Source: Deefgea piscis (GTDB lineage Bacteria; Pseudomonadota; Gammaproteobacteria; Burkholderiales; Chitinibacteraceae). From it: a stretch of 64,000 nucleotides of DNA. The stretch spans positions 1,736,001 to 1,800,000 of the forward strand of contig NZ_CP054143.1 of the NCBI RefSeq assembly GCF_013284055.1. The letters run 5' to 3'. The notes under the pieces are model-generated. The model saw only the letters and a program-made list of their open reading frames with translations. It was not told the DNA's origin and made no database searches. Of the stretch, positions 1 through 64,000 are shown piece after piece. Each line of letters begins with the position of its first letter. Position 1 is the first letter of the stretch. The position numbers and the translations under genes are program-made.

Positions 1-2
1 CG

Positions 3-1046
3 CCACGGGATGAATTGGCGGCGAAAGAGAAATCTGAATTAGAAAATCGTAAACAAATTTCTGAATTAGAGCCAACTCGTACTGAATATTTCCAATTGAA
101 ATATCATAAAGCCGATGCGTTGAAAACGATTTTAAGTGATGAAAAACAGAAAATCCTTTCGCCACGCGGTTCTGCGGTCATTGATCCACGTACCAATCAA
201 GTGGTGGTGCAAGACATTCCATCTAAGCTTGAGCAAATTCGTGAGTTATTGACCAAAATTGACATCCCAGTGCGCCAAGTGATGATTGAAGCGCGGATTG
301 TTGAGGCTGAAGACGGCTTTCAACGCCAGCTAGGTGTGAAATTGCATGGTTTATATGCTAAAGGCGATACGGCGTTTGGCGGCAATTTAACCAGCAAAGA
401 TTACACCAGTCCAGGTGGTTCTACTTTCCCTGGGCCAGCCATTGGTGGCAATGTGCCTTCGGTGAGTTTGCCTGCCGCAGGGATTACCGGTTTTAATCCC
501 GGCTCAATTGCCATGTTGATTGCCGGTTCTGATGGTATTTTGGGTCTGGAATTGAGCGCATTAGAGCAAGATGGCAAGTTGAAAATCGTTTCGAGCCCGC
601 GCTTGGTGACTGCTGATCAAGTTGAGGCGGTGATTGAAGATGGTCAAGAAATTCCATATTCGACTTCGTCGCAAAATGGCGCCACCACAGTTGAATTTAA
701 AAAGGCCACGTTGTCATTAAAAGTTACGCCACAAATTACGCCAGATGGCAGCGTATTTATGGATGTACATGTGAATAAAGACAGCCGAGGAACCGAAACC
801 ATAAATGGCCCAGCGATTAATACTAAACAAATTAAAACCAAGGTCTTGGTTGAAAGCGGCGGCACCGTGGTGATTGGTGGTATTTTTATCGAAAACTCCA
901 GCAATACGATTACGCAAGTACCACTCTTGGGTGATATTCCGGTGTTGGGTAATTTGTTTAAGAATCGATCAAACAAGAAAGAGCGCCGAGAGTTGTTAAT
1001 TTTCTTGACGCCTCGGGTATTGGAATCGGATTTAACGCTGCGATAA
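3..1046 (+). CDS. pilQ: PilQ, type IV pilus secretin (C-terminal part, 5' truncated by window edge)
   Basis: Outer-membrane secretin through which the type IV pilus passes. The reading frame is already open at the window edge, so the N-terminal AMIN and early N-domains lie outside. Visible are the last secretin N-domain (the stretch around ALKTIL and IDPRTNQVVVQDIP) and the secretin core with its VxxGxExP-like segment (VIEDGQEIPYSTSS) and the conserved end VPLLGDIPVLGNLFK. It is followed by aroK and aroB, the usual order after pilMNOPQ in betaproteobacteria. It should work with the pilins encoded at 23.1-24.8 kb. Confidence 0.95.
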   Translation, partial: PRDELAAKEKSELENRKQISELEPTRTEYFQLKYHKADALKTILSDEKQKILSPRGSAVIDPRTNQVVVQDIPSKLEQIRELLTKIDIPVRQVMIEARIVEAEDGFQRQLGVKLHGLYAKGDTAFGGNLTSKDYTSPGGSTFPGPAIGGNVPSVSLPAAGITGFNPGSIAMLIAGSDGILGLELSALEQDGKLKIVSSPRLVTADQVEAVIEDGQEIPYSTSSQNGATTVEFKKATLSLKVTPQITPDGSVFMDVHVNKDSRGTETINGPAINTKQIKTKVLVESGGTVVIGGIFIENSSNTITQVPLLGDIPVLGNLFKNRSNKKERRELLIFLTPRVLESDLTLR

Positions 1047-1090
1047 TCTAGCAACGTAGCGAGGCCATGGCTCGCTAAGGAACTTAGATT
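1045..1090. other. Hairpin between pilQ and aroK
   Basis: Outer arms AATCTA/TAGATT (1045-1050, 1085-1090) enclose an inner stem TAGCGAG/CTCGCTA. No U-run follows, so it is not itself a typical intrinsic terminator; it sits just upstream of a terminator-like hairpin at the aroK start. Confidence 0.4.
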
Positions 1091-1098
1091 CAAGTAAA

Positions 1099-1629
1099 AT
1101 GCCTGGCATGAGAATGCCAGGCAATTTTTATTTAGTCGGCCTAATGGGGGCTGGCAAAACGACCGTGGGGCGTGCCCTTGCGCGTGCAACCCAGAAAACT
1201 TTCTATGATTCGGATCATGAAATCGAAGCGCGGACTGGCGCTCGTATTCCTATGATTTTTGAAATCGAAGGAGAGAGTGGGTTTCGTGAGCGAGAAGCAG
1301 AGACCATCGCCGAGCTTTCCAAATTACAAGGCATTGTATTGGGAACCGGTGGTGGCGCGATCTTAAACCCAATTAACCGGAATCATTTACGGCGTAATGG
1401 CTATGTGATTTATTTGCGCGCTAGCCCTGAAGAGCTGTATTCACGCACTTGCCACGATAAAAATCGGCCTTTATTACAAACGGCAGATCCCTTAGGCAAA
1501 CTCAAAGAACTCTACGAACAACGCGATCCGCTGTATCGCGAAGTGGCCGATCTGGTGATTGATACCAGCCAACAAACTGTGAATACCCTTTTGCAATTAT
1601 TGCTGAAAGAATTGGAGCGTCAGACATGA
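1099..1629 (+). CDS. aroK: Shikimate kinase
   Basis: Phosphorylates shikimate to shikimate 3-phosphate with ATP in the chorismate pathway (cytoplasm). The Walker A loop GLMGAGKT lies at residues 14-21, the shikimate-binding DSDHEIE stretch at about 38-44, and the GTGGGA loop further on; total length (176 aa) is typical. Family members usually begin a few residues before the P-loop, so ATG 1108 or 1114 may be the true start; no start has a well-placed Shine-Dalgarno. The last codons overlap aroB by four bases (ATGA), indicating translational coupling. A terminator-like hairpin covers the start region. Confidence 0.95.
1100..1129 (+). terminator. Terminator-like hairpin overlapping the aroK start
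   Basis: Perfect 10-bp stem TGCCTGGCAT/ATGCCAGGCA (1100-1109 and 1114-1123) with a GAGA loop, followed by A and five T. It has the form of an intrinsic terminator for pilQ but contains all three candidate ATG codons of aroK (1099, 1108, 1114). It could attenuate or gate translation of aroK. Confidence 0.55.
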
Positions 1630-2717
1630 TCCGTAATGTACACGTTGATATTGACCACGCCCCGTACTCGATTTTGATCGGCGAAGGTTTACTTCAGTCC
1701 GTCGAGCCACTGATTGCATTGCTTGCGCAAAAGCGCGTTGCCATTGTCACCAATGAGACCATTGCACCGTTGTACTTGGCGGGTTTAGTGGCTCAATTAG
1801 AAGCTGCTGGCGTTGAATGTCAGTCGATCATTCTGCCTGATGGTGAAAAATATAAAACTTGGGACAGTTTAAATTTAATTTTTGATGCGTTATTAACTGC
1901 ACGTGCCGAGCGCAAAACAACCCTAGTCGCTTTAGGTGGTGGTGTTATTGGTGATATGACCGGCTTTGCGGCTGCGGTCTATCAGCGCGGCGTGCCGTTT
2001 ATTCAAATTCCAACGACGCTGCTGGCTCAGGTTGATTCATCGGTCGGTGGTAAAACCGCGATTAATCATCCTTTGGGTAAAAATATGCTGGGCGCGTTTT
2101 ATCAGCCCAAGCTGGTACTCGCAGATTTAAGTACGCTATCGACTTTGCCGCAGCGTGAGTTTTCTGCAGGTATGGCCGAAGTCATTAAGTATGGCTTGAT
2201 TGACGATCTAGAGTTTCTCGTTTGGCTTGAGGAAAACATGGATGCTTTAATGGCGCGTGATGTGGATTTAATCGCCTATGCCGTTGAACGCTGCTGCCAA
2301 AATAAAGCGCGAATTGTGGCTGCCGATGAAAAAGAAACTGGTCAGCGCGCCTTACTCAATTTGGGGCATACCTTTGGCCATGCCATTGAAGCGGGTTTGG
2401 GCTATGGCGTTTGGCTGCACGGCGAAGCCGTTGCCGCGGGGATGGTGCTCGCAGCGCATGCTTCGCGCGCATTAGGGCATTTGCAAGCCGCTGACGTGGA
2501 TCGCGTGATCAATCTATTGCAACGAGCCGGCTTGCCGGTGGTTTCTCCGGCTTTGGGTGGCGAGCGTTATAAAGCTTTAATGGCGCAAGATAAAAAAGTC
2601 GACGCTGGTCGAATTAAATTTATCTTGCTGCGCCAATTGGGTGAAGCTTATATCGGTGAATTACCCGAGATCGCGATTGATACCGCGCTATTGGCGGGCT
2701 GCGAGTCCAGCAAATAA
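1626..2717 (+). CDS. aroB: 3-dehydroquinate synthase
   Basis: Converts DAHP to 3-dehydroquinate, the second shikimate-pathway step, using NAD and a divalent metal. The NAD-binding glycine stretch [16 protein letters not shown] and the metal-ligand region [12 protein letters not shown] with a following [11 protein letters not shown] are present; 363 aa is normal. It overlaps aroK by ATGA and is in the same transcription unit. Its 3' end overlaps the convergent yihY-type gene by about 70 bp, so the two transcripts are complementary at their ends. Confidence 0.97.
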
Positions 2718-3883
2718 TCTGCAAGCGATAGATCTAAAGCCGAGCGGGCTAACTCTAGATGCGATTCTAGCCCGCTATCGACTTCACTATTGAGTGGGCT
2801 TACCACCAATTCAAATACCGTCAGCAAACTAATTCGCTCGCTGCTACACGCTAAAATCCATTCGCCATCCCGAGTTGACTCAACCCATTGTTTAGCGGTC
2901 ATTTGCTCTAATAATTGCTGTGTGGCATCGATGCCTAGCTCAACTTTGCGGCGTAATTGATCGATGTGCAGTACTTCACCATTTTGATGGGCGCGGGCTA
3001 AGGCGGCTAAAATCTGTACGGCTTGCTCAAAGCGCGTGCCGTGATGATTATCCCAGCGCCAGCCATTGCCATGCCAATACGATAAGCTCGCAGACAATAC
3101 CGCCCCTGCCAAAATCAAGACCCAGCACAAATACAACCACATCAAAAAGATCGGAAAGCTAGCAAAAGTGCCGTAAACCAAGTTGTATGTGGTGAATTGC
3201 TTGATATACAAACCAAACAGCATCTTCATCAATTCGAGGCACGCGCTACTAAACAGTGCCGCAATTAGGGCGTGCGAACGTGGGACAAAGCAATTGGGGA
3301 GCGTGAGATACAGTAATCCCAAAGTAATAAACATCAGCAGCCATGAAGATATCTGCAACATGGGGATGTTGAGTCCACCTAGGCCTGAGTTTTGCGATAT
3401 CCAGCTGGTGAGTGACAAACTTAAACCAATTAAAATGGGCGCTAAAGTGAGTGCGGCCCAATAAGTGAGCGTGCGAGACAGTAGTTTTCTGGGGCGTTTA
3501 ACGCGCCAAATAGAATTAAACGTTTTCTCAATGGTAAACATCATCAATAGCGCCGTGGCCAATAAGCCAATCATGCCCATGGTGGTGAGACTATCGGCAT
3601 TGGCGGCAAATTGGCGCATATACACCCCAATCACTTTGCCGGAGGCTTCGGGTACTAAGTTATTGAGGATAAAACCGCGAAATTTACCCACATTGATGCT
3701 GAACATCGGAAAAGCCGAAATCAGCGTAATCGCGATAGTAAACAGCGGCACGACCGCCAGCAAAGTGGTAAATGTCAGGCTACCGGCGGTTTCGAGGCAA
3801 CGATCATTGAGTAGACGTTGACCGACGAAGCGAGAAAAGCCGCTAATTCGGGCCAGTTGCGGGAAAGTGTTAGCAAAATTCAT
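2648..3883 (-). CDS. YihY/virulence factor BrkB-family inner-membrane protein
   Basis: Polytopic membrane protein of the YihY/BrkB family (formerly called RNase BN, a misassignment). The N-terminal signature [20 protein letters not shown] and about six hydrophobic segments are visible, followed by a cytoplasmic C-terminal extension of roughly 130 residues that looks like a winged-helix-like domain. The frame stays open to an ATG at 3925, but a TATAAT-like -10 at 3911-3918 lies between the two ATGs, so the start at 3883 (MNFANTF) is preferred. Its end overlaps aroB. It is divergent from wrbA. Exact function in bacteria is unsettled. Confidence 0.85.
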
Positions 3884-3910
3884 AGCAGACAACGATAAGA
3901 AGCGAATCCC

Positions 3911-3918
3911 ATTATAAT
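3911..3918. promoter_or_regulatory. Palindromic -10 box (ATTATAAT) between divergent yihY-type gene and wrbA
   Basis: ATTATAAT reads as a -10 hexamer (TATAAT) on both strands, placed about 30 bp before the wrbA start and about 30 bp before the 3883 start on the minus strand. No convincing -35 is seen on either side. Confidence 0.4.
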
Positions 3919-3920
3919 AG

Positions 3921-4921
<1,001 letters not shown>

Positions 4922-4935
4922 TTGGCGGTGGAATG

Positions 4936-4982
4936 GGTATATGGCTGAATTACTTTTCTTTAAACGCCTTTATGAATATACC
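4936..4982. repeat. 47-bp palindromic element, copy 1
   Basis: Ends GGTATAT and ATATACC form a 7-bp terminal stem; total length is exactly 47 bp. It begins 14 bp after the DUF2069 stop. One of six intergenic elements of identical length in the window (others at 11994, 22131, 25534, 29495 and 36859). Confidence 0.7.
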
Positions 4983-5057
4983 CATGATTTAGTGCTAATT
5001 AGGTTTATTGTTTCGGCTTGAGCTGCTGCAAATACACCGCAGGATAGATAGAACAAT

Positions 5058-5084
5058 GCCCCGCTGGATCGCAGCGGGGCTTTG
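5058..5084 (+). terminator. Putative intrinsic terminator
   Basis: Nine-bp G+C-rich stem GCCCCGCTG/CAGCGGGGC (5058-5066, 5072-5080) with a GATCG loop, followed by TTTGTAGTTT. It is the likely end of the wrbA-DUF2069 transcript; the T-run is short. Confidence 0.5.
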
Positions 5085-5291
5085 TAGTTTATGCGTTCGG
5101 TTTCTTCAGTTGTGGTTTAGGTTCACCAGACTGAAAGCTTGAGCGCGCGCAATTTGTGATTGCTGCCTCCGCCAATCGATGGGGTGGTATCGATCGGTGC
5201 CGTATTTCGCAAATGCTTGCCATTGAGCAGTACCAAAAAACGTGCTGCTCATCGACAAAAACGTAGTTGATGGCGCTGTAAATGCATCAAC

Positions 5292-7094
5292 TTAAACTGG
5301 CTGTGGATGCACTCGATTAATATTGTTGTGGATTTTATTGAGTGCTGAAATATACGCTTTGGCGCTGGCAACAATAATGTCGGTATCTGCGCCTTGGCCG
5401 TTGACGATTTTGGCGTCCTTCATCAAACGGACCGTCACTTCACCTTGGCTATCTGTTCCTGAGGTGATCGCATTAACCGAATACAGTTGCATTTCTGCGC
5501 CACTATTAAATAGTGATTCAATCGCTTTAAAGGTGGCATCGACCGTACCATCGCCGTGCGCCGTCGCATGACGCTCGATCCCCGCTTCGCTGACCACTAG
5601 ATCGGCGCTTGGCGTTTCGCCGGTTTCGGAAATCACTTTCAATGAAATCAGTTTGATGTGTTCTTGCTCAATCGAAATCAACTCATCGGACACCAAGGCG
5701 TGCAAATCTTCGTCGTAAATTTCGCGTTTTTTATCGGCCAAAGTTTTAAAGCGCGCAAAAGCGGCATTTAATGCTTCTTCTGATTGCAGCTCAATGCCCA
5801 ATTCAATCAATTTGGTTTTAAACGCATTGCGGCCAGACAATTTGCCCAAGCTTAAGCGGTTCGTGCTCCAGCCGACCGATTCGGCGCTCATGATTTCGTA
5901 AGTTTCACGGCACTTCAAAATGCCATCTTGGTGAATGCCTGACTCGTGAGCAAAGGCGTTGGCACCGACAATGGCTTTATTCGGTTGCACTGGGTAGCCA
6001 GTAATCGTTGACACCAATTTACTGGTTGGCACGATTTGCGTGGCATCGACATTGCATTCAACATTGAAAATATCGCGGCGCGTGCGCGTCGCCATAACGA
6101 CTTCTTCGAGTGAGGCATTACCAGCGCGCTCGCCCAAGCCGTTAATCGTGCATTCAACCTGACGTGCGCCGCCCAAAACGGCAGCCAAAGAGTTAGCCAC
6201 CGCCATGCCCAAATCGTTGTGGCAGTGCGCCGACCAGATGACGCTATCGCCACCTTTGGTTTTGGCGATCAATTCGCGGAAAAACGCTTCAGTGCGTTGG
6301 GGTACGGCGTAGCCGACGGTGTCGGGTACGTTCAATGTTGTTGCGCCAGCTTCGATCACTGCGCCAAAAATCCGCGCCAAAAAGTCGATATCGCTACGCA
6401 AGGCGTCTTCAGCCGAAAACTCAACATCATCGGTGTATTCACGCGCCATTTTGACGGCTTTCACTGCGGCTTCAACCACCTGATCTGGCGTCATACGCAG
6501 CTTGTGTTCCATATGGATCGGGCTGGTGGCGATAAAGGTGTGAATGCGGCCGCGTTTGGCATCTTTAATTGCTTCACCAGCCGCGCGTACGTCACGCTCA
6601 TTGGCGCGCGCCAAAGAGCAGACCGTGCTGTTTTCGATAATGCCAGCAATGGTTTTGATGGCATCGGCGTCGCCAGGGCTAGCGGCGGCAAAGCCGGCTT
6701 CAATGACGTCAACGCCGAGTTTTTCCAATTGGCGGGCGATACGGATTTTTTCTTCTTTGGTCATCGATGCGCCAGGAGACTGCTCACCATCACGCAATGT
6801 CGTATCAAAAATCACCAAGCGGTCATTACTGCGTTGAGTCATGCTGTGCTCCTGAGTCTCTGAGGCGGTGGTTTGATCACGGCCCATATAATTTTGGATA
6901 TTGAATTGCCGGCCTTGCTGACTTGCCAATTGAGCCAGTTTATTCACTTGAGCGAGCGGCAAGCTGCCGCGTTCGCGCCATTTATAAATCGCAGCTCGGG
7001 ATACCGGATCATCTGGAAAAGCAGCATTAAGCTGATCGGCCAGTGTACTGGGTCCACCAAAATCAGCGATTAGACGGTCGATGTCTAATGACAC
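5292..7094 (-). CDS. leuA: 2-isopropylmalate synthase with N-terminal helix-turn-helix domain
   Basis: First committed step of leucine synthesis (acetyl-CoA + 2-oxoisovalerate). Residues 85-600 are a complete LeuA: catalytic DTTLRDGEQ at 97-105, metal-binding HCHNDLGMA, and the C-terminal LeuA dimer/leucine-binding domain. Residues 1 to about 60 form an extra Cro/YdaS-like helix-turn-helix ([10 protein letters not shown] followed by [16 protein letters not shown]). The long form starts at GTG 7092-7094 with AAGGAG six bases upstream; ATG 6840-6842, the usual LeuA start, has its own AGGAG six bases upstream. Both a 600-aa fusion and a 516-aa enzyme can therefore be made. A role of the HTH in autoregulation is inference. 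Confidence 0.95.
6849..6853 (-). promoter_or_regulatory. Internal Shine-Dalgarno (AGGAG) for the canonical leuA start
   Basis: AGGAG on the minus strand six bases before ATG 6840-6842, which starts the 516-aa LeuA. It lies inside the frame that joins the HTH domain to LeuA and suggests internal initiation. Confidence 0.65.
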
Positions 7095-7121
7095 AGTGTT
7101 CTCCTTTGCAGCGATGACTTG

Positions 7122-7150
7122 AGATTAGCCATATTTAGACTTAGTGTCAA
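7122..7150 (-). promoter_or_regulatory. Probable leuA promoter
   Basis: Perfect -35 TTGACA (7145-7150, minus strand), 17-bp spacer, weaker -10 TAATCT (7122-7127). Transcription would begin about 20 bp before the GTG of the HTH-LeuA frame, so the HTH segment is transcribed. Confidence 0.55.
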
Positions 7151-7166
7151 ACCTTGGCAATAAAAA

Positions 7167-7193
7167 AGAGCGGCCTGTTGTTTTGGCCGCTCT
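7167..7193 (-). terminator. Intrinsic terminator of pssA
   Basis: Nine-bp stem AGAGCGGCC/GGCCGCTCT (7167-7175, 7185-7193), followed on the minus strand by TTTTTTA. It lies just after the pssA stop and separates it from the leuA promoter. Confidence 0.85.
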
Positions 7194-7221
7194 ATTTTCT
7201 ACATTATATTTTTAAATTAGA

Positions 7222-7998
7222 CTATTTGTCTAATTTGTTGTGTTGTTTTGGACGTTTCATCACAAGCCACAGCCAATACACATAACCTGAGGCGGCGTAG
7301 CAGATAAAGAAACTAAACAACACCAAGGCTGGGCGTGATGCGCCGATGAGTAAAATTAAGGTCGCGATCAATAAACTCACAAAGGGCACGGTTTTGCGCA
7401 TATGTAGCTCTTTAAAGCTCCAGTACGGCACGTTGGACACCATGGTTAAGCCGGCAAACAGCGTAAAGCACAGCGCAGCATAAGGCAGTAGCTCAACCAA
7501 GGGCGACAAATCGTCATGGTATTCAATATTGATCCACACCAATCCTGCAACTAAGGCAGCAGCAGCAGGGCTGGGCAAACCTTGAAAAAAACGTTTATCA
7601 ACCACTTCGATATTGGTATTAAAGCGCGCCAAACGCAGCGCAGCGCCAGCGCAGTAGATAAAGGCCACCGCCCAACCGAGTTTGCCAAAGCCAGACAAGC
7701 CCCATTCATACATAATTAAAGCCGGCGCGACACCAAACGACACCATGTCAGACAAGCTATCAAATTGCGCACCAAATTCAGATTGCGTATGCGTCATTCT
7801 GGCGACACGGCCATCAAGGCCATCTAAAATCATCGCCGCAAAAATCGCTAAAGCCGCCGATTCAAACTGACCATTCATGGCTTGTACGATGGCATAAAAG
7901 CCAGAAAACAGTGCGGCGAGGGTAAATAAATTGGGTAGCAGGTAAATACTTTGACGGCGCAAAGTTTGTGCGCGGCTTGATGGGGGTTGCAGTTGCAT
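7222..7998 (-). CDS. pssA: CDP-diacylglycerol-serine O-phosphatidyltransferase
   Basis: Makes phosphatidylserine from CDP-diacylglycerol and serine in the inner membrane. The CDP-alcohol phosphotransferase signature is complete: DGLDGRVARM, then eight residues, G, FDSLSD. About seven to eight hydrophobic segments follow an N-terminal LPNLFT motif; 258 aa fits subclass II PssA. GAGG lies five bases before the ATG. It is divergent from psd, which decarboxylates its product, so the pair forms the phosphatidylethanolamine pathway. Confidence 0.95.
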   Translation of the reverse strand: MQLQPPSSRAQTLRRQSIYLLPNLFTLAALFSGFYAIVQAMNGQFESAALAIFAAMILDGLDGRVARMTHTQSEFGAQFDSLSDMVSFGVAPALIMYEWGLSGFGKLGWAVAFIYCAGAALRLARFNTNIEVVDKRFFQGLPSPAAAALVAGLVWINIEYHDDLSPLVELLPYAALCFTLFAGLTMVSNVPYWSFKELHMRKTVPFVSLLIATLILLIGASRPALVLFSFFICYAASGYVYWLWLVMKRPKQHNKLDK

Positions 7999-8077
7999 GA
8001 AAGCCTCGATTGCATAGCATTTGAGGCAACATTGTAACTGACGTCTCGTGCCATCGGTAGCATGTGGGTAGATACGT

Positions 8078-8083
8078 TATAAT
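8078..8083 (+). promoter_or_regulatory. -10 box of psd
   Basis: Perfect TATAAT 31 bp before the psd start at 8114. No clear -35 is seen at 16-18 bp upstream. Confidence 0.5.
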
Positions 8084-8113
8084 CCGCGCTCTTATTTGTC
8101 CTAGGTGACTTTC

Positions 8114-8956
8114 GTGTCTGAGCGTCTATTTGTACTTTTGCAGTATGTCATCCCCAAGTTGGCGTTGACTCGATTGATGGGGGCCTTAGCCGGATTACGT
8201 GCTGGCAGCCTGACTCACGCAGTGATTACTCGCTTTGTCGCCAAATACCAAGTCAATATGGCCGAAGCGGCCAATCCCGATCCGACTGCGTATGCCACAT
8301 TTAATGAATTTTTTACCCGCGCCTTAAAAGATGGCGCGCGGCCACTGGCCAATGCACAACTGCTGTGTACTGTTGATGGGGCAATTAGTCAGTTTGGGCC
8401 AATAGAACACGGGCAAATTTATCAAGCCAAAGGCAAGCAATTTACCACTACGGCTTTATTGGGTGGCAATGCGGCATTGGCCAAGCAATTTGAAAATGGC
8501 TTGTTTGCCACGATTTATCTCAGCCCGAAAGACTACCACCGCATTCATATGCCATGCCGTGGTCGTTTGCTAGAAATGACCTACGTGCCGGGTGAGTTGT
8601 TTTCGGTGAATCCAGCCACAGCGCGCGGCGTCGATGGTTTGTTTGCGCGTAATGAGCGGGTGGTATGCGTGTTTGAAGCCGACAACGGTCAGCCTTTTGT
8701 GCAAGTGCTGGTCGGCGCGACGATTGTTGGCAGTATGGCGACCACATGGCACGGCGTGGTTAATCCGCCGCGCAGCAAATCGGTGTGGACTAAAGATTAT
8801 CGCGATCAGCAAATCGTCCTAGAGCAGGGCGCCGAAATGGGCCGCTTCTTACTTGGTTCAACCGTGGTATTGCTGTTTCCTGAAGGCGATTTGGAATTTA
8901 ATACCGACTGGAAAGCGGGCCGCGGTGTGCGCTTAGGCGAGGTGATGGCGGATTGA
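8114..8956 (+). CDS. psd: Phosphatidylserine decarboxylase proenzyme
   Basis: Pyruvoyl-dependent membrane enzyme converting phosphatidylserine to phosphatidylethanolamine. The self-cleavage motif LGST (within RFLLGSTVVLLF) near the C-terminus marks the alpha/beta processing site (G-S bond), and the SPKDYHRIHMP motif holds the conserved Asp-His-His. The start is GTG 8114 with GGTGA five bases upstream; an in-frame GTG at 8105 is possible. About 280 aa is normal for the family. It is divergent from pssA and followed by a MITE-like repeat. Confidence 0.95.
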   Translation: MSERLFVLLQYVIPKLALTRLMGALAGLRAGSLTHAVITRFVAKYQVNMAEAANPDPTAYATFNEFFTRALKDGARPLANAQLLCTVDGAISQFGPIEHGQIYQAKGKQFTTTALLGGNAALAKQFENGLFATIYLSPKDYHRIHMPCRGRLLEMTYVPGELFSVNPATARGVDGLFARNERVVCVFEADNGQPFVQVLVGATIVGSMATTWHGVVNPPRSKSVWTKDYRDQQIVLEQGAEMGRFLLGSTVVLLFPEGDLEFNTDWKAGRGVRLGEVMAD

Positions 8957-8974
8957 TGGTAAGGGTATAGGTTG

Positions 8975-9245
8975 CTAGGGTCTGTTGACGTTTGGTTTTC
9001 GGTCGCGCTGGAGCGATTTTCGCGGCAGATCAAGGCATTTTATGCGACCAATAACCCGTTATTCGAGCATGAAATAACGCAGAGATGCCGCGAAAAGCGC
9101 CCAGCCCTTGGGGTTTGGCTGCTTTTGGCCTGACACTGCGTTGAAAAACGCTTGCATAGAATGACTATGCCACGCGTCTTTCGCCTTGTTTCAGGCCAAA
9201 ATCAGCACAAACGCGATCCGCAAACCAAACGTCAACAGACCCTAG
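8975..9245. mobile_element. MITE-like element, copy 1 (271 bp)
   Basis: Terminal inverted repeats of about 24 bp beginning CTAGGGTCTGTTGACGTTTG and ending with the complement. The interior has two lobes: one flanked by TTTTCGCGGC/GCCGCGAAAA and one by GGCCTGA/TCAGGCC, the latter with a small CATAG-AATGA-CTATG hairpin. It has no coding capacity. A 272-bp relative is at 62697-62968 and a 56-bp solo-end version at 47934-47989. No transposase lies nearby and no clear target duplication is visible. Confidence 0.75.
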
Positions 9246-9438
9246 CCATTATTAAATATGATTTGCTGGCTTATACTGCCTAACTTTGTTTTTATGACTT
9301 ACGTTCAGAAATCCAATGATTTCGTAGGTTTGGCTTTAGCCCGCGACTCAAGCAATGCCGCCGCTTAAAAGCGGCCCTACAAAAACCTGTTGCAACAGAG
9401 TCATAATCAGGATTGTATTAAACGCTTTGGAGCTGTAA
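9246..9438. other. Non-coding stretch after the MITE-like copy
   Basis: A+T-rich spacer with one short hairpin, GCCGC/GCGGC near 9358-9376, and a GGAG Shine-Dalgarno at its end for the gene at 9439. No promoter could be assigned with confidence. Confidence 0.4.
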
Positions 9439-9963
9439 ATGAATGCGATAAGGGTATTAGGCCAGATTACGATTCCTGAATCGCTCAAGCGAAACCTCGG
9501 CGAAATTCGCCAAACGCGCAGTTCGGCGTTTGCCGCCAAAGGCGTGATTGAGGTGCATTATTATCCGCAAGGCAATCCCAACCTGCCGACGGGGGATGCG
9601 TGGCAGCTGGATGCGGAAAAAACCGCATTTGGCATCGCCTTATTAAATCGTTTGGGCCTTGCGCCCGAATATATGCACGACGCCAATTTGATGGGCTACG
9701 CCCAGCTTGATCCACACACCGATATTGGTTTTTTGGTGCAAGACGAACCCGTCGCGTTTTTGCATGTGGTACTGCAAGGCGAGGGCGTGCTGCGAATGAC
9801 TGGCGCGAGTAATCCACTCGAGCAAGCTACTGCGGTGAGCGAAGGCATGGTCTTTATCCTTAACCCAGAAATCGAACACGCTTTTGGCGATTGCTCGGAT
9901 ATTTTATTTTCAATATCGATGGTTGTGCCCCGCGCGAAAATGGCGGGGTTGACGTTGGTTTGA
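9439..9963 (+). CDS. Hypothetical protein, possible double-stranded beta-helix (cupin/2OG-like) fold
   Basis: 174 aa, not assigned to a named family. A GYAQLDPHTDIGFL segment near residues 90-103 resembles the HxD metal motif of cupin or 2OG-Fe(II) oxygenase folds. A later histidine in NPEIEHAFGD could complete a facial triad, and alternating short beta-like stretches fit a beta-helix. It has no signal peptide or membrane segment. The start has GGAG six bases upstream. It stands alone between repeat-rich spacers, so context gives no pathway. Confidence 0.6.
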   Translation: MNAIRVLGQITIPESLKRNLGEIRQTRSSAFAAKGVIEVHYYPQGNPNLPTGDAWQLDAEKTAFGIALLNRLGLAPEYMHDANLMGYAQLDPHTDIGFLVQDEPVAFLHVVLQGEGVLRMTGASNPLEQATAVSEGMVFILNPEIEHAFGDCSDILFSISMVVPRAKMAGLTLV

Positions 9964-9982
9964 TGTTGGCTGATTTGCCATG

Positions 9983-10014
9983 CGTAGGGGGGAATAAGCG
10001 CAGCGCATTCCACC
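9983..10014. repeat. Half-copy of the GTAGGGTGGAATAA-type intergenic repeat
   Basis: GCGTAGGGGGGAATAAGCG followed by a GCGCATTCCACC end resembles one arm of the palindromic repeat at 29387-29464. It is degenerate and single-armed. Confidence 0.45.
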
Positions 10015-10096
10015 GTTTAGTTCGCGTCATACGCGGTGCATCGGATTGGGCTTGATTGTGGCTTACGATCCATCCATTCGTAAAAGCAAGCTCCAA

Positions 10097-10243
10097 CGTA
10101 GGGCGGCAATGAGTGAAACGAATTGCGCCGAATAAACGCGGAGCAACAACCCTGTGTGATTCAAGCATGATCCATTTTACCAACAGATGGATTCAATTAA
10201 CGCAAAAGCCGGTGCAATTCGCTTAAGCTCATTGCCCCCTACG
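10097..10243. repeat. Inverted repeat pair (CGTAGGGCGGCAATGAG type)
   Basis: Arm at 10097-10113 and complementary arm CTCATTGCCCCCTACG at 10228-10243, with related AATTGCG/GCAATT segments inside. It is a dispersed extragenic palindrome of the kind common in betaproteobacterial genomes. The whole 9964-10307 gap holds only this and the half-repeat at 9983. Confidence 0.5.
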
Positions 10244-10307
10244 ACTGCATCGTATTCGGTACGATTGCAGTTAGTCGAAGCTACGATGGTTTTTCTGAGG
10301 TGAATAA

Positions 10308-10775
10308 ATGAGTTCAATCAAAATAGGGTGTAGTGCTGGTACTTCTATTCGGCACAATACGCATATTATTATGGCCTCTTTTTTACTATCAGCATTGCTT
10401 GCTTATGCTCATTACCAATATGGCTTTAAGTTTGCGCTACTTTTTGTGGCTATAAATCTGCTTGGTCTTTTAATTCATTTGGCAAGTAAAATTGAGTGTA
10501 CTTTTGATGCTGAATTAAATGCTCTTTTCTTAGAAAAATCTATTTTTGCTTGGCGAATGGCGAGTGAAAAAACGATGCCTGTTTCTGATTTTTCTTATGT
10601 TTATGTGAAAGAGGGACGTTATGGTTATGAGCTTACTTTGTTTAGCACGATCCGCGACGAGTTGGTTTTATTCAGTGTCGAGCTTGAGAATGCTGAGTCT
10701 GAGGCTCAAAGAGTGGCAGGCATTTTAAATATCACGAATAAAGGCGTGTTGATGTCAAAGGGTTTTTCTCAGTAG
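10308..10775 (+). CDS. Hypothetical two-helix membrane protein
   Basis: 155 aa. Two adjacent hydrophobic segments (about residues 20-34 and 39-56) are followed by a soluble, beta-rich tail of about 95 residues. No family recognised. GAGGTGA lies before the ATG. It is more A+T-rich than its neighbours, which may indicate transfer or simply weak selection. It is alone in its transcription unit and ends before a bidirectional terminator. Confidence 0.6.
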   Translation: MSSIKIGCSAGTSIRHNTHIIMASFLLSALLAYAHYQYGFKFALLFVAINLLGLLIHLASKIECTFDAELNALFLEKSIFAWRMASEKTMPVSDFSYVYVKEGRYGYELTLFSTIRDELVLFSVELENAESEAQRVAGILNITNKGVLMSKGFSQ

Positions 10776-10831
10776 GGTCACCGCTAGGACTCTGCGATTT
10801 TAGCTAGAAATAAACGAATTGATATAAATGT

Positions 10832-10858
10832 AAAAAACCGGCGCGAAGCCGGTTTTTT
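10832..10858. terminator. Bidirectional intrinsic terminator
   Basis: AAAAAACCGGC/GCCGGTTTTTT stem (10832-10842, 10848-10858) with a GCGAA loop. It has T-runs on both strands and serves the gene at 10308 (+) and ilvC (-). Confidence 0.85.
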
Positions 10859-10955
10859 ATTTGATGCATCATTTTAGCGAGCGAAACGCGATTGGGCGCG
10901 CAGCGAAGATGTTTTATTTTCTTCTCGGCTCAATCACGTTGCAGCCGCTTAAAAA

Positions 10956-11981
<1,026 letters not shown>

Positions 11982-11993
11982 TTAGTGGTAATA

Positions 11994-12040
11994 GGTATTG
12001 GGTTGTGGGGCTTGCCTGTAAATACCTACAGGCAAATACC
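11994..12040. repeat. 47-bp palindromic element, copy 2
   Basis: Ends GGTATT and AATACC, total exactly 47 bp. Inside it has a strong stem TTGCCTGTA/TACAGGCAA (12012-12020, 12027-12035). It fills most of the ilvH-ilvC spacer, so it is transcribed within the operon and could affect mRNA processing or ilvC expression. Confidence 0.7.
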
Positions 12041-12044
12041 CTAA

Positions 12045-12536
12045 CTATAGTTTCAAGATCCGTTCACCACGGCCGATGCCTGAGGCACCGGTGCGCACGG
12101 TTTCTAAAATCGCTGATTGGTCGAGTGCATTGATAAAAGCGCTGAGCTTTTCACCAGTGCCAGTCAGTTCAATCGTATAGGTTTTTTCGGTCACGTCGAT
12201 GATACGCCCACGGAAAATATCCGCCATGCGTTTCATTTCGTCGCGATCTTTGCCGGTAGCGCGTACTTTAATGAGCATCAGTTCACGCTCAATGTGATCG
12301 GCCTCGTTCAGGTCGATCACTTTAACCACTTCGATCAGCTTGTTGAGCTGCTTGGTGATTTGTTCGATCACATCTTCCGAGCCGTGCGTGACAATGGTCA
12401 TGCGGCTCATGGTTGGATCTTCGGTGGTTTGCACCGTCAGTGAATCAATATTGTAGCCACGAGCCGAAAACAGGCCCGTCACACGCGATAGCGCACCGGC
12501 TTCGTTTTCAATCAGGACAGATAAAATATGGCGCAT
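12045..12536 (-). CDS. ilvH: Acetolactate synthase small (regulatory) subunit
   Basis: Valine-binding regulatory subunit that activates and feedback-controls the IlvI catalytic subunit. The N-terminal ACT domain (MRHILSVLIENEAGALSRV, then FSARGYNIDSLTV) and the C-terminal ALS_ss domain are both present. The start at 12536 is preferred over ATG 12542 because AAGGAG lies eight bases upstream and matches the family start. It follows ilvI with almost no spacing, consistent with coupling. Confidence 0.95.
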   Translation of the reverse strand: MRHILSVLIENEAGALSRVTGLFSARGYNIDSLTVQTTEDPTMSRMTIVTHGSEDVIEQITKQLNKLIEVVKVIDLNEADHIERELMLIKVRATGKDRDEMKRMADIFRGRIIDVTEKTYTIELTGTGEKLSAFINALDQSAILETVRTGASGIGRGERILKL

Positions 12537-12548
12537 GTTCATCTCTCC

Positions 12549-14309
12549 TTAGCAAAGATTGCCGTAATCACGGTTGTTTTCAAATGGCGTGAGCTGCATT
12601 GATTGCATATGCGGCGGCAAGTCCATTTGGTTAAGCCCTTTGCCGTTTTGGATCATTGGGAACACATTGGCTTTTGGATTGGTTAAGAAATCCATAAATA
12701 CCAAGCGCTCTTTCATGGCAAACGCTTCGCGTAGTGCCGGCTCTACGTCGGCTGGCTTAGTGATTTGCATGCCAACGTGACCATAGGCTTCAGCCAACTT
12801 CACAAAGTCAGGCAATGCATCGACATACGATTCAGAATAACGCGTGCCATAGAAGAACTCTTGCCATTGGCGAACCATACCCAAGTAGCCGTTGTTCAGA
12901 TTAATAATCTTCACTGGCGTGTGGTATTGCTTGCACGTCGACAATTCTTGAATATTCATCTGGATCGAGCCGTCGCCGGTGATACAAGCCACATCAGCAT
13001 ACGGATTAGCCAGTTGGGCACCCATCGCGGCAGGTAGACCAAAGCCCATCGTGCCCAAGCCGCCAGAGTTAATCCATTGGCGTGGACGGTTAAATTGATA
13101 ATATTGCGCGGTAAACATTTGATGCTGACCAACGTCCGAAGTAATGATGGCTTCGCCACCGGTGACTTCGAACAATTTTTGCATCACAAATTGCGGCTGA
13201 ATAATTTCGTCGTCTTGTGGGTACCACAAGCTTTTTGGTGCACGCCATTCGTTAATTTGATCCCACCACGCATTCAAGGCTTTTTCGCTTGGACGGGCGT
13301 TTGTTTCTTTGAGTACGGCGATGAGATCTTTCAGTACGTCTTTTACGTCGCCAACAATCGGCACGTCGACTTTAACGCGCTTGGCAATCGACGATGGATC
13401 GATGTCGATTTGTACAATTTTTTTGCTTTGTGACAAAAACTGCGCTGGATTTGAAATCACGCGGTCATCAAAACGAGCGCCGATGGCGATGATGGTGTCA
13501 GCGTATTGCATCGCCATATTGGCTTCATACGTGCCATGCATGCCGAGCATGCCCAAAAACTGCTTGTCTGAACCGGGATAAGCACCCAAACCCATCAGCG
13601 TATTGGTGCATGGCACATTGAGCATGCGCACCAATTCAGTCACTTCTTCTGAGGCATTGCCCAAGATCGCGCCGCCACCCACATAGATATATGGGCGTTT
13701 AGCTTGCTCGAGTAATTGCGCGGCTTTTTTGATTTGCCCTGGATGGCCTTTCACTGGCGGGTTATAGCTGCGAATGGCCACCGATTTAGGGTATTCAAAA
13801 ACGGCCTTGGCTTGCGTCACATCTTTAGGTACGTCAATCACCACTGGGCCGGGACGACCCGTTGTGGCAATGTAAAACGCTTTTTTGATCGTTGTGGCTA
13901 GATCTTTAACGTCTTTGACTAAGAAATTATGCTTCACAATCGGGCGTGAACAGCCGACCATGTCGACTTCTTGGAAGGCGTCTGAGCCAATCGATGGCGT
14001 ACCGACTTGGCCAGAAATCACCACCATTGGAATCGAGTCCATAAACGCTGTGGCAATGCCGGTTAAAGCATTGGTAGCGCCTGGGCCCGATGTCACTAAC
14101 GCGACGCCAATTTTATCGCTGGATCGTGAGTAAGCATCAGCGGCATGAACGGCAGCTTGTTCATGACGAACGAGTACGTGTTTGAATTTGTTTTGTTTGA
14201 AAATCGCATCATAGATTTCCAAAACCGCGCCGCCGGGATAGCCGAATACAAATTCGACATTTTCTTCGGCAAGACAGCGCGCAAGAATTTCAGCGCCCGA
14301 GATCTGCAT
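12549..14309 (-). CDS. ilvI: Acetolactate synthase large (catalytic) subunit
   Basis: Thiamine-diphosphate enzyme condensing pyruvate with pyruvate or 2-oxobutyrate, the first common step of branched-chain amino acid synthesis. The N-terminal TPP Glu is in RHEQAAVHAADAYSR. The FAD/middle domain follows, and the C-terminal TPP-Mg motif is GDGSIQMN through LNN. 586 aa is normal. It is the first gene of ilvI-ilvH-ilvC. The upstream 130 bp hold a short frame rich in Leu/Ile/Val and two hairpins, suggesting leader control. Confidence 0.96.
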   Translation of the reverse strand: MQISGAEILARCLAEENVEFVFGYPGGAVLEIYDAIFKQNKFKHVLVRHEQAAVHAADAYSRSSDKIGVALVTSGPGATNALTGIATAFMDSIPMVVISGQVGTPSIGSDAFQEVDMVGCSRPIVKHNFLVKDVKDLATTIKKAFYIATTGRPGPVVIDVPKDVTQAKAVFEYPKSVAIRSYNPPVKGHPGQIKKAAQLLEQAKRPYIYVGGGAILGNASEEVTELVRMLNVPCTNTLMGLGAYPGSDKQFLGMLGMHGTYEANMAMQYADTIIAIGARFDDRVISNPAQFLSQSKKIVQIDIDPSSIAKRVKVDVPIVGDVKDVLKDLIAVLKETNARPSEKALNAWWDQINEWRAPKSLWYPQDDEIIQPQFVMQKLFEVTGGEAIITSDVGQHQMFTAQYYQFNRPRQWINSGGLGTMGFGLPAAMGAQLANPYADVACITGDGSIQMNIQELSTCKQYHTPVKIINLNNGYLGMVRQWQEFFYGTRYSESYVDALPDFVKLAEAYGHVGMQITKPADVEPALREAFAMKERLVFMDFLTNPKANVFPMIQNGKGLNQMDLPPHMQSMQLTPFENNRDYGNLC

Positions 14310-14348
14310 GGGTTAAGTCCTGAGTCAATCGTTGATCGGTTGGTGCAA

Positions 14349-14391
14349 GCTGCTAGTTAGCAGCAGGCAACTATTGAAGAGCGTTCAATAG
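14349..14391 (-). promoter_or_regulatory. Two hairpins in the ilvI leader
   Basis: Stem CTATTGAA/TTCAATAG (14371-14378, 14384-14391) and stem GCTGCT/AGCAGC (14349-14354, 14359-14364), one after the other in the ilvI 5' leader. The first lies inside the putative leader peptide and the second spans its stop codon. Neither is followed by a U-run, so a classical terminator is not shown. Confidence 0.45.
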
Positions 14392-14440
14392 CCAATGCCG
14401 CGCATGTAAGCTTCAAGAGCTCATCTATTAGAGCGGGCAT
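14357..14440 (-). CDS. Possible ilv leader peptide (27 aa)
   Basis: Short frame ATG 14440 to TAA 14357, 47 bp before ilvI. Nine of 27 residues are Leu, Ile or Val (MPALIDELLKL at the start, SSIVACC at the end), as in attenuation leader peptides of ilv operons. A weak Shine-Dalgarno is the main argument against translation. Overlap with two hairpins is suggestive. Ribosome stalling at Leu/Ile/Val codons would alter their folding; this is inference. Confidence 0.4.
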   Translation of the reverse strand: MPALIDELLKLTCAALAIERSSIVACC

Positions 14441-14705
14441 TTTATTAACTGGACTTGCCGCAGTTCACTGGCTTGTGGCCATCAAGAACGAAGTGTGATG
14501 CGCTTGCGGTGTCGATCCAGTGCCCCTGCCGTCTGTTTAAACGACCGGTCGCTTTAGTGACTTTGTGTAGGGGGTTAAAGGTAAACGATAGGCTTTATTT
14601 TGGCAAGTTTTTCTGGCTGAATATTTTTGCTTTTGTTAGTATCAATCCCCTGTTTTTGCTGGCTATTTGGCAGCAGTTTTACGCTTTCCTGTTTTGGAGT
14701 CCCGT

Positions 14706-15272
14706 TTGGCAAGTCAGCAACAATTGAATGATTTTTTAGCCAGTGTAGAGCGCCGTGCATGGCGGCAAGCTCAGTACGCCGTGCGCGATCACGAGCACGC
14801 TTTGGATATAGTGCAAGATGCCATGCTGAAATTAGCCACACATTATGCTGACAAACCAGCATCAGAATGGCCAATGTTATTTCAAACTATCTTGCAAAAT
14901 ACAATACGAGACTTTCTTCGTCGAAATAAATTGCGTCAATTTTGGGTGAGTTTATTCTCTAAATTTTCATCTAATTCTAATGATGAAACTGACTCAGCTG
15001 ATCCGCTATCTTATGTTCCGCACAATAGCGAGCTCAATCCCAGTGCAGAACAAGCCGTATTGCAGCAGCAAAATATGGCGTTAATCGAAGAAGGACTGGC
15101 TTTATTGCCAGCACGTCAACGTGAAGCCTTCTTGCTGCGTTATTGGGAGGAGATGGATGTGCAAGAAACCGCGCAAGTGATGGGCTGCTCTGAAGGCAGT
15201 GTTAAAACGCATTGTTCGCGCGCTTGTCATACCTTGGCCGATTGGCTTAAACAAAGGGGGCTCACCCTATGA
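14706..15272 (+). CDS. ECF-type RNA polymerase sigma factor
   Basis: Sigma-70 family protein with region 2 (DHEHALDIVQDAMLKLATHY, then DFLRRNKLRQFW) and region 4 (LPARQREAFLLRYWEEMDVQETAQVMGCSEGSVKTHCSRA). The frame is open from an ATG at 14667, but TTG 14706 has GGAG six bases upstream and matches the usual family start, giving 188 aa. It is coupled to the next gene by a four-base overlap. Cluster order sigma-DUF3619-DUF3106-RDD is conserved in betaproteobacteria. The DUF3619 protein may act as its membrane regulator. Confidence 0.9.
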   Translation: MASQQQLNDFLASVERRAWRQAQYAVRDHEHALDIVQDAMLKLATHYADKPASEWPMLFQTILQNTIRDFLRRNKLRQFWVSLFSKFSSNSNDETDSADPLSYVPHNSELNPSAEQAVLQQQNMALIEEGLALLPARQREAFLLRYWEEMDVQETAQVMGCSEGSVKTHCSRACHTLADWLKQRGLTL

Positions 15273-15619
15273 ATGAATTTGATGAAGCAAAGCAGCAGCA
15301 TTTAGCACAATTGAGTCGCCAGGTGGCTGATGCGCCGATTCCTGAAGAAATTCGTGCCCGTTTAATTCAAGCCCGCCAAGCGGCGGTGGCACAGGCTGGG
15401 GCACCGCATTCTCGCGCTAGCGAGGTGTTAGCGCTGGTTAATGCACACCCTAAAATCAGCATGGTGAGTGTATTGCTGGTGCTGTTATTGAGTGTCACTT
15501 TCGTGCAACAGCAGCAGTCCAAACCAATGACAAGCTCGATTGATTTGGCTTTATTAAGTAGCGATGTGGCGATGGATGATTTACTTGACCCTACTTTATT
15601 GGATGCGCAGTCACGATGA
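15269..15619 (+). CDS. DUF3619 single-pass membrane protein
   Basis: 116 aa with a soluble N-terminus (about 70 residues), one membrane helix near residues 71-84 (ISMVSVLLVLLLSV) and a short outer tail ending SSDVAMDDLLDP, typical of DUF3619. It lies directly after an ECF sigma gene (overlap ATGA). The topology, cytoplasmic N-terminal domain plus one helix, resembles anti-sigma factors, but no zinc-binding motif is seen, so that role is only a possibility. Confidence 0.75.
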   Translation: MNEFDEAKQQHLAQLSRQVADAPIPEEIRARLIQARQAAVAQAGAPHSRASEVLALVNAHPKISMVSVLLVLLLSVTFVQQQQSKPMTSSIDLALLSSDVAMDDLLDPTLLDAQSR

Positions 15620-15999
15620 AACGATTGATCATATTGCTGTGTACGCTGCTGTTTTGGAGTGCTGCTGCGCAGGCGGCGCCAGCTTGGTCGGAACTAACGC
15701 CAGCTCAACGCGAAGTATTAAGCACCATGCAAACCCAATGGGATGGTTTGCCAAATGAAGATCAGCAACGATTTTCTGCTTTGGCGTTGCGCTGCTCACA
15801 AATGCCGCCACATCATCAAGAAAAAATGCGCGCGCGTATCAATCGATGGGCCACATTAAGCCCTGAGCAGCGTGAACGTGCGCGCGAAAACTATCGGCGT
15901 TTGCAAGCGATGTCGCCTGAAGAGCGACAAAAACTGATGCAACAGCGCCATCACCGACGAGCCAGCCAAGCTTGCTGTAATTCACCAAAAACTGAGTAG
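15616..15999 (+). CDS. DUF3106 secreted protein
   Basis: 127 aa. Signal peptide (MKRLIILLCTLLFWSAAAQA) followed by a DUF3106 repeat-like region rich in Trp, Leu-Ser/Thr-Pro-Glu and Gln/Arg: WSELTPAQREVL, RFSALA, INRWATLSPEQRERARENY, RLQAMSPEER. It should act in the periplasm; family function is unknown. The start overlaps the DUF3619 stop by four bases, keeping the cluster coupled. Confidence 0.85.
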   Translation: MKRLIILLCTLLFWSAAAQAAPAWSELTPAQREVLSTMQTQWDGLPNEDQQRFSALALRCSQMPPHHQEKMRARINRWATLSPEQRERARENYRRLQAMSPEERQKLMQQRHHRRASQACCNSPKTE

Positions 16000-16006
16000 G
16001 ACCAAT

Positions 16007-16564
16007 ATGCTAATTAGTGCGGGTTTAACACGCCGTTTTGTGTCGTTTTTGTATGAGATTTTATTACTCACCGCCTTATTGCTGATTGCCGAAGGGCTGT
16101 TTCAAGGTGGCTTTCAGCTGTTTTCTGGGCACGCGGTGACCGAGTTAAGTGCTTATCCTTGGCTCAATGCCCTCAATTTTGCCTGGCTAACGCTGGTGAG
16201 CTTGCTGTATTTTGGCTGGTGCTGGATCCGCGGCGGGCAAACCTTGGCGATGAAAACTTGGCGCTGCCGCTTGCTGATGCAAGATGGCGCGAATTTAACG
16301 CCTAAAGCGGTGTTGATTCGTTTTGTGGTGGCGAGCGCCTGTTATCTGCCGTTATTGCCGATTTATCTGTTGGCGCGTAAACAGCCGGAATATCAAATGG
16401 GCTTGTATATTGCCTGCGGTTTATTTGTATTGCCGTTTATTTGGGCGCTGTTTGATCGGGATAAGCAGTTTATTTACGATCGTTTTGCCAACACCCGCAC
16501 GGTGTTTTTTCCCAAAGAAGTGCCGTCAAAATACGCCAAGCCCAGTCAGGATGAGGCAGCGTAG
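16007..16564 (+). CDS. RDD-family membrane protein
   Basis: 185 aa with the RDD signature near the N-terminus (GLTRRFVSFLYEILLL) and three to four hydrophobic segments (about residues 15-33, 50-70, 103-125, 130-145). The later FDRDKQFIYDRFANTRTVF matches the conserved C-terminal part of RDD proteins. Family members have been linked to ion transport, but the role here is unknown. It is the last gene of the sigma-DUF3619-DUF3106 cluster and ends before a bidirectional terminator. Confidence 0.85.
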   Translation: MLISAGLTRRFVSFLYEILLLTALLLIAEGLFQGGFQLFSGHAVTELSAYPWLNALNFAWLTLVSLLYFGWCWIRGGQTLAMKTWRCRLLMQDGANLTPKAVLIRFVVASACYLPLLPIYLLARKQPEYQMGLYIACGLFVLPFIWALFDRDKQFIYDRFANTRTVFFPKEVPSKYAKPSQDEAA

Positions 16565-16594
16565 TCTAGGCTAAAGCGCAGGTATTTAGCGACG

Positions 16595-16640
16595 AAAAAA
16601 CCGTTGTCACTGGTGTATGAAGCAGTGCAACGGTTTTTTT
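16595..16640. terminator. Bidirectional intrinsic terminator
   Basis: AAAAAACCGTTG/CAACGGTTTTTTT stem extended by CACTG/CAGTG, with T-runs on both strands, between the convergent RDD gene and lnt. Confidence 0.85.
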
Positions 16641-16649
16641 ATGCCGGGT

Positions 16650-18113
16650 TTAGTTTTGGCGACTACGGAAAAAAGCCAGTACTAACAGTGCCAGCAACAA
16701 GCCAATTACGGGTTTATCACCGGCCCATTGATACGGGGTATGGCCTTGCATATGGCGAACTTCGCCTTCTAAAACCGCTTGGGTTTGCTCGGGCAAGCTG
16801 CTCACAATTCGGCCTTTGGCATCAATAATCGCCGTTTTACCGGTGTTGGTGGCGCGGATGAGGTAGCGGCCGTTTTCGAGCGCTCGGGCGCGCGCCATTT
16901 GCGCGTGTTGCTCGGCCGCCCAAGAGCCATCAAACCACGCCATATTGGTAAAGTTCGCCAGTAATGTCGCATTAGCGGCGTTAATGCGGATTTCGTCACC
17001 AAAAACGTCTTCGTAGCAAATATTAGCGGCGATCAGCCCGCCATTCATCGTCAATGGCGCTTGCGCCAGTGGTGCGCGCTGAAAACCGCTCATTGGCATC
17101 TCAAGCATTTGATACGCCCAGCCAAATAGCCACGGCAGCGGAATGTATTCTCCAAAGGGCACCAAGTGTGATTTGGCGTATTGCTCTTGGGCTGGGTTGG
17201 CTAAATTCACCACTGAATTTTGATATTGATCTGGCTTTGGCCCGCGCGTGGCCACGCCCATTAACAGCGTGGCGGATTTTTGCTGAGCGATTTGGCGTAG
17301 TTCTGCCAGATAGTCGGGCGGTATCTCGTTAAAAAACGACGGAATCGCCGTTTCGGGCAGCAAGATCAGTTGGCCTTGGGCGGCTTGGCTGAGCGTGAGA
17401 TAGCTTTTGAGGCTGTCAAAATAAAAGTCAGCATTCCACTTCATGCTTTGCCCGATATTGCCCTGCAAAACGCTGACTTTGAGTGGCTCGCCGATGGGGT
17501 AGGTCCAATTGATTTTTTGCAGTAATTGGCTGCTACTGAATAATGCAATCGCCAAACCAAGCGCGAGTTTTTTATCCAATAAAAATACGCCAACGCATAA
17601 AGCCATTAACCAACCTGCGCCATAGCTGCCAATAATAGGGTATAGCCCGCCAAGCCAATCAATCTGTGCGCTACCGACCGATGCCCAAGGAAAGCCAGTA
17701 AACAGCCAACCGCGCAGCCATTCACACAAAATAAACATCGTTGGCGCAATCAGCGTAAAGCGCCAGCTATCGCGGCAGGGTATTTTCCATGTGAGCCAGC
17801 CAGCCAACATTGGAAACAAGGCTAAATAAGTCGCAAACAGCAGCACTGCGCCAGCCGCCGCTGGCGCTGGCATTTTGCCGTGGGTATGTAGACTGATGTA
17901 AATCCAGCCGGCATTGGCAACGAAATACCCCAGCCCCCAAGCTAAGCCCGGCCATAAAGCTTGCCGTGCAGAACCGGCTTTTTGCCAGCCGGTAAATAAA
18001 ATCCACAGCGAAATTGGCAGCAGCCAAAATTGCGATAAAGGCGCAAAAGCGGCCACAGCGCTAGCGCCGGCAAGGCATTGAATGAGTAGGAATAGATAGC
18101 GATTTTTGGGCAT
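16650..18113 (-). CDS. lnt: Apolipoprotein N-acyltransferase
   Basis: Inner-membrane enzyme adding the third acyl chain to lipoproteins. The N-terminal half has about six membrane segments and the C-terminal half is a periplasmic nitrilase-like domain. Visible triad elements are Glu in LLPETAIPSF, Lys in the ARGPKPDQYQNS to HLVPFGEYIPLP region and Cys in NICYEDVFGDE. A final hydrophobic segment (IGLLLALLVLAFF) closes the protein. 487 aa is a typical length. It is last in the miaB-phoH-ybeY-corC-lnt cluster. Confidence 0.95.
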   Translation of the reverse strand: MPKNRYLFLLIQCLAGASAVAAFAPLSQFWLLPISLWILFTGWQKAGSARQALWPGLAWGLGYFVANAGWIYISLHTHGKMPAPAAAGAVLLFATYLALFPMLAGWLTWKIPCRDSWRFTLIAPTMFILCEWLRGWLFTGFPWASVGSAQIDWLGGLYPIIGSYGAGWLMALCVGVFLLDKKLALGLAIALFSSSQLLQKINWTYPIGEPLKVSVLQGNIGQSMKWNADFYFDSLKSYLTLSQAAQGQLILLPETAIPSFFNEIPPDYLAELRQIAQQKSATLLMGVATRGPKPDQYQNSVVNLANPAQEQYAKSHLVPFGEYIPLPWLFGWAYQMLEMPMSGFQRAPLAQAPLTMNGGLIAANICYEDVFGDEIRINAANATLLANFTNMAWFDGSWAAEQHAQMARARALENGRYLIRATNTGKTAIIDAKGRIVSSLPEQTQAVLEGEVRHMQGHTPYQWAGDKPVIGLLLALLVLAFFRSRQN

Positions 18114-18211
18114 GGTCTAAAAGCGAAGTCGAAGTCGCGGTGCAAGGTGGTTTGCGAAGAGGAGGTGGCTTGGATCACGACGCATTGATTTTATCGTGAT
18201 CCATGGATGAC

Positions 18212-19060
18212 TTAAGCTTCGTGATGATCGGTGATTTTTTCTAGCAAAATTGAATGCACGCGGCGGCTATCAGCGCGCAAAATTAAGCAGCGGTAACCAT
18301 GGCAGTCGATGCTTTCGCCGCGTTTAGGCACATGGCCAAAGCAATCCATCATCACTCCTGCAATGGTGTCGAACTCATCGGTTGGAAAGCGGCTACCGAT
18401 GGTTTCATTCAAATCACTGATTTCTGTTACGCCTTTGACGCGCCAAGCGCCACGGCGATCTTGCACCATATTGTCTTCGTCTTCATCTTCGTCGTATTCG
18501 TCTTCGATATCGCCGACGATTTGTTCCATCACGTCTTCAATGGTGACTAGTCCGGCAACGCCGCCGTATTCATCGACCACAATCGCCATATGGTTGCGAT
18601 TATTCCGAAAATCTTTAAGTAGCACATTCAGGCGTTTGGCTTCGGGGATGTACACCGCAGGGCGCAGCATTTCGCGGACATTAAATTCGCTGTCGCTGGC
18701 ATAAAAACGCAGTAAATCTTTGGCTAGCAACACGCCCAATACATGGTCTTTGCTGCCGTCGATGACTGGAAAGCGCGAGTGGGCGGTTTCAATCACCAAG
18801 GGGATAAATTCGGCGGGGGAGTCGTTGATGTCGATGACATCCATTTGCGAGCGCGGCACCATCACATCGCGCACTTGCATGTCGCCCACATTGAGCACGC
18901 CTTCGATCATACCGAGGGCATCGGCGTCGAGTAATTGGCGCTCGAAAGCGGTGTGGAGAATTTCAACCAGTTCGCCGCGGTTTTCCGGCTCCCGTAACAG
19001 GAAATGGGTCAATCTTTCTAATAAGCTGGGCTTATAACTCGGGGACGGAACGTCGTCCAT
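18212..19060 (-). CDS. corC: CorC/HlyC-type CBS-domain protein
   Basis: Cytosolic protein with a tandem CBS pair (VRDVMVPRSQMDVI and VDEYGGVAGLVTIEDVMEQIVGDIEDEYDEDEDE) and a C-terminal CorC_HlyC (transporter-associated) domain; no membrane segments. It is associated with magnesium/cobalt efflux in enterobacteria. The frame opens at 19111, but the family start MDDVPSPSYKPS at 19060 is preferred (AGGAG is rather far, 13 bases upstream). It lies between ybeY and lnt, the usual order. Confidence 0.9.
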   Translation of the reverse strand: MDDVPSPSYKPSLLERLTHFLLREPENRGELVEILHTAFERQLLDADALGMIEGVLNVGDMQVRDVMVPRSQMDVIDINDSPAEFIPLVIETAHSRFPVIDGSKDHVLGVLLAKDLLRFYASDSEFNVREMLRPAVYIPEAKRLNVLLKDFRNNRNHMAIVVDEYGGVAGLVTIEDVMEQIVGDIEDEYDEDEDEDNMVQDRRGAWRVKGVTEISDLNETIGSRFPTDEFDTIAGVMMDCFGHVPKRGESIDCHGYRCLILRADSRRVHSILLEKITDHHEA

Positions 19061-19120
19061 AATGCGTATTGCTCCTATGGGTGGATAGCAGGGCTGGCCT
19101 GCAGCGATCAATGAGCGAAG

Positions 19121-19594
19121 TTATTCACGCTCGGTCAGATAAGGGTCATCATAACCCAGCTGCGTGACAATTTGGGTTTCGAGCAATTCCATTGCTTCGG
19201 CCTCGGCCTCTTCAAGATGATCAAACCCTTGTAAATGCAGCGTACCGTGCACCACCATATGGCAATAATGCGCCAATAAAGCCTTGCCTTGCTGCTGCGC
19301 TTCACGCTCAATCACCGCGCCACACAACACCAAATCGCCCATTAAAGGCTGGCCCGCAAGCTGTGGTAATTCATCATCAAAAGTAAACGTGAGTACATTG
19401 GTGGCGTAATCTTTTTGCCGATAATCACGGTTCAGCGTTTGCCCTTCGTCGGCATCAACAAAGCGCAGCGTGATTTCAGCGTGCTCAATTTGCTTGGACA
19501 AAGCGGCGTTCACCCATTTTCTTAATAAACTTTTACGTGGAATGGGGCTGTTGCGGCTTTCGTTTTGAATGGCGAGCTGGATTTGATTTTTCAT
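19121..19594 (-). CDS. ybeY: Endoribonuclease YbeY (rRNA maturation factor)
   Basis: Zinc-dependent endoribonuclease in 16S rRNA maturation and ribosome quality control. The signature HGTLHLQGFDH supplies three histidine ligands. A preceding ADEGQTLNRDYRQKDYATNVLTF matches the family core. The annotated frame could extend to 19672, but the start at 19594 (MKNQIQLAIQ) gives the normal 157 aa. It is 99 bp after phoH, whose product acts with it in the conserved cluster. Confidence 0.92.
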   Translation of the reverse strand: MKNQIQLAIQNESRNSPIPRKSLLRKWVNAALSKQIEHAEITLRFVDADEGQTLNRDYRQKDYATNVLTFTFDDELPQLAGQPLMGDLVLCGAVIEREAQQQGKALLAHYCHMVVHGTLHLQGFDHLEEAEAEAMELLETQIVTQLGYDDPYLTERE

Positions 19595-19692
19595 TATTGC
19601 GAGCTTTTTCTTGGTCACTGTAGGCTGGGCTGGCCCAGTCAATCGGAGCTTGTGTGGTGGGCTTAAGCCCATCCTACAAGCCCAACCTAAAT

Positions 19693-20649
19693 TTATAGAT
19701 TGCGTTTTGCTGCGGCTTTTTCGTAAGCAGTGACAATTTTTTGCACCAGTGGATGGCGCACCACATCAGCGGCGGTGAAGTGGTGAATGCCTATGCCACG
19801 CACGCCGAGCAAGACTTCTTGCGCGTCGGTAAGGCCGGATTTTTGATGCTTAGGCAAATCGACTTGCGTCGCGTCGCCGGTAATCACCGCTTTGCTACCA
19901 AAACCAATCCGCGTTAAAAACATCTTCATTTGTTCTGGCGTGGTGTTTTGCGCTTCGTCCAAAATAATAAAGCTGTGGCTTAGCGTTCGGCCACGCATAA
20001 ACGCCAGCGGGGCGATTTCGATAATTTGTTTTTCAAATAACTTGGTGACTTTTTCTACGCCCATTAAGTCGTACAGTGCATCGTACAGTGGTCGCAAATA
20101 CGGATCGACTTTTTGCACTAAGTCGCCCGGCAAAAAGCCCAGCTTTTCACCCGCCTCAACGGCGGGGCGAACCAAAACTAATCTTTGCACGGTATCTCGC
20201 TCTAGCGCATCAATGGCGCTGGCTACCGCCAGATACGTCTTGCCAGTACCAGCCGGGCCAATGCCAAAAGTGATGTCGTTGTCGGCAATGGCTTTGATAT
20301 ACACATTTTGCCCCGGCGTGCGCCCGCGTAAATCACCACGTTTGGTGCGCAATTGCGGCACGGTAGGGTCGATAATTTGTGCGTTGGGATTACGCAAGAT
20401 TTCCATCAAACCCAATTGCACTGCATCGACGTCGAGTGGCGAGGCGCTGTCTTCGTAAAAACATTCCAGCGCATCGAGCGCCTGACGAACTGATTTTAAT
20501 TCGCCGCTGACGCGAAACGCTTCATTGTGGCGATGCACCGTGACATCAAACGCCACTTCGATTTGTTTTAAGTTTTCATCCAGCGCGCCACATAAATTGG
20601 CCAAACGCAGATTATCGATGGGCGTGAAATGCAGAGTTTCTGTATGCAA
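19693..20649 (-). CDS. ybeZ: PhoH-like ATPase (YbeZ)
   Basis: Cytoplasmic P-loop NTPase of the PhoH family. Walker A is GPAGTGKTYLA, Walker B FIILDEAQNTTPEQ, and the later GDATQVDLP motif is also present. An N-terminal KH-like part (residues 1-100) is typical of YbeZ, and 318 aa fits. It starts with TTG and has AGGA about eight bases upstream. It is cotranscribed with miaB and ybeY; YbeZ is known to partner with YbeY in RNA metabolism. Confidence 0.93.
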   Translation of the reverse strand: MHTETLHFTPIDNLRLANLCGALDENLKQIEVAFDVTVHRHNEAFRVSGELKSVRQALDALECFYEDSASPLDVDAVQLGLMEILRNPNAQIIDPTVPQLRTKRGDLRGRTPGQNVYIKAIADNDITFGIGPAGTGKTYLAVASAIDALERDTVQRLVLVRPAVEAGEKLGFLPGDLVQKVDPYLRPLYDALYDLMGVEKVTKLFEKQIIEIAPLAFMRGRTLSHSFIILDEAQNTTPEQMKMFLTRIGFGSKAVITGDATQVDLPKHQKSGLTDAQEVLLGVRGIGIHHFTAADVVRHPLVQKIVTAYEKAAAKRNL

Positions 20650-20770
20650 GGTTTAATTCCTGAAATCAAAATCAGTTTGGCGCACATTGAGCCAGCCAAA
20701 AAATCCAGATGCATCGGTCGATTTGACCGATGGCGCTGGGTCGCTTGGCGGCTTGATCGCAAGCGCGGGT

Positions 20771-22114
20771 TTACTCTTTAATGATGATTTCGCCGCGCAA
20801 GCTGCGTGGGAAGGCATCGGTAATGCGAACTTCAACAAACTGATTCATTAGGCGTGGGCTGCCTTCAAAATTCACAATACGGTTATTGTCGGTGCGGCCT
20901 GCGAGCTCAGACTTGTCTTTTTTGGCAAAACGCTCCACCAACACGCGCTGCACGCTACCAATCATCGATAGATTAATGGCTTCGGCTTGTTGCTCTAAGC
21001 GTTTTTGCATCCGTTGCAAGCGGGCGAGTTTGACTTCTTCTGGCACATCATCGGGTAAATCAGCAGCAGGCGTGCCCGGGCGGCGGCTGTAGACAAAGCT
21101 GTAGCTGGTATCAAAACCTACGTCTTCGATCAGCTTCATGGTGCGCTCGAAGTCTTCTTCGGTTTCGCCCGGAAAGCCGACAATAAAGTCGCTCGAGAAA
21201 CACAAATCTGGGCGCGCTTCGCGCAATTTGCGAATCACTGATTTGTATTCCAGCGTGGTGTAGCCGCGTTTCATATTCACCAACACCCGATCCGAGCCCG
21301 CTTGCACTGGCAAATGCAGTTGTGAGCACAGCTTTGGCAAAGTGCGGTAGCAATCGATAATCCGCGCCGTCATTTCTTTGGGGTGGCTGGTGGTGTAGCG
21401 AATACGCTCAATGCCAGGGATTTCGTGTACGTATTCTAGTAGCGTCGCCAAATCGGCGATTTCGCCAGCGTCTTCACCATCCAAAATCACACCGCGATAC
21501 GCGTTCACATTTTGGCCGAGCAAATGCAATTCTTTCACGCCTTGCTGCGCCAAATGCGCGACTTCGGTCAGGATGTCTTCAAACGGGCGCGATACTTCTT
21601 CGCCACGGGTGTACGGCACCACGCAGAAACTGCAGTATTTCGAACAGCCTTCCATAATCGACACATACGCCGCGCCACCTTCAACGCGCGCGGGTGGCAT
21701 GTGGTCGAATTTTTCGATTTCGGGGAAGGAAATATCCACTTGGCTGATGCCAGATTTGCGTTTTTCGGCAATCAGCTCGGGCAGACGATGCAAAGTTTGC
21801 GGGCCAAACACAATATCTACATACGGCGCGCGCTTGATAATCGCATCACCCTCTTGCGAGGCCACACAGCCGCCCACACCGATGACGATATTGGGATTGG
21901 CCAGTTTAAGCTCACGAACGCGGCCCAAATCCGAGAAGACTTTTTCTTGCGCTTTTTCGCGCACGCTGCAGGTGTTAAATAAAATAATGTCAGCTTCATC
22001 GACATTCTCGGTTTTCACCAAGCCATCGGCCGCATTGAGCACGTCGACCATTTTGTCTGAATCGTATTCATTCATTTGGCAGCCGAAGGTTTTAATAAAT
22101 ACTTTTTTGCTCAT
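20771..22114 (-). CDS. miaB: tRNA-2-methylthio-N6-dimethylallyladenosine synthase
   Basis: Radical-SAM methylthiotransferase modifying A37 of tRNAs reading UNN codons. The N-terminal UPF0004 domain provides cysteines in [19 protein letters not shown] and GGCVAS. The radical-SAM motif is [16 protein letters not shown], and a C-terminal TRAM domain ends at IIIKE. 447 aa is normal. It is first in the cluster with phoH, ybeY, corC and lnt. A 47-bp palindromic element lies 16 bp upstream of the start. Confidence 0.96.
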
Positions 22115-22602
22115 GGCTTTCTTCTATAGGGGTATTGGTTTTACTGCTTTTATCAACAAGGGCTGCATAGCAATACCCTTGGAAGGCAATAAAATAAGAA
22201 TTTTCTTTGAGCCACTGGGCGTAATGCCAGCAAAGGCTAGGGCGTGATTTTAACGCAAATCGACTCGCAAGCGGCGCTCTTATGACATGGGATTTGTTAC
22301 ACAGAGATGAGCAGCGGCAATCAAGAACTCGCCGCCGATTCATGTCATGCAACTGGCAGCGGCAGCGAGTATTTTTGCGGCAAGAGTTGGTGCTGAGATT
22401 CGTCGCCCCCGCGCAGCGAAAGCATCACTGCGTAGGCAGGGGGATTTTAAGTGCTACGTAGGCGATGACGCTGCGCTCATCGCCCCGATACTGTCCGTGC
22501 AAAAGTTTGCGAGCAAGATGTTGAAGCTGTAAACAGTTGATTGAGTACAGCAAGTCGGAACAAGGGCGCAAGACCGCTTTGGCTTCATTATGGATGAGCG
22601 CG
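22115..22602. other. Non-coding stretch upstream of miaB
   Basis: Besides the 47-bp element it has degenerate short repeats of the type CTACGTAGGCGATGA with CTCATCGCC (about 22450-22485). No open frame with a plausible start or product was found. Confidence 0.45.
22131..22177. repeat. 47-bp palindromic element, copy 3
   Basis: Ends GGTATTG and CAATACC give a 7-bp stem, total exactly 47 bp, within the presumed miaB leader, 16 bp before its start codon. Confidence 0.7.
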
Positions 22603-22980
22603 CTATTGCACCGCGTAGCAGTCAACAAACCAGCAGCCTATCCCCAAAAAACCACCGCGTGCATCTTTGATTCGACCGATGGATTTGAGAAAATCAATCT
22701 CAGCTGGCGATAGTAGCCACGCTTTCCACACCAAATCCTTGCGATTGGCCTCAAGCTGCACCCAAACCGGCGCATCACGTGGCACACGCTGGATTGGAAT
22801 CAAACGATTTTGCTGATCACGCACCTGAAACGCCGCCGACACCAAATAATCCTTGCCATCCAAACGAATCACCGGCGGCGCATAATAATCCATCTGCGCA
22901 TAAGCCCCTTCCGGCAAAATCCGCGCCGCAAAGGCGGGCAGGGCGCTGAGCAATAAGCAAACCACCAAAAATAAACGCAT
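22603..22980 (-). CDS. Hypothetical secreted protein
   Basis: 125 aa with a clear signal peptide (MRLFLVVCLLLSALPAFAA) and a mature part of about 105 residues having beta-like stretches (VIRLDGKDYLVSAAFQVRD). It ends with two cysteines in GCWFVDC, which may form a disulfide. GAGGTGG lies before the ATG. No family recognised. It is not obviously linked to the pilin genes that follow. Confidence 0.65.
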   Translation of the reverse strand: MRLFLVVCLLLSALPAFAARILPEGAYAQMDYYAPPVIRLDGKDYLVSAAFQVRDQQNRLIPIQRVPRDAPVWVQLEANRKDLVWKAWLLSPAEIDFLKSIGRIKDARGGFLGIGCWFVDCYAVQ

Positions 22981-23081
22981 ACGCCACCTCGTTAACTGAT
23001 GAGCTTGATGGTAACAAGCCCAGATTTGTCAGGGAAGTTTTAATGTGAGAGTCGGGTGGAAAGGTTGAATCAAAAGCAAAA

Positions 23082-23108
23082 AAATACCCCGCGAATGGCG
23101 GGGTATTT
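23082..23108 (-). terminator. Intrinsic terminator of pilin gene 1
   Basis: 11-bp stem AAATACCCCGC/GCGGGGTATTT (23082-23092, 23098-23108), followed on the minus strand by TTTT. Confidence 0.85.
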
Positions 23109-23130
23109 AGCTTATGAATTTTTAAGCCGC

Positions 23131-23556
23131 TTAGGTCGCGTCTTGGCAGCTTTTTGAAGCTAATTTAGTGTTACCTACGTCTGAAGAGCAAGTCCATAAA
23201 CCTTCGGCATCACGTGTATAGGTAATGATTTTCCCTGCGACAGTTGCTGGGCCGCCAATAATTGTGCAAGTCATTGTGCCTTCACCTGCTGAAGATATTT
23301 CAGCAGTTGCTGTGCAGTTAGCTGTTGTTTCTTTCAGGCCAACGTCAGCGAAGGTGGCAATTGCTGTGCCATCATTTAGCAAGGTATCAGCGGCCGTTTT
23401 GGCTGCAGCAACTTCTGCTTGCGCCGCAGTAAATTTAGATTTTGCGGTGTAATCTTGGTAGGAAGGAATAGCCACTGCAGCCAAAATGCCGATAATCGCA
23501 ACAACGATCATCAATTCAATTAATGTAAAACCTTGCTGAGCTTTATTCATAGTCAT
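23131..23556 (-). CDS. Type IV major pilin-like protein, copy 1
   Basis: Prepilin with short leader ending in G before the cleavage site, [19 protein letters not shown], including the conserved Glu at mature position 5. The C-terminal globular part is about 110 residues, with four cysteines (NCTATAE, MTCTI, WTCSS, KSCQ) suggesting two disulfides. It is similar to the two genes upstream but has its own sigma-54-like promoter and terminator. The products would be pilus subunits assembled through PilQ. Confidence 0.93.
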
Positions 23557-23609
23557 TTTAGAAATCCCTTTTATTTGTAAATGGTTTTTTAAACCTGAGT
23601 CAATGATTT

Positions 23610-23625
23610 AGCAGATTTTGTGCCA
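23610..23625 (-). promoter_or_regulatory. Sigma-54-like promoter of pilin gene 1
   Basis: TGGCACAAAATCTGCT on the minus strand fits the -24/-12 consensus TGGCACG-N4-TTGCW with two mismatches. Transcription would start about 40 bp before the ATG. PilS/PilR control is inferred from known pilA genes. Confidence 0.6.
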
Positions 23626-23786
23626 GATTTATATTTGAAATTTGGTATTTTTTACAAAATGACAATTAAATATGCCTGTGGAATTTAATTCTTTTCTTGC
23701 TGGGTTTTTGTGATTTTTAAATAATTGATTTCAATTTTTTATTTTAATTTGGTATGTAAATTAATTGTTTTTTATTGGATAAAATA

Positions 23787-23818
23787 AAAAAGCCCCGGCA
23801 GTTAAGCTGGGGCTTTTT
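23787..23818 (-). terminator. Intrinsic terminator after pilin gene 2
   Basis: AAAAAGCCCCGGC/GCTGGGGCTTTTT stem (one G-U pair) with runs of T on both strands. It separates the pilin 3-pilin 2 unit from pilin gene 1. Confidence 0.85.
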
Positions 23819-23843
23819 GAATCAGCTGATTAACTTAAATCAA

Positions 23844-24272
23844 TTAACCTTGGCAAGATTTAGATGCTAGTTTCAATTTGGTTGCCGCATCTGCTAAATC
23901 AGATGCACATGTCCAAGCGCCATCATTTGCACGAGTTAAGGTGATTTTTTTACCTGCAACTGTTGCTGGACCACCAACAATAGTACATACAATAGTGCTT
24001 CCTGTTACAGTTGTTGTGCAATTGCTAGTTGAACCTTTTAAGCCAACTAAAGCTAATCCAGCGGCATCTGCAGTAATTGCTACACCATCATTCAGTTGAG
24101 AATCAAAGCCTGTTTTGCCTGCGGCAATTTCAGCTTGAGCTGAGGTGAATTTAGCTTTTGCGGTGTAGTCTTGATATGAAGGTATCGCAACTGCCGCTAA
24201 AATACCAATAATTGCAACGACAATCATTAGTTCGATTAAAGTAAAGCCTTGCTGTGCTTGTTTCATGTTCAT
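23844..24272 (-). CDS. Type IV major pilin-like protein, copy 2
   Basis: 142-aa prepilin with class IIIa leader MNMKQAQQG, then [18 protein letters not shown] with Glu5. The globular domain has the same cysteine layout as copy 1 (SNCTTT, IVCTIV, WTCASD, KSCQG). It starts 52 bp after copy 3 without its own sigma-54 motif, so it is probably read from the copy 3 promoter. A perfect A/T hairpin (TAATTTTTT/AAAAAATTA) lies in the spacer. Confidence 0.93.
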
Positions 24273-24324
24273 GATTTAACTCCGAGTTTAAATGTATATT
24301 TAATTTTTTATTTAAATTAAAAAA

Positions 24325-24762
24325 TTAGCCTTGACAGCTTTTTGACCCAAGAGTGGCTTTGTCGCCCGCAGCTAGATCCGAAGAGCATACCCAGCTTCCA
24401 TCAGCAGCCGTACGTGTGTAAGTAATTTTTTTACCAGCTACCGTAGCAGGGCCACCATTAATAGTACAAATCATGGTGCCATCGGTACCATCAGCAGCAA
24501 CAAGTGTTACTACATTTGTGGTGCAGTTTGCAGTACCTTGTTTAAAGCCAACTAAAGCTGTTGTTGGTGGGACGCCATCGTTTAAAGACGCATCAAATGC
24601 AGTTTTACCAGCAGCTACTTCAGCCTGTGCTGCAGTAAATTTCGATTTGGCTGTGTAATTTTGGTAAGAAGGAATTGCCACCGCAGCTAAAATACCAATA
24701 ATTGCGACGACGATCATCAATTCGATGAGTGTAAAACCTTGCTGTGCGCGTTGCATGTTCAT
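24325..24762 (-). CDS. Type IV major pilin-like protein, copy 3
   Basis: 145-aa prepilin, first of the tandem array, leader MNMQRAQQG before [18 protein letters not shown]. It has four cysteines (ANCTTN, MICTIN, WVCSS, KSCQG). The N-terminal 60 residues are almost the same in the three copies while the globular parts vary, the pattern expected of duplicated pilins. A near-perfect sigma-54 promoter lies upstream. Confidence 0.94.
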
Positions 24763-24803
24763 TCTCCGAAAGTTAGGTAGTCATTCTGACTTGAAACATG
24801 ACA

Positions 24804-24819
24804 TGCAACTATCGTGCCA
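24804..24819 (-). promoter_or_regulatory. Sigma-54 promoter of the pilin array
   Basis: TGGCACGATAGTTGCA on the minus strand matches the -24/-12 consensus TGGCACG-N4-TTGCW exactly. The predicted start is about 30 bp before the copy 3 ATG. Confidence 0.85.
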
Positions 24820-24979
24820 GCTTTTTATAGTTGTTTTATTGACAGATAATTAGAGGTGATTTGTAAATTTTGCCGTAAAACGTCACTTTGTTTGACTGAT
24901 TTTGGCAGTAAGTAGGGGCTAAACATTAGCTAGTAGCTGCGATTGGCGTAGTGTAATCGGAGACACATATTATTTTTGC

Positions 24980-25024
24980 GGTCGCTTCATGCGCGTAAAT
25001 ACGCTGCGCTATTCGCAACTACAT
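24980..25024. repeat. GCTTCATGCG...ATTCGCA repeat, copy A
   Basis: CGCTTCATGCGCGTAAATAC then GCTGCGCTATTCGCAACTAC, close to the copy at 25876-25919 but with a less perfect stem. It lies just after nrdG. The rest of 24820-25061 shows nothing else. Confidence 0.55.
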
Positions 25025-25061
25025 TTCCCACAAATCCTAAATCCCCATACACAGCCGCAAA

Positions 25062-25532
25062 TTAATTATCACCACCACGGCCACGGTAGTTTCTGAGTTC
25101 GATCAGGCGTTGGTTGCTGGAACCGCGCCAGGGTTGGCTGGTGGGGTGGTTTTGTTCGAATTTGCCGTCGATGAGCACGTCGATGTATTGCAAGATGGCG
25201 AGGTCTTGTAGGTCTTCGAAGACGTAGCCGGTCCAGAGCCAGATGTTTTTTTCGGGGTAGCGTTGTTTAAAGGCTTGGCAGAGTTTGAGGATGGCGTCCC
25301 GATTGGCGGGGTGCAGCGGATCGCCGCCGGATAGACTCAGGCCATCGTGCGTTGCACAGGCTTGTAATAGCTGTTGCTCGATTTCGGCGGTGAAGGCTTG
25401 GCCGGATTTTCTATCCCATGTCGATGGGTTGTAGCAACCTTCGCACGCATGTTGGCAGCCGCTGACAAACAGCGTCACGCGGATGCCGGGTCCGTTGATG
25501 AGATCATGCGTGTAATAGCGGTCGTAATTCAT
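25062..25532 (-). CDS. nrdG: Anaerobic ribonucleotide reductase activating protein
   Basis: Radical-SAM enzyme that installs the glycyl radical on NrdD. The iron-sulfur motif is SGCQHACEGCYN (CxxxCxxC), followed by SGGDPLHP; 156 aa is typical. It lies 403 bp after nrdD with repeats between. The start codon is directly preceded by a 47-bp palindromic element that leaves one base before the ATG, and no Shine-Dalgarno is visible. Confidence 0.94.
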   Translation of the reverse strand: MNYDRYYTHDLINGPGIRVTLFVSGCQHACEGCYNPSTWDRKSGQAFTAEIEQQLLQACATHDGLSLSGGDPLHPANRDAILKLCQAFKQRYPEKNIWLWTGYVFEDLQDLAILQYIDVLIDGKFEQNHPTSQPWRGSSNQRLIELRNYRGRGGDN

Positions 25533-25533
25533 G

Positions 25534-25580
25534 GGTATAGCGCTGTGGGCTTTTCGTTAAAATGCGGGTATGGGTATACC
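25534..25580. repeat. 47-bp palindromic element, copy 4
   Basis: Ends GGTATA and TATACC, exactly 47 bp, one base upstream of the nrdG ATG. It therefore occupies the ribosome-binding region of nrdG. Confidence 0.7.
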
Positions 25581-25636
25581 TGTTGTTTATGATCGTGTTC
25601 AGATTGTGTGTTGATGGTGGTTATAGCATCGCGGCA

Positions 25637-25738
25637 TTCCCTCTCCCTTGATGGGTTAGGGTGAGGGTGATACTACCGAGTATATTTTAAGCTCAACACC
25701 CCCATCCCAGCCTTCCCCCATCAAGGGGGAAGGGGCTG
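25637..25738. repeat. CCCTCTCCC/GGGGGAAGGGG extragenic repeat
   Basis: CCCTCTCCCTTGATGGG at one end and CCCCATCAAGGGGGAAGGGG at the other are roughly complementary. It resembles a widespread proteobacterial intergenic palindrome. It lies between nrdD and nrdG. Confidence 0.55.
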
Positions 25739-25875
25739 CAGTCGATTTACTCAAGCAGTTGTGATTTAACGTCGCAACAGCCCATCTGAACAAAGCCTGT
25801 GTTTTTCGGTTAGCTGCGATGGGCTTCGCATCATCGCAGGCATTGCCGCGCCAACAGCGCATTTTAATTTCTGCA

Positions 25876-25919
25876 GCCGCTTCATGCGTGCGAATACGCT
25901 GCGCTATTCGCACCTACAC
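25876..25919. repeat. GCTTCATGCG...ATTCGCA repeat, copy B
   Basis: Contains the perfect stem GTGCGAATA/TATTCGCAC (25888-25896, 25905-25913) around CGCTGCGC. It lies 17 bp after the nrdD stop, matching the place of copy A after nrdG. Confidence 0.6.
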
Positions 25920-25935
25920 TTTTCCCAACTCCCAA

Positions 25936-28089
25936 TCACTCAACAGTCTGCGCGTGGTGTTTAACTCGGCGCATGACTTCTTTTTGTTTGCCGTTGTTAA
26001 ACGGTCTAGCGTTGGGGCTGCCGAGGTAGCCGCAGACTCGGCGGGTGACCGATAGCGTGGCGCTGTCGTGGTTGCCGCAGTCTGGGCAAACAAAACCGTT
26101 GGCGGTGGCGAGGGTTTCGCCCATAAAGCCACAAGCGCCGCAGGCGTCAACCGGCGTATTACTGCCAAAATACGGCACACGTTCGATGGCGTAATCCCAA
26201 ATGCGTTCGAGTGCCAATAGATTGTGCTTCATATTGGGCAGCTCAACATAAGTAATGTGGCCGCCGGTCGCGAGCTCGGCATAGCCGGTTTCAAAGTCGA
26301 TTTTTTCAAATGGATTGACTTTGCGATACACGTCCAGATGGAATGAATTGGTGTAATAGCCTTTGTCGGTGACGTCGCTAATGTCGCCAAAGCGTTCTTG
26401 GTCGAGTTTACAAAAGCGGTAGCACAGCGATTCACTGGGCGTGGAATAGAGCGAAAAGCCAAAGCCGGTTTCTGCTTTCCAGCGCTGCGTGGCATCCCCC
26501 ATGGTTTTGACCACATTGTGCAAAAAGGCTTGCGCTGCGCTGGCATCGGCAGGGTGTTGACCAAAAAGTAATACGCCGACTTCGTGTAAACCGATATAAC
26601 CCAAAGAGATCGAGGCACGACCATCTTTAAATAGCGTCATGATGTCGTCTTGCGGCTTAAGTCGAATCCCAAATGCGCCTTCGGTATACAAAATCGGGGC
26701 CACATTGGCTTTGACGCCTTGCAGACGTTGGATGCGAATATTGAGTGCGCGTAAGCACACTTGCAGGCGCTGCTGTAATAACTGATTAAATTGCTCGATA
26801 TTGCCTTGCGCTTCAATGGCAATGCGCGGCAGGTTCAGGCTGACTACCCCTAGATTATTGCGGCCGTTAAGGATTTCTTGGCCTTGTTCATCGCGCCAAG
26901 CGGGCAAAAAGCTGCGGCAACCCATAGGCGATACGGGCACGCTAGAGCCAGTAATTTGGCGATTGAGCTTGGCCGAGATAATGTCCGGATACATGCGTTT
27001 TGAGGTGCATTCAAGCGCCAATTGTTTGATGTCGTAATTGGGATCGGTGGGCTTGAGGTTGATGCCTTCGTCGATAAAAAACACCAATTTAGGGAATACC
27101 GGTGTGGTGCCTTCTTTGCCCAAGCCTTTAATTCGCACCCGCAAAATCGACTGCTGAATAATCCGCTCGGCCCAGCTGGTGCCCATGCCGAATGAGAACG
27201 TCACAAAGGGCTGCTGACCGTTAGAGCTAAATAGCGTGTTGATCTCATATTCACACGCTTGAATGCCGTCGTAGGCTTCTTTTTCGGTGCGCTCGGTGGC
27301 GTAGCGTTCTGGGTCGGTAATGCCGTATTCATGGGCAATGGCTAAATTTTTGGCATGGCTTTTTAGTACATACGGCGCTAGCACTTGGTCCAAATTGGGA
27401 ATGGTGGTGCCGCCATATTGATGGCTGGCCACTTGGGCGATAATTTGCGCGGTGACCGCACAAGCTACACCAACGGATTTAGGGCTTTCAATTTTGGCAT
27501 TGCCAAGGCGAAAACCGTTTTTGAGCATGCCTTCTAAATCGACGAGGCAGCAATTGGTCAGTGGCAAAAACGGTGAGTAATCCAAATCATGAAAATGGAT
27601 ATCGCCTTGGTGGTGCGCTTCTAAAATATCTTTGGGCAAAAAGGTGCTGGCAAATTGTTTCGAGACAATGCCGGCCATCAGGTCGCGCATCACCGGAAAC
27701 ACATTGGCGTCTTTATTGGCGTTTTCCGTAGTGGCTTCGCTGTCGGTTTTATTCACTAAGCCCATCAGTTTGGCGTGTAGCTCAGAGCCTTGCGCGCGCG
27801 TGCGATCTCTATCGTAGCGATATTGGATATAAATCCGCGCCACTTCGGGGTAATCATGCATCAAGGCGTCTTCGACCCATTGCTGAATCGTTGGAATATC
27901 TAATAAGCCGGCAGGAGCATTGTGCTGGCTCATCGTGCGGCATTGCGCTTCGACTTGGCTAGTGATTTGCTCGGCCAATTGTTCTGGCTGCGGGTATTTC
28001 GCAGCAGTGGCAGCGCGGCGGCAGGCTTCAAAAATTTTGGCACTGTCGTAGGCGGCTTTGGCACCGTCGCGTTTAATCACTTTGAGCAT
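25936..28089 (-). CDS. nrdD: Anaerobic ribonucleoside-triphosphate reductase
   Basis: Class III glycyl-radical enzyme reducing ribonucleotides to deoxyribonucleotides without oxygen. Domains: N-terminal ATP-cone (residues 1-95), catalytic barrel, a CGACGFMG plus CPDCG zinc-type Cys4 site, and the C-terminal glycyl-radical loop RVCGYLGSPNARP. 717 aa is normal. AAGGA precedes the ATG. The upstream region carries FNR- and NrdR-like sites, so expression should rise without oxygen and be repressed by NrdR; this is inferred from the motifs. Confidence 0.96.
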   Translation of the reverse strand: MLKVIKRDGAKAAYDSAKIFEACRRAATAAKYPQPEQLAEQITSQVEAQCRTMSQHNAPAGLLDIPTIQQWVEDALMHDYPEVARIYIQYRYDRDRTRAQGSELHAKLMGLVNKTDSEATTENANKDANVFPVMRDLMAGIVSKQFASTFLPKDILEAHHQGDIHFHDLDYSPFLPLTNCCLVDLEGMLKNGFRLGNAKIESPKSVGVACAVTAQIIAQVASHQYGGTTIPNLDQVLAPYVLKSHAKNLAIAHEYGITDPERYATERTEKEAYDGIQACEYEINTLFSSNGQQPFVTFSFGMGTSWAERIIQQSILRVRIKGLGKEGTTPVFPKLVFFIDEGINLKPTDPNYDIKQLALECTSKRMYPDIISAKLNRQITGSSVPVSPMGCRSFLPAWRDEQGQEILNGRNNLGVVSLNLPRIAIEAQGNIEQFNQLLQQRLQVCLRALNIRIQRLQGVKANVAPILYTEGAFGIRLKPQDDIMTLFKDGRASISLGYIGLHEVGVLLFGQHPADASAAQAFLHNVVKTMGDATQRWKAETGFGFSLYSTPSESLCYRFCKLDQERFGDISDVTDKGYYTNSFHLDVYRKVNPFEKIDFETGYAELATGGHITYVELPNMKHNLLALERIWDYAIERVPYFGSNTPVDACGACGFMGETLATANGFVCPDCGNHDSATLSVTRRVCGYLGSPNARPFNNGKQKEVMRRVKHHAQTVE

Positions 28090-28197
28090 TGCTGTTTTTT
28101 CCTTGATGCGTAATCAGTGGTACAGGTATTGAGATTATTGGCTGACAGACATTTTGCTTTTGGCCTGTCATTTATTTGTGGCTTTATCTCGAAGCAA

Positions 28198-28213
28198 ACA
28201 CAATATATGGTGT
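28198..28213 (-). promoter_or_regulatory. NrdR box upstream of nrdD
   Basis: ACACAATATATGGTGT agrees with the NrdR consensus acaCwAtATaTwGtgt at all but one position. It lies about 110-125 bp before nrdD and just downstream of a TATAAA -10 on the minus strand (28214-28219), the usual place for repression. A second box at the normal ~31-bp spacing is not convincing. Confidence 0.7.
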
Positions 28214-28247
28214 TTTATACTTGCTTGCTGCACATAATGAGCTGCTT

Positions 28248-28261
28248 TTGATGATGGTCAA
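28248..28261 (-). promoter_or_regulatory. FNR/Anr-like site upstream of nrdD
   Basis: TTGATGATGGTCAA matches TTGAT-N4-ATCAA except for one base. It lies about 35 bp upstream of the TATAAA -10 at 28214-28219, close to a class II activator position. Confidence 0.6.
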
Positions 28262-28402
28262 TATTTGGTTTTTTTGTTTGGTTGAGGCCAAATAATGACA
28301 ATTTGTCGTGTTTATGCCGCGCCTTTGCACGGCTTTACTGGGCTGGCAAGCGTTGATGCTATGCTGAAAATCTCTTTGCAATATCTACAGAACGATCTGT
28401 TT

Positions 28403-29347
28403 ATGAAAAAATTACTGTTGGTTGTTTTGCTCGGTTTAAGCTGGCTGCCTGCGGTGTCGGCAAAGGATAAAAAAGAGCTGCATTTATTGCCCAATAGCAA
28501 TGTGCAGCGCAGCGCGAATGCGGTGTTGTCTTTGATGTCGTATTCGGTGATTTTGGATTTAGCCGCCAGTAGTTTGTCGATTAAAGGCTCACAAAGCGAA
28601 AATCAAAAATTAATGATGACGCAATTGGGCGGCGGCGCCACCATCAGCAAAGAGTTGCCCTTGTATTTGGAAGGCGCATTAGCTGGCAGCCGTTTTGACC
28701 CGACATTTGTCGCCACCAATGGTGAAGAAGAGCGTGCTATCCCATTGAAATGGACTTCTTTGAGCGGTACGGGCGGTATCGGCTGGGATTTTCCGATTGC
28801 AGAAAACTGGGTGCTGCGACCGATTTTTAATTTTTCACTGGGCACAGTGGCGAGTGATTTAAAAATCGCCAATTGGTGGGTTAATTATAAAACCGGTAAA
28901 GAGTTTAATTTTTTTGATAAAGGCAGCATGAATGTGTATGGCTTAGGCGGCGCTTTGATGCTCGATTACGAGCTGGTTAAGCCCGAATATGAAGTGGATT
29001 TAGAGCTGCGCCTATCGCAAGTGCATTTGCAAACGTTTAAAACTGACGATGCGGTAGCAGGCAGTGCCAATTCGCAAACCGCAAATCTATGGACGCGTTA
29101 TCGCGCCCCCACTGGCATGACTTTTTTAAGCCGTCCGCTGCGTTATGTTTTAGAAGCATCGCATTCACATTATTACGGCGATCAGGCTGGGGTATTGGGC
29201 TTTGATTATTTATCCACCTTGGGGCTGGGATTTGAAGTTGATAGCAGCGCCCATCCCGTGTTTGTAACCCGTACCCGCTTTATAATGCGCTATATGTTCG
29301 GCCCGAATGTATCAGGCTCTGGGATGAGTATTGCGATGAGTTTTTGA
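28403..29347 (+). CDS. Outer-membrane beta-barrel protein, hypothetical
   Basis: Signal peptide MKKLLLVVLLGLSWLPAVSA, then about 290 residues of alternating amphipathic beta-like strands ending with SIAMSF; a C-terminal Phe is typical of outer-membrane barrels. The layout resembles solitary autotransporter-type barrels without a passenger. The frame opens at 28295, but the signal peptide indicates ATG 28403 as start. No substrate or partner is evident; it faces away from nrdD. Confidence 0.7.
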   Translation: MKKLLLVVLLGLSWLPAVSAKDKKELHLLPNSNVQRSANAVLSLMSYSVILDLAASSLSIKGSQSENQKLMMTQLGGGATISKELPLYLEGALAGSRFDPTFVATNGEEERAIPLKWTSLSGTGGIGWDFPIAENWVLRPIFNFSLGTVASDLKIANWWVNYKTGKEFNFFDKGSMNVYGLGGALMLDYELVKPEYEVDLELRLSQVHLQTFKTDDAVAGSANSQTANLWTRYRAPTGMTFLSRPLRYVLEASHSHYYGDQAGVLGFDYLSTLGLGFEVDSSAHPVFVTRTRFIMRYMFGPNVSGSGMSIAMSF

Positions 29348-29386
29348 TGGGATTAGCTTTCAGCCAATATAAAAAAAAATGCCATT

Positions 29387-29464
29387 GTAGGGTGGAATAA
29401 GCACCGCGCATTCCACCTGGTCGCGAAGCTTATGGTGGAATGCACTTCGTTTATTCCACCCTAC
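29387..29464. repeat. Palindromic GTAGGGTGGAATAA repeat
   Basis: 78-bp element with perfect 14-bp ends GTAGGGTGGAATAA/TTATTCCACCCTAC and inner GCATTCCACC/GGTGGAATGC arms. It is an extragenic palindrome between convergent genes; a degenerate half is at 9983. Confidence 0.7.
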
Positions 29465-29494
29465 GGTTGGCCGATTTTAATTGCTTGATTGTTG

Positions 29495-29541
29495 GGTATT
29501 GCCATCTAAGCATTTAAAATTAATTGCTAGAAGGCAATACC
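29495..29541. repeat. 47-bp palindromic element, copy 5
   Basis: Ends GGTATTGCC and GGCAATACC form a 9-bp stem; inner AGCA/TGCT could pair. Exactly 47 bp, 42 bp beyond the hslU stop between convergent genes. Confidence 0.75.
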
Positions 29542-29582
29542 TTGGTAGTTGAAGTTTTAAATTCCAGCAGTTTGGCTGCGAT

Positions 29583-30905
29583 TTAAAGCATAAAGCGGGC
29601 AAGGTCGTCGTTGCTGGCGACGCTGGCAAGTTTGCTGCTAACAAATTCAGCATCAATGGTCACCGTACCGCGTTTAGCGTCAAACGAAATATCGGCGAGT
29701 AAACGCTCCATCACGGTATACAAACGGCGCGCGCCGATGTTTTCTGTGCTTTCATTCACTTGCCACGCCATGTGGGCCAGTTTGCGAATGCCGTCTTCGG
29801 TGTATACCAGCTCAACGTCTTCAGTCGCTAGCAAAGCTTGATATTGCTTGGCGAGGCAGGCATCAGTGCCGGTTAGAATGGTGGCGAAATCGTCCACTGT
29901 AAGTGAATTGAGCTCAACGCGAATTGGGAATCGGCCTTGTAATTCTGGAATCAAGTCCGATGGTTTGGCCAAATGAAACGCGCCAGAGGCGATAAACAAA
30001 ATATGGTCAGTTTTGACCATGCCGTATTTGGTGGTCACGGTGGTGCCTTCCACTAGCGGCAGCAAATCACGCTGTACACCTTGGCGAGAGACTTCGCCGC
30101 CTTGCCCTTCGGAGCGAGTGGTTACTTTGTCGATTTCATCGATAAACACAATCCCATTTTGCTCAACAGCGCGCAGCGCCTCGGCTTTGGTGTCTTCATC
30201 ATTGACCAGCTTGGCGGCTTCTTCGTCGATCAATGCTTTGAGCGCATCAGGCACTTTGAGTTTTTGCGCCTTGGTCTTTTCACTCATTGCACCTTTAAAC
30301 ATATTTTGAATCTGGCTAGAAAAGTCTTCCATTCCCGGTGGCGCAAAGACTTCCATTGTCGGTGCTGTGGCGGCGACTTGGATTTCGATTTCTTTGTCGT
30401 CAAATTTGCCTTCCCGCAGCATTTTTCGGAATTTTTGCCGCGTTTCGCTCATGCCATCATTGGCATTGACTTCGCCATAGGCTGGCGTTGCAGGTGGCAA
30501 CAGCACATCCAGTACGCGGTTCTCTGCGGCATCTTCGGCCTTGATGCGATTTTTGCTGATGGCTTGATCACGAACTTGTTTGATGGCGATTTCGATTAAA
30601 TCACGGATGATGCTGTCGACATCTTTGCCGACATAGCCGACTTCGGTGAATTTAGTCGCTTCAACTTTAATAAATGGTGCATCAGATAATTTGGCCAAGC
30701 GGCGGGCGATTTCGGTTTTACCGACGCCAGTTGGGCCAATCATCAAAATATTTTTTGGCGTGATTTCGCTGCGCAGTGGCTCGGCCACTTGCTGACGACG
30801 CCAGCGATTACGTAGCGCAATGGCAACAGCTTTTTTGGCTGCAGCTTGGCCGACGATGTGCTTGTCGAGTTCGTGAACAATTTCTTGTGGAGTCATTTGA
30901 GTCAT
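29583..30905 (-). CDS. hslU: ATP-dependent protease ATPase subunit HslU
   Basis: AAA+ unfoldase that feeds substrates to the HslV peptidase. Walker A is [11 protein letters not shown], Walker B IVFIDEID, with the inserted I-domain around residues 110-240. 440 aa is typical. The start has AAGGA eight bases upstream. hslV, which normally lies directly upstream in the same operon, is not here: the 289 bp up to the next gene hold no HslV-like frame. Confidence 0.96.
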
Positions 30906-31194
30906 TGCGTCGTCCTTAATTCATACGGTTTTGAATCACATCAGGGCATTTGGTAATTTTTAAAGGTCTGAATGCGACGGGTGACGACGCCGCTGGAATT
31001 GTTGTTGCGATTACCGATGTGCTTTCGGCTGTGATTAGCTCGTGCATTTCCCTGAATTTTGACTAATCTACTAAATATGGCTTGCGTGGAGATGACGTTT
31101 GCTTGTTTGAATCCTTGTTTCACAATGATTTAAATGTATAAAATTTTGCGTGTGTTGTAAGAGGCGACCACACGATGCGGTTTAACAGGGGCGC

Positions 31195-32766
31195 ATGATG
31201 ATTGATGATGAAAATTGGCTCGAAGAAGATACTGATTTATCGCTCCGTGCGGAGATAGAGCCGTGGAATGTACTGGTGGTGGATGATGAGCCCGATATTC
31301 ATCATGTGACCAAATTGGCCTTATCTAATATTGATTTTTTAAACCGACCGCTTAATTTATTGTCGTGTTATTCCGGCGCAGAAGCCTTGGATATGCTCAA
31401 TACGCGGGACGATATCGCCTTGGTGTTGCTCGATGTGGTGATGGAGTCAGAAGACGCCGGTTTAAATGTGGCGAGAGATATTCGCGAAAAACTACACAAT
31501 CACCATATTCGCATTATTTTACGCACCGGCCAGCCCGGTGTTGCACCAGAACGACACGTCATTGAAAACTACGACATTAATGATTACAAAGCCAAAACCG
31601 AGCTGACTCGCGATAAATTGTATACGGCGGTGCTAGGCACATTGCGCTCGTATAACGACATTATGTTGATTGAACATCAACGCCGGCAATTGGATGCCAA
31701 TCGTCGTGGCTTGATTAAAGTCGTCGATGCGTCGACGACGATCTTTAAGCAGCAATCGGTGATTAAGTTCGCGCAAGGCGTGCTTGAGCAATTGCAGTCA
31801 TTATTGTTTTTTGAACAAGACGCGTTGTATGTGGTGGTGACGGGTGGGCTGGCGGCTTTATCGCAAAGCGATGATTTAACCATTATGTATGCCACAGGTG
31901 GTTATCAGGCTTTTTGTGGGCAGACCTTGGCTGATGCCGAATTAAGTCGCTTAAAACCATCGATTGACGAAGCACTGGCGCAGCGACATAGCATTTTTGC
32001 GACAGACCATTTCATTGGTTTTTTTCAAGCACCTTATGGCTCGGTGAATTTACTGATTATTGATGGTCCGGTGGCGCTGTCGCATCCTGATTCCAATTTA
32101 ATCGATATGTTTTGTAAAAATGTCGCGATTGCGTATGAAAACTTGATGCTCAATAAAGAGATCGAAGAAACGCAGCGCAGCATTATTTATCAGCTGTCAG
32201 AAGTGATCGAAAATCGCTCCAAAGATACCGGCAAACACATTCACCGTATGGCTGAGTTTTCTTATGCGCTGGCCATTGAGCTGGGCCTGAGTGAAGAAGA
32301 GGCCGAGATTATTCGCATCGCCAGCCCCTTGCACGATATTGGCAAAGTCGGGATTCCGGATTTGGTGCTCAATAAACCCGGCGTTTTAGATGCCGAAGAG
32401 CGGGCGGTGATGAATACACATGCGCAGCTCGGTTATGAAATGCTCAAAGCGTCTAAACCACGGATTTTAAAAATGGCGGCCGTCATTGCCCACCAGCATC
32501 ATGAAAAATGGGATGGCAGTGGTTATCCGCAGCAATTGGTGGGTGAGCAGATTCATATTGCTGGGCGAATTATTGCTTTGGCCGATGTGTATGATGCGCT
32601 GGCGCATTCACGTTGCTACAAACCACCATGGTCGCGTGAGCGGGTGTTGGATGAAATTAAAGCCGGATCGGGTAAACATTTTGATCCGCAGGTGGTGGAT
32701 GCGTTTTTCCGTTGCTTACCAAAAATTGAAGAAATCAGAATGTCTTATCGAGATTACGCTGACTAA
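31195..32766 (+). CDS. HD-GYP cyclic-di-GMP phosphodiesterase response regulator (DUF3369)
   Basis: Receiver domain at about residues 24-140 with phosphoacceptor Asp80 (VLLDVVM), a DUF3369 middle domain (about 150-320), and an HD-GYP output domain: HDIGKVGIPD and HHEKWDGSGYP. It should hydrolyse c-di-GMP when phosphorylated. No kinase gene is adjacent. 523 aa fits this class. It is followed by a good terminator, so it is monocistronic. Confidence 0.92.
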   Translation: MMIDDENWLEEDTDLSLRAEIEPWNVLVVDDEPDIHHVTKLALSNIDFLNRPLNLLSCYSGAEALDMLNTRDDIALVLLDVVMESEDAGLNVARDIREKLHNHHIRIILRTGQPGVAPERHVIENYDINDYKAKTELTRDKLYTAVLGTLRSYNDIMLIEHQRRQLDANRRGLIKVVDASTTIFKQQSVIKFAQGVLEQLQSLLFFEQDALYVVVTGGLAALSQSDDLTIMYATGGYQAFCGQTLADAELSRLKPSIDEALAQRHSIFATDHFIGFFQAPYGSVNLLIIDGPVALSHPDSNLIDMFCKNVAIAYENLMLNKEIEETQRSIIYQLSEVIENRSKDTGKHIHRMAEFSYALAIELGLSEEEAEIIRIASPLHDIGKVGIPDLVLNKPGVLDAEERAVMNTHAQLGYEMLKASKPRILKMAAVIAHQHHEKWDGSGYPQQLVGEQIHIAGRIIALADVYDALAHSRCYKPPWSRERVLDEIKAGSGKHFDPQVVDAFFRCLPKIEEIRMSYRDYAD

Positions 32767-32800
32767 TCTATGCGTAAGGCGTGACTTTTACGGTTAGAAT

Positions 32801-32830
32801 GGGCGATTGTAATAAATCGCCCCTTTTTTT
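32801..32830 (+). terminator. Intrinsic terminator after the HD-GYP gene
   Basis: Stem GGGCGATT/AATCGCCC (32801-32808, 32815-32822) followed by C and seven T. Confidence 0.85.
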
Positions 32831-32983
32831 GCCGTTAGCAATCGATTGCTGGATTAAGTCGTGAAGCAAAATGTTTTTTGGCGTTGTTCTCTCGTCGTAG
32901 GCTACGGTCTGAGCAACGCTTTGCGTTAACATTTTGTCCGCGTCACTGAGTCAATCAATGGATTAAACCAAGGTCATGCGCCA

Positions 32984-34510
32984 ATGAATAAAGACTACCT
33001 CGAACGAACACTCTCAGCCCGTGTATACGATGTTGCGATTGAATCGCCGCTAGAGCACGCTCCGAATTTATCTCGTCGTATTGGAAATACGGTGTATTTC
33101 AAGCGCGAAGATATGCAGCCAGTGTTCTCGTTTAAAATTCGTGGCGCGTATAACAAAATGGTGCAGTTATCACGCGCGGATTTAGAGCGTGGTGTGATTG
33201 CCGCCTCGGCGGGCAATCACGCGCAAGGTGTGGCGATGGCCGCGCAATATTTAAAATGCCGCGCAACGATTGTGATGCCAGCCACTGCGCCGCGCATTAA
33301 GGTGGACGCAGTTACGCGCCGAGGTGCTGAAGTGGTGCTGATTGGTGATTCTTATTCTGATTGCTACGAACACGCGATGAAACTAGCGGCGCAATCGGGA
33401 GCCACTTTTGTGCATCCTTATGATGATCCCGATGTGATTGCTGGGCAGGGCACAGTGGCGATGGAAATCTTACGCCAACATCCTGATCCGATTGACGCGG
33501 TGTTTATTCCGGTGGGTGGTGGTGGCTTGCTGGCGGGTATGGCGGCATATATCAAACGTTTGCGTCCAGAAGTTAAAGTTATTGGCGTTGAGCCTACTGA
33601 TGCCAATGCGATGTATTTATCGCTTAAATTGGGCGAGCGTATTACTTTGCCGCAAGTGGGTATTTTTGCTGACGGCGTTGCGGTCAAGCAAGTGGGCGAA
33701 GAAACATTCCGCTTATCACAAGAATTTGTTGATGATGTGATCTTGGTTGATACCGACGCGATGTGTGCGGCGATTAAAGACGTGTTTGAAGACAATCGCT
33801 CGATTTTAGAGCCTGCCGGCGCATTGGCCATTGCGGGGATGAAGGCGTGGGCGGCACGAGAAGGCGCTCAAGATAAAACTTTTGTGGCGATTGCTTCTGG
33901 TGCCAATATGAATTTTGACCGTTTGCGCTATGTTGCAGAGCAAGCCGAAATGGGTGAGCAGCGCGAAGCGATTATGGTGGTTACGGTGCCGGAAAAACCG
34001 GGTAGTTTCCGCACCTTCTGCAGCTTGATTGGCGCGCGTAATGTCACTGAGTTTAATTATCGCTATGCCAAAGAAAGCGAAGCGCATGTGTTTGTTGGCT
34101 TGTCGATTCAGCATCGCTCCGAAGTGGTGGATTTAATTGCCACCTTAGCAAGCCATGAATTGGCCGCGGTGGATTTAACTGACAATGAATTGGCTAAATT
34201 GCATATTCGCCATTTAGTCGGTGGGCATGCGCCGCAAGCGGTGAATGAGCGTTTAATTCGCTTTGAGTTTCCAGAACGCCCTGGCGCTTTGTTGAATTTT
34301 TTAAATGGTATGAGCGACAACTGGAATATTTCTTTATTTCATTATCGTAATCATGGCGCGGATTATGGTCGAGTATTGGTTGGGATTCAGGTGCCGCCAA
34401 GTGATGATGCCGAATTTAATGCCTTCCTAACGCGTTTGGCTTATCCGTATTGGTTAGAGACGCATAATTTGGCATACCAATTATTTTTGGGTACCGAAGC
34501 CGCGAGTTGA
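32984..34510 (+). CDS. ilvA: Threonine ammonia-lyase, biosynthetic
   Basis: PLP enzyme making 2-oxobutyrate from threonine for isoleucine synthesis. The PLP lysine is Lys51 in FSFKIRGAYNKM. The phosphate-binding glycine loop GGGGLLAG is present, and the last about 170 residues form two ACT-like regulatory domains (MVVTVPEKPGSFRTFC and FEFPERPGALLNFL) that bind isoleucine/valine. 508 aa matches the biosynthetic form. Its product feeds the acetolactate synthase encoded at 12-14.3 kb. Confidence 0.96.
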   Translation: MNKDYLERTLSARVYDVAIESPLEHAPNLSRRIGNTVYFKREDMQPVFSFKIRGAYNKMVQLSRADLERGVIAASAGNHAQGVAMAAQYLKCRATIVMPATAPRIKVDAVTRRGAEVVLIGDSYSDCYEHAMKLAAQSGATFVHPYDDPDVIAGQGTVAMEILRQHPDPIDAVFIPVGGGGLLAGMAAYIKRLRPEVKVIGVEPTDANAMYLSLKLGERITLPQVGIFADGVAVKQVGEETFRLSQEFVDDVILVDTDAMCAAIKDVFEDNRSILEPAGALAIAGMKAWAAREGAQDKTFVAIASGANMNFDRLRYVAEQAEMGEQREAIMVVTVPEKPGSFRTFCSLIGARNVTEFNYRYAKESEAHVFVGLSIQHRSEVVDLIATLASHELAAVDLTDNELAKLHIRHLVGGHAPQAVNERLIRFEFPERPGALLNFLNGMSDNWNISLFHYRNHGADYGRVLVGIQVPPSDDAEFNAFLTRLAYPYWLETHNLAYQLFLGTEAAS

Positions 34511-34538
34511 TTTTAATCTGACTATTTTTGTTATTTTG

Positions 34539-34572
34539 ATGGCAGGTGTTGTTTGGCACCTGCCATTTTTTT
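34539..34572 (+). terminator. Intrinsic terminator of ilvA
   Basis: Ten-bp stem ATGGCAGGTG/CACCTGCCAT (34539-34548, 34557-34566) followed by seven T. Confidence 0.9.
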
Positions 34573-34667
34573 ATGACGCTGTTCTTTTGTAACGATATCA
34601 CTTTATAGTGGCATGTTTATTTTGCGCTCAGCGCAAAGCATTATCATTGCCTAATCAATAGAGTGTT

Positions 34668-36857
34668 ATGTTTGAGCTAAAAAAATACACAGTTTTTATT
34701 GTGACGCTATTGCTTGGCTTGCTGTTCACGCTAGCGAGCATCAGCTTGTATTATTGGCAGGCCATTGATTCGGCGCGTGGTCGCTGGCAACAAAGCCAAG
34801 ATCAGTTAATAGCGCATTTTCGGACGCAATTAATATTGGCCCAGTCCGATTTGCAGCTCATTCAAGCGGCTTTTATCGCGCAAAATCAACTTTCCCCCGA
34901 GCAATTCAGCCAATTGCAATTACAAAGTCAATCCCGAAAAATCAGCACAGGCGTGCTGGCGATGGGCTTTGTGCGTCCGGTCTCGGCGGACTTTTTGCGC
35001 CAATATATTGAGCAAAATCGCAGCGATACTCGCTTTGCGACTGAGTTTTATTCGGTATTTGATGTCGCTAGCCCGCAGCAAAAAGAAGCCTTACAGATTG
35101 TGGATATGCTCAGCCCACTCAATAGTACGACTGCGCAGTGGTTGGGTTTTAATTTGGCCCATGATGCGGCGCTGAAACGCGCTTTAGAGCGTGCCAAAAG
35201 CAATGGTCAGCCGTGGATGAGTGATGGCTTTACTGCTAGCTTGGTGCGTACTGAGTCGTTGGTGATTTATTTACCGATTTATCGCAGTTTATTTAATCCG
35301 AGCACGCCTGCATTAAGAGCGAGTAATTACTTGGGCAGCGCCATTGTTTTACTACCCAGCAAACCTTTTTTTGCTGGGCTAGAGCGCTTGGCTGGCGCGG
35401 CGGGCTTGGCTTTTCGCGTCGTGGATCAGGGGCTCATTGATGCCGTGGGGCGAACAAAGGCCGCGGCAAAAATACGTTATACCTCGAGTCAATTTAAGCC
35501 AGAAGTGAGTGAGTCCTGGTCATTGGTGCCGCAGAATGTTTTGGGGCGGCAATGGCGGTTTGAATTTCAACCCATCGTCAGTGCCATCAGTTTGCAGCAA
35601 ATGCAGTTCATGACGTGGTTGGCGGTTTTGGGCTTGGTGTTTAGTTTGTTGTTGGCCAGCTTATTACAGCGTCGCACTCGCATGCCGCAGCCAGCCATGG
35701 ATGACAACGTCGACAAGCAAAGTTTGCGTTTAACTCCGGAGCTACCAACGCGTACATTACTTGAAGCGGTGAGTGACCCTTTGATATTGCGTGATGCACG
35801 CGGGCAAATTACTTACGCCAATGCCGTCGCCGAGTTGCGCTTGGCTCAGCATGACCGTAGTTTGCTTGGCAGCATTGATGCGGTATTTGATGCTGCTGAA
35901 TTAGGGCGATTAAGCATGCCGCAGCAACTGATGGTGAGCCATATTGATCGCGACGAACAAATGCGGCAGTACGAACTGATGCTCAAGCCCTTGCGTGATG
36001 ATCGCTTGCAGTGGATTGGTACGGTGATGCAAGCGCGAGATATTAGCGCCAGTTCAGCCACGATTAAATCCTTGCGTGAGCAAGTTGAGCGCTTAAGCAT
36101 GATGGTGGATATTTCCAATGACTGGTTTTGGGAACAAGACCGTGAAGGGCGATTTACTGCGGTATCGGGCGGGTTTTTTACTGATTTAGACATTAACCCA
36201 GCGCTGTTTATTGGCAAATGTCGCTGGGAGTTGGGCCAAGGCGGTTTATCGGCGGCGCAGTGGGCGGCGCATCGCGCGGTGCTGGCATCGCAACAAGCGT
36301 ATCGTGATTTTGAGTATCAAACCGAATTGAATCAGCAGTCGCTGTATTTAAGCGTTTCAGGTCGGCCCGTGTTTGACCATAACGGTGAATTTATCGGTTA
36401 CCGTGGTGTGGGCCGCAATGTGACGGCGATTCGCTTGGCGCAAGCGGCGCTCTTGGCTGAACAACAGCGCGCCCAAGCAACCTTGGCTTCGATTGTTGAT
36501 GGGGTGGTAACGACGGATTTAAACGGCCGGATTTATTATCTAAACCCTGTGGCCTCCGCCTTATTGGGCTGGGAGCCAGAAATGGCGCAAGGGCAATATT
36601 TAAGTTCGGTTTACCAAACCATCGACACCAAAACGCGCTTGCCGCTGGCGGGCTTAGCAGCATTGGCTTTGCAAAATTCAACCCCAGGCCAGAGCGCACG
36701 GCGCAGTATTTTACTCAATAAACTTGGCCTGCATTTTTATATTGAAGAAAGCGCTGCGCGAATTCGAGACGAAGCGCACGGCACTTTGGGGGCTGTTTTG
36801 GTGTTTCGTGATATTAGTAATTGGCAAGATGAAGAGGCGAGAGTGTTTGGGTTTTAG
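34668..36857 (+). CDS. CHASE-PAS sensor protein without recognisable output domain
   Basis: N-terminal membrane helix (about 9-30), periplasmic CHASE-type domain (about 60-290), second helix (about 315-335), then three PAS-like units (about 365-460, 480-590 and 600-720). The chain ends at ISNWQDEEARVFGF, where related proteins continue into GGDEF, EAL or kinase domains. None is present in frame or in the following 400 bp. The stop codon is one base before a 47-bp palindromic element. It may be a truncated enzyme or a sensor acting through protein contacts. Confidence 0.8.
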   Translation: MFELKKYTVFIVTLLLGLLFTLASISLYYWQAIDSARGRWQQSQDQLIAHFRTQLILAQSDLQLIQAAFIAQNQLSPEQFSQLQLQSQSRKISTGVLAMGFVRPVSADFLRQYIEQNRSDTRFATEFYSVFDVASPQQKEALQIVDMLSPLNSTTAQWLGFNLAHDAALKRALERAKSNGQPWMSDGFTASLVRTESLVIYLPIYRSLFNPSTPALRASNYLGSAIVLLPSKPFFAGLERLAGAAGLAFRVVDQGLIDAVGRTKAAAKIRYTSSQFKPEVSESWSLVPQNVLGRQWRFEFQPIVSAISLQQMQFMTWLAVLGLVFSLLLASLLQRRTRMPQPAMDDNVDKQSLRLTPELPTRTLLEAVSDPLILRDARGQITYANAVAELRLAQHDRSLLGSIDAVFDAAELGRLSMPQQLMVSHIDRDEQMRQYELMLKPLRDDRLQWIGTVMQARDISASSATIKSLREQVERLSMMVDISNDWFWEQDREGRFTAVSGGFFTDLDINPALFIGKCRWELGQGGLSAAQWAAHRAVLASQQAYRDFEYQTELNQQSLYLSVSGRPVFDHNGEFIGYRGVGRNVTAIRLAQAALLAEQQRAQATLASIVDGVVTTDLNGRIYYLNPVASALLGWEPEMAQGQYLSSVYQTIDTKTRLPLAGLAALALQNSTPGQSARRSILLNKLGLHFYIEESAARIRDEAHGTLGAVLVFRDISNWQDEEARVFGF

Positions 36858-36858
36858 G

Positions 36859-36905
36859 GGTATAACTTTCTAGGCTTTATTTGGCTTAGCTTTGCAAGTT
36901 ATACC
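36859..36905. repeat. 47-bp palindromic element, copy 6
   Basis: Ends GGTATAACTT and AAGTTATACC form a perfect 10-bp stem; exactly 47 bp. It starts one base after the stop codon of the CHASE-PAS gene. Confidence 0.75.
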
Positions 36906-37260
36906 TATGGTTTGTAGATTGTGCAGAAATTTGATGCTGTGCCGCGCTGGTTGGTCTGGGGCTTAAAAACTCGTCCAAGCGCACCGAGTGAGTCAGAGAC
37001 AAACAGTTATATCGTTTGGCTCAAAATCGATCGAGGGAACAGCGGAGCTGGGCGAGATCAAAATCGCCTTTCTTTTCCCCTCTTTTCTTTGGCGAGACAA
37101 AGAAAAGAGGGTTCAGCCACTGACTGCGACTGTAAACGGTGCTGCCGCAGGTTCTTAAAAACTTTAACACGTCGTTTGCACAAACTCCCAGACCGAGCTC
37201 CAGTCATCACTGAACCCGCGTCGTGCTGGGCGGGCCATGTTGTTGGCGACTTAACCGAGC
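36906..37260. other. Non-coding stretch with long hairpin
   Basis: Contains a perfect 14-bp stem CCCTCTTTTCTTTG/CAAAGAAAAGAGGG (37078-37091, 37098-37111). There is no T-run typical of a terminator. A 133-codon open frame through this hairpin has no recognisable product and is not called. No remnant of a GGDEF or kinase domain is seen. Confidence 0.5.
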
Positions 37261-38193
37261 TTAGTCGGCCAGACCTTCAAACAGTTTGGTGGATAAATAG
37301 CGCTCGCCAAACGACGGGATAATAATCGCAATCAGCTTGCCAGCGTTTTCTGGGCGTTTGGCTACTTGTAGCGCTGCCCAGACTGCCGCACCGGCTGAAA
37401 TACCGCACAAAATGCCTTCTTGTGTTGCCATTAAGCGGGCAGTGGCAAAGGCATCGTCATTACTCACGCCAATCACTTCGTCGTAAATCTCGGTATTGAG
37501 CACTTTAGGCACAAAGCCTGCGCCAATGCCTTGAATCGGATGTGGGCCTTTGGCGCCGCCAGACAACACTGGGCTGGCTTCTGGCTCAATCGCAATCGCT
37601 TGAAACGACGGTTTTTTGGCTTTAAGCACTTCGGTAACGCCAGTAATCGTGCCACCGGTGCCTACGCCAGCGACCAAGATATCAATTTGCCCATCGGTGT
37701 CTTCCCATAATTCAATCGCCGTGGTTTGGCGATGAATTTCTGGATTAGCTGGGTTTTCAAACTGCTGTGGCATTAAGTAATTGGCGTTTTCTTCGGTGAG
37801 CGCTTTAGCTTTAGCAATCGCGCCGCCCATGCCATCCGGTCCCGGCGTTAAAATCAGCTCCGCACCATAGCCGCGTAATAAGGCACGGCGCTCTTTAGAC
37901 ATGGTTTCTGGCATGGTTAATACCAATTTATAACCGCGCGCAGCGCATACCATCGCCAAACCAATCCCCGTATTGCCCGAGGTAGGCTCAACAATCACCG
38001 TATCGGCGTGGATGAGGCCAGCCTTTTCGGCCGCATCGATCATGCTCACGGCAATCCGATCTTTAACCGAGTGCGATGGATTCATGTATTCCAACTTGGC
38101 CACCAAGGTGGCTAAGCAGCCTTCGGTAATGCGGTTGAGTTTCACCAATGGGGTGTGGCCGATCAGTTCAGTAACATTATTCGCGATCTTCAT
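37261..38193 (-). CDS. cysK: Cysteine synthase A (O-acetylserine sulfhydrylase)
   Basis: PLP enzyme making cysteine from O-acetylserine and sulfide. The PLP lysine is Lys44 in NPSHSVKDR. The phosphate loop GTGGTITG and the substrate loop PTSGNTGIG are present. 310 aa is normal. It stands alone on the minus strand, divergent from cca. Confidence 0.95.
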
Positions 38194-38286
38194 AGCAGCT
38201 CCAGCTAAAATTAAACGGCAATCTGCAGATTGTAGACGGTATTATGTGCACAGTTAAAAGCACTTTTTTGCCTAAGGAAAGAAGCA

Positions 38287-39507
38287 ATGCAGATATACCG
38301 TGTTGGCGGCGCTGTTCGTGATCGTTTATTGGGTTTGCCAGTCAAAGACATTGATTGGGTGGTGGTGGGTAGTACGCCACAAGCGATGCTCGATTTGGGC
38401 TATCAAGCGGTAGGAAAAGACTTCCCTGTGTTTTTGCACCCTAACACACATCAAGAGTATGCGCTGGCACGCCTTGAGCGTAAAAGCGGCCATGGCTATA
38501 CCGGCTTTGAAGTGCAGGCTAGCCCCGATGTTACTTTAGAAGAAGACCTGCTGCGCCGTGATTTAACCATCAATGCTATTGCCGAGGACGAGCAGGGCAA
38601 CTTGATCGATCCCTACGCTGGGCAGGACGATTTAGCCGCGAAAGTATTACGCCATGTTTCACCGGCTTTTGCCGAAGACCCCGTGCGAATTTTACGCTTG
38701 GCACGCTTTGCCGCGCGCTTTGGTTTTGCAGTAGCACCAGAAACCATGACTTTGATGCGGCAAATGGTCATCGACGGTGAAGTCGATCATTTAGTCCCTG
38801 AACGTGTTTGGCAGGAAATGGCCAAAGGCTTAATGGAAGCGCAGCCCAGCTTAATGTTTGCCATTTTGCGCGAATGTGGCGCTTTAGCCAAAATCGCGCC
38901 AGAGATTGATGCGCTATGGGGCGTGCCGCAGCGTGCCGATTACCATCCAGAAGTCGATACCGGCGTGCATGTCATGCTGGTGCTGGACTATTGCGCCGCG
39001 CAAGGCTGGCCACTGGCAACGCGCTTTGCCGCGCTGTGTCACGACTTGGGCAAGGCCGTAACGCCGGCCGATGTCTTGCCGCGCCATATCGGCCATGAAG
39101 CACGCGGCGTGCCGCTGGTAGAGCGGCTGTGTCAGCGCTTGCGAGTGCCAACTGAATGTAAAGAATTGGCCGTTTTAGTCTGCCGCGAACATACCTTGGT
39201 GCATACCGCCGAGCAATTACGCCCCGAAACGCTGTGTGCTTTATTCATGCGCTGCGATGCTTTGCGTCGGCCCGAGCGATTTAAGCAATTGCTTGATGCG
39301 TGTTTGGCCGATGCGCGTGGTCGCTGGCAGTTTGAGCAGTGTGACTACCCGCAGCAGGTCTTTTTGTTGCATTTGCGTGATGTGGTCGCCGCGGTGGATG
39401 CAGGGGCAATTGCGGCGCAATGTTCGCAGCCGCAACAGATCGCCAAGGCTGTACAAGCGGCCAGAATTGCCGCGATTGCCCAAGCTAAGCTAGCAATACT
39501 TCGTTGA
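38287..39507 (+). CDS. cca: Multifunctional CCA-adding tRNA nucleotidyltransferase
   Basis: Adds and repairs the 3' CCA end of tRNAs. The nucleotidyltransferase head has [10 protein letters not shown] and DIDWVVVG (catalytic Asp pair). The [10 protein letters not shown] motif and neck follow. A C-terminal HD domain ([15 protein letters not shown]) gives phosphohydrolase activity, as in the E. coli-type enzyme. AAGGAA lies eight bases before the ATG; 406 aa is typical. Confidence 0.95.
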
Positions 39508-39627
39508 ATTGTTAGCGGCTGATTTTAAATTTGCATGCCGGTTTATGGCTTGGGTTTATATCGTGTGTGTGATGGTTTGAGTTTTGATTGTCAGTATTTA
39601 TTAAGACTTATTTAGTCGCTATAGACC

Positions 39628-39655
39628 GCACTCTCGCTAGAGAGTGCTTTTTTTT
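39628..39655 (+). terminator. Intrinsic terminator of cca
   Basis: GCACTCTC/GAGAGTGC stem (39628-39635, 39640-39647) with GCTA loop and eight T. It lies 120 bp after the stop, just before the FIST operon. Confidence 0.9.
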
Positions 39656-39710
39656 CGGCGAAAAAAAATGCCTTTGCTAAGCTGAATTATCCATGTTGCG
39701 AGGCAATATC

Positions 39711-40856
39711 ATGAAAGTGGCTCAGATTAAAGTCAGTAATATTAAGGATTTAGAGGGAAAAATAGCAAATATAAGTCAGATTGATCCTCATTTCTTACTG
39801 GTTTTTGCCAGTCGAGCCTTATTGACTGATACGCAATGGTTTAATCAATTGCGTCAGCATTTTCCAACAGCGGCCTTATTGGGCTGTTCCACTGCCGGTG
39901 AGATTGCCAATGACGGCGTAGATGATGATTGCTGCGTGATCACGGCGGTACATTGGCGGGCAGGGATTCCTTTTTGTGCGATCACACCCTTGGCAGGAAT
40001 GGCCGATAGTGAGGCCGCAGGGCGGCGTTTGGCTGATGCCCTCAATCAGCATCCACTGGGCGGGGTACTGGTACTGGGCCAAGGGGCGGATATTAATGGC
40101 AGCGCCTTGGTGCAAGGCTTGATTGCAAATTTAACTGCCAAGGTACCGGTCATGGGCGGGCTCGCTGGGGATGGCACCGCATTTAGCCAAACCTTGGTGC
40201 TCAGCAACGAAGGCATTGCCAGTAATAGCATCGTTGCCATGGCGATCCCGCCGGAGATTGCGGTGGGGCATGGCTCGTTTGGTGGCTGGCAACCCTTTGG
40301 TCCTGCTCGGCGCGTTACGCGCAGCGTGGGCAATGTGCTGTTTGAGCTTGATGGCGAGCAGGCGCTGGATGTGTATAAGAATTACCTCGGTGAATACGCC
40401 GCTCAATTGCCGTCATCGGGCTTGCTGTTTCCATTTGAAATGCTCGGGCAAGATCATCAGGCAATGGGGGTCGTGCGGACTATCTTGGGCGTGAATGAAG
40501 ACGATGGCAGCTTGATATTGGCGGGCGATATTGTGGCGGATGGTTATTTACGGCTGATGCACGCCAGTAATGACGCACTGATTGAAGGCGCAGAAGCTGC
40601 CGCCCATGCCGCACAAATGCTGGTGACGCCAGCCGATCAAAGTTTGGGCTTATTGGTCAGCTGTGTGGGGCGAAAACTGGTGATGGGGAGCCGAGTTGAT
40701 GAAGAAGTTGAAGCGGTTGCCGATGTGTTTGGTCAGCATGTCACACTCGCTGGCTTTTATTCCTATGGCGAAATCAGTCCGTTTGTGAGCTCAACTGAGT
40801 GCAAATTACACAATCAGACCATGACGATTACGACATTGAGTGAGCCGCAAGTATGA
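39711..40856 (+). CDS. FIST-domain sensory protein
   Basis: FIST N domain (about residues 15-200: FPTAALLGCSTAGEI, then VPVMGGLAGDG) and FIST C domain (about 210-360), a ligand-sensing module linked to signal transduction; no membrane segment. The upstream ATG 39693 is rejected because GAGG sits seven bases before 39711. It overlaps the hybrid kinase gene by four bases, so the sensor probably delivers its signal to that kinase. The ligand is unknown; small molecules such as amino acids have been proposed for the family. Confidence 0.9.
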   Translation: MKVAQIKVSNIKDLEGKIANISQIDPHFLLVFASRALLTDTQWFNQLRQHFPTAALLGCSTAGEIANDGVDDDCCVITAVHWRAGIPFCAITPLAGMADSEAAGRRLADALNQHPLGGVLVLGQGADINGSALVQGLIANLTAKVPVMGGLAGDGTAFSQTLVLSNEGIASNSIVAMAIPPEIAVGHGSFGGWQPFGPARRVTRSVGNVLFELDGEQALDVYKNYLGEYAAQLPSSGLLFPFEMLGQDHQAMGVVRTILGVNEDDGSLILAGDIVADGYLRLMHASNDALIEGAEAAAHAAQMLVTPADQSLGLLVSCVGRKLVMGSRVDEEVEAVADVFGQHVTLAGFYSYGEISPFVSSTECKLHNQTMTITTLSEPQV

Positions 40857-43843
40857 ATCGAATGCTTGCTCGTCAGTTAAAACGCCATTTGGCGTGGGCC
40901 GATGAAGCAATGTCTGAGGCTCAGCTGTGCGCAATCGAAGAATATATTGCAGCACACCCTGAATTTCCTTGTCTGGGTTTAGGGGCAAATTTTCGGCGTT
41001 TATTGACTGTGATTGATGAAGCTTATCAGCAGTCCGAACGTGATTTGGCATTGAGTTCGCGTAGCCTACAAATTAGCTCGGATGAATTAACCCGCAGTAA
41101 TGATACTTTGCGGCTCGAAAGTGAAACCAGACAAAGAGCAATAGATGCTTTATGGCAAACCGCGTGCCAGCTACAAATGAGCTTGGGTCTGCCGGTGGTA
41201 AATAATGCGACGGCAGATTTAGAGCAATTATCGATTTTGATGGGGCAGCTGGTTGATGCGCGCCAACAAGCCGAGCTGGCTTTACAAGCACAAGCAGCAC
41301 AATTTCAAACGCTAGTGAATAATATTCCGGGCGTGGTATTTCGCCGAGAGATCGCTAAGCCTTGGGGTATGCAGTATATCGACAAGGAAATTGAAGTGCT
41401 CTCGGGCTATACCCCGAATTTATTTCTAACTTCATCACCACAGCTGAGTTATCACACCCTCATCATGGTCGATGATATGGTGCTGCTCGATCGAGCCATT
41501 GCTACGGCCGTCGCGGGCGGCGAGCGTTATAGCGTTGAATATCGAATTCATGATGCACAAGGTGTTTTGCATTGGGTTTATGAGCGTGGCCAAGTGTTGC
41601 GCGATACGCAGGGTCAGGTGCAGTATTTAGATGGGATATTGTTTGATATCACCGAGCAAAAACAGGCTGCACAGCAAGTACGGCAACTTTCTGCCGCCAT
41701 CGAAGCCAGCCCCAATCCAGTTTTAATTACCAACTTGCAAGGATTGATTGAGTACGCCAATCCAAAATTTGAGCAAACCTTTGGCTTTACGAGCGCAGAA
41801 ATGCTGGGCAGAAGTCCGGTCGATGTACTCGGTGGTGGCGTGCCTAACCCTGTGGCGCACAATAAAATTTTGCAGCAAGTATTACAAGGCCAAGAGTGGC
41901 ATAAAGATTTACGTAATATTTGTAAAGATGGCTCTTTGATTTGGATGTCCGTCTCTATTTCTCCGATTCGAGAGCAAAGCGGAGAAATTACGCACTTTGT
42001 GGCCGTTTATGACAATATCGAATTAAGAAAAGCCGTAGAAACCGAACTCATTAATGCCAAAGAAGCGGCCGATCAGGCAAATCGCTTAAAAAGTGATTTT
42101 TTAGCCAATATGAGTCATGAAATTCGTACGCCAATGAATGCCATTATTGGTATGACGCATCTCACATTACAGACTGAGTTAAATAATAAGCAAAGAGATT
42201 ATTTAAGCAAAATTAGTTTGGCTGCAGAATCATTGCTGCATATTTTGAATGATATTTTGGATTTTTCAAAAATTGAAGCCGATCGCTTAGGGATGGAAAC
42301 CATTCCATTTAGATTTGATCAGGTATTAAATCAAGTTCGTTCTTTGCATGAAATAAAAGCCGAGGAAAAGAAACTTGAATTAGAAATAATTCTTGCGCAA
42401 GATTGCCCGTCTACTTTATTAGGTGACCCACTTCGGATAGGGCAAATTCTCAATAATTTGGTGAGTAATGCCATTAAGTTTACGAAAGAAGGTAAAATTA
42501 AAGTATCTGTGGAAGTCGTCGCACAATTAGAAAATAAAGTTCGCTTGCATATTGCAGTACAAGATAGTGGTATTGGCCTGACTCCGATTCAAATGAGTAG
42601 TTTATTTAAGCCATTTTCTCAAGCCGATAGTTCAACAACCCGAAAGTTTGGTGGAACAGGGCTGGGTTTATCGATTTGCAAAAGCTTAGTTGAAATGATG
42701 GAGGGCGAGCTTTGGGTTGAAAGCCAAGTCAATCTTGGCAGTACTTTTCATTTTACGGCATGGCTGGCCTGTGCCTCGGTTGATATTGAGGTGGATAATC
42801 CAACCCAAAATCGAAAAAATCTGAATGGGGTACGTATTTTATTGGTTGAAGATAATCCATTAAATCAGCAGGTTGCACAGGAATTACTCACCGGTGCCGG
42901 CGCTAGCGTGTTATTGGCTCAGCATGGTGGCGAAGCTTTAGGCTGGTTATCGATTGATCCATTGCCGTGTGATTTTATTTTTATGGATTTACAAATGCCG
43001 GTGCTAGATGGGCATCAAACGACGCAATTAATTCGTAGTGATCCACGTTTTGTCGATTTACCCATTATTGCGATGACGGCGCATGCAATGTCCGATGAGC
43101 GGCAGCGCTGTCTAGAAAATGGCATGAATGATTATATTACCAAGCCGATTCGCCCCGATGTTTTATTTGCCACCGTAATTAAGTGGGCGGCAACGCAAAA
43201 TATTATTCTTGATGATATTGAAGTGATTCAGCAACATTTTAATGAAGATCATCTCATTCAATTTCCAGGGATCAATACGCAAGAATTATTGCAGCGGTTT
43301 ATGGGGGATAAAAAATTATATACCCAACTGTTTAAACAATTTTTACATGAATATAAAAATGGCAGTGAAACATTAACGCACTTACTTAAAAAAGATTTAA
43401 GGGGTGCTACGTTATTTGTTCATTCAATGAAAGGCGTTGCGGGTACTTTAGGCATGCATTCACTCCTTGAGGCGACGATTGCACTCGAAAATAATCTAAA
43501 GCAAGATCCCAAAGCAACTACTAAAAATGCAACGGCATTTTGTTTAGAGCTCGATAGAATGATTGAAATGGTTTCAACAGCCTATAGCGAGTCCGCGGTG
43601 AGTAATCTGGCGGTGGTATCAAATTCAGCCGAAGCTGAGCTGTTAATCGAGCAGTTATTTGAATTACTCGATGCCTGCGATGGCGAGTCCGTTGAGATTT
43701 ATTATAAATTACGCGATGATTTAGAGCATGTCGTGGATGTGAGTTTACTTGATCGGCTGGGTTGCGCGATTGCCAATGATTTTGATTTTTCTGCTGCGAC
43801 CAGGTGGTTAAAAGAAATTCAATTAGCAAGGGGTTTGTCATGA
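40853..43843 (+). CDS. Hybrid sensor histidine kinase (PAS-PAS-HisKA-HATPase-REC-HPt)
   Basis: Soluble 996-aa kinase. N-terminal coiled region (about 1-140), two PAS domains (about 150-265 and 275-395), HisKA with phospho-acceptor His422 ([11 protein letters not shown]), HATPase with GTGLGLSI, receiver with Asp712 ([11 protein letters not shown]) and an HPt domain with His857 ([12 protein letters not shown]). No membrane helix, consistent with input through the cotranscribed FIST protein. Its stop overlaps the start of the HD-GYP regulator (ATGA), the likely phosphorelay target. Confidence 0.93.
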
Positions 43844-44982
43844 GTGAAATACTGACTAACTATCGACAAACTATTTTGCTGGTTGATGATACGCCAAATA
43901 ATTTAACGGTACTGAATGCTATTTTAAAAGATACCTATAAAGTTAGGATTGCGAATAATGGTGAACAAGCATTACGTTTAGCCGAGCGTTTGCCGATCCC
44001 CGATTTAATTTTGCTGGATGTCATGATGCCGGGGATGGATGGATTTGAGGTATGTCGCAGGTTAAAAAATAATGTATTAACTGCAGATATTCCCGTTATC
44101 TTTTTAACGGCTAAAACCCAAGAAGTTGATGAAATTAATGGGTTTAATGTTGGAGCTGCAGATTATTTACACAAACCATTAAGTCCAGCGATTGTTTTGA
44201 TTCGAGTTAGAAATATCTTGTTAATGCAAGATTTAAAAAACTCAATCCAAGAGCATAATTTATTATTAGAAGATCGCGTTGCGCAGCGTACTCAAGAGCT
44301 TTATAAAATGCAGGACGCCATTATTATGGCGATGGGGGTGATGGCTGAATTGCGGGATGAAGAAACTGGCCTGCATTTAAAACGCACGCAAGAATATGTA
44401 CGTTTATTGGCCAATGCGGTGATGAACCACCCTCGATTTATAGGTGAGCTCGATAGCATTAGTATTGAATGGATGGCTAAATCAGCGCCTTTGCATGATA
44501 TTGGTAAAGTCGGCATTCCGGATGCGATTTTGCATAAACCGGCGCGTTTAACGCCGGAAGAATTTAGCATTATGAAAAATCATCCAACATATGGCCGGAA
44601 TATTATTTTAGAAGTGGAACGAATGTTGGGAGGGGAAAGCTTATTTTTACGCTATGCGCGTGAAATTGCCTATGGTCATCAAGAAAAATGGGATGGTTCT
44701 GGTTATCCTCTTGGTGCGAAAGGCGAAGAAATCCCGGTGAGTGCTCGATTAATGGCGCTGGCCGATGTGTATGATGCATTGCGTAGTCGGCGGGTATATA
44801 AGCCGCCATTTTCACATGAAATGGCGATGAATATCATTATTGAAGGGCGTGGCAAGCATTTTGACCCTGATTTAGTCGATGCGTTTCAAACTTTAGCCGA
44901 TCGATTTGCACAAATTGCCGAAGAATATGCCGATCCAAATGATGAAGATATTAACGATATGGCTTGCTCGGCGAATCATTAA
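43840..44982 (+). CDS. HD-GYP cyclic-di-GMP phosphodiesterase response regulator
   Basis: Receiver domain with Asp60 (LILLDVMMPGMDG), a short coiled linker, and HD-GYP output: LHDIGKVGIPD and HQEKWDGSGYP. Start ATG 43840 overlaps the kinase stop and has AAGGGG seven bases upstream; an upstream in-frame start at 43804 is unlikely. 381 aa. It probably closes a FIST-kinase-regulator pathway that lowers c-di-GMP. Confidence 0.93.
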   Translation: MSEILTNYRQTILLVDDTPNNLTVLNAILKDTYKVRIANNGEQALRLAERLPIPDLILLDVMMPGMDGFEVCRRLKNNVLTADIPVIFLTAKTQEVDEINGFNVGAADYLHKPLSPAIVLIRVRNILLMQDLKNSIQEHNLLLEDRVAQRTQELYKMQDAIIMAMGVMAELRDEETGLHLKRTQEYVRLLANAVMNHPRFIGELDSISIEWMAKSAPLHDIGKVGIPDAILHKPARLTPEEFSIMKNHPTYGRNIILEVERMLGGESLFLRYAREIAYGHQEKWDGSGYPLGAKGEEIPVSARLMALADVYDALRSRRVYKPPFSHEMAMNIIIEGRGKHFDPDLVDAFQTLADRFAQIAEEYADPNDEDINDMACSANH

Positions 44983-45035
44983 TTAGTCATCTAATGCGCA
45001 ATGAATCGGCGATGGTTTGATCATTTGTAGATAAA

Positions 45036-45062
45036 AAAGCGGCCGCAAAATGAGGCCGCTTT
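45036..45062. terminator. Intrinsic terminator between HD-GYP gene and chitinase
   Basis: AAAGCGGCC/GGCCGCTTT stem with A-rich left and T-rich right flanks; it can serve both convergent genes. Confidence 0.8.
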
Positions 45063-45078
45063 GTTTTATGGCTGCGCT

Positions 45079-46815
45079 TTATTTTTTAAAGTATGCGCTA
45101 TGGCTTTTGGCAAATTGGTAGGCTTGTTTGCTATCCCAATTGATTGACCAAGTCATAATGCCGCGTAAATCGGGCTGTGCTTTCAATGGTTTGTAAGTGC
45201 CGCAATTTTGCAATTTCATTAAGCAATCCAAGGCTTTTTGCGTTTCGGCAATCGGCAGGTAACCGCCACCGGCTGCGCTGGTCGTTGCTGGTAAACCAAA
45301 GCCCACTTGGTCAGCACGCAGTGCAGGGAAGGGTTTATTGACGTCGCCACCCAAATTAAAGCCAGTGAGCAGCATATCGGTCATCGCCACTTGGAAGTCC
45401 AGCGTACCTTGTGAATATTGCTTGCCATCGGTGCCACCAATGCTGCCGGTGTTGTAATGCTGAACGTGTAGCATATTCAAATCATCACGTAAGCCGTGGA
45501 TGATCGGCAAGTAGCCGCCCCATGTACCGCCGTAGAAGCCATGCCCACCTTGAACGTAGTTCACCTCCGGCGCCATCGTCAGAATAAATTTGTCACCAAA
45601 GCGAGCTTTGATGGCTTTCACGCCAGCGATCACGTTCACAATTTGTGGCGTAACGGGTTTGCGATAGTCGTCTTGAGCGGTAATGGTTAGATTGTTTTCC
45701 ATGTCTAGATCGAGACCATCGAAACCATATTTGGCAATGATGTCGCCCAGCGTTTTAATAAACCGTTCACGCGCTTCGAGTGAGTCGATCACAATCACCC
45801 CATTGGCTCCGCCTAAAGAAACCAATACTTTCACGCCCTGCGATTGTTTGAGTTTAATGTCGGCGATAAATTCAGCTTCGTTAAACAATTTATCCAGTAC
45901 AAAAGCGGCGGTACCTTTGGCGGCGCTTTGATCGCCTTCGACAAACGAGACATTGATGATGTTGTATTCGGCCGGCACGTCTTTGAGGCGCATTACGCCA
46001 GAGCCATTGTCAAAATTGTGCCAGTAACCCACCACCACGTGCTTAGGTAGCAAGTCAGTACCCGGTGTGGTGCTTGGGGTGGGGCTAGCGGTTGGGCTAG
46101 CAGTTGGGGTTGGCGATGGGCTCGTTGTCACCGTTGGTGTCGGTGAAGGGGTCGGGGTGATGACCGGTGGTACCCAATAGCCACAAGTGCCAGGTGTCGT
46201 TGGCGGCACCCAAGTGCTGCCCGGGATTGGGGTCACAATCGGGCAAGGGGTGGCCGTTGGCGTTGTTGTGGGGGTTGCTGTGGTCGTTGGTGTTGCTGTT
46301 GGGGTTACGGTTGGAGTTGCTACTGAGCCTGAAATTAATTTCCATGGCCCCCATTGGTCGCTGCCTGGCACATTGCCTTGGGTCCACCATTTGGCTTCAT
46401 AAATGGCGCTACCGACGCTCACGCGTGCGCCACCGTTATACACTTTGCTGGCATCCCAAGCGGCTACACCGGTGCTCGGTGGTGGGGTTGGGGTATTGCT
46501 TGCGACTGGGCTGGTGGTGGGGGTGGCTGTTGGGCTTGCTGTTGGATTGGTGCTTGGGCTTGTCGTCGGTCCTGCCGATGGGGCGGGGCTAACGCTGCTG
46601 CCGACTTCTTTCCACAGTGTTGGCGTTGCCGCTGGATTCCAGCCGGCACCGACATAAGCGGTGTGCGTGACTAAAGCGCTATAGGTTTTTCCGTTGTAAT
46701 CGACGATGGTATTGGCCGAATACGTGCTGCCTTCTTGCCATGTTGCGGCCTGAACGCCAGCGGCGAAAAGCAGTGCGCCAAGCAGACTGGCGATGCGAAT
46801 TGTGTTGCGTGTCAT
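45079..46815 (-). CDS. Secreted chitinase, GH18 with two chitin-binding modules
   Basis: Signal peptide (to GVQA), a CBM5/12-type module (TWQEGSTYSANTIVDYNGKTYSAL), a Pro/Thr/Ser linker, a second module (AWDASKVYNGGARVSVGSAI), a long Pro-Thr repeat linker, and a GH18 catalytic domain with DGLDLDME (catalytic Glu) and a VSLGG motif. It should hydrolyse chitin outside the cell by substrate-assisted catalysis. ATG 46815 is chosen because the signal peptide begins there; the frame extends to 46857. Divergent from metF. Confidence 0.95.
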   Translation of the reverse strand: MTRNTIRIASLLGALLFAAGVQAATWQEGSTYSANTIVDYNGKTYSALVTHTAYVGAGWNPAATPTLWKEVGSSVSPAPSAGPTTSPSTNPTASPTATPTTSPVASNTPTPPPSTGVAAWDASKVYNGGARVSVGSAIYEAKWWTQGNVPGSDQWGPWKLISGSVATPTVTPTATPTTTATPTTTPTATPCPIVTPIPGSTWVPPTTPGTCGYWVPPVITPTPSPTPTVTTSPSPTPTASPTASPTPSTTPGTDLLPKHVVVGYWHNFDNGSGVMRLKDVPAEYNIINVSFVEGDQSAAKGTAAFVLDKLFNEAEFIADIKLKQSQGVKVLVSLGGANGVIVIDSLEARERFIKTLGDIIAKYGFDGLDLDMENNLTITAQDDYRKPVTPQIVNVIAGVKAIKARFGDKFILTMAPEVNYVQGGHGFYGGTWGGYLPIIHGLRDDLNMLHVQHYNTGSIGGTDGKQYSQGTLDFQVAMTDMLLTGFNLGGDVNKPFPALRADQVGFGLPATTSAAGGGYLPIAETQKALDCLMKLQNCGTYKPLKAQPDLRGIMTWSINWDSKQAYQFAKSHSAYFKK

Positions 46816-46973
46816 GGTCGTCTCTTCCTGTTGGTGTTTGGCAATCTGGATTGCCAAGCCTGAGTCGAATGCTCAAGTTCACAAGAATATTAGGCGCTTT
46901 TCTTACTGATATAAACGTCTGGCTGAATAGTGTTGCGGCTTTATAGTCATTAATAAAAAGATTAATCTGACTA

Positions 46974-46986
46974 TGAATTACCTTCA
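46974..46986 (+). promoter_or_regulatory. MetR-like site upstream of metF
   Basis: TGAATTACCTTCA fits the MetR pattern TGAA-N5-TTCA with A at the centre. It lies 64 bp before the metF start. No SAH or SAM riboswitch was recognised. Confidence 0.45.
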
Positions 46987-47049
46987 TGATGATGATAGAA
47001 GCTCAGTGATATGATTCATCTATTGCGATTGTAAAAAAGCGGCTTTGCC

Positions 47050-47886
47050 ATGACGAATCCTTTGCGTCCGATTAGTTTTGAATTCTTCCCACCAAAAACC
47101 GATGAAGGTGCGGCTAAATTGGCCACGACTCGCCGGCAATTAGCGCAATTTAATCCTGAATTTTTCTCGGTGACCTTTGGCGCTGGCGGCACTACGCAAG
47201 AAGGCACGCTGCGCGCCGTGGTCGATATTCAAGCTGCCGGCCACGCCGCCGCGCCGCATTTATCTTGCATTGGCTCGACCAAAGACAATATTCGCCAAGT
47301 GGTTCAGCAATACAAAAATCATGGCATTAAACATATCGTCGCTTTGCGCGGCGATATTCCATCGGGCATGGGTGAATTTGGCGAGTTTCGTTATGCCAAT
47401 GAATTAGTGAGTTTTTTGCGTAGTGAATTTGGCGATTGGTTTCATATTGAAGTCGCCGCTTACCCGGAGTTTCATCCGCAGTCGCCCAGTGCCGAAGCCG
47501 ATTTGCGTCATTTTATTAATAAAGTGAATGCCGGGGCTGATTCTGCAATTACGCAATATTTCTTTAATGCTGACGCGTATTTTCGCTTTGTTGACGAAGT
47601 GCAAGCGCGTGGCGTGAGCATCCCGATTGTGCCGGGAATTATGCCGATTCAAAATTACAGTCAATTACAGCGCTTTTCGGATATGTGTGGGGCCGAGATT
47701 CCGCGCTGGTTACGCCTGCGGTTGCAGGCTTATTCGGATGATACCGCGTCGATTCGTGCGTTTGGTTTGGACTTTGTGACCGAGCTATCGGATCGCCTCT
47801 TGGCGGGCGGGGCGCCGGGCTTACATTTTTACACGCTGAACGCCGCAGGCGCAGTGTCGACGGTATGTCAGCGTTTGGGCTATTAA
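47050..47886 (+). CDS. metF: 5,10-methylenetetrahydrofolate reductase
   Basis: FAD enzyme making 5-methyltetrahydrofolate for methionine synthesis. The N-terminal SFEFFPPKT motif carries the catalytic Glu. The VTFGAGGTT, ALRGD and ITQYFFN stretches match the family barrel. 278 aa is typical for bacterial MetF. A MetR-like site is upstream. A short MITE-derived palindrome follows the gene. Confidence 0.95.
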   Translation: MTNPLRPISFEFFPPKTDEGAAKLATTRRQLAQFNPEFFSVTFGAGGTTQEGTLRAVVDIQAAGHAAAPHLSCIGSTKDNIRQVVQQYKNHGIKHIVALRGDIPSGMGEFGEFRYANELVSFLRSEFGDWFHIEVAAYPEFHPQSPSAEADLRHFINKVNAGADSAITQYFFNADAYFRFVDEVQARGVSIPIVPGIMPIQNYSQLQRFSDMCGAEIPRWLRLRLQAYSDDTASIRAFGLDFVTELSDRLLAGGAPGLHFYTLNAAGAVSTVCQRLGY

Positions 47887-47933
47887 TTTGTATCGACGTC
47901 CGATGCGGCATTGCGCCTCGGACGTTCCCCTTG

Positions 47934-47989
47934 CTAGGGTTGGTTGACGTTTGGTTTGCGACCGAAAACCAAACGTCAATAGACCCTAG
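47934..47989. mobile_element. Solo-end MITE derivative (56 bp)
   Basis: Two facing ends of the MITE-like family (CTAGGGTTGGTTGACGTTTG and a complementary right end) with only GCGACCGAA between them. That inner segment equals the complement of the TTCGGTCGC found just inside the left end of the copy at 8975. The 3' terminal CTAG contributes the stop codon of the lipoprotein gene at 47986. Confidence 0.65.
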
Positions 47990-48459
47990 GGCTGGGCCGG
48001 CACTACTCGAGCGTTGTTGGCGTTGGCAATCACATCCACCTTTTGCCCCACGCGCAGCGCTGGGTCGGCATCTTGCACAATCACTAGCCGCTCGCCATTG
48101 TCGTGCATGCGGACGGTAATCTCTTTGGCCATTTTTGTGCGCATATTGTCTTCGAGCTGATTGCCGATAAAACCACCTAATAAAGCACCAAACACGCTGC
48201 TAATCACACTACCTGTGCCTTGGCCGATGTGATTGCCCGCCAATACGCCACCGACCACGCCGCCAGCTACACCACCAATACCCAATTGTTGGCCCGGTTT
48301 GACTTCAACATCGCGAATTTGCTCGATTTGACCGCTGCGTGCACGCGCCACTTGCATGGTTTCATTTTGCGTATAGATTTTGGCCGAATCATTGCTGGCG
48401 CAACCCGTGAGTAAGGCGGCGCTGAGTAAGCCTATTTTAATCCAATGCGTATTCATCAA
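47986..48459 (-). CDS. Glycine-zipper outer-membrane lipoprotein (SlyB/Pcp-like)
   Basis: Lipobox LLTGC with the acylated Cys near residue 19. A glycine-zipper 2TM region (GIGGVAGGVVGGVLAGNHIG through GALLGGFIGNQ) is followed by a small periplasmic domain. 157 aa fits the SlyB/Pcp type of stress-related lipoprotein. Its TAG stop and the sequence beyond are formed by the end of a MITE-derived palindrome, so the original C-terminus may have been longer or different. Confidence 0.85.
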   Translation of the reverse strand: MMNTHWIKIGLLSAALLTGCASNDSAKIYTQNETMQVARARSGQIEQIRDVEVKPGQQLGIGGVAGGVVGGVLAGNHIGQGTGSVISSVFGALLGGFIGNQLEDNMRTKMAKEITVRMHDNGERLVIVQDADPALRVGQKVDVIANANNARVVPAQP

Positions 48460-48508
48460 ATGCTCCTTGGGCTGCGCTGAGGGTGCTCAACGATCAATTG
48501 CGTAAAAA

Positions 48509-48536
48509 AACCATACCGATTTTACTCGGTATGGTT
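48509..48536 (-). terminator. Intrinsic terminator of the gcr-2OG oxygenase unit
   Basis: 11-bp stem AACCATACCGA/TCGGTATGGTT (48509-48519, 48526-48536) followed on the minus strand by TTTTT. Confidence 0.85.
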
Positions 48537-48556
48537 GATTTTGGCTGTGGTGAGGC

Positions 48557-49141
48557 TCACGGACGGCGGCGGTACCAACCGGTGAGTGAACGCCGCTCTC
48601 GCCGAGCGGGTAATACCTCGTGTTCAAATCGATTGGATAAAAACACCACCAACGTACCACCATACGGCGTGACATCCAGAGTTTGCTCGTCGTCTAAATA
48701 AATTCGCAATTGCCCGCCATCGTCCTCGTGCCAATTTTGGTTGAGGTATTGCACCACGGTGACTACGCGGCTGTCTTGATGCCGATGTTGATCAAGATGG
48801 CGCTGGTAGAAACTGCCCGCTGGGTAACGGGCAAAGTGCCATTCCAATTCATCCAGCCCCAAATACAGCTCGCGATTCAGTGTTTGCTGTAAATCGCGCA
48901 TTCTTTGATTGGCTTGTTGCATTGCCGGATCATCGTTTTCGACCCAAAGCACGGCATCGCCGCGAATGTCTTGCCGCACTTGCAGCGCAGCCTCACGGCC
49001 TACGCCAGCGGCAACGAAGTCTTCTTCTCGGCTGGCAAATAATTCATTTAACTGCGCTAAATGGTTGGCGTCTAAAAAATTAGGCAAGACTAAATAGCCC
49101 GGGCCGGTTAAAGCTTCAACGATCTCAAGATCAATACTCAT
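48557..49141 (-). CDS. 2OG-Fe(II) oxygenase (prolyl-4-hydroxylase-like)
   Basis: 194 aa with the facial triad HLD (in YQRHLDQHRHQ) and a distal His-Glu-Val stretch (RFEHEVLPARRERRSLTGW), the Arg of which should bind 2-oxoglutarate. The double-stranded beta-helix core spans about residues 85-190. The substrate is unknown; related proteins hydroxylate prolines in translation factors or act on small molecules. Its start overlaps the gcr stop by four bases, so it is coupled to gcr. Confidence 0.88.
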   Translation of the reverse strand: MSIDLEIVEALTGPGYLVLPNFLDANHLAQLNELFASREEDFVAAGVGREAALQVRQDIRGDAVLWVENDDPAMQQANQRMRDLQQTLNRELYLGLDELEWHFARYPAGSFYQRHLDQHRHQDSRVVTVVQYLNQNWHEDDGGQLRIYLDDEQTLDVTPYGGTLVVFLSNRFEHEVLPARRERRSLTGWYRRRP

Positions 49142-51156
49142 CCTTGTTTTTCCTCTAGCGGCGGTGTTTTGACTGCCTCGATGGCCGGTTTGGGGGCAAT
49201 AAATAAATCAATCGGTCGGCTCATCGCCCGACGCCAGAATTTGCCCCATAACGGTTTTAGCTCGCTCATACGGCGTTTGCGTGAGCGCATCGCCACCCAT
49301 AGCGCCAAGGTAAAGCTGACAAATAAATTGGTGATACCAATCACGGCCACCCCCATCGCACCCCAAGCCACAATCGGCCAAGCCAGCGTAAAGTCATACG
49401 CGGATACTGCATAAGCGAGGTTGGCCGCAGAGAAGGTAATGTGACGTATATCGAGCGGCAGCCCGAGTAGAAAGCCCAGCGTGGCCATACTGCCCAGCAT
49501 AATCCCGAAATAAAAATTACCTGCCAGCGCGCCCAGATTGTGCTCGATATATTGGCCAAGGCGGCGGCTGCGATATTCGCCAAAGATTTTATTCAGGAGT
49601 GGCATCGCGGCAATCCGTTGCGGGATTTGGTTGTATAGCGATTTATTGTCGTAATAGCCCGAAATCAAACCAGCCAAGAATAAGCAGCAACCGGCAATCG
49701 CCGCATAAAAAATCCCCATCCCGGCAATTGGCATCAGCTCGTGCAGCATTTTATCGGCCTTGGTGGTATCGACCACATGTTGACCAAATTCATACCACCA
49801 TAGCCAAGCAATGCCCAGCGCCACGGGAATGGCGAGTAACACGTTACCGACAATCGCAATAAATTGCGTGCGAATCACCTTGATCATCAATTCGATCAGC
49901 TCGGTATATGCTTCATTTTTTTTGTTTTCTATCGTTGGCAACGCCGCTGCAATCCGTGCTGCCGTCATCGCTGGCTGCTTGGTAGCGACGGTAAAATGCA
50001 GGATATGAATCAGCATAAAGCCCAGTGCGTAATTCATACTAAAAGCAAAGGCTTCGAGTAATGGGGGTAAGTGCGCTTTGGCGAACAAGATTTTAATCAA
50101 AGCCATAAAGCCAACAATCACCCCAGCGCCAGCGGCCGAGCGAAACATTTGCAGCCACTCGCTGCGGGTTTCACTGATGTAATGCTCGCCTGTGTGGCTG
50201 GCATGCTCGGTGATTTGTAGTGCCAGCAATTCGGTGTTTTCTTGTAATACATCACGCACGCTGTATTTGCGGTTTTCAGCTTTTACCAGCTCAAGAAACA
50301 AGCCAAGCAAGGCCGGGCCGTGTTTTTCTGGTGTCATCGAATCGACTAAATCAAACAGCACTTTGAGCCGATCAATATGCTGCTTTAGGCGCAGCAAATG
50401 GTAGGTGAGACTCACGGACGCGCCATTTTTGGCGGCCATTTTCCACACTTTGGCGATGATTTGCTCGCATTGCTGCAGCAAAACCAAAATATGCGAATGA
50501 TCTTCATCCGGTGGGCGGCGCGCAGTGAGGTCTTCGCGATAGCGCTCGATATAGCTTAAAACTTCGGCATTCAAGCGCACAAACGGCGATTCAAACCGCT
50601 CGACATCGGGGTGATGCAAAACGATTTCTGGCTCTAAACCAATCGCCGACAGCCGGCACGACAAAACTTGAATCGCTTCGAGCTGTTGCAAGCGAATATG
50701 CGTTGGAATCTCGGCTAAACTCAGTTCTTCTAAATGCGCGGCGGCGCCGACTTCAAACCAAACTTCGGTGGGTATATCGTTAAGCCAAACATAATCATTA
50801 GTATTGGGGAACAATACCCCAAATAAATCTTTCAGATATTCAGGCTTAACCGGTGGCGGTAATAGCTTGGAGCCGACACGGCGAACAATCGCGGTAAAGA
50901 CACTTTCATTGGATAAAATACCGGTATCGGTATAGAGCTGTACTTGGCGTGTTGTGCCCAATAAGGTAAACAACTGCTTACGCAGCGCCGCCCGATATTC
51001 AACATGTTGCTCGAGCAAATAGCACAGCGCGCGCGCATTATTAATCGCAGTGACGCCATCAATCACCTTGCCCGGGCGCAAGGCGTCAATGAGTTCTTTC
51101 AGGCTCGTTAACGGATCGCTTTTGGCATCCATCATTCGAATCAGGGTTTGTTCCAT
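49138..51156 (-). CDS. Gcr-type 'site-specific recombinase' family membrane protein
   Basis: 672 aa. The N-terminal half is soluble and helix-rich. The C-terminal half has about six hydrophobic segments (about residues 330-350, 360-385, 430-450, 480-505, 550-580, 595-625). It matches the family first described as gonococcal site-specific recombinase, but no tyrosine or serine recombinase motif is visible and the topology argues against a DNA recombinase. Coupled to the downstream 2OG oxygenase. The function is uncertain. Confidence 0.8.
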   Translation of the reverse strand: MEQTLIRMMDAKSDPLTSLKELIDALRPGKVIDGVTAINNARALCYLLEQHVEYRAALRKQLFTLLGTTRQVQLYTDTGILSNESVFTAIVRRVGSKLLPPPVKPEYLKDLFGVLFPNTNDYVWLNDIPTEVWFEVGAAAHLEELSLAEIPTHIRLQQLEAIQVLSCRLSAIGLEPEIVLHHPDVERFESPFVRLNAEVLSYIERYREDLTARRPPDEDHSHILVLLQQCEQIIAKVWKMAAKNGASVSLTYHLLRLKQHIDRLKVLFDLVDSMTPEKHGPALLGLFLELVKAENRKYSVRDVLQENTELLALQITEHASHTGEHYISETRSEWLQMFRSAAGAGVIVGFMALIKILFAKAHLPPLLEAFAFSMNYALGFMLIHILHFTVATKQPAMTAARIAAALPTIENKKNEAYTELIELMIKVIRTQFIAIVGNVLLAIPVALGIAWLWWYEFGQHVVDTTKADKMLHELMPIAGMGIFYAAIAGCCLFLAGLISGYYDNKSLYNQIPQRIAAMPLLNKIFGEYRSRRLGQYIEHNLGALAGNFYFGIMLGSMATLGFLLGLPLDIRHITFSAANLAYAVSAYDFTLAWPIVAWGAMGVAVIGITNLFVSFTLALWVAMRSRKRRMSELKPLWGKFWRRAMSRPIDLFIAPKPAIEAVKTPPLEEKQG

Positions 51157-51195
51157 ATCTCAATTTTCCATCGTGATGTAGGGGGCTAACGCACC

Positions 51196-51217
51196 GCAGT
51201 TCAATGGGTTGAACTGC
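51196..51217. other. Perfect hairpin upstream of gcr
   Basis: GCAGTTCAA/TTGAACTGC (51196-51204, 51209-51217) with TGGG loop, in the spacer before the gcr start. It lacks a T-run. The rest of 51157-51449 contains the promoter of the M16 gene. Confidence 0.4.
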
Positions 51218-51393
51218 ACGATGAGGCGTTCGGTTGGCGCTTACTGCGTGCCACCGCCCGTGTAAAACGCTTGATTGTACCTTGTTTTTTTCATGGCCAT
51301 AAAAGAGCACTTAAATAGTGGCTTCGCTGGCGATCACATGATTGTGAGTGGCATGTCTGTACGATCATCAACTTAAAGCTGACATAAGTTCAA

Positions 51394-51422
51394 CTGAAAG
51401 AAAAGACTAACAGGGGTATAGT
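51394..51422 (+). promoter_or_regulatory. Promoter of M16 peptidase gene 1
   Basis: CTGAAA - 17 bp - TATAGT. The same hexamers and spacing occur before the tandem copy (54498-54526) although the spacer sequence differs, which supports both as promoters. Confidence 0.6.
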
Positions 51423-51449
51423 ACGACGGCATAATTTCTTGAGGCTGTC

Positions 51450-54257
51450 ATGAAAAAAACAAACCTACTCTTTATAGCCCTATTTAGCGTGGCATCGTTG
51501 GCTGGCGCGGTAGAAAAACTGCCGCTGATTCCGCATCTGCACCCCAGTGTCATCCAAGGGCAATTGCCCAATGGCCTGCGTTATTTAATCAAACCGATTG
51601 CGCCACAAGCTGGGCAAGCCAGCGAAGTTGAGCTGCGTTTGCTGGTCAATAGCGGCTCGCTCAGCGAAGCCAAAGACGAGCGCGGCGTTGCGCATTTGAT
51701 TGAGCATATGGCGTTTCGGCAGACTAAAAACTTTGGCAAAGACGAAGTGAAAGGTTTTTTTAATAGCAATGGCATGCGCTGGGGGAATGACAGCAATGGT
51801 TATACCAATATCGAAAGCACCAATTACTTTTTTAAAGTGAAGCCCGAGGCTTTAGATCGTGGCCTGCAATTAATGGCTGATTGGGCCAATGGTGACATTG
51901 TGTTTGATCCCGAAGAGTTGAAAACCGAGCGGCAAGTGGTGCTTGATGAGCTGAATCTGCGTAAAGGTGATTCTGTCAATTGGCAAAGTTTTTATTCGGT
52001 GTTGATTCCTGATGCGCCGCATTTAGAAAATATGCCGATTGGCTTTGAAGAAAATGTGCGCGATTTGTCGCCAGAGCGGATCGAGGCGCTGTATCGCAAG
52101 CTGTATCAGCCGCAAAAAATGACTTTGGTGATTGCTGGCGATGTGCCAAAAAACATCGAGCAAACCATTAAAACGCTGTTTGCCAAAGCGCCAATGGGTG
52201 ATCAAGTTAGCCAATACCCTGCTTTACCTTTAACGCCTAAAGTACGTAGCTATCGCGGCAATCCTTGGCCGCAAGATGAGCTGGCGGTGTCTTGGGGTTT
52301 TATGCAATCGCCAATCAGTGATGCACGGCAGGTTCAATTACAAAAAATAGCGATGTTGGCCCTGTCGCAACGGCTGAGCAAGATGTCTACGCTGGAAAAT
52401 GAACCGTTTGCCAGTGCGTCGATGGCCGACTGGAGTGGCAGTATCGGCCGCGAGTCATACTTGATCTTAAATGCGGTAGTAAGGGAGCAAAATCCAGGTG
52501 CTACGCTCACGCAGATGTATCGAGAAATTCGCCGTGCGCGCGAATTTGGCTTAACGGCGGCTGAAGTAAAAGAAGCCATCGATACGTACGTGTTGGCGAT
52601 GAAAAGTATTCCAGCGACAAATGAGGTTTGGGCCAATAGCTTAACGGGGTCGGCCAAAATGGGCGTTGCTGAATTGTATGTCGCCGAGCAAAAGGCGATT
52701 TTCGATCCGGCAACGATCACACCGCAAGCGGTCAATGCCGCGCTACTGCAAATTTTAACTACACCCGATCAGGTCGCCATTTTAATTGGTAAGCCCGCAA
52801 CGAAAGCAGCAAAGGACGATTATTACAGCTGGCATGACGATAAATTGAACGCGATGATCGCCGCAGTGGAGACCGAGACTTTGCAAGCGCCGACGGCTGT
52901 TGTGGTAAAACCATTACTGGTCACAGAGCCGCAACGCGGCAAGGTGGTACAAACGAAAACCGAAAATGGCGCGACCGTTTGGACGCTGAGTAATGGCGTA
53001 CAAGTCTTGGTTCGCCAGCAGCGTCTGCCTGATGAACGCATTGGCATCAATGGTCGCTTTGCCGGCGGCGCATTGGCCTTGCCCAAAGAGTGGGGATTTG
53101 TTTCGCAGATGTTGCCAAAATACATGGCAACAGCAGGTGCAGGTGATTTAACTTCGGCTGAAATTGGGCAAGCCGTTCGTAATGAAGAATTGCAATTTCA
53201 ACCAATGTTTGAAACCGCACAGCACGGCTTTGGCGGCATAGCTGCGGAACGCTCTTTGAAACCTTTAATGCAGCTGATTTACCTGAGTTTGGCGCAGCCG
53301 CGTAGTGATGATGCAGCCCGAATTAACTCGGCAGATCTGGCCATGAGTGGCTATTGGCCCAATGGCCCGGGATTTCTGCAAAACCTATACGGCGCAGGGT
53401 GGCCATATCGCGTTTGGGGTAGCCTGAGCGACTTTGAGATTACAACTGAAAAACTCGATCAGTTACGCGACCAGTTGTATGGCAACCCAGCACAGCTACG
53501 CATCGTGTTAACTGGCGTTACCGATATGGCGCAGGCCAAAGATTTGGTTGAACGCTATATCGCCAGCATTCCGCCAGCCAAGCCAACGGCAGTGACCTTG
53601 TTACCGAGCAAAATTGAACCGAAAGTCCAATCTTTGTCGAGCACCGTGCTCAGTGAACGCTTGAAAGAGTCGCTGAAGACGTTTACGTTTCGTGATGATA
53701 AGTATACGGTCTGGAGTGTTGCATTGGATGGCGTGGAGTCCAATACCCAGAATGGATTCTTGCAAGAGGGCTTGAATGACGTGATCAAACAACGGTTATA
53801 CAGGACATTGCGCGAGCAAGCGGGTGATTCATATGGGGTGCATACTAGGGGCGAAATGTCACCGTACTATGGACCAACACTGGGTTTTGAATACAGCGTA
53901 TCGCGTGAAAAATGCGGTGAGGCTTTAGTGCTGGCCGCGCAGGAATTGCGAAAACTCAGTCAACACTCAGTGACCGATGTCGAGCTGAAAGCGATGCATG
54001 AATTGTTGCAAAACGGCCTCGATAGCGCCCCGAAATACCCTTTCGGGTACGCGTATTTGCAAATGTTCCATTGGGTGAATAATCAAGATTTGAGCTGGGT
54101 GAATCCAAAACCAGAACAGATTTTGACCCGTGCCAACGTCGATGCGGCGGCCAAAAGCTGGTTTGTGCCGGAAAAATGGATTGTGGCTGCCGACGCCTGC
54201 AAAACCTTGCCTGATTTAACCGTGCTCGATCAAACGGTGACTGCGGCGAGTCATTAA
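51450..54257 (+). CDS. M16 (insulinase/PqqL-like) zinc metallopeptidase, copy 1
   Basis: 935 aa with a signal peptide (to about residue 20), so periplasmic. The inverted zinc motif HLIEH (His82, Glu85, His86) is in the first M16 domain, followed by the distal ERQVVLDE Glu. The inactive second half (about 480-930) belongs to the M16 C domain type. It resembles bacterial PqqL-like peptidases. GAGG lies six bases before the ATG. It is followed by a tandem paralogue. The substrate is unknown. Confidence 0.9.
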   Translation: MKKTNLLFIALFSVASLAGAVEKLPLIPHLHPSVIQGQLPNGLRYLIKPIAPQAGQASEVELRLLVNSGSLSEAKDERGVAHLIEHMAFRQTKNFGKDEVKGFFNSNGMRWGNDSNGYTNIESTNYFFKVKPEALDRGLQLMADWANGDIVFDPEELKTERQVVLDELNLRKGDSVNWQSFYSVLIPDAPHLENMPIGFEENVRDLSPERIEALYRKLYQPQKMTLVIAGDVPKNIEQTIKTLFAKAPMGDQVSQYPALPLTPKVRSYRGNPWPQDELAVSWGFMQSPISDARQVQLQKIAMLALSQRLSKMSTLENEPFASASMADWSGSIGRESYLILNAVVREQNPGATLTQMYREIRRAREFGLTAAEVKEAIDTYVLAMKSIPATNEVWANSLTGSAKMGVAELYVAEQKAIFDPATITPQAVNAALLQILTTPDQVAILIGKPATKAAKDDYYSWHDDKLNAMIAAVETETLQAPTAVVVKPLLVTEPQRGKVVQTKTENGATVWTLSNGVQVLVRQQRLPDERIGINGRFAGGALALPKEWGFVSQMLPKYMATAGAGDLTSAEIGQAVRNEELQFQPMFETAQHGFGGIAAERSLKPLMQLIYLSLAQPRSDDAARINSADLAMSGYWPNGPGFLQNLYGAGWPYRVWGSLSDFEITTEKLDQLRDQLYGNPAQLRIVLTGVTDMAQAKDLVERYIASIPPAKPTAVTLLPSKIEPKVQSLSSTVLSERLKESLKTFTFRDDKYTVWSVALDGVESNTQNGFLQEGLNDVIKQRLYRTLREQAGDSYGVHTRGEMSPYYGPTLGFEYSVSREKCGEALVLAAQELRKLSQHSVTDVELKAMHELLQNGLDSAPKYPFGYAYLQMFHWVNNQDLSWVNPKPEQILTRANVDAAAKSWFVPEKWIVAADACKTLPDLTVLDQTVTAASH

Positions 54258-54359
54258 TCCGTCGCTCAGCAATATTTCGTAGCCTTGGCTGCTTTGCTGG
54301 GGATAAAGCCTCGCTTTCTGGATTTATACCGAGCTAAAAAACCGGCTACAAATTGAACT

Positions 54360-54408
54360 ACACCCCAAAAATTGGACACTCGTCCATATTTTTTGGGTGT
54401 TTTTTTTG
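54360..54408 (+). terminator. Probable terminator between the M16 genes
   Basis: ACACCC/GGGTGT ends with AAAAA/TTTTT and GGAC/GTCC inner pairs, followed by eight T. It separates the tandem M16 genes, so each has its own promoter. Confidence 0.65.
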
Positions 54409-54497
54409 TGTCGTTAAGGCTTGCGCATCGTTGCCTTACGTCGAGGTGAGTGGCTTGGCGCTGTACGAACTTCAACTTAAAGCTGACATATGCTCAA

Positions 54498-54526
54498 CTG
54501 AAAGAATTATGCAATGCAGGTATAGT
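54498..54526 (+). promoter_or_regulatory. Promoter of M16 peptidase gene 2
   Basis: CTGAAA - 17 bp - TATAGT at the same position relative to the ATG as in gene 1. Confidence 0.6.
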
Positions 54527-54553
54527 TCGCAGGCATAATTTCTTGAGGCTGTC

Positions 54554-57358
54554 ATGAAAAAAACAAACCTACTCTTTATAGCCCTATTTAGCGTGGCATC
54601 GTTGGCTGGCGCGGTAGAAAAACTGCCGCTAATTCCGCATCTGCACCCCAGTGTCATCCAAGGGCAATTGCCCAATGGCCTGCGTTATTTAATCAAACCG
54701 ATTGCGCCACAAGCTGGGCAAGCCAGTGAAGTTGAGCTGCGTTTGCTGGTCAATAGCGGCTCGCTGAGCGAAGCCAAAGACGAGCGCGGCGTTGCGCATT
54801 TGATTGAGCATATGGCGTTTCGGCAGACCAAAAATTTTGGTAAAGATGAGGTGAAAGAGTTTTTCAATAGTAACGGCATGCGCTGGGGACAAGATAGTAA
54901 CGCCGTGACTACCCATGAAAGTACGACGTACACTTTTAAAGTGAACTCCACAGCTATCGATCGTGGGTTGTTACTCATGGCCGACTGGGCCAATGGCAAT
55001 ATTGTGTTTGACCCCGAAGAGCTAAAGGCTGAGCGGCAAGTGGTGCTTGATGAAATGAACTTTAGCCAGAACGAAACAAGTAATTGGCGGGAGTTTTATT
55101 CAATACTCATTCCTGATTCACCCCATTTAGAAAATATGCCAACTGGCGTTGAGGATAATGTACGCGACTTGTCGCCCGAACGAGTTGAAGCTTTGTATCG
55201 CAAGCTCTATCAGCCACAAAAAATGACATTGGTCGTCGCTGGGGATGTGCTAAAGAATATCGAGCAAACGATAAAGACTTTATTTTCTCGCTCGCAGATG
55301 GGCAACCAAGCTAGTCAATATCCAGCTTTGCCACTCACACCGAAAGTACGTATCTATCGCGGGAAGGCTCCCGCATGGCCAGATAATGAGCCTGCTGTAG
55401 CGTGGAGTTTTAGTCTGCTGCCAGCAACGGATACCAAACAAGAGCAATTGCAACTGGTTGCATTGATGGCGATGTTGCAGCGCTTACAAAAACTGGCTAC
55501 GCATGAGGAACAAGCTTTTTCTAGTGTGAGATTTGGTAACAATATTGGTGCTATTGGTGGCAAGCAGTTTTTGACTTTAAGTGCCGTAGTTAAAGATGGA
55601 AAATTTAGTGATGCATTAACTCAACTGTATCGCGAGGTGCGTCGCTCACGCGAAGGGGGGTTTAGCGATGCCGAAGTGAGGGATGCTATCGCTACTTTTA
55701 ATGTGGTAATGAAAACGATGCCGATTTCGAATAAAACTTGGGCTGAGTCGCTATTAGCTTCGGCCAAAGAAGGAGTTCCAGCCATGTATGCTGCTGAGCC
55801 AAAAGCAATGTTTGATTCTGCTGAGATTACGCCGCAGCGAGTGAATGCAGCATGGCAGCATATCGTAACGACTCCCGATCAAATTGCAATCTTAATGGGT
55901 ATGCCAATCGGTGATGCGCATCAAGATTTTTACAGCAGGCATGACGAAAAACTGGTCGAGATGATGACTGCTGTGGATGCTGAAACTTTGCAAGAGCTGG
56001 TTGCCTATGCCAAAAAACCCTTACTGCCTAAAGAACCACCCCGTGGGAAGGTTGTACAAACGAAAACCGAAAATGGCGCTACGGTTTGGACGCTCAGTAA
56101 TGGCGCACAAGTGTTGGTGAGGCATCAGCGTCAGGCTGATGAACGAATTGGTGTTAATGCTCGGTTTGCGGGCGGCGCATTGGCCCTGCCCGAAGAGTGG
56201 CGATTTGTTTCGAAAATATTGCCAAAATATATGGCAGCAGCGGGGGCTGGGAATTTAACTAGCAACGAGATGTGGCAAGTTGTTCGCAATGAAGAGTTGC
56301 AATTACAGCCAATATTTGAAACCGATCAGCATGGTTTTGGCGGCTCAGCGGCGGCACGCTCTTTGACGCCGTTGATGCAGCTGATTTATCTCGGTTTGGC
56401 ACAACCGCGTGGTGATGACGTTGCGTTAAAAAATGCGCTCGATCAAGGGTATGATCGTTATTGGCCTAATGGTCCAGGATTTTTGCAAAATCTGTATGGT
56501 GCTGTTTGGCCGTATGGTCATTGGGGGCGGAGTGATTTTTCAATTACAACCGAACAACTAGAACAGCTGCGTCAGCAGTTATATGGCAATCCAGCTCAAT
56601 TACGAATCGTGCTCACTGGCGTTGCTGATATGGCGCAAGCCAAGGATTTGGTTGAGCGATATATCGCCAGCATTCCTGTTGCTGATCCCGCTGTAACTTT
56701 ACTGCTACCTAGCAAAATAACGCCAAGAAATTTGGGATTACCCGCGGTGTTGAGTGCGCACGTCAAAGAATCCCTTAATACCTTTACGCATTATGATAAT
56801 TCATACGCTATTTGGGGTGTTGCCTTGGATAGTGTAGAGAGTAATACTCAGAATTTATTTTTGCAGAAAGGCTTGAGTGATGTGATTAAGCAGCGCTTAA
56901 TCAGTGTATTACGTGAACAAGCGGGAAACTCATACTTCGTTAATACCGAGGGCGAAATGTCCCCCTATTACGGTTTCACGTTAAATATCAGTTACAGTCT
57001 GCCGCGAGATAAATGCCGCCAGTCAATAATACTGCCCGCGCAGGAACTTAGAAAAATAAGTCAAAATTCAGTAACAGATATCGAATTGAAGTCGATGCGT
57101 GAATTGATGCAAAAAGGTTTGGATGATGCCCCGAAAGATCCCTACGGGTATGCGAATTCGCAAATGTTTCATTGGGTGAATAATCAAGATTTGAGCTGGG
57201 TGAATCCAAAACCAGAACAGATTTTGACCCGTGCCAACGTCGATGCGGCGGCCAAAAGCTGGTTTGTGCCGGAAAAATGGATTGTGGCAGCTGATGCCTG
57301 CAAAACCTTGCCCGATTTAACCGTGCTCGATCAAACGCTGACTGCGGCGAGTCATTAA
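54554..57358 (+). CDS. M16 (insulinase/PqqL-like) zinc metallopeptidase, copy 2
   Basis: 934-aa tandem paralogue of the preceding gene with intact HLIEH (residues 82-86) and ERQVVLDE. The first roughly 90 codons (including the signal peptide) and the last roughly 60 codons are nearly the same in DNA as copy 1, while the middle has diverged. That suggests duplication followed by local gene conversion or selection at the ends. The 100 bp upstream are also duplicated. Periplasmic; substrate unknown. Confidence 0.9.
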   Translation: MKKTNLLFIALFSVASLAGAVEKLPLIPHLHPSVIQGQLPNGLRYLIKPIAPQAGQASEVELRLLVNSGSLSEAKDERGVAHLIEHMAFRQTKNFGKDEVKEFFNSNGMRWGQDSNAVTTHESTTYTFKVNSTAIDRGLLLMADWANGNIVFDPEELKAERQVVLDEMNFSQNETSNWREFYSILIPDSPHLENMPTGVEDNVRDLSPERVEALYRKLYQPQKMTLVVAGDVLKNIEQTIKTLFSRSQMGNQASQYPALPLTPKVRIYRGKAPAWPDNEPAVAWSFSLLPATDTKQEQLQLVALMAMLQRLQKLATHEEQAFSSVRFGNNIGAIGGKQFLTLSAVVKDGKFSDALTQLYREVRRSREGGFSDAEVRDAIATFNVVMKTMPISNKTWAESLLASAKEGVPAMYAAEPKAMFDSAEITPQRVNAAWQHIVTTPDQIAILMGMPIGDAHQDFYSRHDEKLVEMMTAVDAETLQELVAYAKKPLLPKEPPRGKVVQTKTENGATVWTLSNGAQVLVRHQRQADERIGVNARFAGGALALPEEWRFVSKILPKYMAAAGAGNLTSNEMWQVVRNEELQLQPIFETDQHGFGGSAAARSLTPLMQLIYLGLAQPRGDDVALKNALDQGYDRYWPNGPGFLQNLYGAVWPYGHWGRSDFSITTEQLEQLRQQLYGNPAQLRIVLTGVADMAQAKDLVERYIASIPVADPAVTLLLPSKITPRNLGLPAVLSAHVKESLNTFTHYDNSYAIWGVALDSVESNTQNLFLQKGLSDVIKQRLISVLREQAGNSYFVNTEGEMSPYYGFTLNISYSLPRDKCRQSIILPAQELRKISQNSVTDIELKSMRELMQKGLDDAPKDPYGYANSQMFHWVNNQDLSWVNPKPEQILTRANVDAAAKSWFVPEKWIVAADACKTLPDLTVLDQTLTAASH

Positions 57359-57480
57359 TCCGTCGCCAAGAACTGGTGCGATGAGCGCCGCGTAATCGCC
57401 CGCATGAAATGTTGCTGGGGTACGCGGCGATGCCTTCGATTTCGCTGTGCGCTATCAGAGCGACAGCACTGTTTCGATCC

Positions 57481-57978
57481 TCAAACACCGCCATGTAGTA
57501 TATCTATGATTTGCAGGCGAAACTCCTCTAGTTTCTCTGCTGCAACATCGAGACGCAGAAGATCAGCGTTAAATGCTTCGGGTTGCAATTCCTCTTCATT
57601 TTCCTGACGCTTACCCTTGCTGCCACTGAGCTTTGAATTCGTGCGCAACAACCCTTCCTTGCCGTTAATATCTAGCCATGGGTTATATCTTGAATGAACT
57701 AGTTCGTTGCGACGTTCTCCTAGTTTGTGAAGTTCCGAAGCTAGCTTGTTAAACTCAGCTTTCATTTCCGGCAGTGTGTTGTTGTGAAGGTCGATGAAAT
57801 GTGAGAATAAGACATTGGCGGCTTTGAGTCGTTTGCTGTATTCAAGATCGTTTATAAGTATCCGAACGACGCTATCATCTTTGGCCATGAGTACAATCAG
57901 CTCATTCACTGTTTCTTCCAAATACTGAAAACTGACGATGAATTGCCCGAGTTGGTGATATGCCGAGTGGGTGTTCAT
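57481..57978 (-). CDS. HEPN-like protein, hypothetical
   Basis: 165 aa, all-helical by composition. The segment GERRNELVHSRY (about residues 87-98) matches the HEPN signature R-N-x3-H, the catalytic motif of HEPN ribonucleases. An N-terminal long helix LEETVNELIVLMAK and a C-terminal charged region follow the usual pattern. No MNT nucleotidyltransferase or other partner is adjacent. AAGGA lies before the ATG. It could be a stand-alone HEPN RNase or a structural HEPN; activity is not shown. Confidence 0.55.
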   Translation of the reverse strand: MNTHSAYHQLGQFIVSFQYLEETVNELIVLMAKDDSVVRILINDLEYSKRLKAANVLFSHFIDLHNNTLPEMKAEFNKLASELHKLGERRNELVHSRYNPWLDINGKEGLLRTNSKLSGSKGKRQENEEELQPEAFNADLLRLDVAAEKLEEFRLQIIDILHGGV

Positions 57979-58048
57979 TAATGAATCCTTCTGTTCAAGT
58001 TAGAGACAGGTCATGTCCGGAAATTTTGCATTATGTTGAGCATGGCAT

Positions 58049-58363
58049 TTAGAACTGGGTTGCTGATATTGATTTTGTTTGGAGGTCGCCCCCGCTTGGA
58101 ATTCTAGGATCAGTGGCGATTTCAAGCTGCGTTAAATAAAACATCGCTTGCGGGGTGTTCTCACCGCACATTTCTAATGACGGTTGCAGCCCTGCGCAGA
58201 CGGCTGGGCGCTCTGGCTGGCCAAAGATTTTGCAGCCGAGTTGTGGGTCAAGTTGAATGCACGGCACTCCGGCAGGCTTGCCCTTGGGCATGCCGGGAAT
58301 CGGGCTAGAGATAGAAGGGGCGGTGCAGCAGGCGGCACACAAGGGGCGGCATTGAAAAGTCAT
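58049..58363 (-). CDS. YkgJ-family cysteine-cluster protein
   Basis: 104 aa with cysteines spaced as in the YkgJ/UPF0153 zinc- or iron-chelating family: CRPLCAACC near the start, then PCIQLD, LGCKIF and PAVCAG. It probably binds a metal or iron-sulfur centre; the role is unknown. No membrane segment. It follows the HEPN-like gene on the same strand, with no evident functional link. Confidence 0.85.
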
Positions 58364-58451
58364 GGCGCGATTTCAGCGTATTTGTCGTGATTGGGCAAGG
58401 AATATTGCTCAGTATTGATTGAATGGTTAGTACTTTGTGGATTGAGCCCGT

Positions 58452-58483
58452 AATAAAAAACGACCCGCAGGTCGTTTTTTATT
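58452..58483. terminator. Bidirectional intrinsic terminator
   Basis: AATAAAAAACGACC/GGTCGTTTTTTATT stem around CGCA. It terminates the large glycosyltransferase gene on the minus strand. Confidence 0.85.
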
Positions 58484-58494
58484 GGGCTGAGCAT

Positions 58495-61400
58495 TTAAAA
58501 ATACAAAGCAATCGGTCCGTGGCTGATGAATTCGAGCCAGCCTCGGGGGACGGGTAGGCCGCTGATAGCGGGGAAGTAGGCGATAAACAGGACCAGGGCG
58601 ACGCCAAAGACACTCCACGGCAGATATTTGGCCCAAGTGCGGTTGGCGTTATTGAGCTGCACGGCTTGCAGCAGCCACACCAGCGCCAAAATAATAAACG
58701 GTACCGAGGCAAAAAAGTGATAGATAAACACCAGTTTGCGCGGGATGACCGCCCAAGGTAAAAACTGCGCCAAGCCGGCAATCAGGATAAAGCCCATCGC
58801 CATTTTTTGCTGCGCGCTGAGTGTCCAGAGCGCGGCGCTGGTTTTGGCATTGCTCAGTAGCAGACGCCAGCCGAGCAGCACTAAAAACGCCAAGGTGCCC
58901 AAATACCAAGTGATTGGGTTGCCAAAAGCACTAATGGTGGAGACTTTGGCCGGGCCAGTCCATTCGCTGCCGCCGTAATACCACATCGGTTTAACCATCG
59001 TTGGCCATTCATACCAGAACGAGCTAAAGGGGTGGGTGGCTTTAAGCTGGCTATGGTATTGCAACATGCTGCTTTGGTTGGCGAGCATGCCGCCAATGCC
59101 TTGGCCAGTGGCTTGCATGAGCGGAATATACGCAGCGGTATAAATCAGTAGCGGAATCACAATAAAGCCCAGCACCGAAACCAATAGCGTTTGGATCAGC
59201 CATTGTGCGTAGCCGCGCTGATCGGGTAGCGCCGGTGGCAATTGGCGCGCGACTTGGGCTTGTCGCCATAGATGCCACGTATAAAGTGCCGCGAGGCCAA
59301 CGCCGTGATACAGCACAATCCACTTGCTGGCTGCGCCTAGGCCAAACATCGTGCCACAGAGTAACAGCGACTTGATGTCGGTTTGCCAGTGGTTTTTGGC
59401 GGGCTCGCTTTGCATAAAGCGCAGCATCCAGTAGGCGCTGGCGAGGATGAAAAACACCCCATAGGTGTCAATGGTGGCAATGCGCGTTTGTGTGAAATGC
59501 ATAAAATCGACCGCCAGCAGCGCGGTGGCCAAGAGTGCAAATGGCTCGGAGCGTAACAACCGCCGCGATAGACCAAAAAACACCGGTAGCATCAAAATCC
59601 CAAAGGTCACGCCCATAAAGCGAAAGCCAAAAGGATTCATGCCAAAAATCGCCACGCCGATGGCGATGATGATTTTGCCCAAAGGGGGGTGGGTGTTTTC
59701 GGTGGCATCTATGCCTTGCAGGATTTCCCAAGCGCTGTGCGCGTGATACACCTCGTCAAAATACATGCCATTGAGCGCAGTCGATAGCGTGACGGTTTTG
59801 TCTTGTTCATCAATCAAGGCATTGGCTTGGCTTGGCCCGCTAATTTGCTGTAGCGCGAGTAATTGCCCTTGATGGTCGCGCAGCGCCAGTTCGTTCATTT
59901 GCAATGCGCCGGTGCTGAGATTGACCTTTAAATAGCGCGCAGGCAGATTAACCGGCAGGGTGCGCCAGCGAAATTCGGCAAAGCGATTATCAACAATAAT
60001 CCCTGCGCGACTCACCCAGTTTTGCCCATCACTCGACCAAGCGAGTGCATATTCACCCGTACCTAAACCATGGTGGTATTGCACGCTAGCCACCGATTTG
60101 ATTTGGCCCAAGTCATATACTGCCGATTCCGTGCCAATATTGGGCTGCCAGAATTTTTGCGGCGAAGCAAAATTGCCCAAATAGGTAAAGGCGGCAATGC
60201 TGTACAGCAGGCAAATTCCCGCCAAGGCCAACCACGCGGAACGACTCACTGGCGCTAGCGGTAATTGCTCGACCAGATCAGCGCGCGGCGTTTGTTGTAG
60301 TGTCTGAGCGGCTGGATCGGTGGCTTCAGTTTGATCGGTATCGGTATCGGTATCGGTATATGTTTTGATTTGGCCACGCCAAAAAATATCGTAGCCAATA
60401 CGCAAGGTTTGGATCAGTAAAATCACATTCAGCAAACTGCAGAGCAGCATAAAGCCATTGCTATTAGGGACTTGCGAGCTTTGTAGCCGCGACATCATAT
60501 CGAGCGTAACCAGCGTATTGGCAAAGGTTGTTATGCTGGCGGTAATGGCCAACCACAATACGCGCTTATCACCGATGACCAAAAATGCCGTTAAACCCAT
60601 AAAGGCCGCGGGGAATAAATAGCGCTCGTGCATTTTGGGGCCAAGCACAAAAAACAGCACAAAAATGGCAAAAGCGCCATACAAGAATCGGCCAGTGGCT
60701 GGCCCGCGTTGCGGGCTGGCAATGACGCCCCAGCAGACGGCAGCCAAGGCGCTTAATGTCAGCAGCCAAGCCCAAGTGCTCACTTGCAAACCCAGAAATA
60801 GCGTTTCATTCGGTAGCCAATTTTGGCCTAGTAGCGCGTAAAGATTAAATGCATTCAGCGTGAGGTAGTTGTAGCTGGCGAGCGTGCCGCCATACAGACT
60901 GAAAATCCATAAGGGTTCGCGTGAAATGGTAAACGGCAGTGACAGCAAAATAAATGTACCGACGGCGGCAGCGAGCGCTTTGAGCTGTACAGTCCGATCA
61001 CGCAGCGACAATAGCGCGATTAAGGCAATCGGCCCGACCAATAAAGCCTGTGGCTTAAACAGCACGGCAACGGCGTACAAACTGGCCGCCAAGACGATGC
61101 GGCGACGCTCGAGCATTAAAAATGACGCGGCTAAAATCAGCGTAAAAATGCTGTCGACCTGTCCCCAAAATGCGGAGGTGACGATAGCTAAAGGATTGAG
61201 TAACCATAACAGCGCCGCGATCAGCGCCCATGCGCGATGTGGCTCGCGCGCCACGTAGAGTAAAAACACCACTCCGGCGATATCAGCCAGCATGGCCGGC
61301 ATTTTGAGTAACACCAAAAATCCCGGCGTGCCGTAATGAATGCCAAAGGTGTTGGAGATCGCGCCAACCAGCCACAGTACGGTGATATAGCCGGGTGGAT

Positions 61401-62346
61401 AATCGGCAAAATAACCCGGTTGATAAAAGCCAGCAAAGCCACGGCTATACATATCAAGCGCCCATGCGCTAAATGTGCCAACGTCTTGGGTGTAACCAAG
61501 GTATGACCCCGCGCCCCACGCTTTAGCCAAAATAACGAGGGCGATGAAAGCCAGTACTGGCGCAGTTTGCTGCCAAGAACGCGTGCCATCGGTGATTGCA
61601 GCAAGGCGTTGATTCAGTGCGCTGCGGTTTTGGATGGCGAGCCATGCTAAGAGTAAAAAGGCCAAGCTTGCGGTAATGACCACACTATTGATCAGCGCCG
61701 CAGAGGGGCTGGTTGTGGCCGCAGGGGCTGGCGGTGGCGGGGTAAAACTGATGATTTTTGCGCCCGCTGGCGGCTCGCTTTGGCTTAGGCTGAGATCGTC
61801 AAACCAGACGGTGCCGGTGGCTAAACTGCCGTAAAAGCCTAGCCGAGCGGCGACTTTGATTTCTTTTTGCTCAGGGCCGGTTTTACCCCATGCAACGATT
61901 TGTTGCCAGTCTTGATCGCCTTTGATGTCGCCAACAAACTCCATTGCGTCAATCACGCTCAGGTTGGCGCCAGTTTTGACTTCATTGGGAATGCCGGCGG
62001 TTTTTACCCAAGCTGATAACCGATACCAGGTATTGGGTTCAACTGGCACGGCTTGGATTAACTTGCCATCATCGCCTTGCGGCAAGCTGATTTTGAGCGA
62101 TGCGTTGCCACTATGGCTGACCGTGCTGTCGCGGCTGGCCTGACTGGCGGGCTCGCCTTGCGTCCAGTGGTCAAAATTCCAGCCCGCAGCGTTGCCCGAT
62201 GGGCTGCTCGTTTCGGCGTCGGCATTGTGCAATAAATTGGCTGCTGTTTCGGCATGCGCAAGGCTGCTTAAGATTGGGAGTAATAATCCCAGCAGAATAA
62301 TCATCACCCATTGGCGGGCGAGCATAGGTGCAGCATATCGAGGCAT
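58495..62346 (-). CDS. Double GT-C glycosyltransferase with discoidin-like domain (PMT/GT39-type)
   Basis: Very large inner-membrane enzyme (about 1280 aa). Parts in order: signal-anchor, a periplasmic CBM-like beta domain (about 40-200), a first polytopic GT-C region (about 220-660), a linker with TDTDTDTD, a discoidin/F5-8-like domain (about 730-830) and a second polytopic region of the PMT type with FDEVYHA and NTHPPLGK. It should transfer a sugar from a polyprenyl-phosphate donor to a periplasmic acceptor. An upstream TTG at 62367 is possible, but a -10 like TATAGT overlaps that region, so ATG 62346 is preferred. The gene after the spacer could make the donor. Confidence 0.82.
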   Translation of the reverse strand: MPRYAAPMLARQWVMIILLGLLLPILSSLAHAETAANLLHNADAETSSPSGNAAGWNFDHWTQGEPASQASRDSTVSHSGNASLKISLPQGDDGKLIQAVPVEPNTWYRLSAWVKTAGIPNEVKTGANLSVIDAMEFVGDIKGDQDWQQIVAWGKTGPEQKEIKVAARLGFYGSLATGTVWFDDLSLSQSEPPAGAKIISFTPPPPAPAATTSPSAALINSVVITASLAFLLLAWLAIQNRSALNQRLAAITDGTRSWQQTAPVLAFIALVILAKAWGAGSYLGYTQDVGTFSAWALDMYSRGFAGFYQPGYFADYPPGYITVLWLVGAISNTFGIHYGTPGFLVLLKMPAMLADIAGVVFLLYVAREPHRAWALIAALLWLLNPLAIVTSAFWGQVDSIFTLILAASFLMLERRRIVLAASLYAVAVLFKPQALLVGPIALIALLSLRDRTVQLKALAAAVGTFILLSLPFTISREPLWIFSLYGGTLASYNYLTLNAFNLYALLGQNWLPNETLFLGLQVSTWAWLLTLSALAAVCWGVIASPQRGPATGRFLYGAFAIFVLFFVLGPKMHERYLFPAAFMGLTAFLVIGDKRVLWLAITASITTFANTLVTLDMMSRLQSSQVPNSNGFMLLCSLLNVILLIQTLRIGYDIFWRGQIKTYTDTDTDTDQTEATDPAAQTLQQTPRADLVEQLPLAPVSRSAWLALAGICLLYSIAAFTYLGNFASPQKFWQPNIGTESAVYDLGQIKSVASVQYHHGLGTGEYALAWSSDGQNWVSRAGIIVDNRFAEFRWRTLPVNLPARYLKVNLSTGALQMNELALRDHQGQLLALQQISGPSQANALIDEQDKTVTLSTALNGMYFDEVYHAHSAWEILQGIDATENTHPPLGKIIIAIGVAIFGMNPFGFRFMGVTFGILMLPVFFGLSRRLLRSEPFALLATALLAVDFMHFTQTRIATIDTYGVFFILASAYWMLRFMQSEPAKNHWQTDIKSLLLCGTMFGLGAASKWIVLYHGVGLAALYTWHLWRQAQVARQLPPALPDQRGYAQWLIQTLLVSVLGFIVIPLLIYTAAYIPLMQATGQGIGGMLANQSSMLQYHSQLKATHPFSSFWYEWPTMVKPMWYYGGSEWTGPAKVSTISAFGNPITWYLGTLAFLVLLGWRLLLSNAKTSAALWTLSAQQKMAMGFILIAGLAQFLPWAVIPRKLVFIYHFFASVPFIILALVWLLQAVQLNNANRTWAKYLPWSVFGVALVLFIAYFPAISGLPVPRGWLEFISHGPIALYF
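60334..60357. repeat. ATCGGT hexanucleotide repeat (4 units) inside the glycosyltransferase gene
   Basis: Four perfect copies encode alternating Thr-Asp on the minus strand in the linker between the two GT-C halves. Unit length is a multiple of three, so copy-number change would alter linker length without a frameshift. Confidence 0.8.
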
Positions 62347-62367
62347 GTCAGGCTGACTCAGTTTCAA

Positions 62368-62696
62368 GCAAAGTGAGCACTATAGCGACTCTAAATCCTT
62401 ACGCCTAGCGCGGCATTAACAATCATTTGGCGCTGATCGTTGCTCATCATGGCGCAGAAATAGCACTTTTCTTACAAAATGAAGCCAGCTATGGTTTGGC
62501 AGCGATACTGCAGTGCAATATCGATGGCGCTATATTAGTGAACGCTAAAGCGTTTGCTGGCTTGGCTTTGTCGTGTAATTGCATCACTCTGCGCGGTGGA
62601 CTCGCTGAAAACAAAACCACAGCTCAGCTTGAGACGAACTGGGCTTTCCAAGGTCACGGTGATGCTGTAAGGTTGTGAATCGTTGGCGGGGTACTG
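62368..62696. other. Non-coding stretch before the second MITE copy
   Basis: It includes the likely promoter of the large glycosyltransferase on the minus strand (TATAGT). An 83-codon plus-strand frame (62427-62678) lacks a Shine-Dalgarno or any recognisable product and is not called. Confidence 0.45.
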
Positions 62697-62968
62697 CTAG
62701 GGTCTGTTGACGATTGGTTTCCCGCCGCGCTGGAGTGCTTTTCGCGGCGAATCAAGGCGTAGTAAGCGATACATAGTCATTCTATGTGAGCTTGCTACAA
62801 CACGGAGTCGCCGCGAAAAGCGCCCAGCCCTTCGGGTTTGGCGGCTTTTGGCCTGATGCTGCGTTACAAAGCGCTGGCGTAGAATGACTACGCTGCGCGC
62901 TTCGTGCCTTGCCTCAGGCCAAAATCCGCGCAAACGTGGTTGGCAAACCAAACGTCAACAGACCCTAG
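62697..62968. mobile_element. MITE-like element, copy 2 (272 bp)
   Basis: Begins CTAGGGTCTGTTGACG and ends with the matching CGTCAACAGACCCTAG. It has two inner lobes with GCTTTTCGCGGCGA/TCGCCGCGAAAAGC and GGCCTGA/TCAGGCC. Each lobe has a CTAG-like apical hairpin (CATAGTCATTCTATG and GCGTAGAATGACTACGC). It shares its layout with the 271-bp copy at 8975 and is 57 bp before the next gene. Confidence 0.75.
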
Positions 62969-63025
62969 CAAAATAAAAATTAAAAATAGCCTTAGGCTGA
63001 GCGCCATCCGAGCGCAGGAGGGGAC

Positions 63026-63970
63026 ATGCAACAACGTTTATCTGTAGTCATTCCGTGTTACAACGAAGAAGAAGTGATTGCCGAAACACTGCGGCGTTTG
63101 GCCGAGTTTCGCGCCATGGTGGTGGATATGGATTGCGAGTTTATTTTTGTCGATGACGGCAGTAAAGATCGGACTCGCGCCTTATTACTCGCGGCACAAG
63201 CCGAAAATCCAGAAATGCGGGTGATTGGTTTTGCGCGTAATTTTGGTCATCAAACTGCGGTTACTGCGGGCATTGATGCCGCCAGCGGTGACGCGGTGGT
63301 GTTAATCGACGCTGATTTGCAAGATCCACCCGAAGTCATTAGTGAAATGATCGCGTTATGGCGTAATGGTTATCATGTGGTCTATGGCACGCGGGTTGAT
63401 CGCCCCGGCGAATCGGCGTTTAAGCTGATTACCGCCAGAGCTTTTTATCGGGTGCTCAATCAACTCTCCGACGTGCCGATTCCGCTGGATACTGGCGACT
63501 TTCGTCTAATGGATAGACAGGTGGTTGAGGTGCTCAAAGCCATGCCTGAGCGCGATCGTTTTGTGCGCGGCATGGTGAGCTGGGTGGGGTTTAAGCAGGT
63601 GGCATTGCCTTATCGCCGCGCCGAGCGTTTTGCTGGCGAAAGTAAATATCCACTGCGCAAAATGGTGCGTTTTGCCACCGACGGCATTTTGTCTTTTTCG
63701 ACCAAACCTTTGCAGCTATCGATCACGATTGGTTTAGTCGCTTCATTTTTGGCTTTGATCGGGATTATCAATACCTTGATCGTGCGTTTAACCACCACCG
63801 ATTGGGTGGCCGGTTGGGCTGAGATTATGGTGGCGATTCTGTTTATCGGCGGGGTGCAATTGCTGTGTATCGGTATTTTGGGTGAGTATATCGGGCGGAT
63901 TTATAACGAAATAAAACGTCGTCCTTTATACGTGGTGCAAGATCGTATTGGCTTTCCACCGAAAGAATAA
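63026..63970 (+). CDS. GtrB-like polyprenyl-phosphate glycosyltransferase (GT2)
   Basis: GT2 family enzyme with nucleotide-sugar motifs VVIPCYNEEE, FVDDGSKD and DADLQDPPE, and two C-terminal membrane helices (about residues 230-255 and 265-290). 314 aa fits the GtrB/DPM type that loads a sugar on undecaprenyl phosphate. AGGAGGGGAC before the ATG gives a strong start. It is likely to supply the donor for the double GT-C enzyme on the other side of the spacer. The sugar cannot be told from the sequence. Confidence 0.9.
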   Translation: MQQRLSVVIPCYNEEEVIAETLRRLAEFRAMVVDMDCEFIFVDDGSKDRTRALLLAAQAENPEMRVIGFARNFGHQTAVTAGIDAASGDAVVLIDADLQDPPEVISEMIALWRNGYHVVYGTRVDRPGESAFKLITARAFYRVLNQLSDVPIPLDTGDFRLMDRQVVEVLKAMPERDRFVRGMVSWVGFKQVALPYRRAERFAGESKYPLRKMVRFATDGILSFSTKPLQLSITIGLVASFLALIGIINTLIVRLTTTDWVAGWAEIMVAILFIGGVQLLCIGILGEYIGRIYNEIKRRPLYVVQDRIGFPPKE

Positions 63971-64000
63971 GTTTGAGTTTTGGCATCCTTGTCTCGCCTA

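Follow-up and report, generated by a model that had tools for sequence, protein, structure and literature searches.

Across 64 kb of the Deefgea piscis chromosome (contig NZ_CP054143.1, positions 1,736,001 to 1,800,000; hereafter the window, meaning the whole stretch of 64,000 nucleotides that was analysed), short segments recur that begin with GGTAT and end with ATACC at a constant length of 47 bp, raising the question of what kind of element holds its ends and its length while its middle varies. A preliminary description, made from the letters of the window, listed six such elements, placed them outside genes, and saw in them a structured RNA or DNA unit of its own.

Definition of the site

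All six elements are real, and their positions, ends and length proved exact. They lie at 4936..4982, intergenic and about 15 bp downstream of the stop codon of gene 4550-4921 (+); at 11994..12040, intergenic between two minus-strand genes; at 22131..22177, intergenic and 17 bp upstream of gene 20771-22114 (-); at 25534..25580, immediately upstream of the predicted start codon of gene 25062-25532 (-); at 29495..29541, between convergent genes; and at 36859..36905, behind gene 34668-36857 (+). The fourth and sixth are each no more than 2 bp away from a predicted gene end, the stop codon in the case of 36859..36905. The list was one short: a seventh strict copy, in a predicted gene, occupies 17883..17929. 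None of the sites given here is assigned a strand. With 84 GGTAT and 66 ATACC words in 64000 nucleotides, chance would place 0.09 pairs at this span in the window.

The preliminary description had allowed that such pairs might turn out to occur at many lengths. They do not: in 1.26 Mb of the same genome (58 evenly spaced 20-kb stretches and the window, plus 35.6 kb from two small contigs), inverted GGTAT/ATACC pairs occur 119 times at a span of 47 bp, 15 times at 48 bp, never at 46 bp, and at most six times at each other span from 10 to 124 bp, and a reversed control word gives no span peak in the same DNA. A 51-bp span, with six copies, was considered as a further class, but its sequences are unrelated to one another and it looks like chance. 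Over the whole genome there are 370 strict 47-bp copies, against two for the reversed control.

The outermost G/C is merely preferred. Single-mismatch variants at position 1 number 129 where about 4 are expected, leaving this position free, whereas those at positions 2-5 (30 against about 19 expected) are near background; the core is therefore GTAT-N37-ATAC, and the GGTAT/ATACC ends first described hold for the strict copies only. At least one outer G is present in 248 of 267 cores. This core occurs 750 times in the genome, or about once per 4.6 kb, against 22 copies of the reversed control; the 1.26-Mb sample holds 267, against 4 and 8 at two other gaps. Chitinibacter uses the same span, with 36 cores in 119 kb and 3 and 1 at neighbouring spans. 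The GTAT and ATAC half-sites are thus 41 bp apart centre to centre, about four helical turns, and on their own they are at most mildly enriched (497 against 380-488 for four controls; 86 against 57-68 for three controls).

Counted by its core, the family has 12 members in the window, six of them genic: the copy at 17883..17929 and further core sites at 20191..20237, 38456..38502, 49445..49491, 53701..53747 and 60075..60121. A minor 48-bp class, GTAT-N38-ATAC, is mostly genic (29 genic, 5 intergenic), and five of seven are kept in a second Deefgea species (genome G021). In the window this class is represented in genes at 41366..41413, 50771..50818 and 63885..63932, all three kept in G021, and at 60355..60402, which is not kept there and may be a chance match.

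Between the ends, the interiors of different copies are unrelated to one another apart from a weak symmetric consensus in intergenic copies (T11 62%, A14 78%, G15 53%, T20 79%, plus the mirror image), which is stronger there than in genic copies. The ‘GCTTT-like patch’ noticed at first belongs to this consensus.

Distribution along the chromosome

Genes in the 1.26-Mb sample were called by our own hexamer scoring, giving 1229 genes and 88% coding sequence. Against these calls, 111 of the 267 cores fall between genes, a location expected to hold 12% of them, and the other 156 lie in predicted genes, spread along them without marked bias toward either end. A location outside genes, as first proposed, is thus correct for the six listed elements but not for the family. 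Many intergenic copies sit just behind stop codons, and the 109 that could be classified avoid divergent gene pairs (8, with 32.9 expected) in favour of convergent (34, with 21.2 expected) and tandem ones (67, with 54.9 expected).

Sites occur in 57 of 58 sampled 20-kb stretches of the chromosome (mean 4.40, variance 3.83), a spread that does not fit the clustering of parS, near the origin, or of matS, near the terminus. No core site was found on the 35.6 kb of the two small contigs sampled (20.0 kb out of 42.7 kb in one case, the full 15.6 kb in the other). Regular spacing overall is not supported either, the coefficient of variation of the gaps being 0.94 against a null of 1.03 ± 0.10, and the largest gap reaches 22.9 kb. 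Gaps below 700 bp are rare, 11 of 200 compared with a simulated 40.3 ± 5.3 of 209, where one stretch, L056, was dropped from the observed gaps and retained in the simulated ones. This stretch contains eight 936-bp repeats. DNA without synteny to G021 is mildly depleted: its 63 kb hold 9 sites, compared with 75 in the 334 kb of syntenic DNA.

Taxonomic range

A search of related Chitinibacteraceae, as the preliminary description had proposed, extended the family to two further genera. Among 43 genomes of the bacterial family, seven Deefgea, six Chitinibacter and two Chitinilyticum genomes carry 259-542 strict copies each, and the other 28 carry 0-8. Across 250 genomes of the order, high counts are confined to these three genera, no other genome having more than eight strict copies, and a 20-base version of the motif matched 92 stretches among GTDB r220 contigs, of which the 80 loci listed all belong to Deefgea, Chitinibacter or Chitinilyticum. 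The core word behaves in the same way, with 580-975 copies in all 15 site-bearing genomes and 9-39 in nine genomes that represent the family's other eight genera, where controls give 2-50. In each search made, the sites are restricted to these three genera. A comparison of strict-consensus sites between the named genera yielded nothing.

No sister dialect was found in 400 kb of a site-less member of the family (G027), which has no comparable word or inverted pair; its best inverted pair reaches z 5.8, against 37 in an equal amount of G021. Nor did a scan of viral_contigs with an 18-base version of the motif reveal a site-rich virus. Eight stretches match, each with one or two core matches, and seven of them are low in GC, most with one common sequence.

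Conservation between species

The window's genome (G000) was compared with G021 over 419 kb at 92.0% identity. All 75 sites with mapped neighbours are kept in G021 within 12 bp of the expected place, including three that alignment gaps had scored as lost and that were found within this distance; the remaining 11 of 86 could not be placed. Under a stricter, base-by-base test, GTAT/ATAC words at other spans are intact in 112 of 198 cases. In the reverse direction, none of 70 aligned G021 sites is absent from G000, and 23 were not alignable.

This constancy extends into genes. The 39 genic sites that were aligned have 312 core bases, none of which has changed where codon-position rates predict 25.3 changes, and third codon positions of genic cores are unchanged in 102 of 102 cases against a background rate of 18.9%. 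The ends are therefore held at the DNA level, genes included, and selection or drive, to judge from these substitution counts, holds single sites within protein-coding genes at synonymous positions. The interior behaves differently: at 34 intergenic sites it is 81.0% identical between the two species, compared with 86.7% in the noncoding flanks and 92.4% across aligned noncoding DNA as a whole, and it therefore drifts at least as fast as its surroundings. Between Deefgea and Chitinibacter, syntenic spots keep the ends and the span around a different interior. This turnover, together with the span peak, bears out the initial suggestion of a unit defined by fixed length and variable interior.

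Within the window, sites are kept in 50 of 51 placements across 12 other Deefgea and Chitinibacter genomes: the six further Deefgea genomes keep 27 of 28, and the six Chitinibacter genomes keep all 23 of theirs. The sites at 4936, 11994, 20191 and 22131 are kept in G021, the last two also in G020. The site at 25534 occupies the same spot in six other Deefgea and five of six Chitinibacter genomes, that at 38456 in six of six and six of six, and that at 29495 in all seven Deefgea and six Chitinibacter genomes examined, with rewritten, covarying arms. The one exception concerns 36859, which is found at the same spot in five of six other Deefgea and six of six Chitinibacter genomes and is missing from the Deefgea genome G022, where unrelated DNA takes its place. 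The synteny placement test found no place for any of the window's sites in the two Chitinilyticum genomes, yet both of these genomes have a site before the same downstream gene as at 36859.

Recognition and possible functions

These patterns make it very probable that the element is a recognition site in double-stranded DNA, with both of its ends being read. It would be a bipartite site of two-fold symmetry, made of the GTAT/ATAC half-sites and weaker symmetric inner preferences (T11, A14, T20 and their mirror image). Symmetry in a DNA site usually reflects symmetry in the protein that binds it. Because two half-sites stand fixed 41 bp apart, the inner preferences are symmetric and single half-sites are barely enriched, we infer a symmetric DNA-binding complex, a dimer of dimers or similar, that would grip both ends at once and bend or clamp the stretch between them. 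Such a putative complex may have been acquired by the ancestor that Deefgea, Chitinibacter and Chitinilyticum share.

What the complex might do is a more tentative matter. Our best guess, held at somewhat less than even confidence, is a role in chromosome architecture, with sites all along the chromosome serving nucleoid organisation, topological domains or supercoil control and, in intergenic DNA, lying mostly behind genes and away from divergent promoters. This reading is favoured because of the symmetry, the need for both ends and the avoidance of divergent promoters. Against it count the irregular spacing of the sites and a near-absolute conservation of single sites, which seems excessive for a redundant architecture since gaps of 22.9 kb are tolerated and one site is missing in G022.

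Known architectural sites offer partial parallels. The parS, matS and SBS/NBS sites are double-stranded, mostly palindromic DNA sites read by dedicated dimeric proteins, and the 47-bp sites resemble them as palindromic double-stranded sites; the known sites are short and contiguous, whereas those described here are bipartite and spread over the chromosome. For the nucleoid protein CdbA of Myxococcus xanthus, 569 ChIP-seq peaks are reported, about 35% of them intergenic (PMC7156744). CdbA thus resembles the putative reader in having hundreds of sites in and between genes and in being an oligomeric, DNA-bending protein, but the short direct repeat that it recognises is loosely specified, with 8917 matches in the genome, unlike the strict and strongly conserved 47-bp motif (PMC7156744).

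A cognate protein was sought among the ComP_DUS, ComEC, ParB_N and HU families over the 43 genomes, and none of these families follows the sites, a result that also counts against the proposed complex. ParB_N has no consistent extra copy in the site-bearing clade. At least four HU-family matches are present in 15 of 15 site-bearing genomes, but also in 13 of 28 site-less ones; a fourth HU-family paralog is common to G000, G005, G011, G012 and G027, and it is a weak lead because G027 shares it yet has no excess of sites. The genes with a site just before their start, 59 in number, appeared ordinary by eye and included no candidate protein. Searches of the open literature on the three genera, the family and palindromic nucleoid sites returned no description of 47-bp sites among the best matches.

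A possible uptake signal

The main rival to an architectural role, possible though less likely, is a signal for the uptake of self DNA, as known from the DUS of Neisseria and the USS of Haemophilus. The site would mark conspecific DNA, and biased uptake followed by recombination, a form of molecular drive, would spread and preserve it. Much of the evidence above suits this idea: the core stands far above chance and falls steeply at one mismatch, its ends are almost fully conserved in and between genes, the noncoding flanks are more divergent than aligned noncoding DNA generally, short gaps are rare, and the 35.6 kb of small contigs carry no core site. The Deefgea family also belongs to the same order as Neisseria. 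Like DUS and USS, the sites number in the hundreds to thousands, are genic as well as intergenic, and combine lineage specificity with a conserved motif in permissive spots of the core genome (75 of 75 sites kept, 0 of 312 core bases changed, flanks at 86.7%). The constraint pattern resembles that published for DUS, which are reported to be about 97% identical against about 85% in conserved surroundings, occupy permissive core-genome spots and are absent from recent acquisitions (PMC2397512).

The design of the site speaks against uptake. Known uptake words are described as short and contiguous, with cores of 9-12 bp in DUS and USS, in place of two 4-bp half-sites at a fixed 37-bp gap in a palindrome. 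In 1.22 Mb the 15 highest-ranking words listed for each length include no over-represented contiguous word of the uptake kind: the 10- and 12-mers among them are pieces of a CRISPR array, and the 8-mers stay at or below 7.5-fold. A pilus-tip receptor is not known to have evident two-fold symmetry, and single half-sites, as noted, show mild enrichment at most. The presence of ComEC and ComP_DUS-family proteins would suit uptake but does not discriminate, because both occur in 43 of 43 genomes of the family. The 400 kb of the site-less G027 hold no comparable word or inverted pair, and the depletion of non-syntenic DNA is just mild. A study of DUS dialects in the Neisseriaceae names five genomes without an obvious dialect and contains no word beginning with Chitini (PMC3630211).

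Common to an architectural role and to uptake is a clade-specific address code, in which a machine recognises two GTAT half-sites solely when they are 41 bp apart and either organises the chromosome or marks self for transformation. Put in this inclusive form, the proposal is reasonably likely to be right.

Palindromic arms

The feature that the double-stranded reading leaves unexplained, and that counts against it as the best explanation, is the covariation of the arms. As originally stated, positions 6 and 42 of the six elements first listed are complementary in six of six copies and positions 7 and 41 in four of six; the four pairs are TA, GC, GC and AT, and the unpaired copies are 11994 and 25534. 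The suggestion that the arms covary was borne out more widely. Over the 111 intergenic copies, 7.96 of 18 arm positions pair compared with 6.84 predicted by column frequencies (z = 6.1), and in the 13 genomes compared at orthologous site 29495, pairing reaches 83.8% of cells against 34-43% when the arms are slid, with 32 cells changed on both sides against 14.0 in shuffles and 0 of 500 shuffles reaching the covariation score. Between G000 and G021, true partners show double changes in 30 of 462 cases, the same number as the highest control with slid arms (30), and those leaving both pairs intact number 7 against 0-3. The 156 genic copies have no extra pairing (5.18 against 5.23, z = -0.3), and pairing is therefore not required of every site.

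A DNA hairpin or cruciform, attC-like or otherwise folded as the single-strand substrate of a recombinase or an HUH-type enzyme, would account for the intergenic covariation and the two-sided changes at site 29495, and the many copies just behind stop codons would suit it. Integron attC sites likewise have few conserved end bases, variable complementary arms and a frequent position behind genes. Their length varies, though, and folding is required of them, whereas the 47-bp sites are fixed in span, and their genic copies are unpaired with ends nonetheless fully conserved. Positions are moreover stable and syntenic over two genera, with no movement seen. Taken together, these points make a folded substrate improbable and do not place the sites among attC elements. 

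Within the double-stranded reading, the arms of intergenic copies may most simply be a by-product of hairpin-templated (quasi-palindrome) mutation between ends held complementary, which would make the arms match in DNA that codes for no protein. Such a source of arm matching agrees with the faster change of the interior but is not proved by the two-species comparison.

A structured RNA, or a transcription terminator or other 3'-end element, is highly improbable. The preference for 3' ends and convergent gene pairs and the hairpin arms are what it would predict, and one terminator-like match does overlap site 25534, although such matches number 32 in window positions 20001-40000 against 31.6 expected by shuffling. 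In 67 sites oriented by transcription there is no wobble excess (GT+TG 95 against 105.4 expected, AC+CA 98 against 96.7), which, like the lack of extra pairing in genic copies and of any Rfam match in the window at the gathering threshold, does not suit a structured RNA family. Nor is there a T-tract behind the sites, T-rich sequence following 19 of 111 of them and 595 of 4026 control positions, so that the stem and T-tract of an intrinsic terminator are not combined here. More than this, 156 of 267 sites are genic, with ends conserved at least as well as elsewhere. Covariation confined to intergenic copies, without G-U excess or T-tract, therefore argues for a double-stranded DNA site and not an RNA unit; of the original ‘structured RNA or DNA unit’, the DNA half stands and the RNA half finds no support.

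Least probable of all is a decaying dispersed element of the MITE, REP/BIME or Correia type, suggested by hundreds of palindromes with common ends but contradicted by syntenic conservation with interior turnover: such elements share an interior and disperse by movement, whereas here the interiors are unrelated between copies, the same syntenic spots are conserved over two genera with rewritten interiors, more than half of the sites lie in predicted genes, and no gain or loss is seen among placeable sites between two species.

Significance

About 750 sites per chromosome with stable ends and rewritten middles point to a strong, ongoing process at the DNA level. The two leading functions of the double-stranded site predict opposite things, an architectural role predicting occupancy in growing cells and an uptake signal predicting preference in DNA uptake. 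If the architectural reading is true, these bacteria would possess a site whose span is fixed at four helical turns and whose constraint can be measured; if the sites are uptake signals, they would represent an independent origin and a new, palindromic, fixed-span design of self-recognition in transformation. Either way, hundreds of two-ended marks point to a putative protein that may read the whole chromosome in Deefgea, Chitinibacter and Chitinilyticum.

Local context of the sites

At the spot of window site 36859 in G022, another Deefgea genome (locus L093), the 47-bp site is absent, and the gene is followed instead by DNA of unrelated sequence that contains a short palindrome rich in GC. 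Another intergenic site, 29495, is directly adjoined by a palindromic repeat about 80 bp long (GTAGGGTGGAATAAG..., window 29387-29465) that is present in multiple copies, with similar copies found at several spots in both G022 and a further Deefgea genome, G021.

Other repeats and paralogs

Two 5.7-kb blocks of D. piscis contig C1, at about 1613-1619 kb and 1721-1727 kb, are each approximately 97.5% identical to the G021 counterpart of the other block; they may be rRNA operons. The same contig carries, at about 2524.6 kb (L074), a CRISPR-like array with a repeat of about 36 bp and a period of 66 bp, and an 18-base part of this repeat has 33 exact copies in the sampled D. piscis DNA. A fourth HU-family paralog (L302, L304-L307) is common to D. 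piscis and four compared genomes (G005, G011, G012 and G027), with a longer family-model match than the other HU copies.

Core sites within and between genomes

Consecutive genic core sites (GTAT-N37-ATAC) at C1 1425-1445 kb (L056) are separated by exactly 936 bp in eight gaps, pointing to their location in tandemly repeated coding units. Between genomes, both outer G/C are present in 370 of 750 core sites in D. piscis versus 259 of 911 in the Deefgea genome G023, and the position-1 preference thus seems weaker in the latter species.
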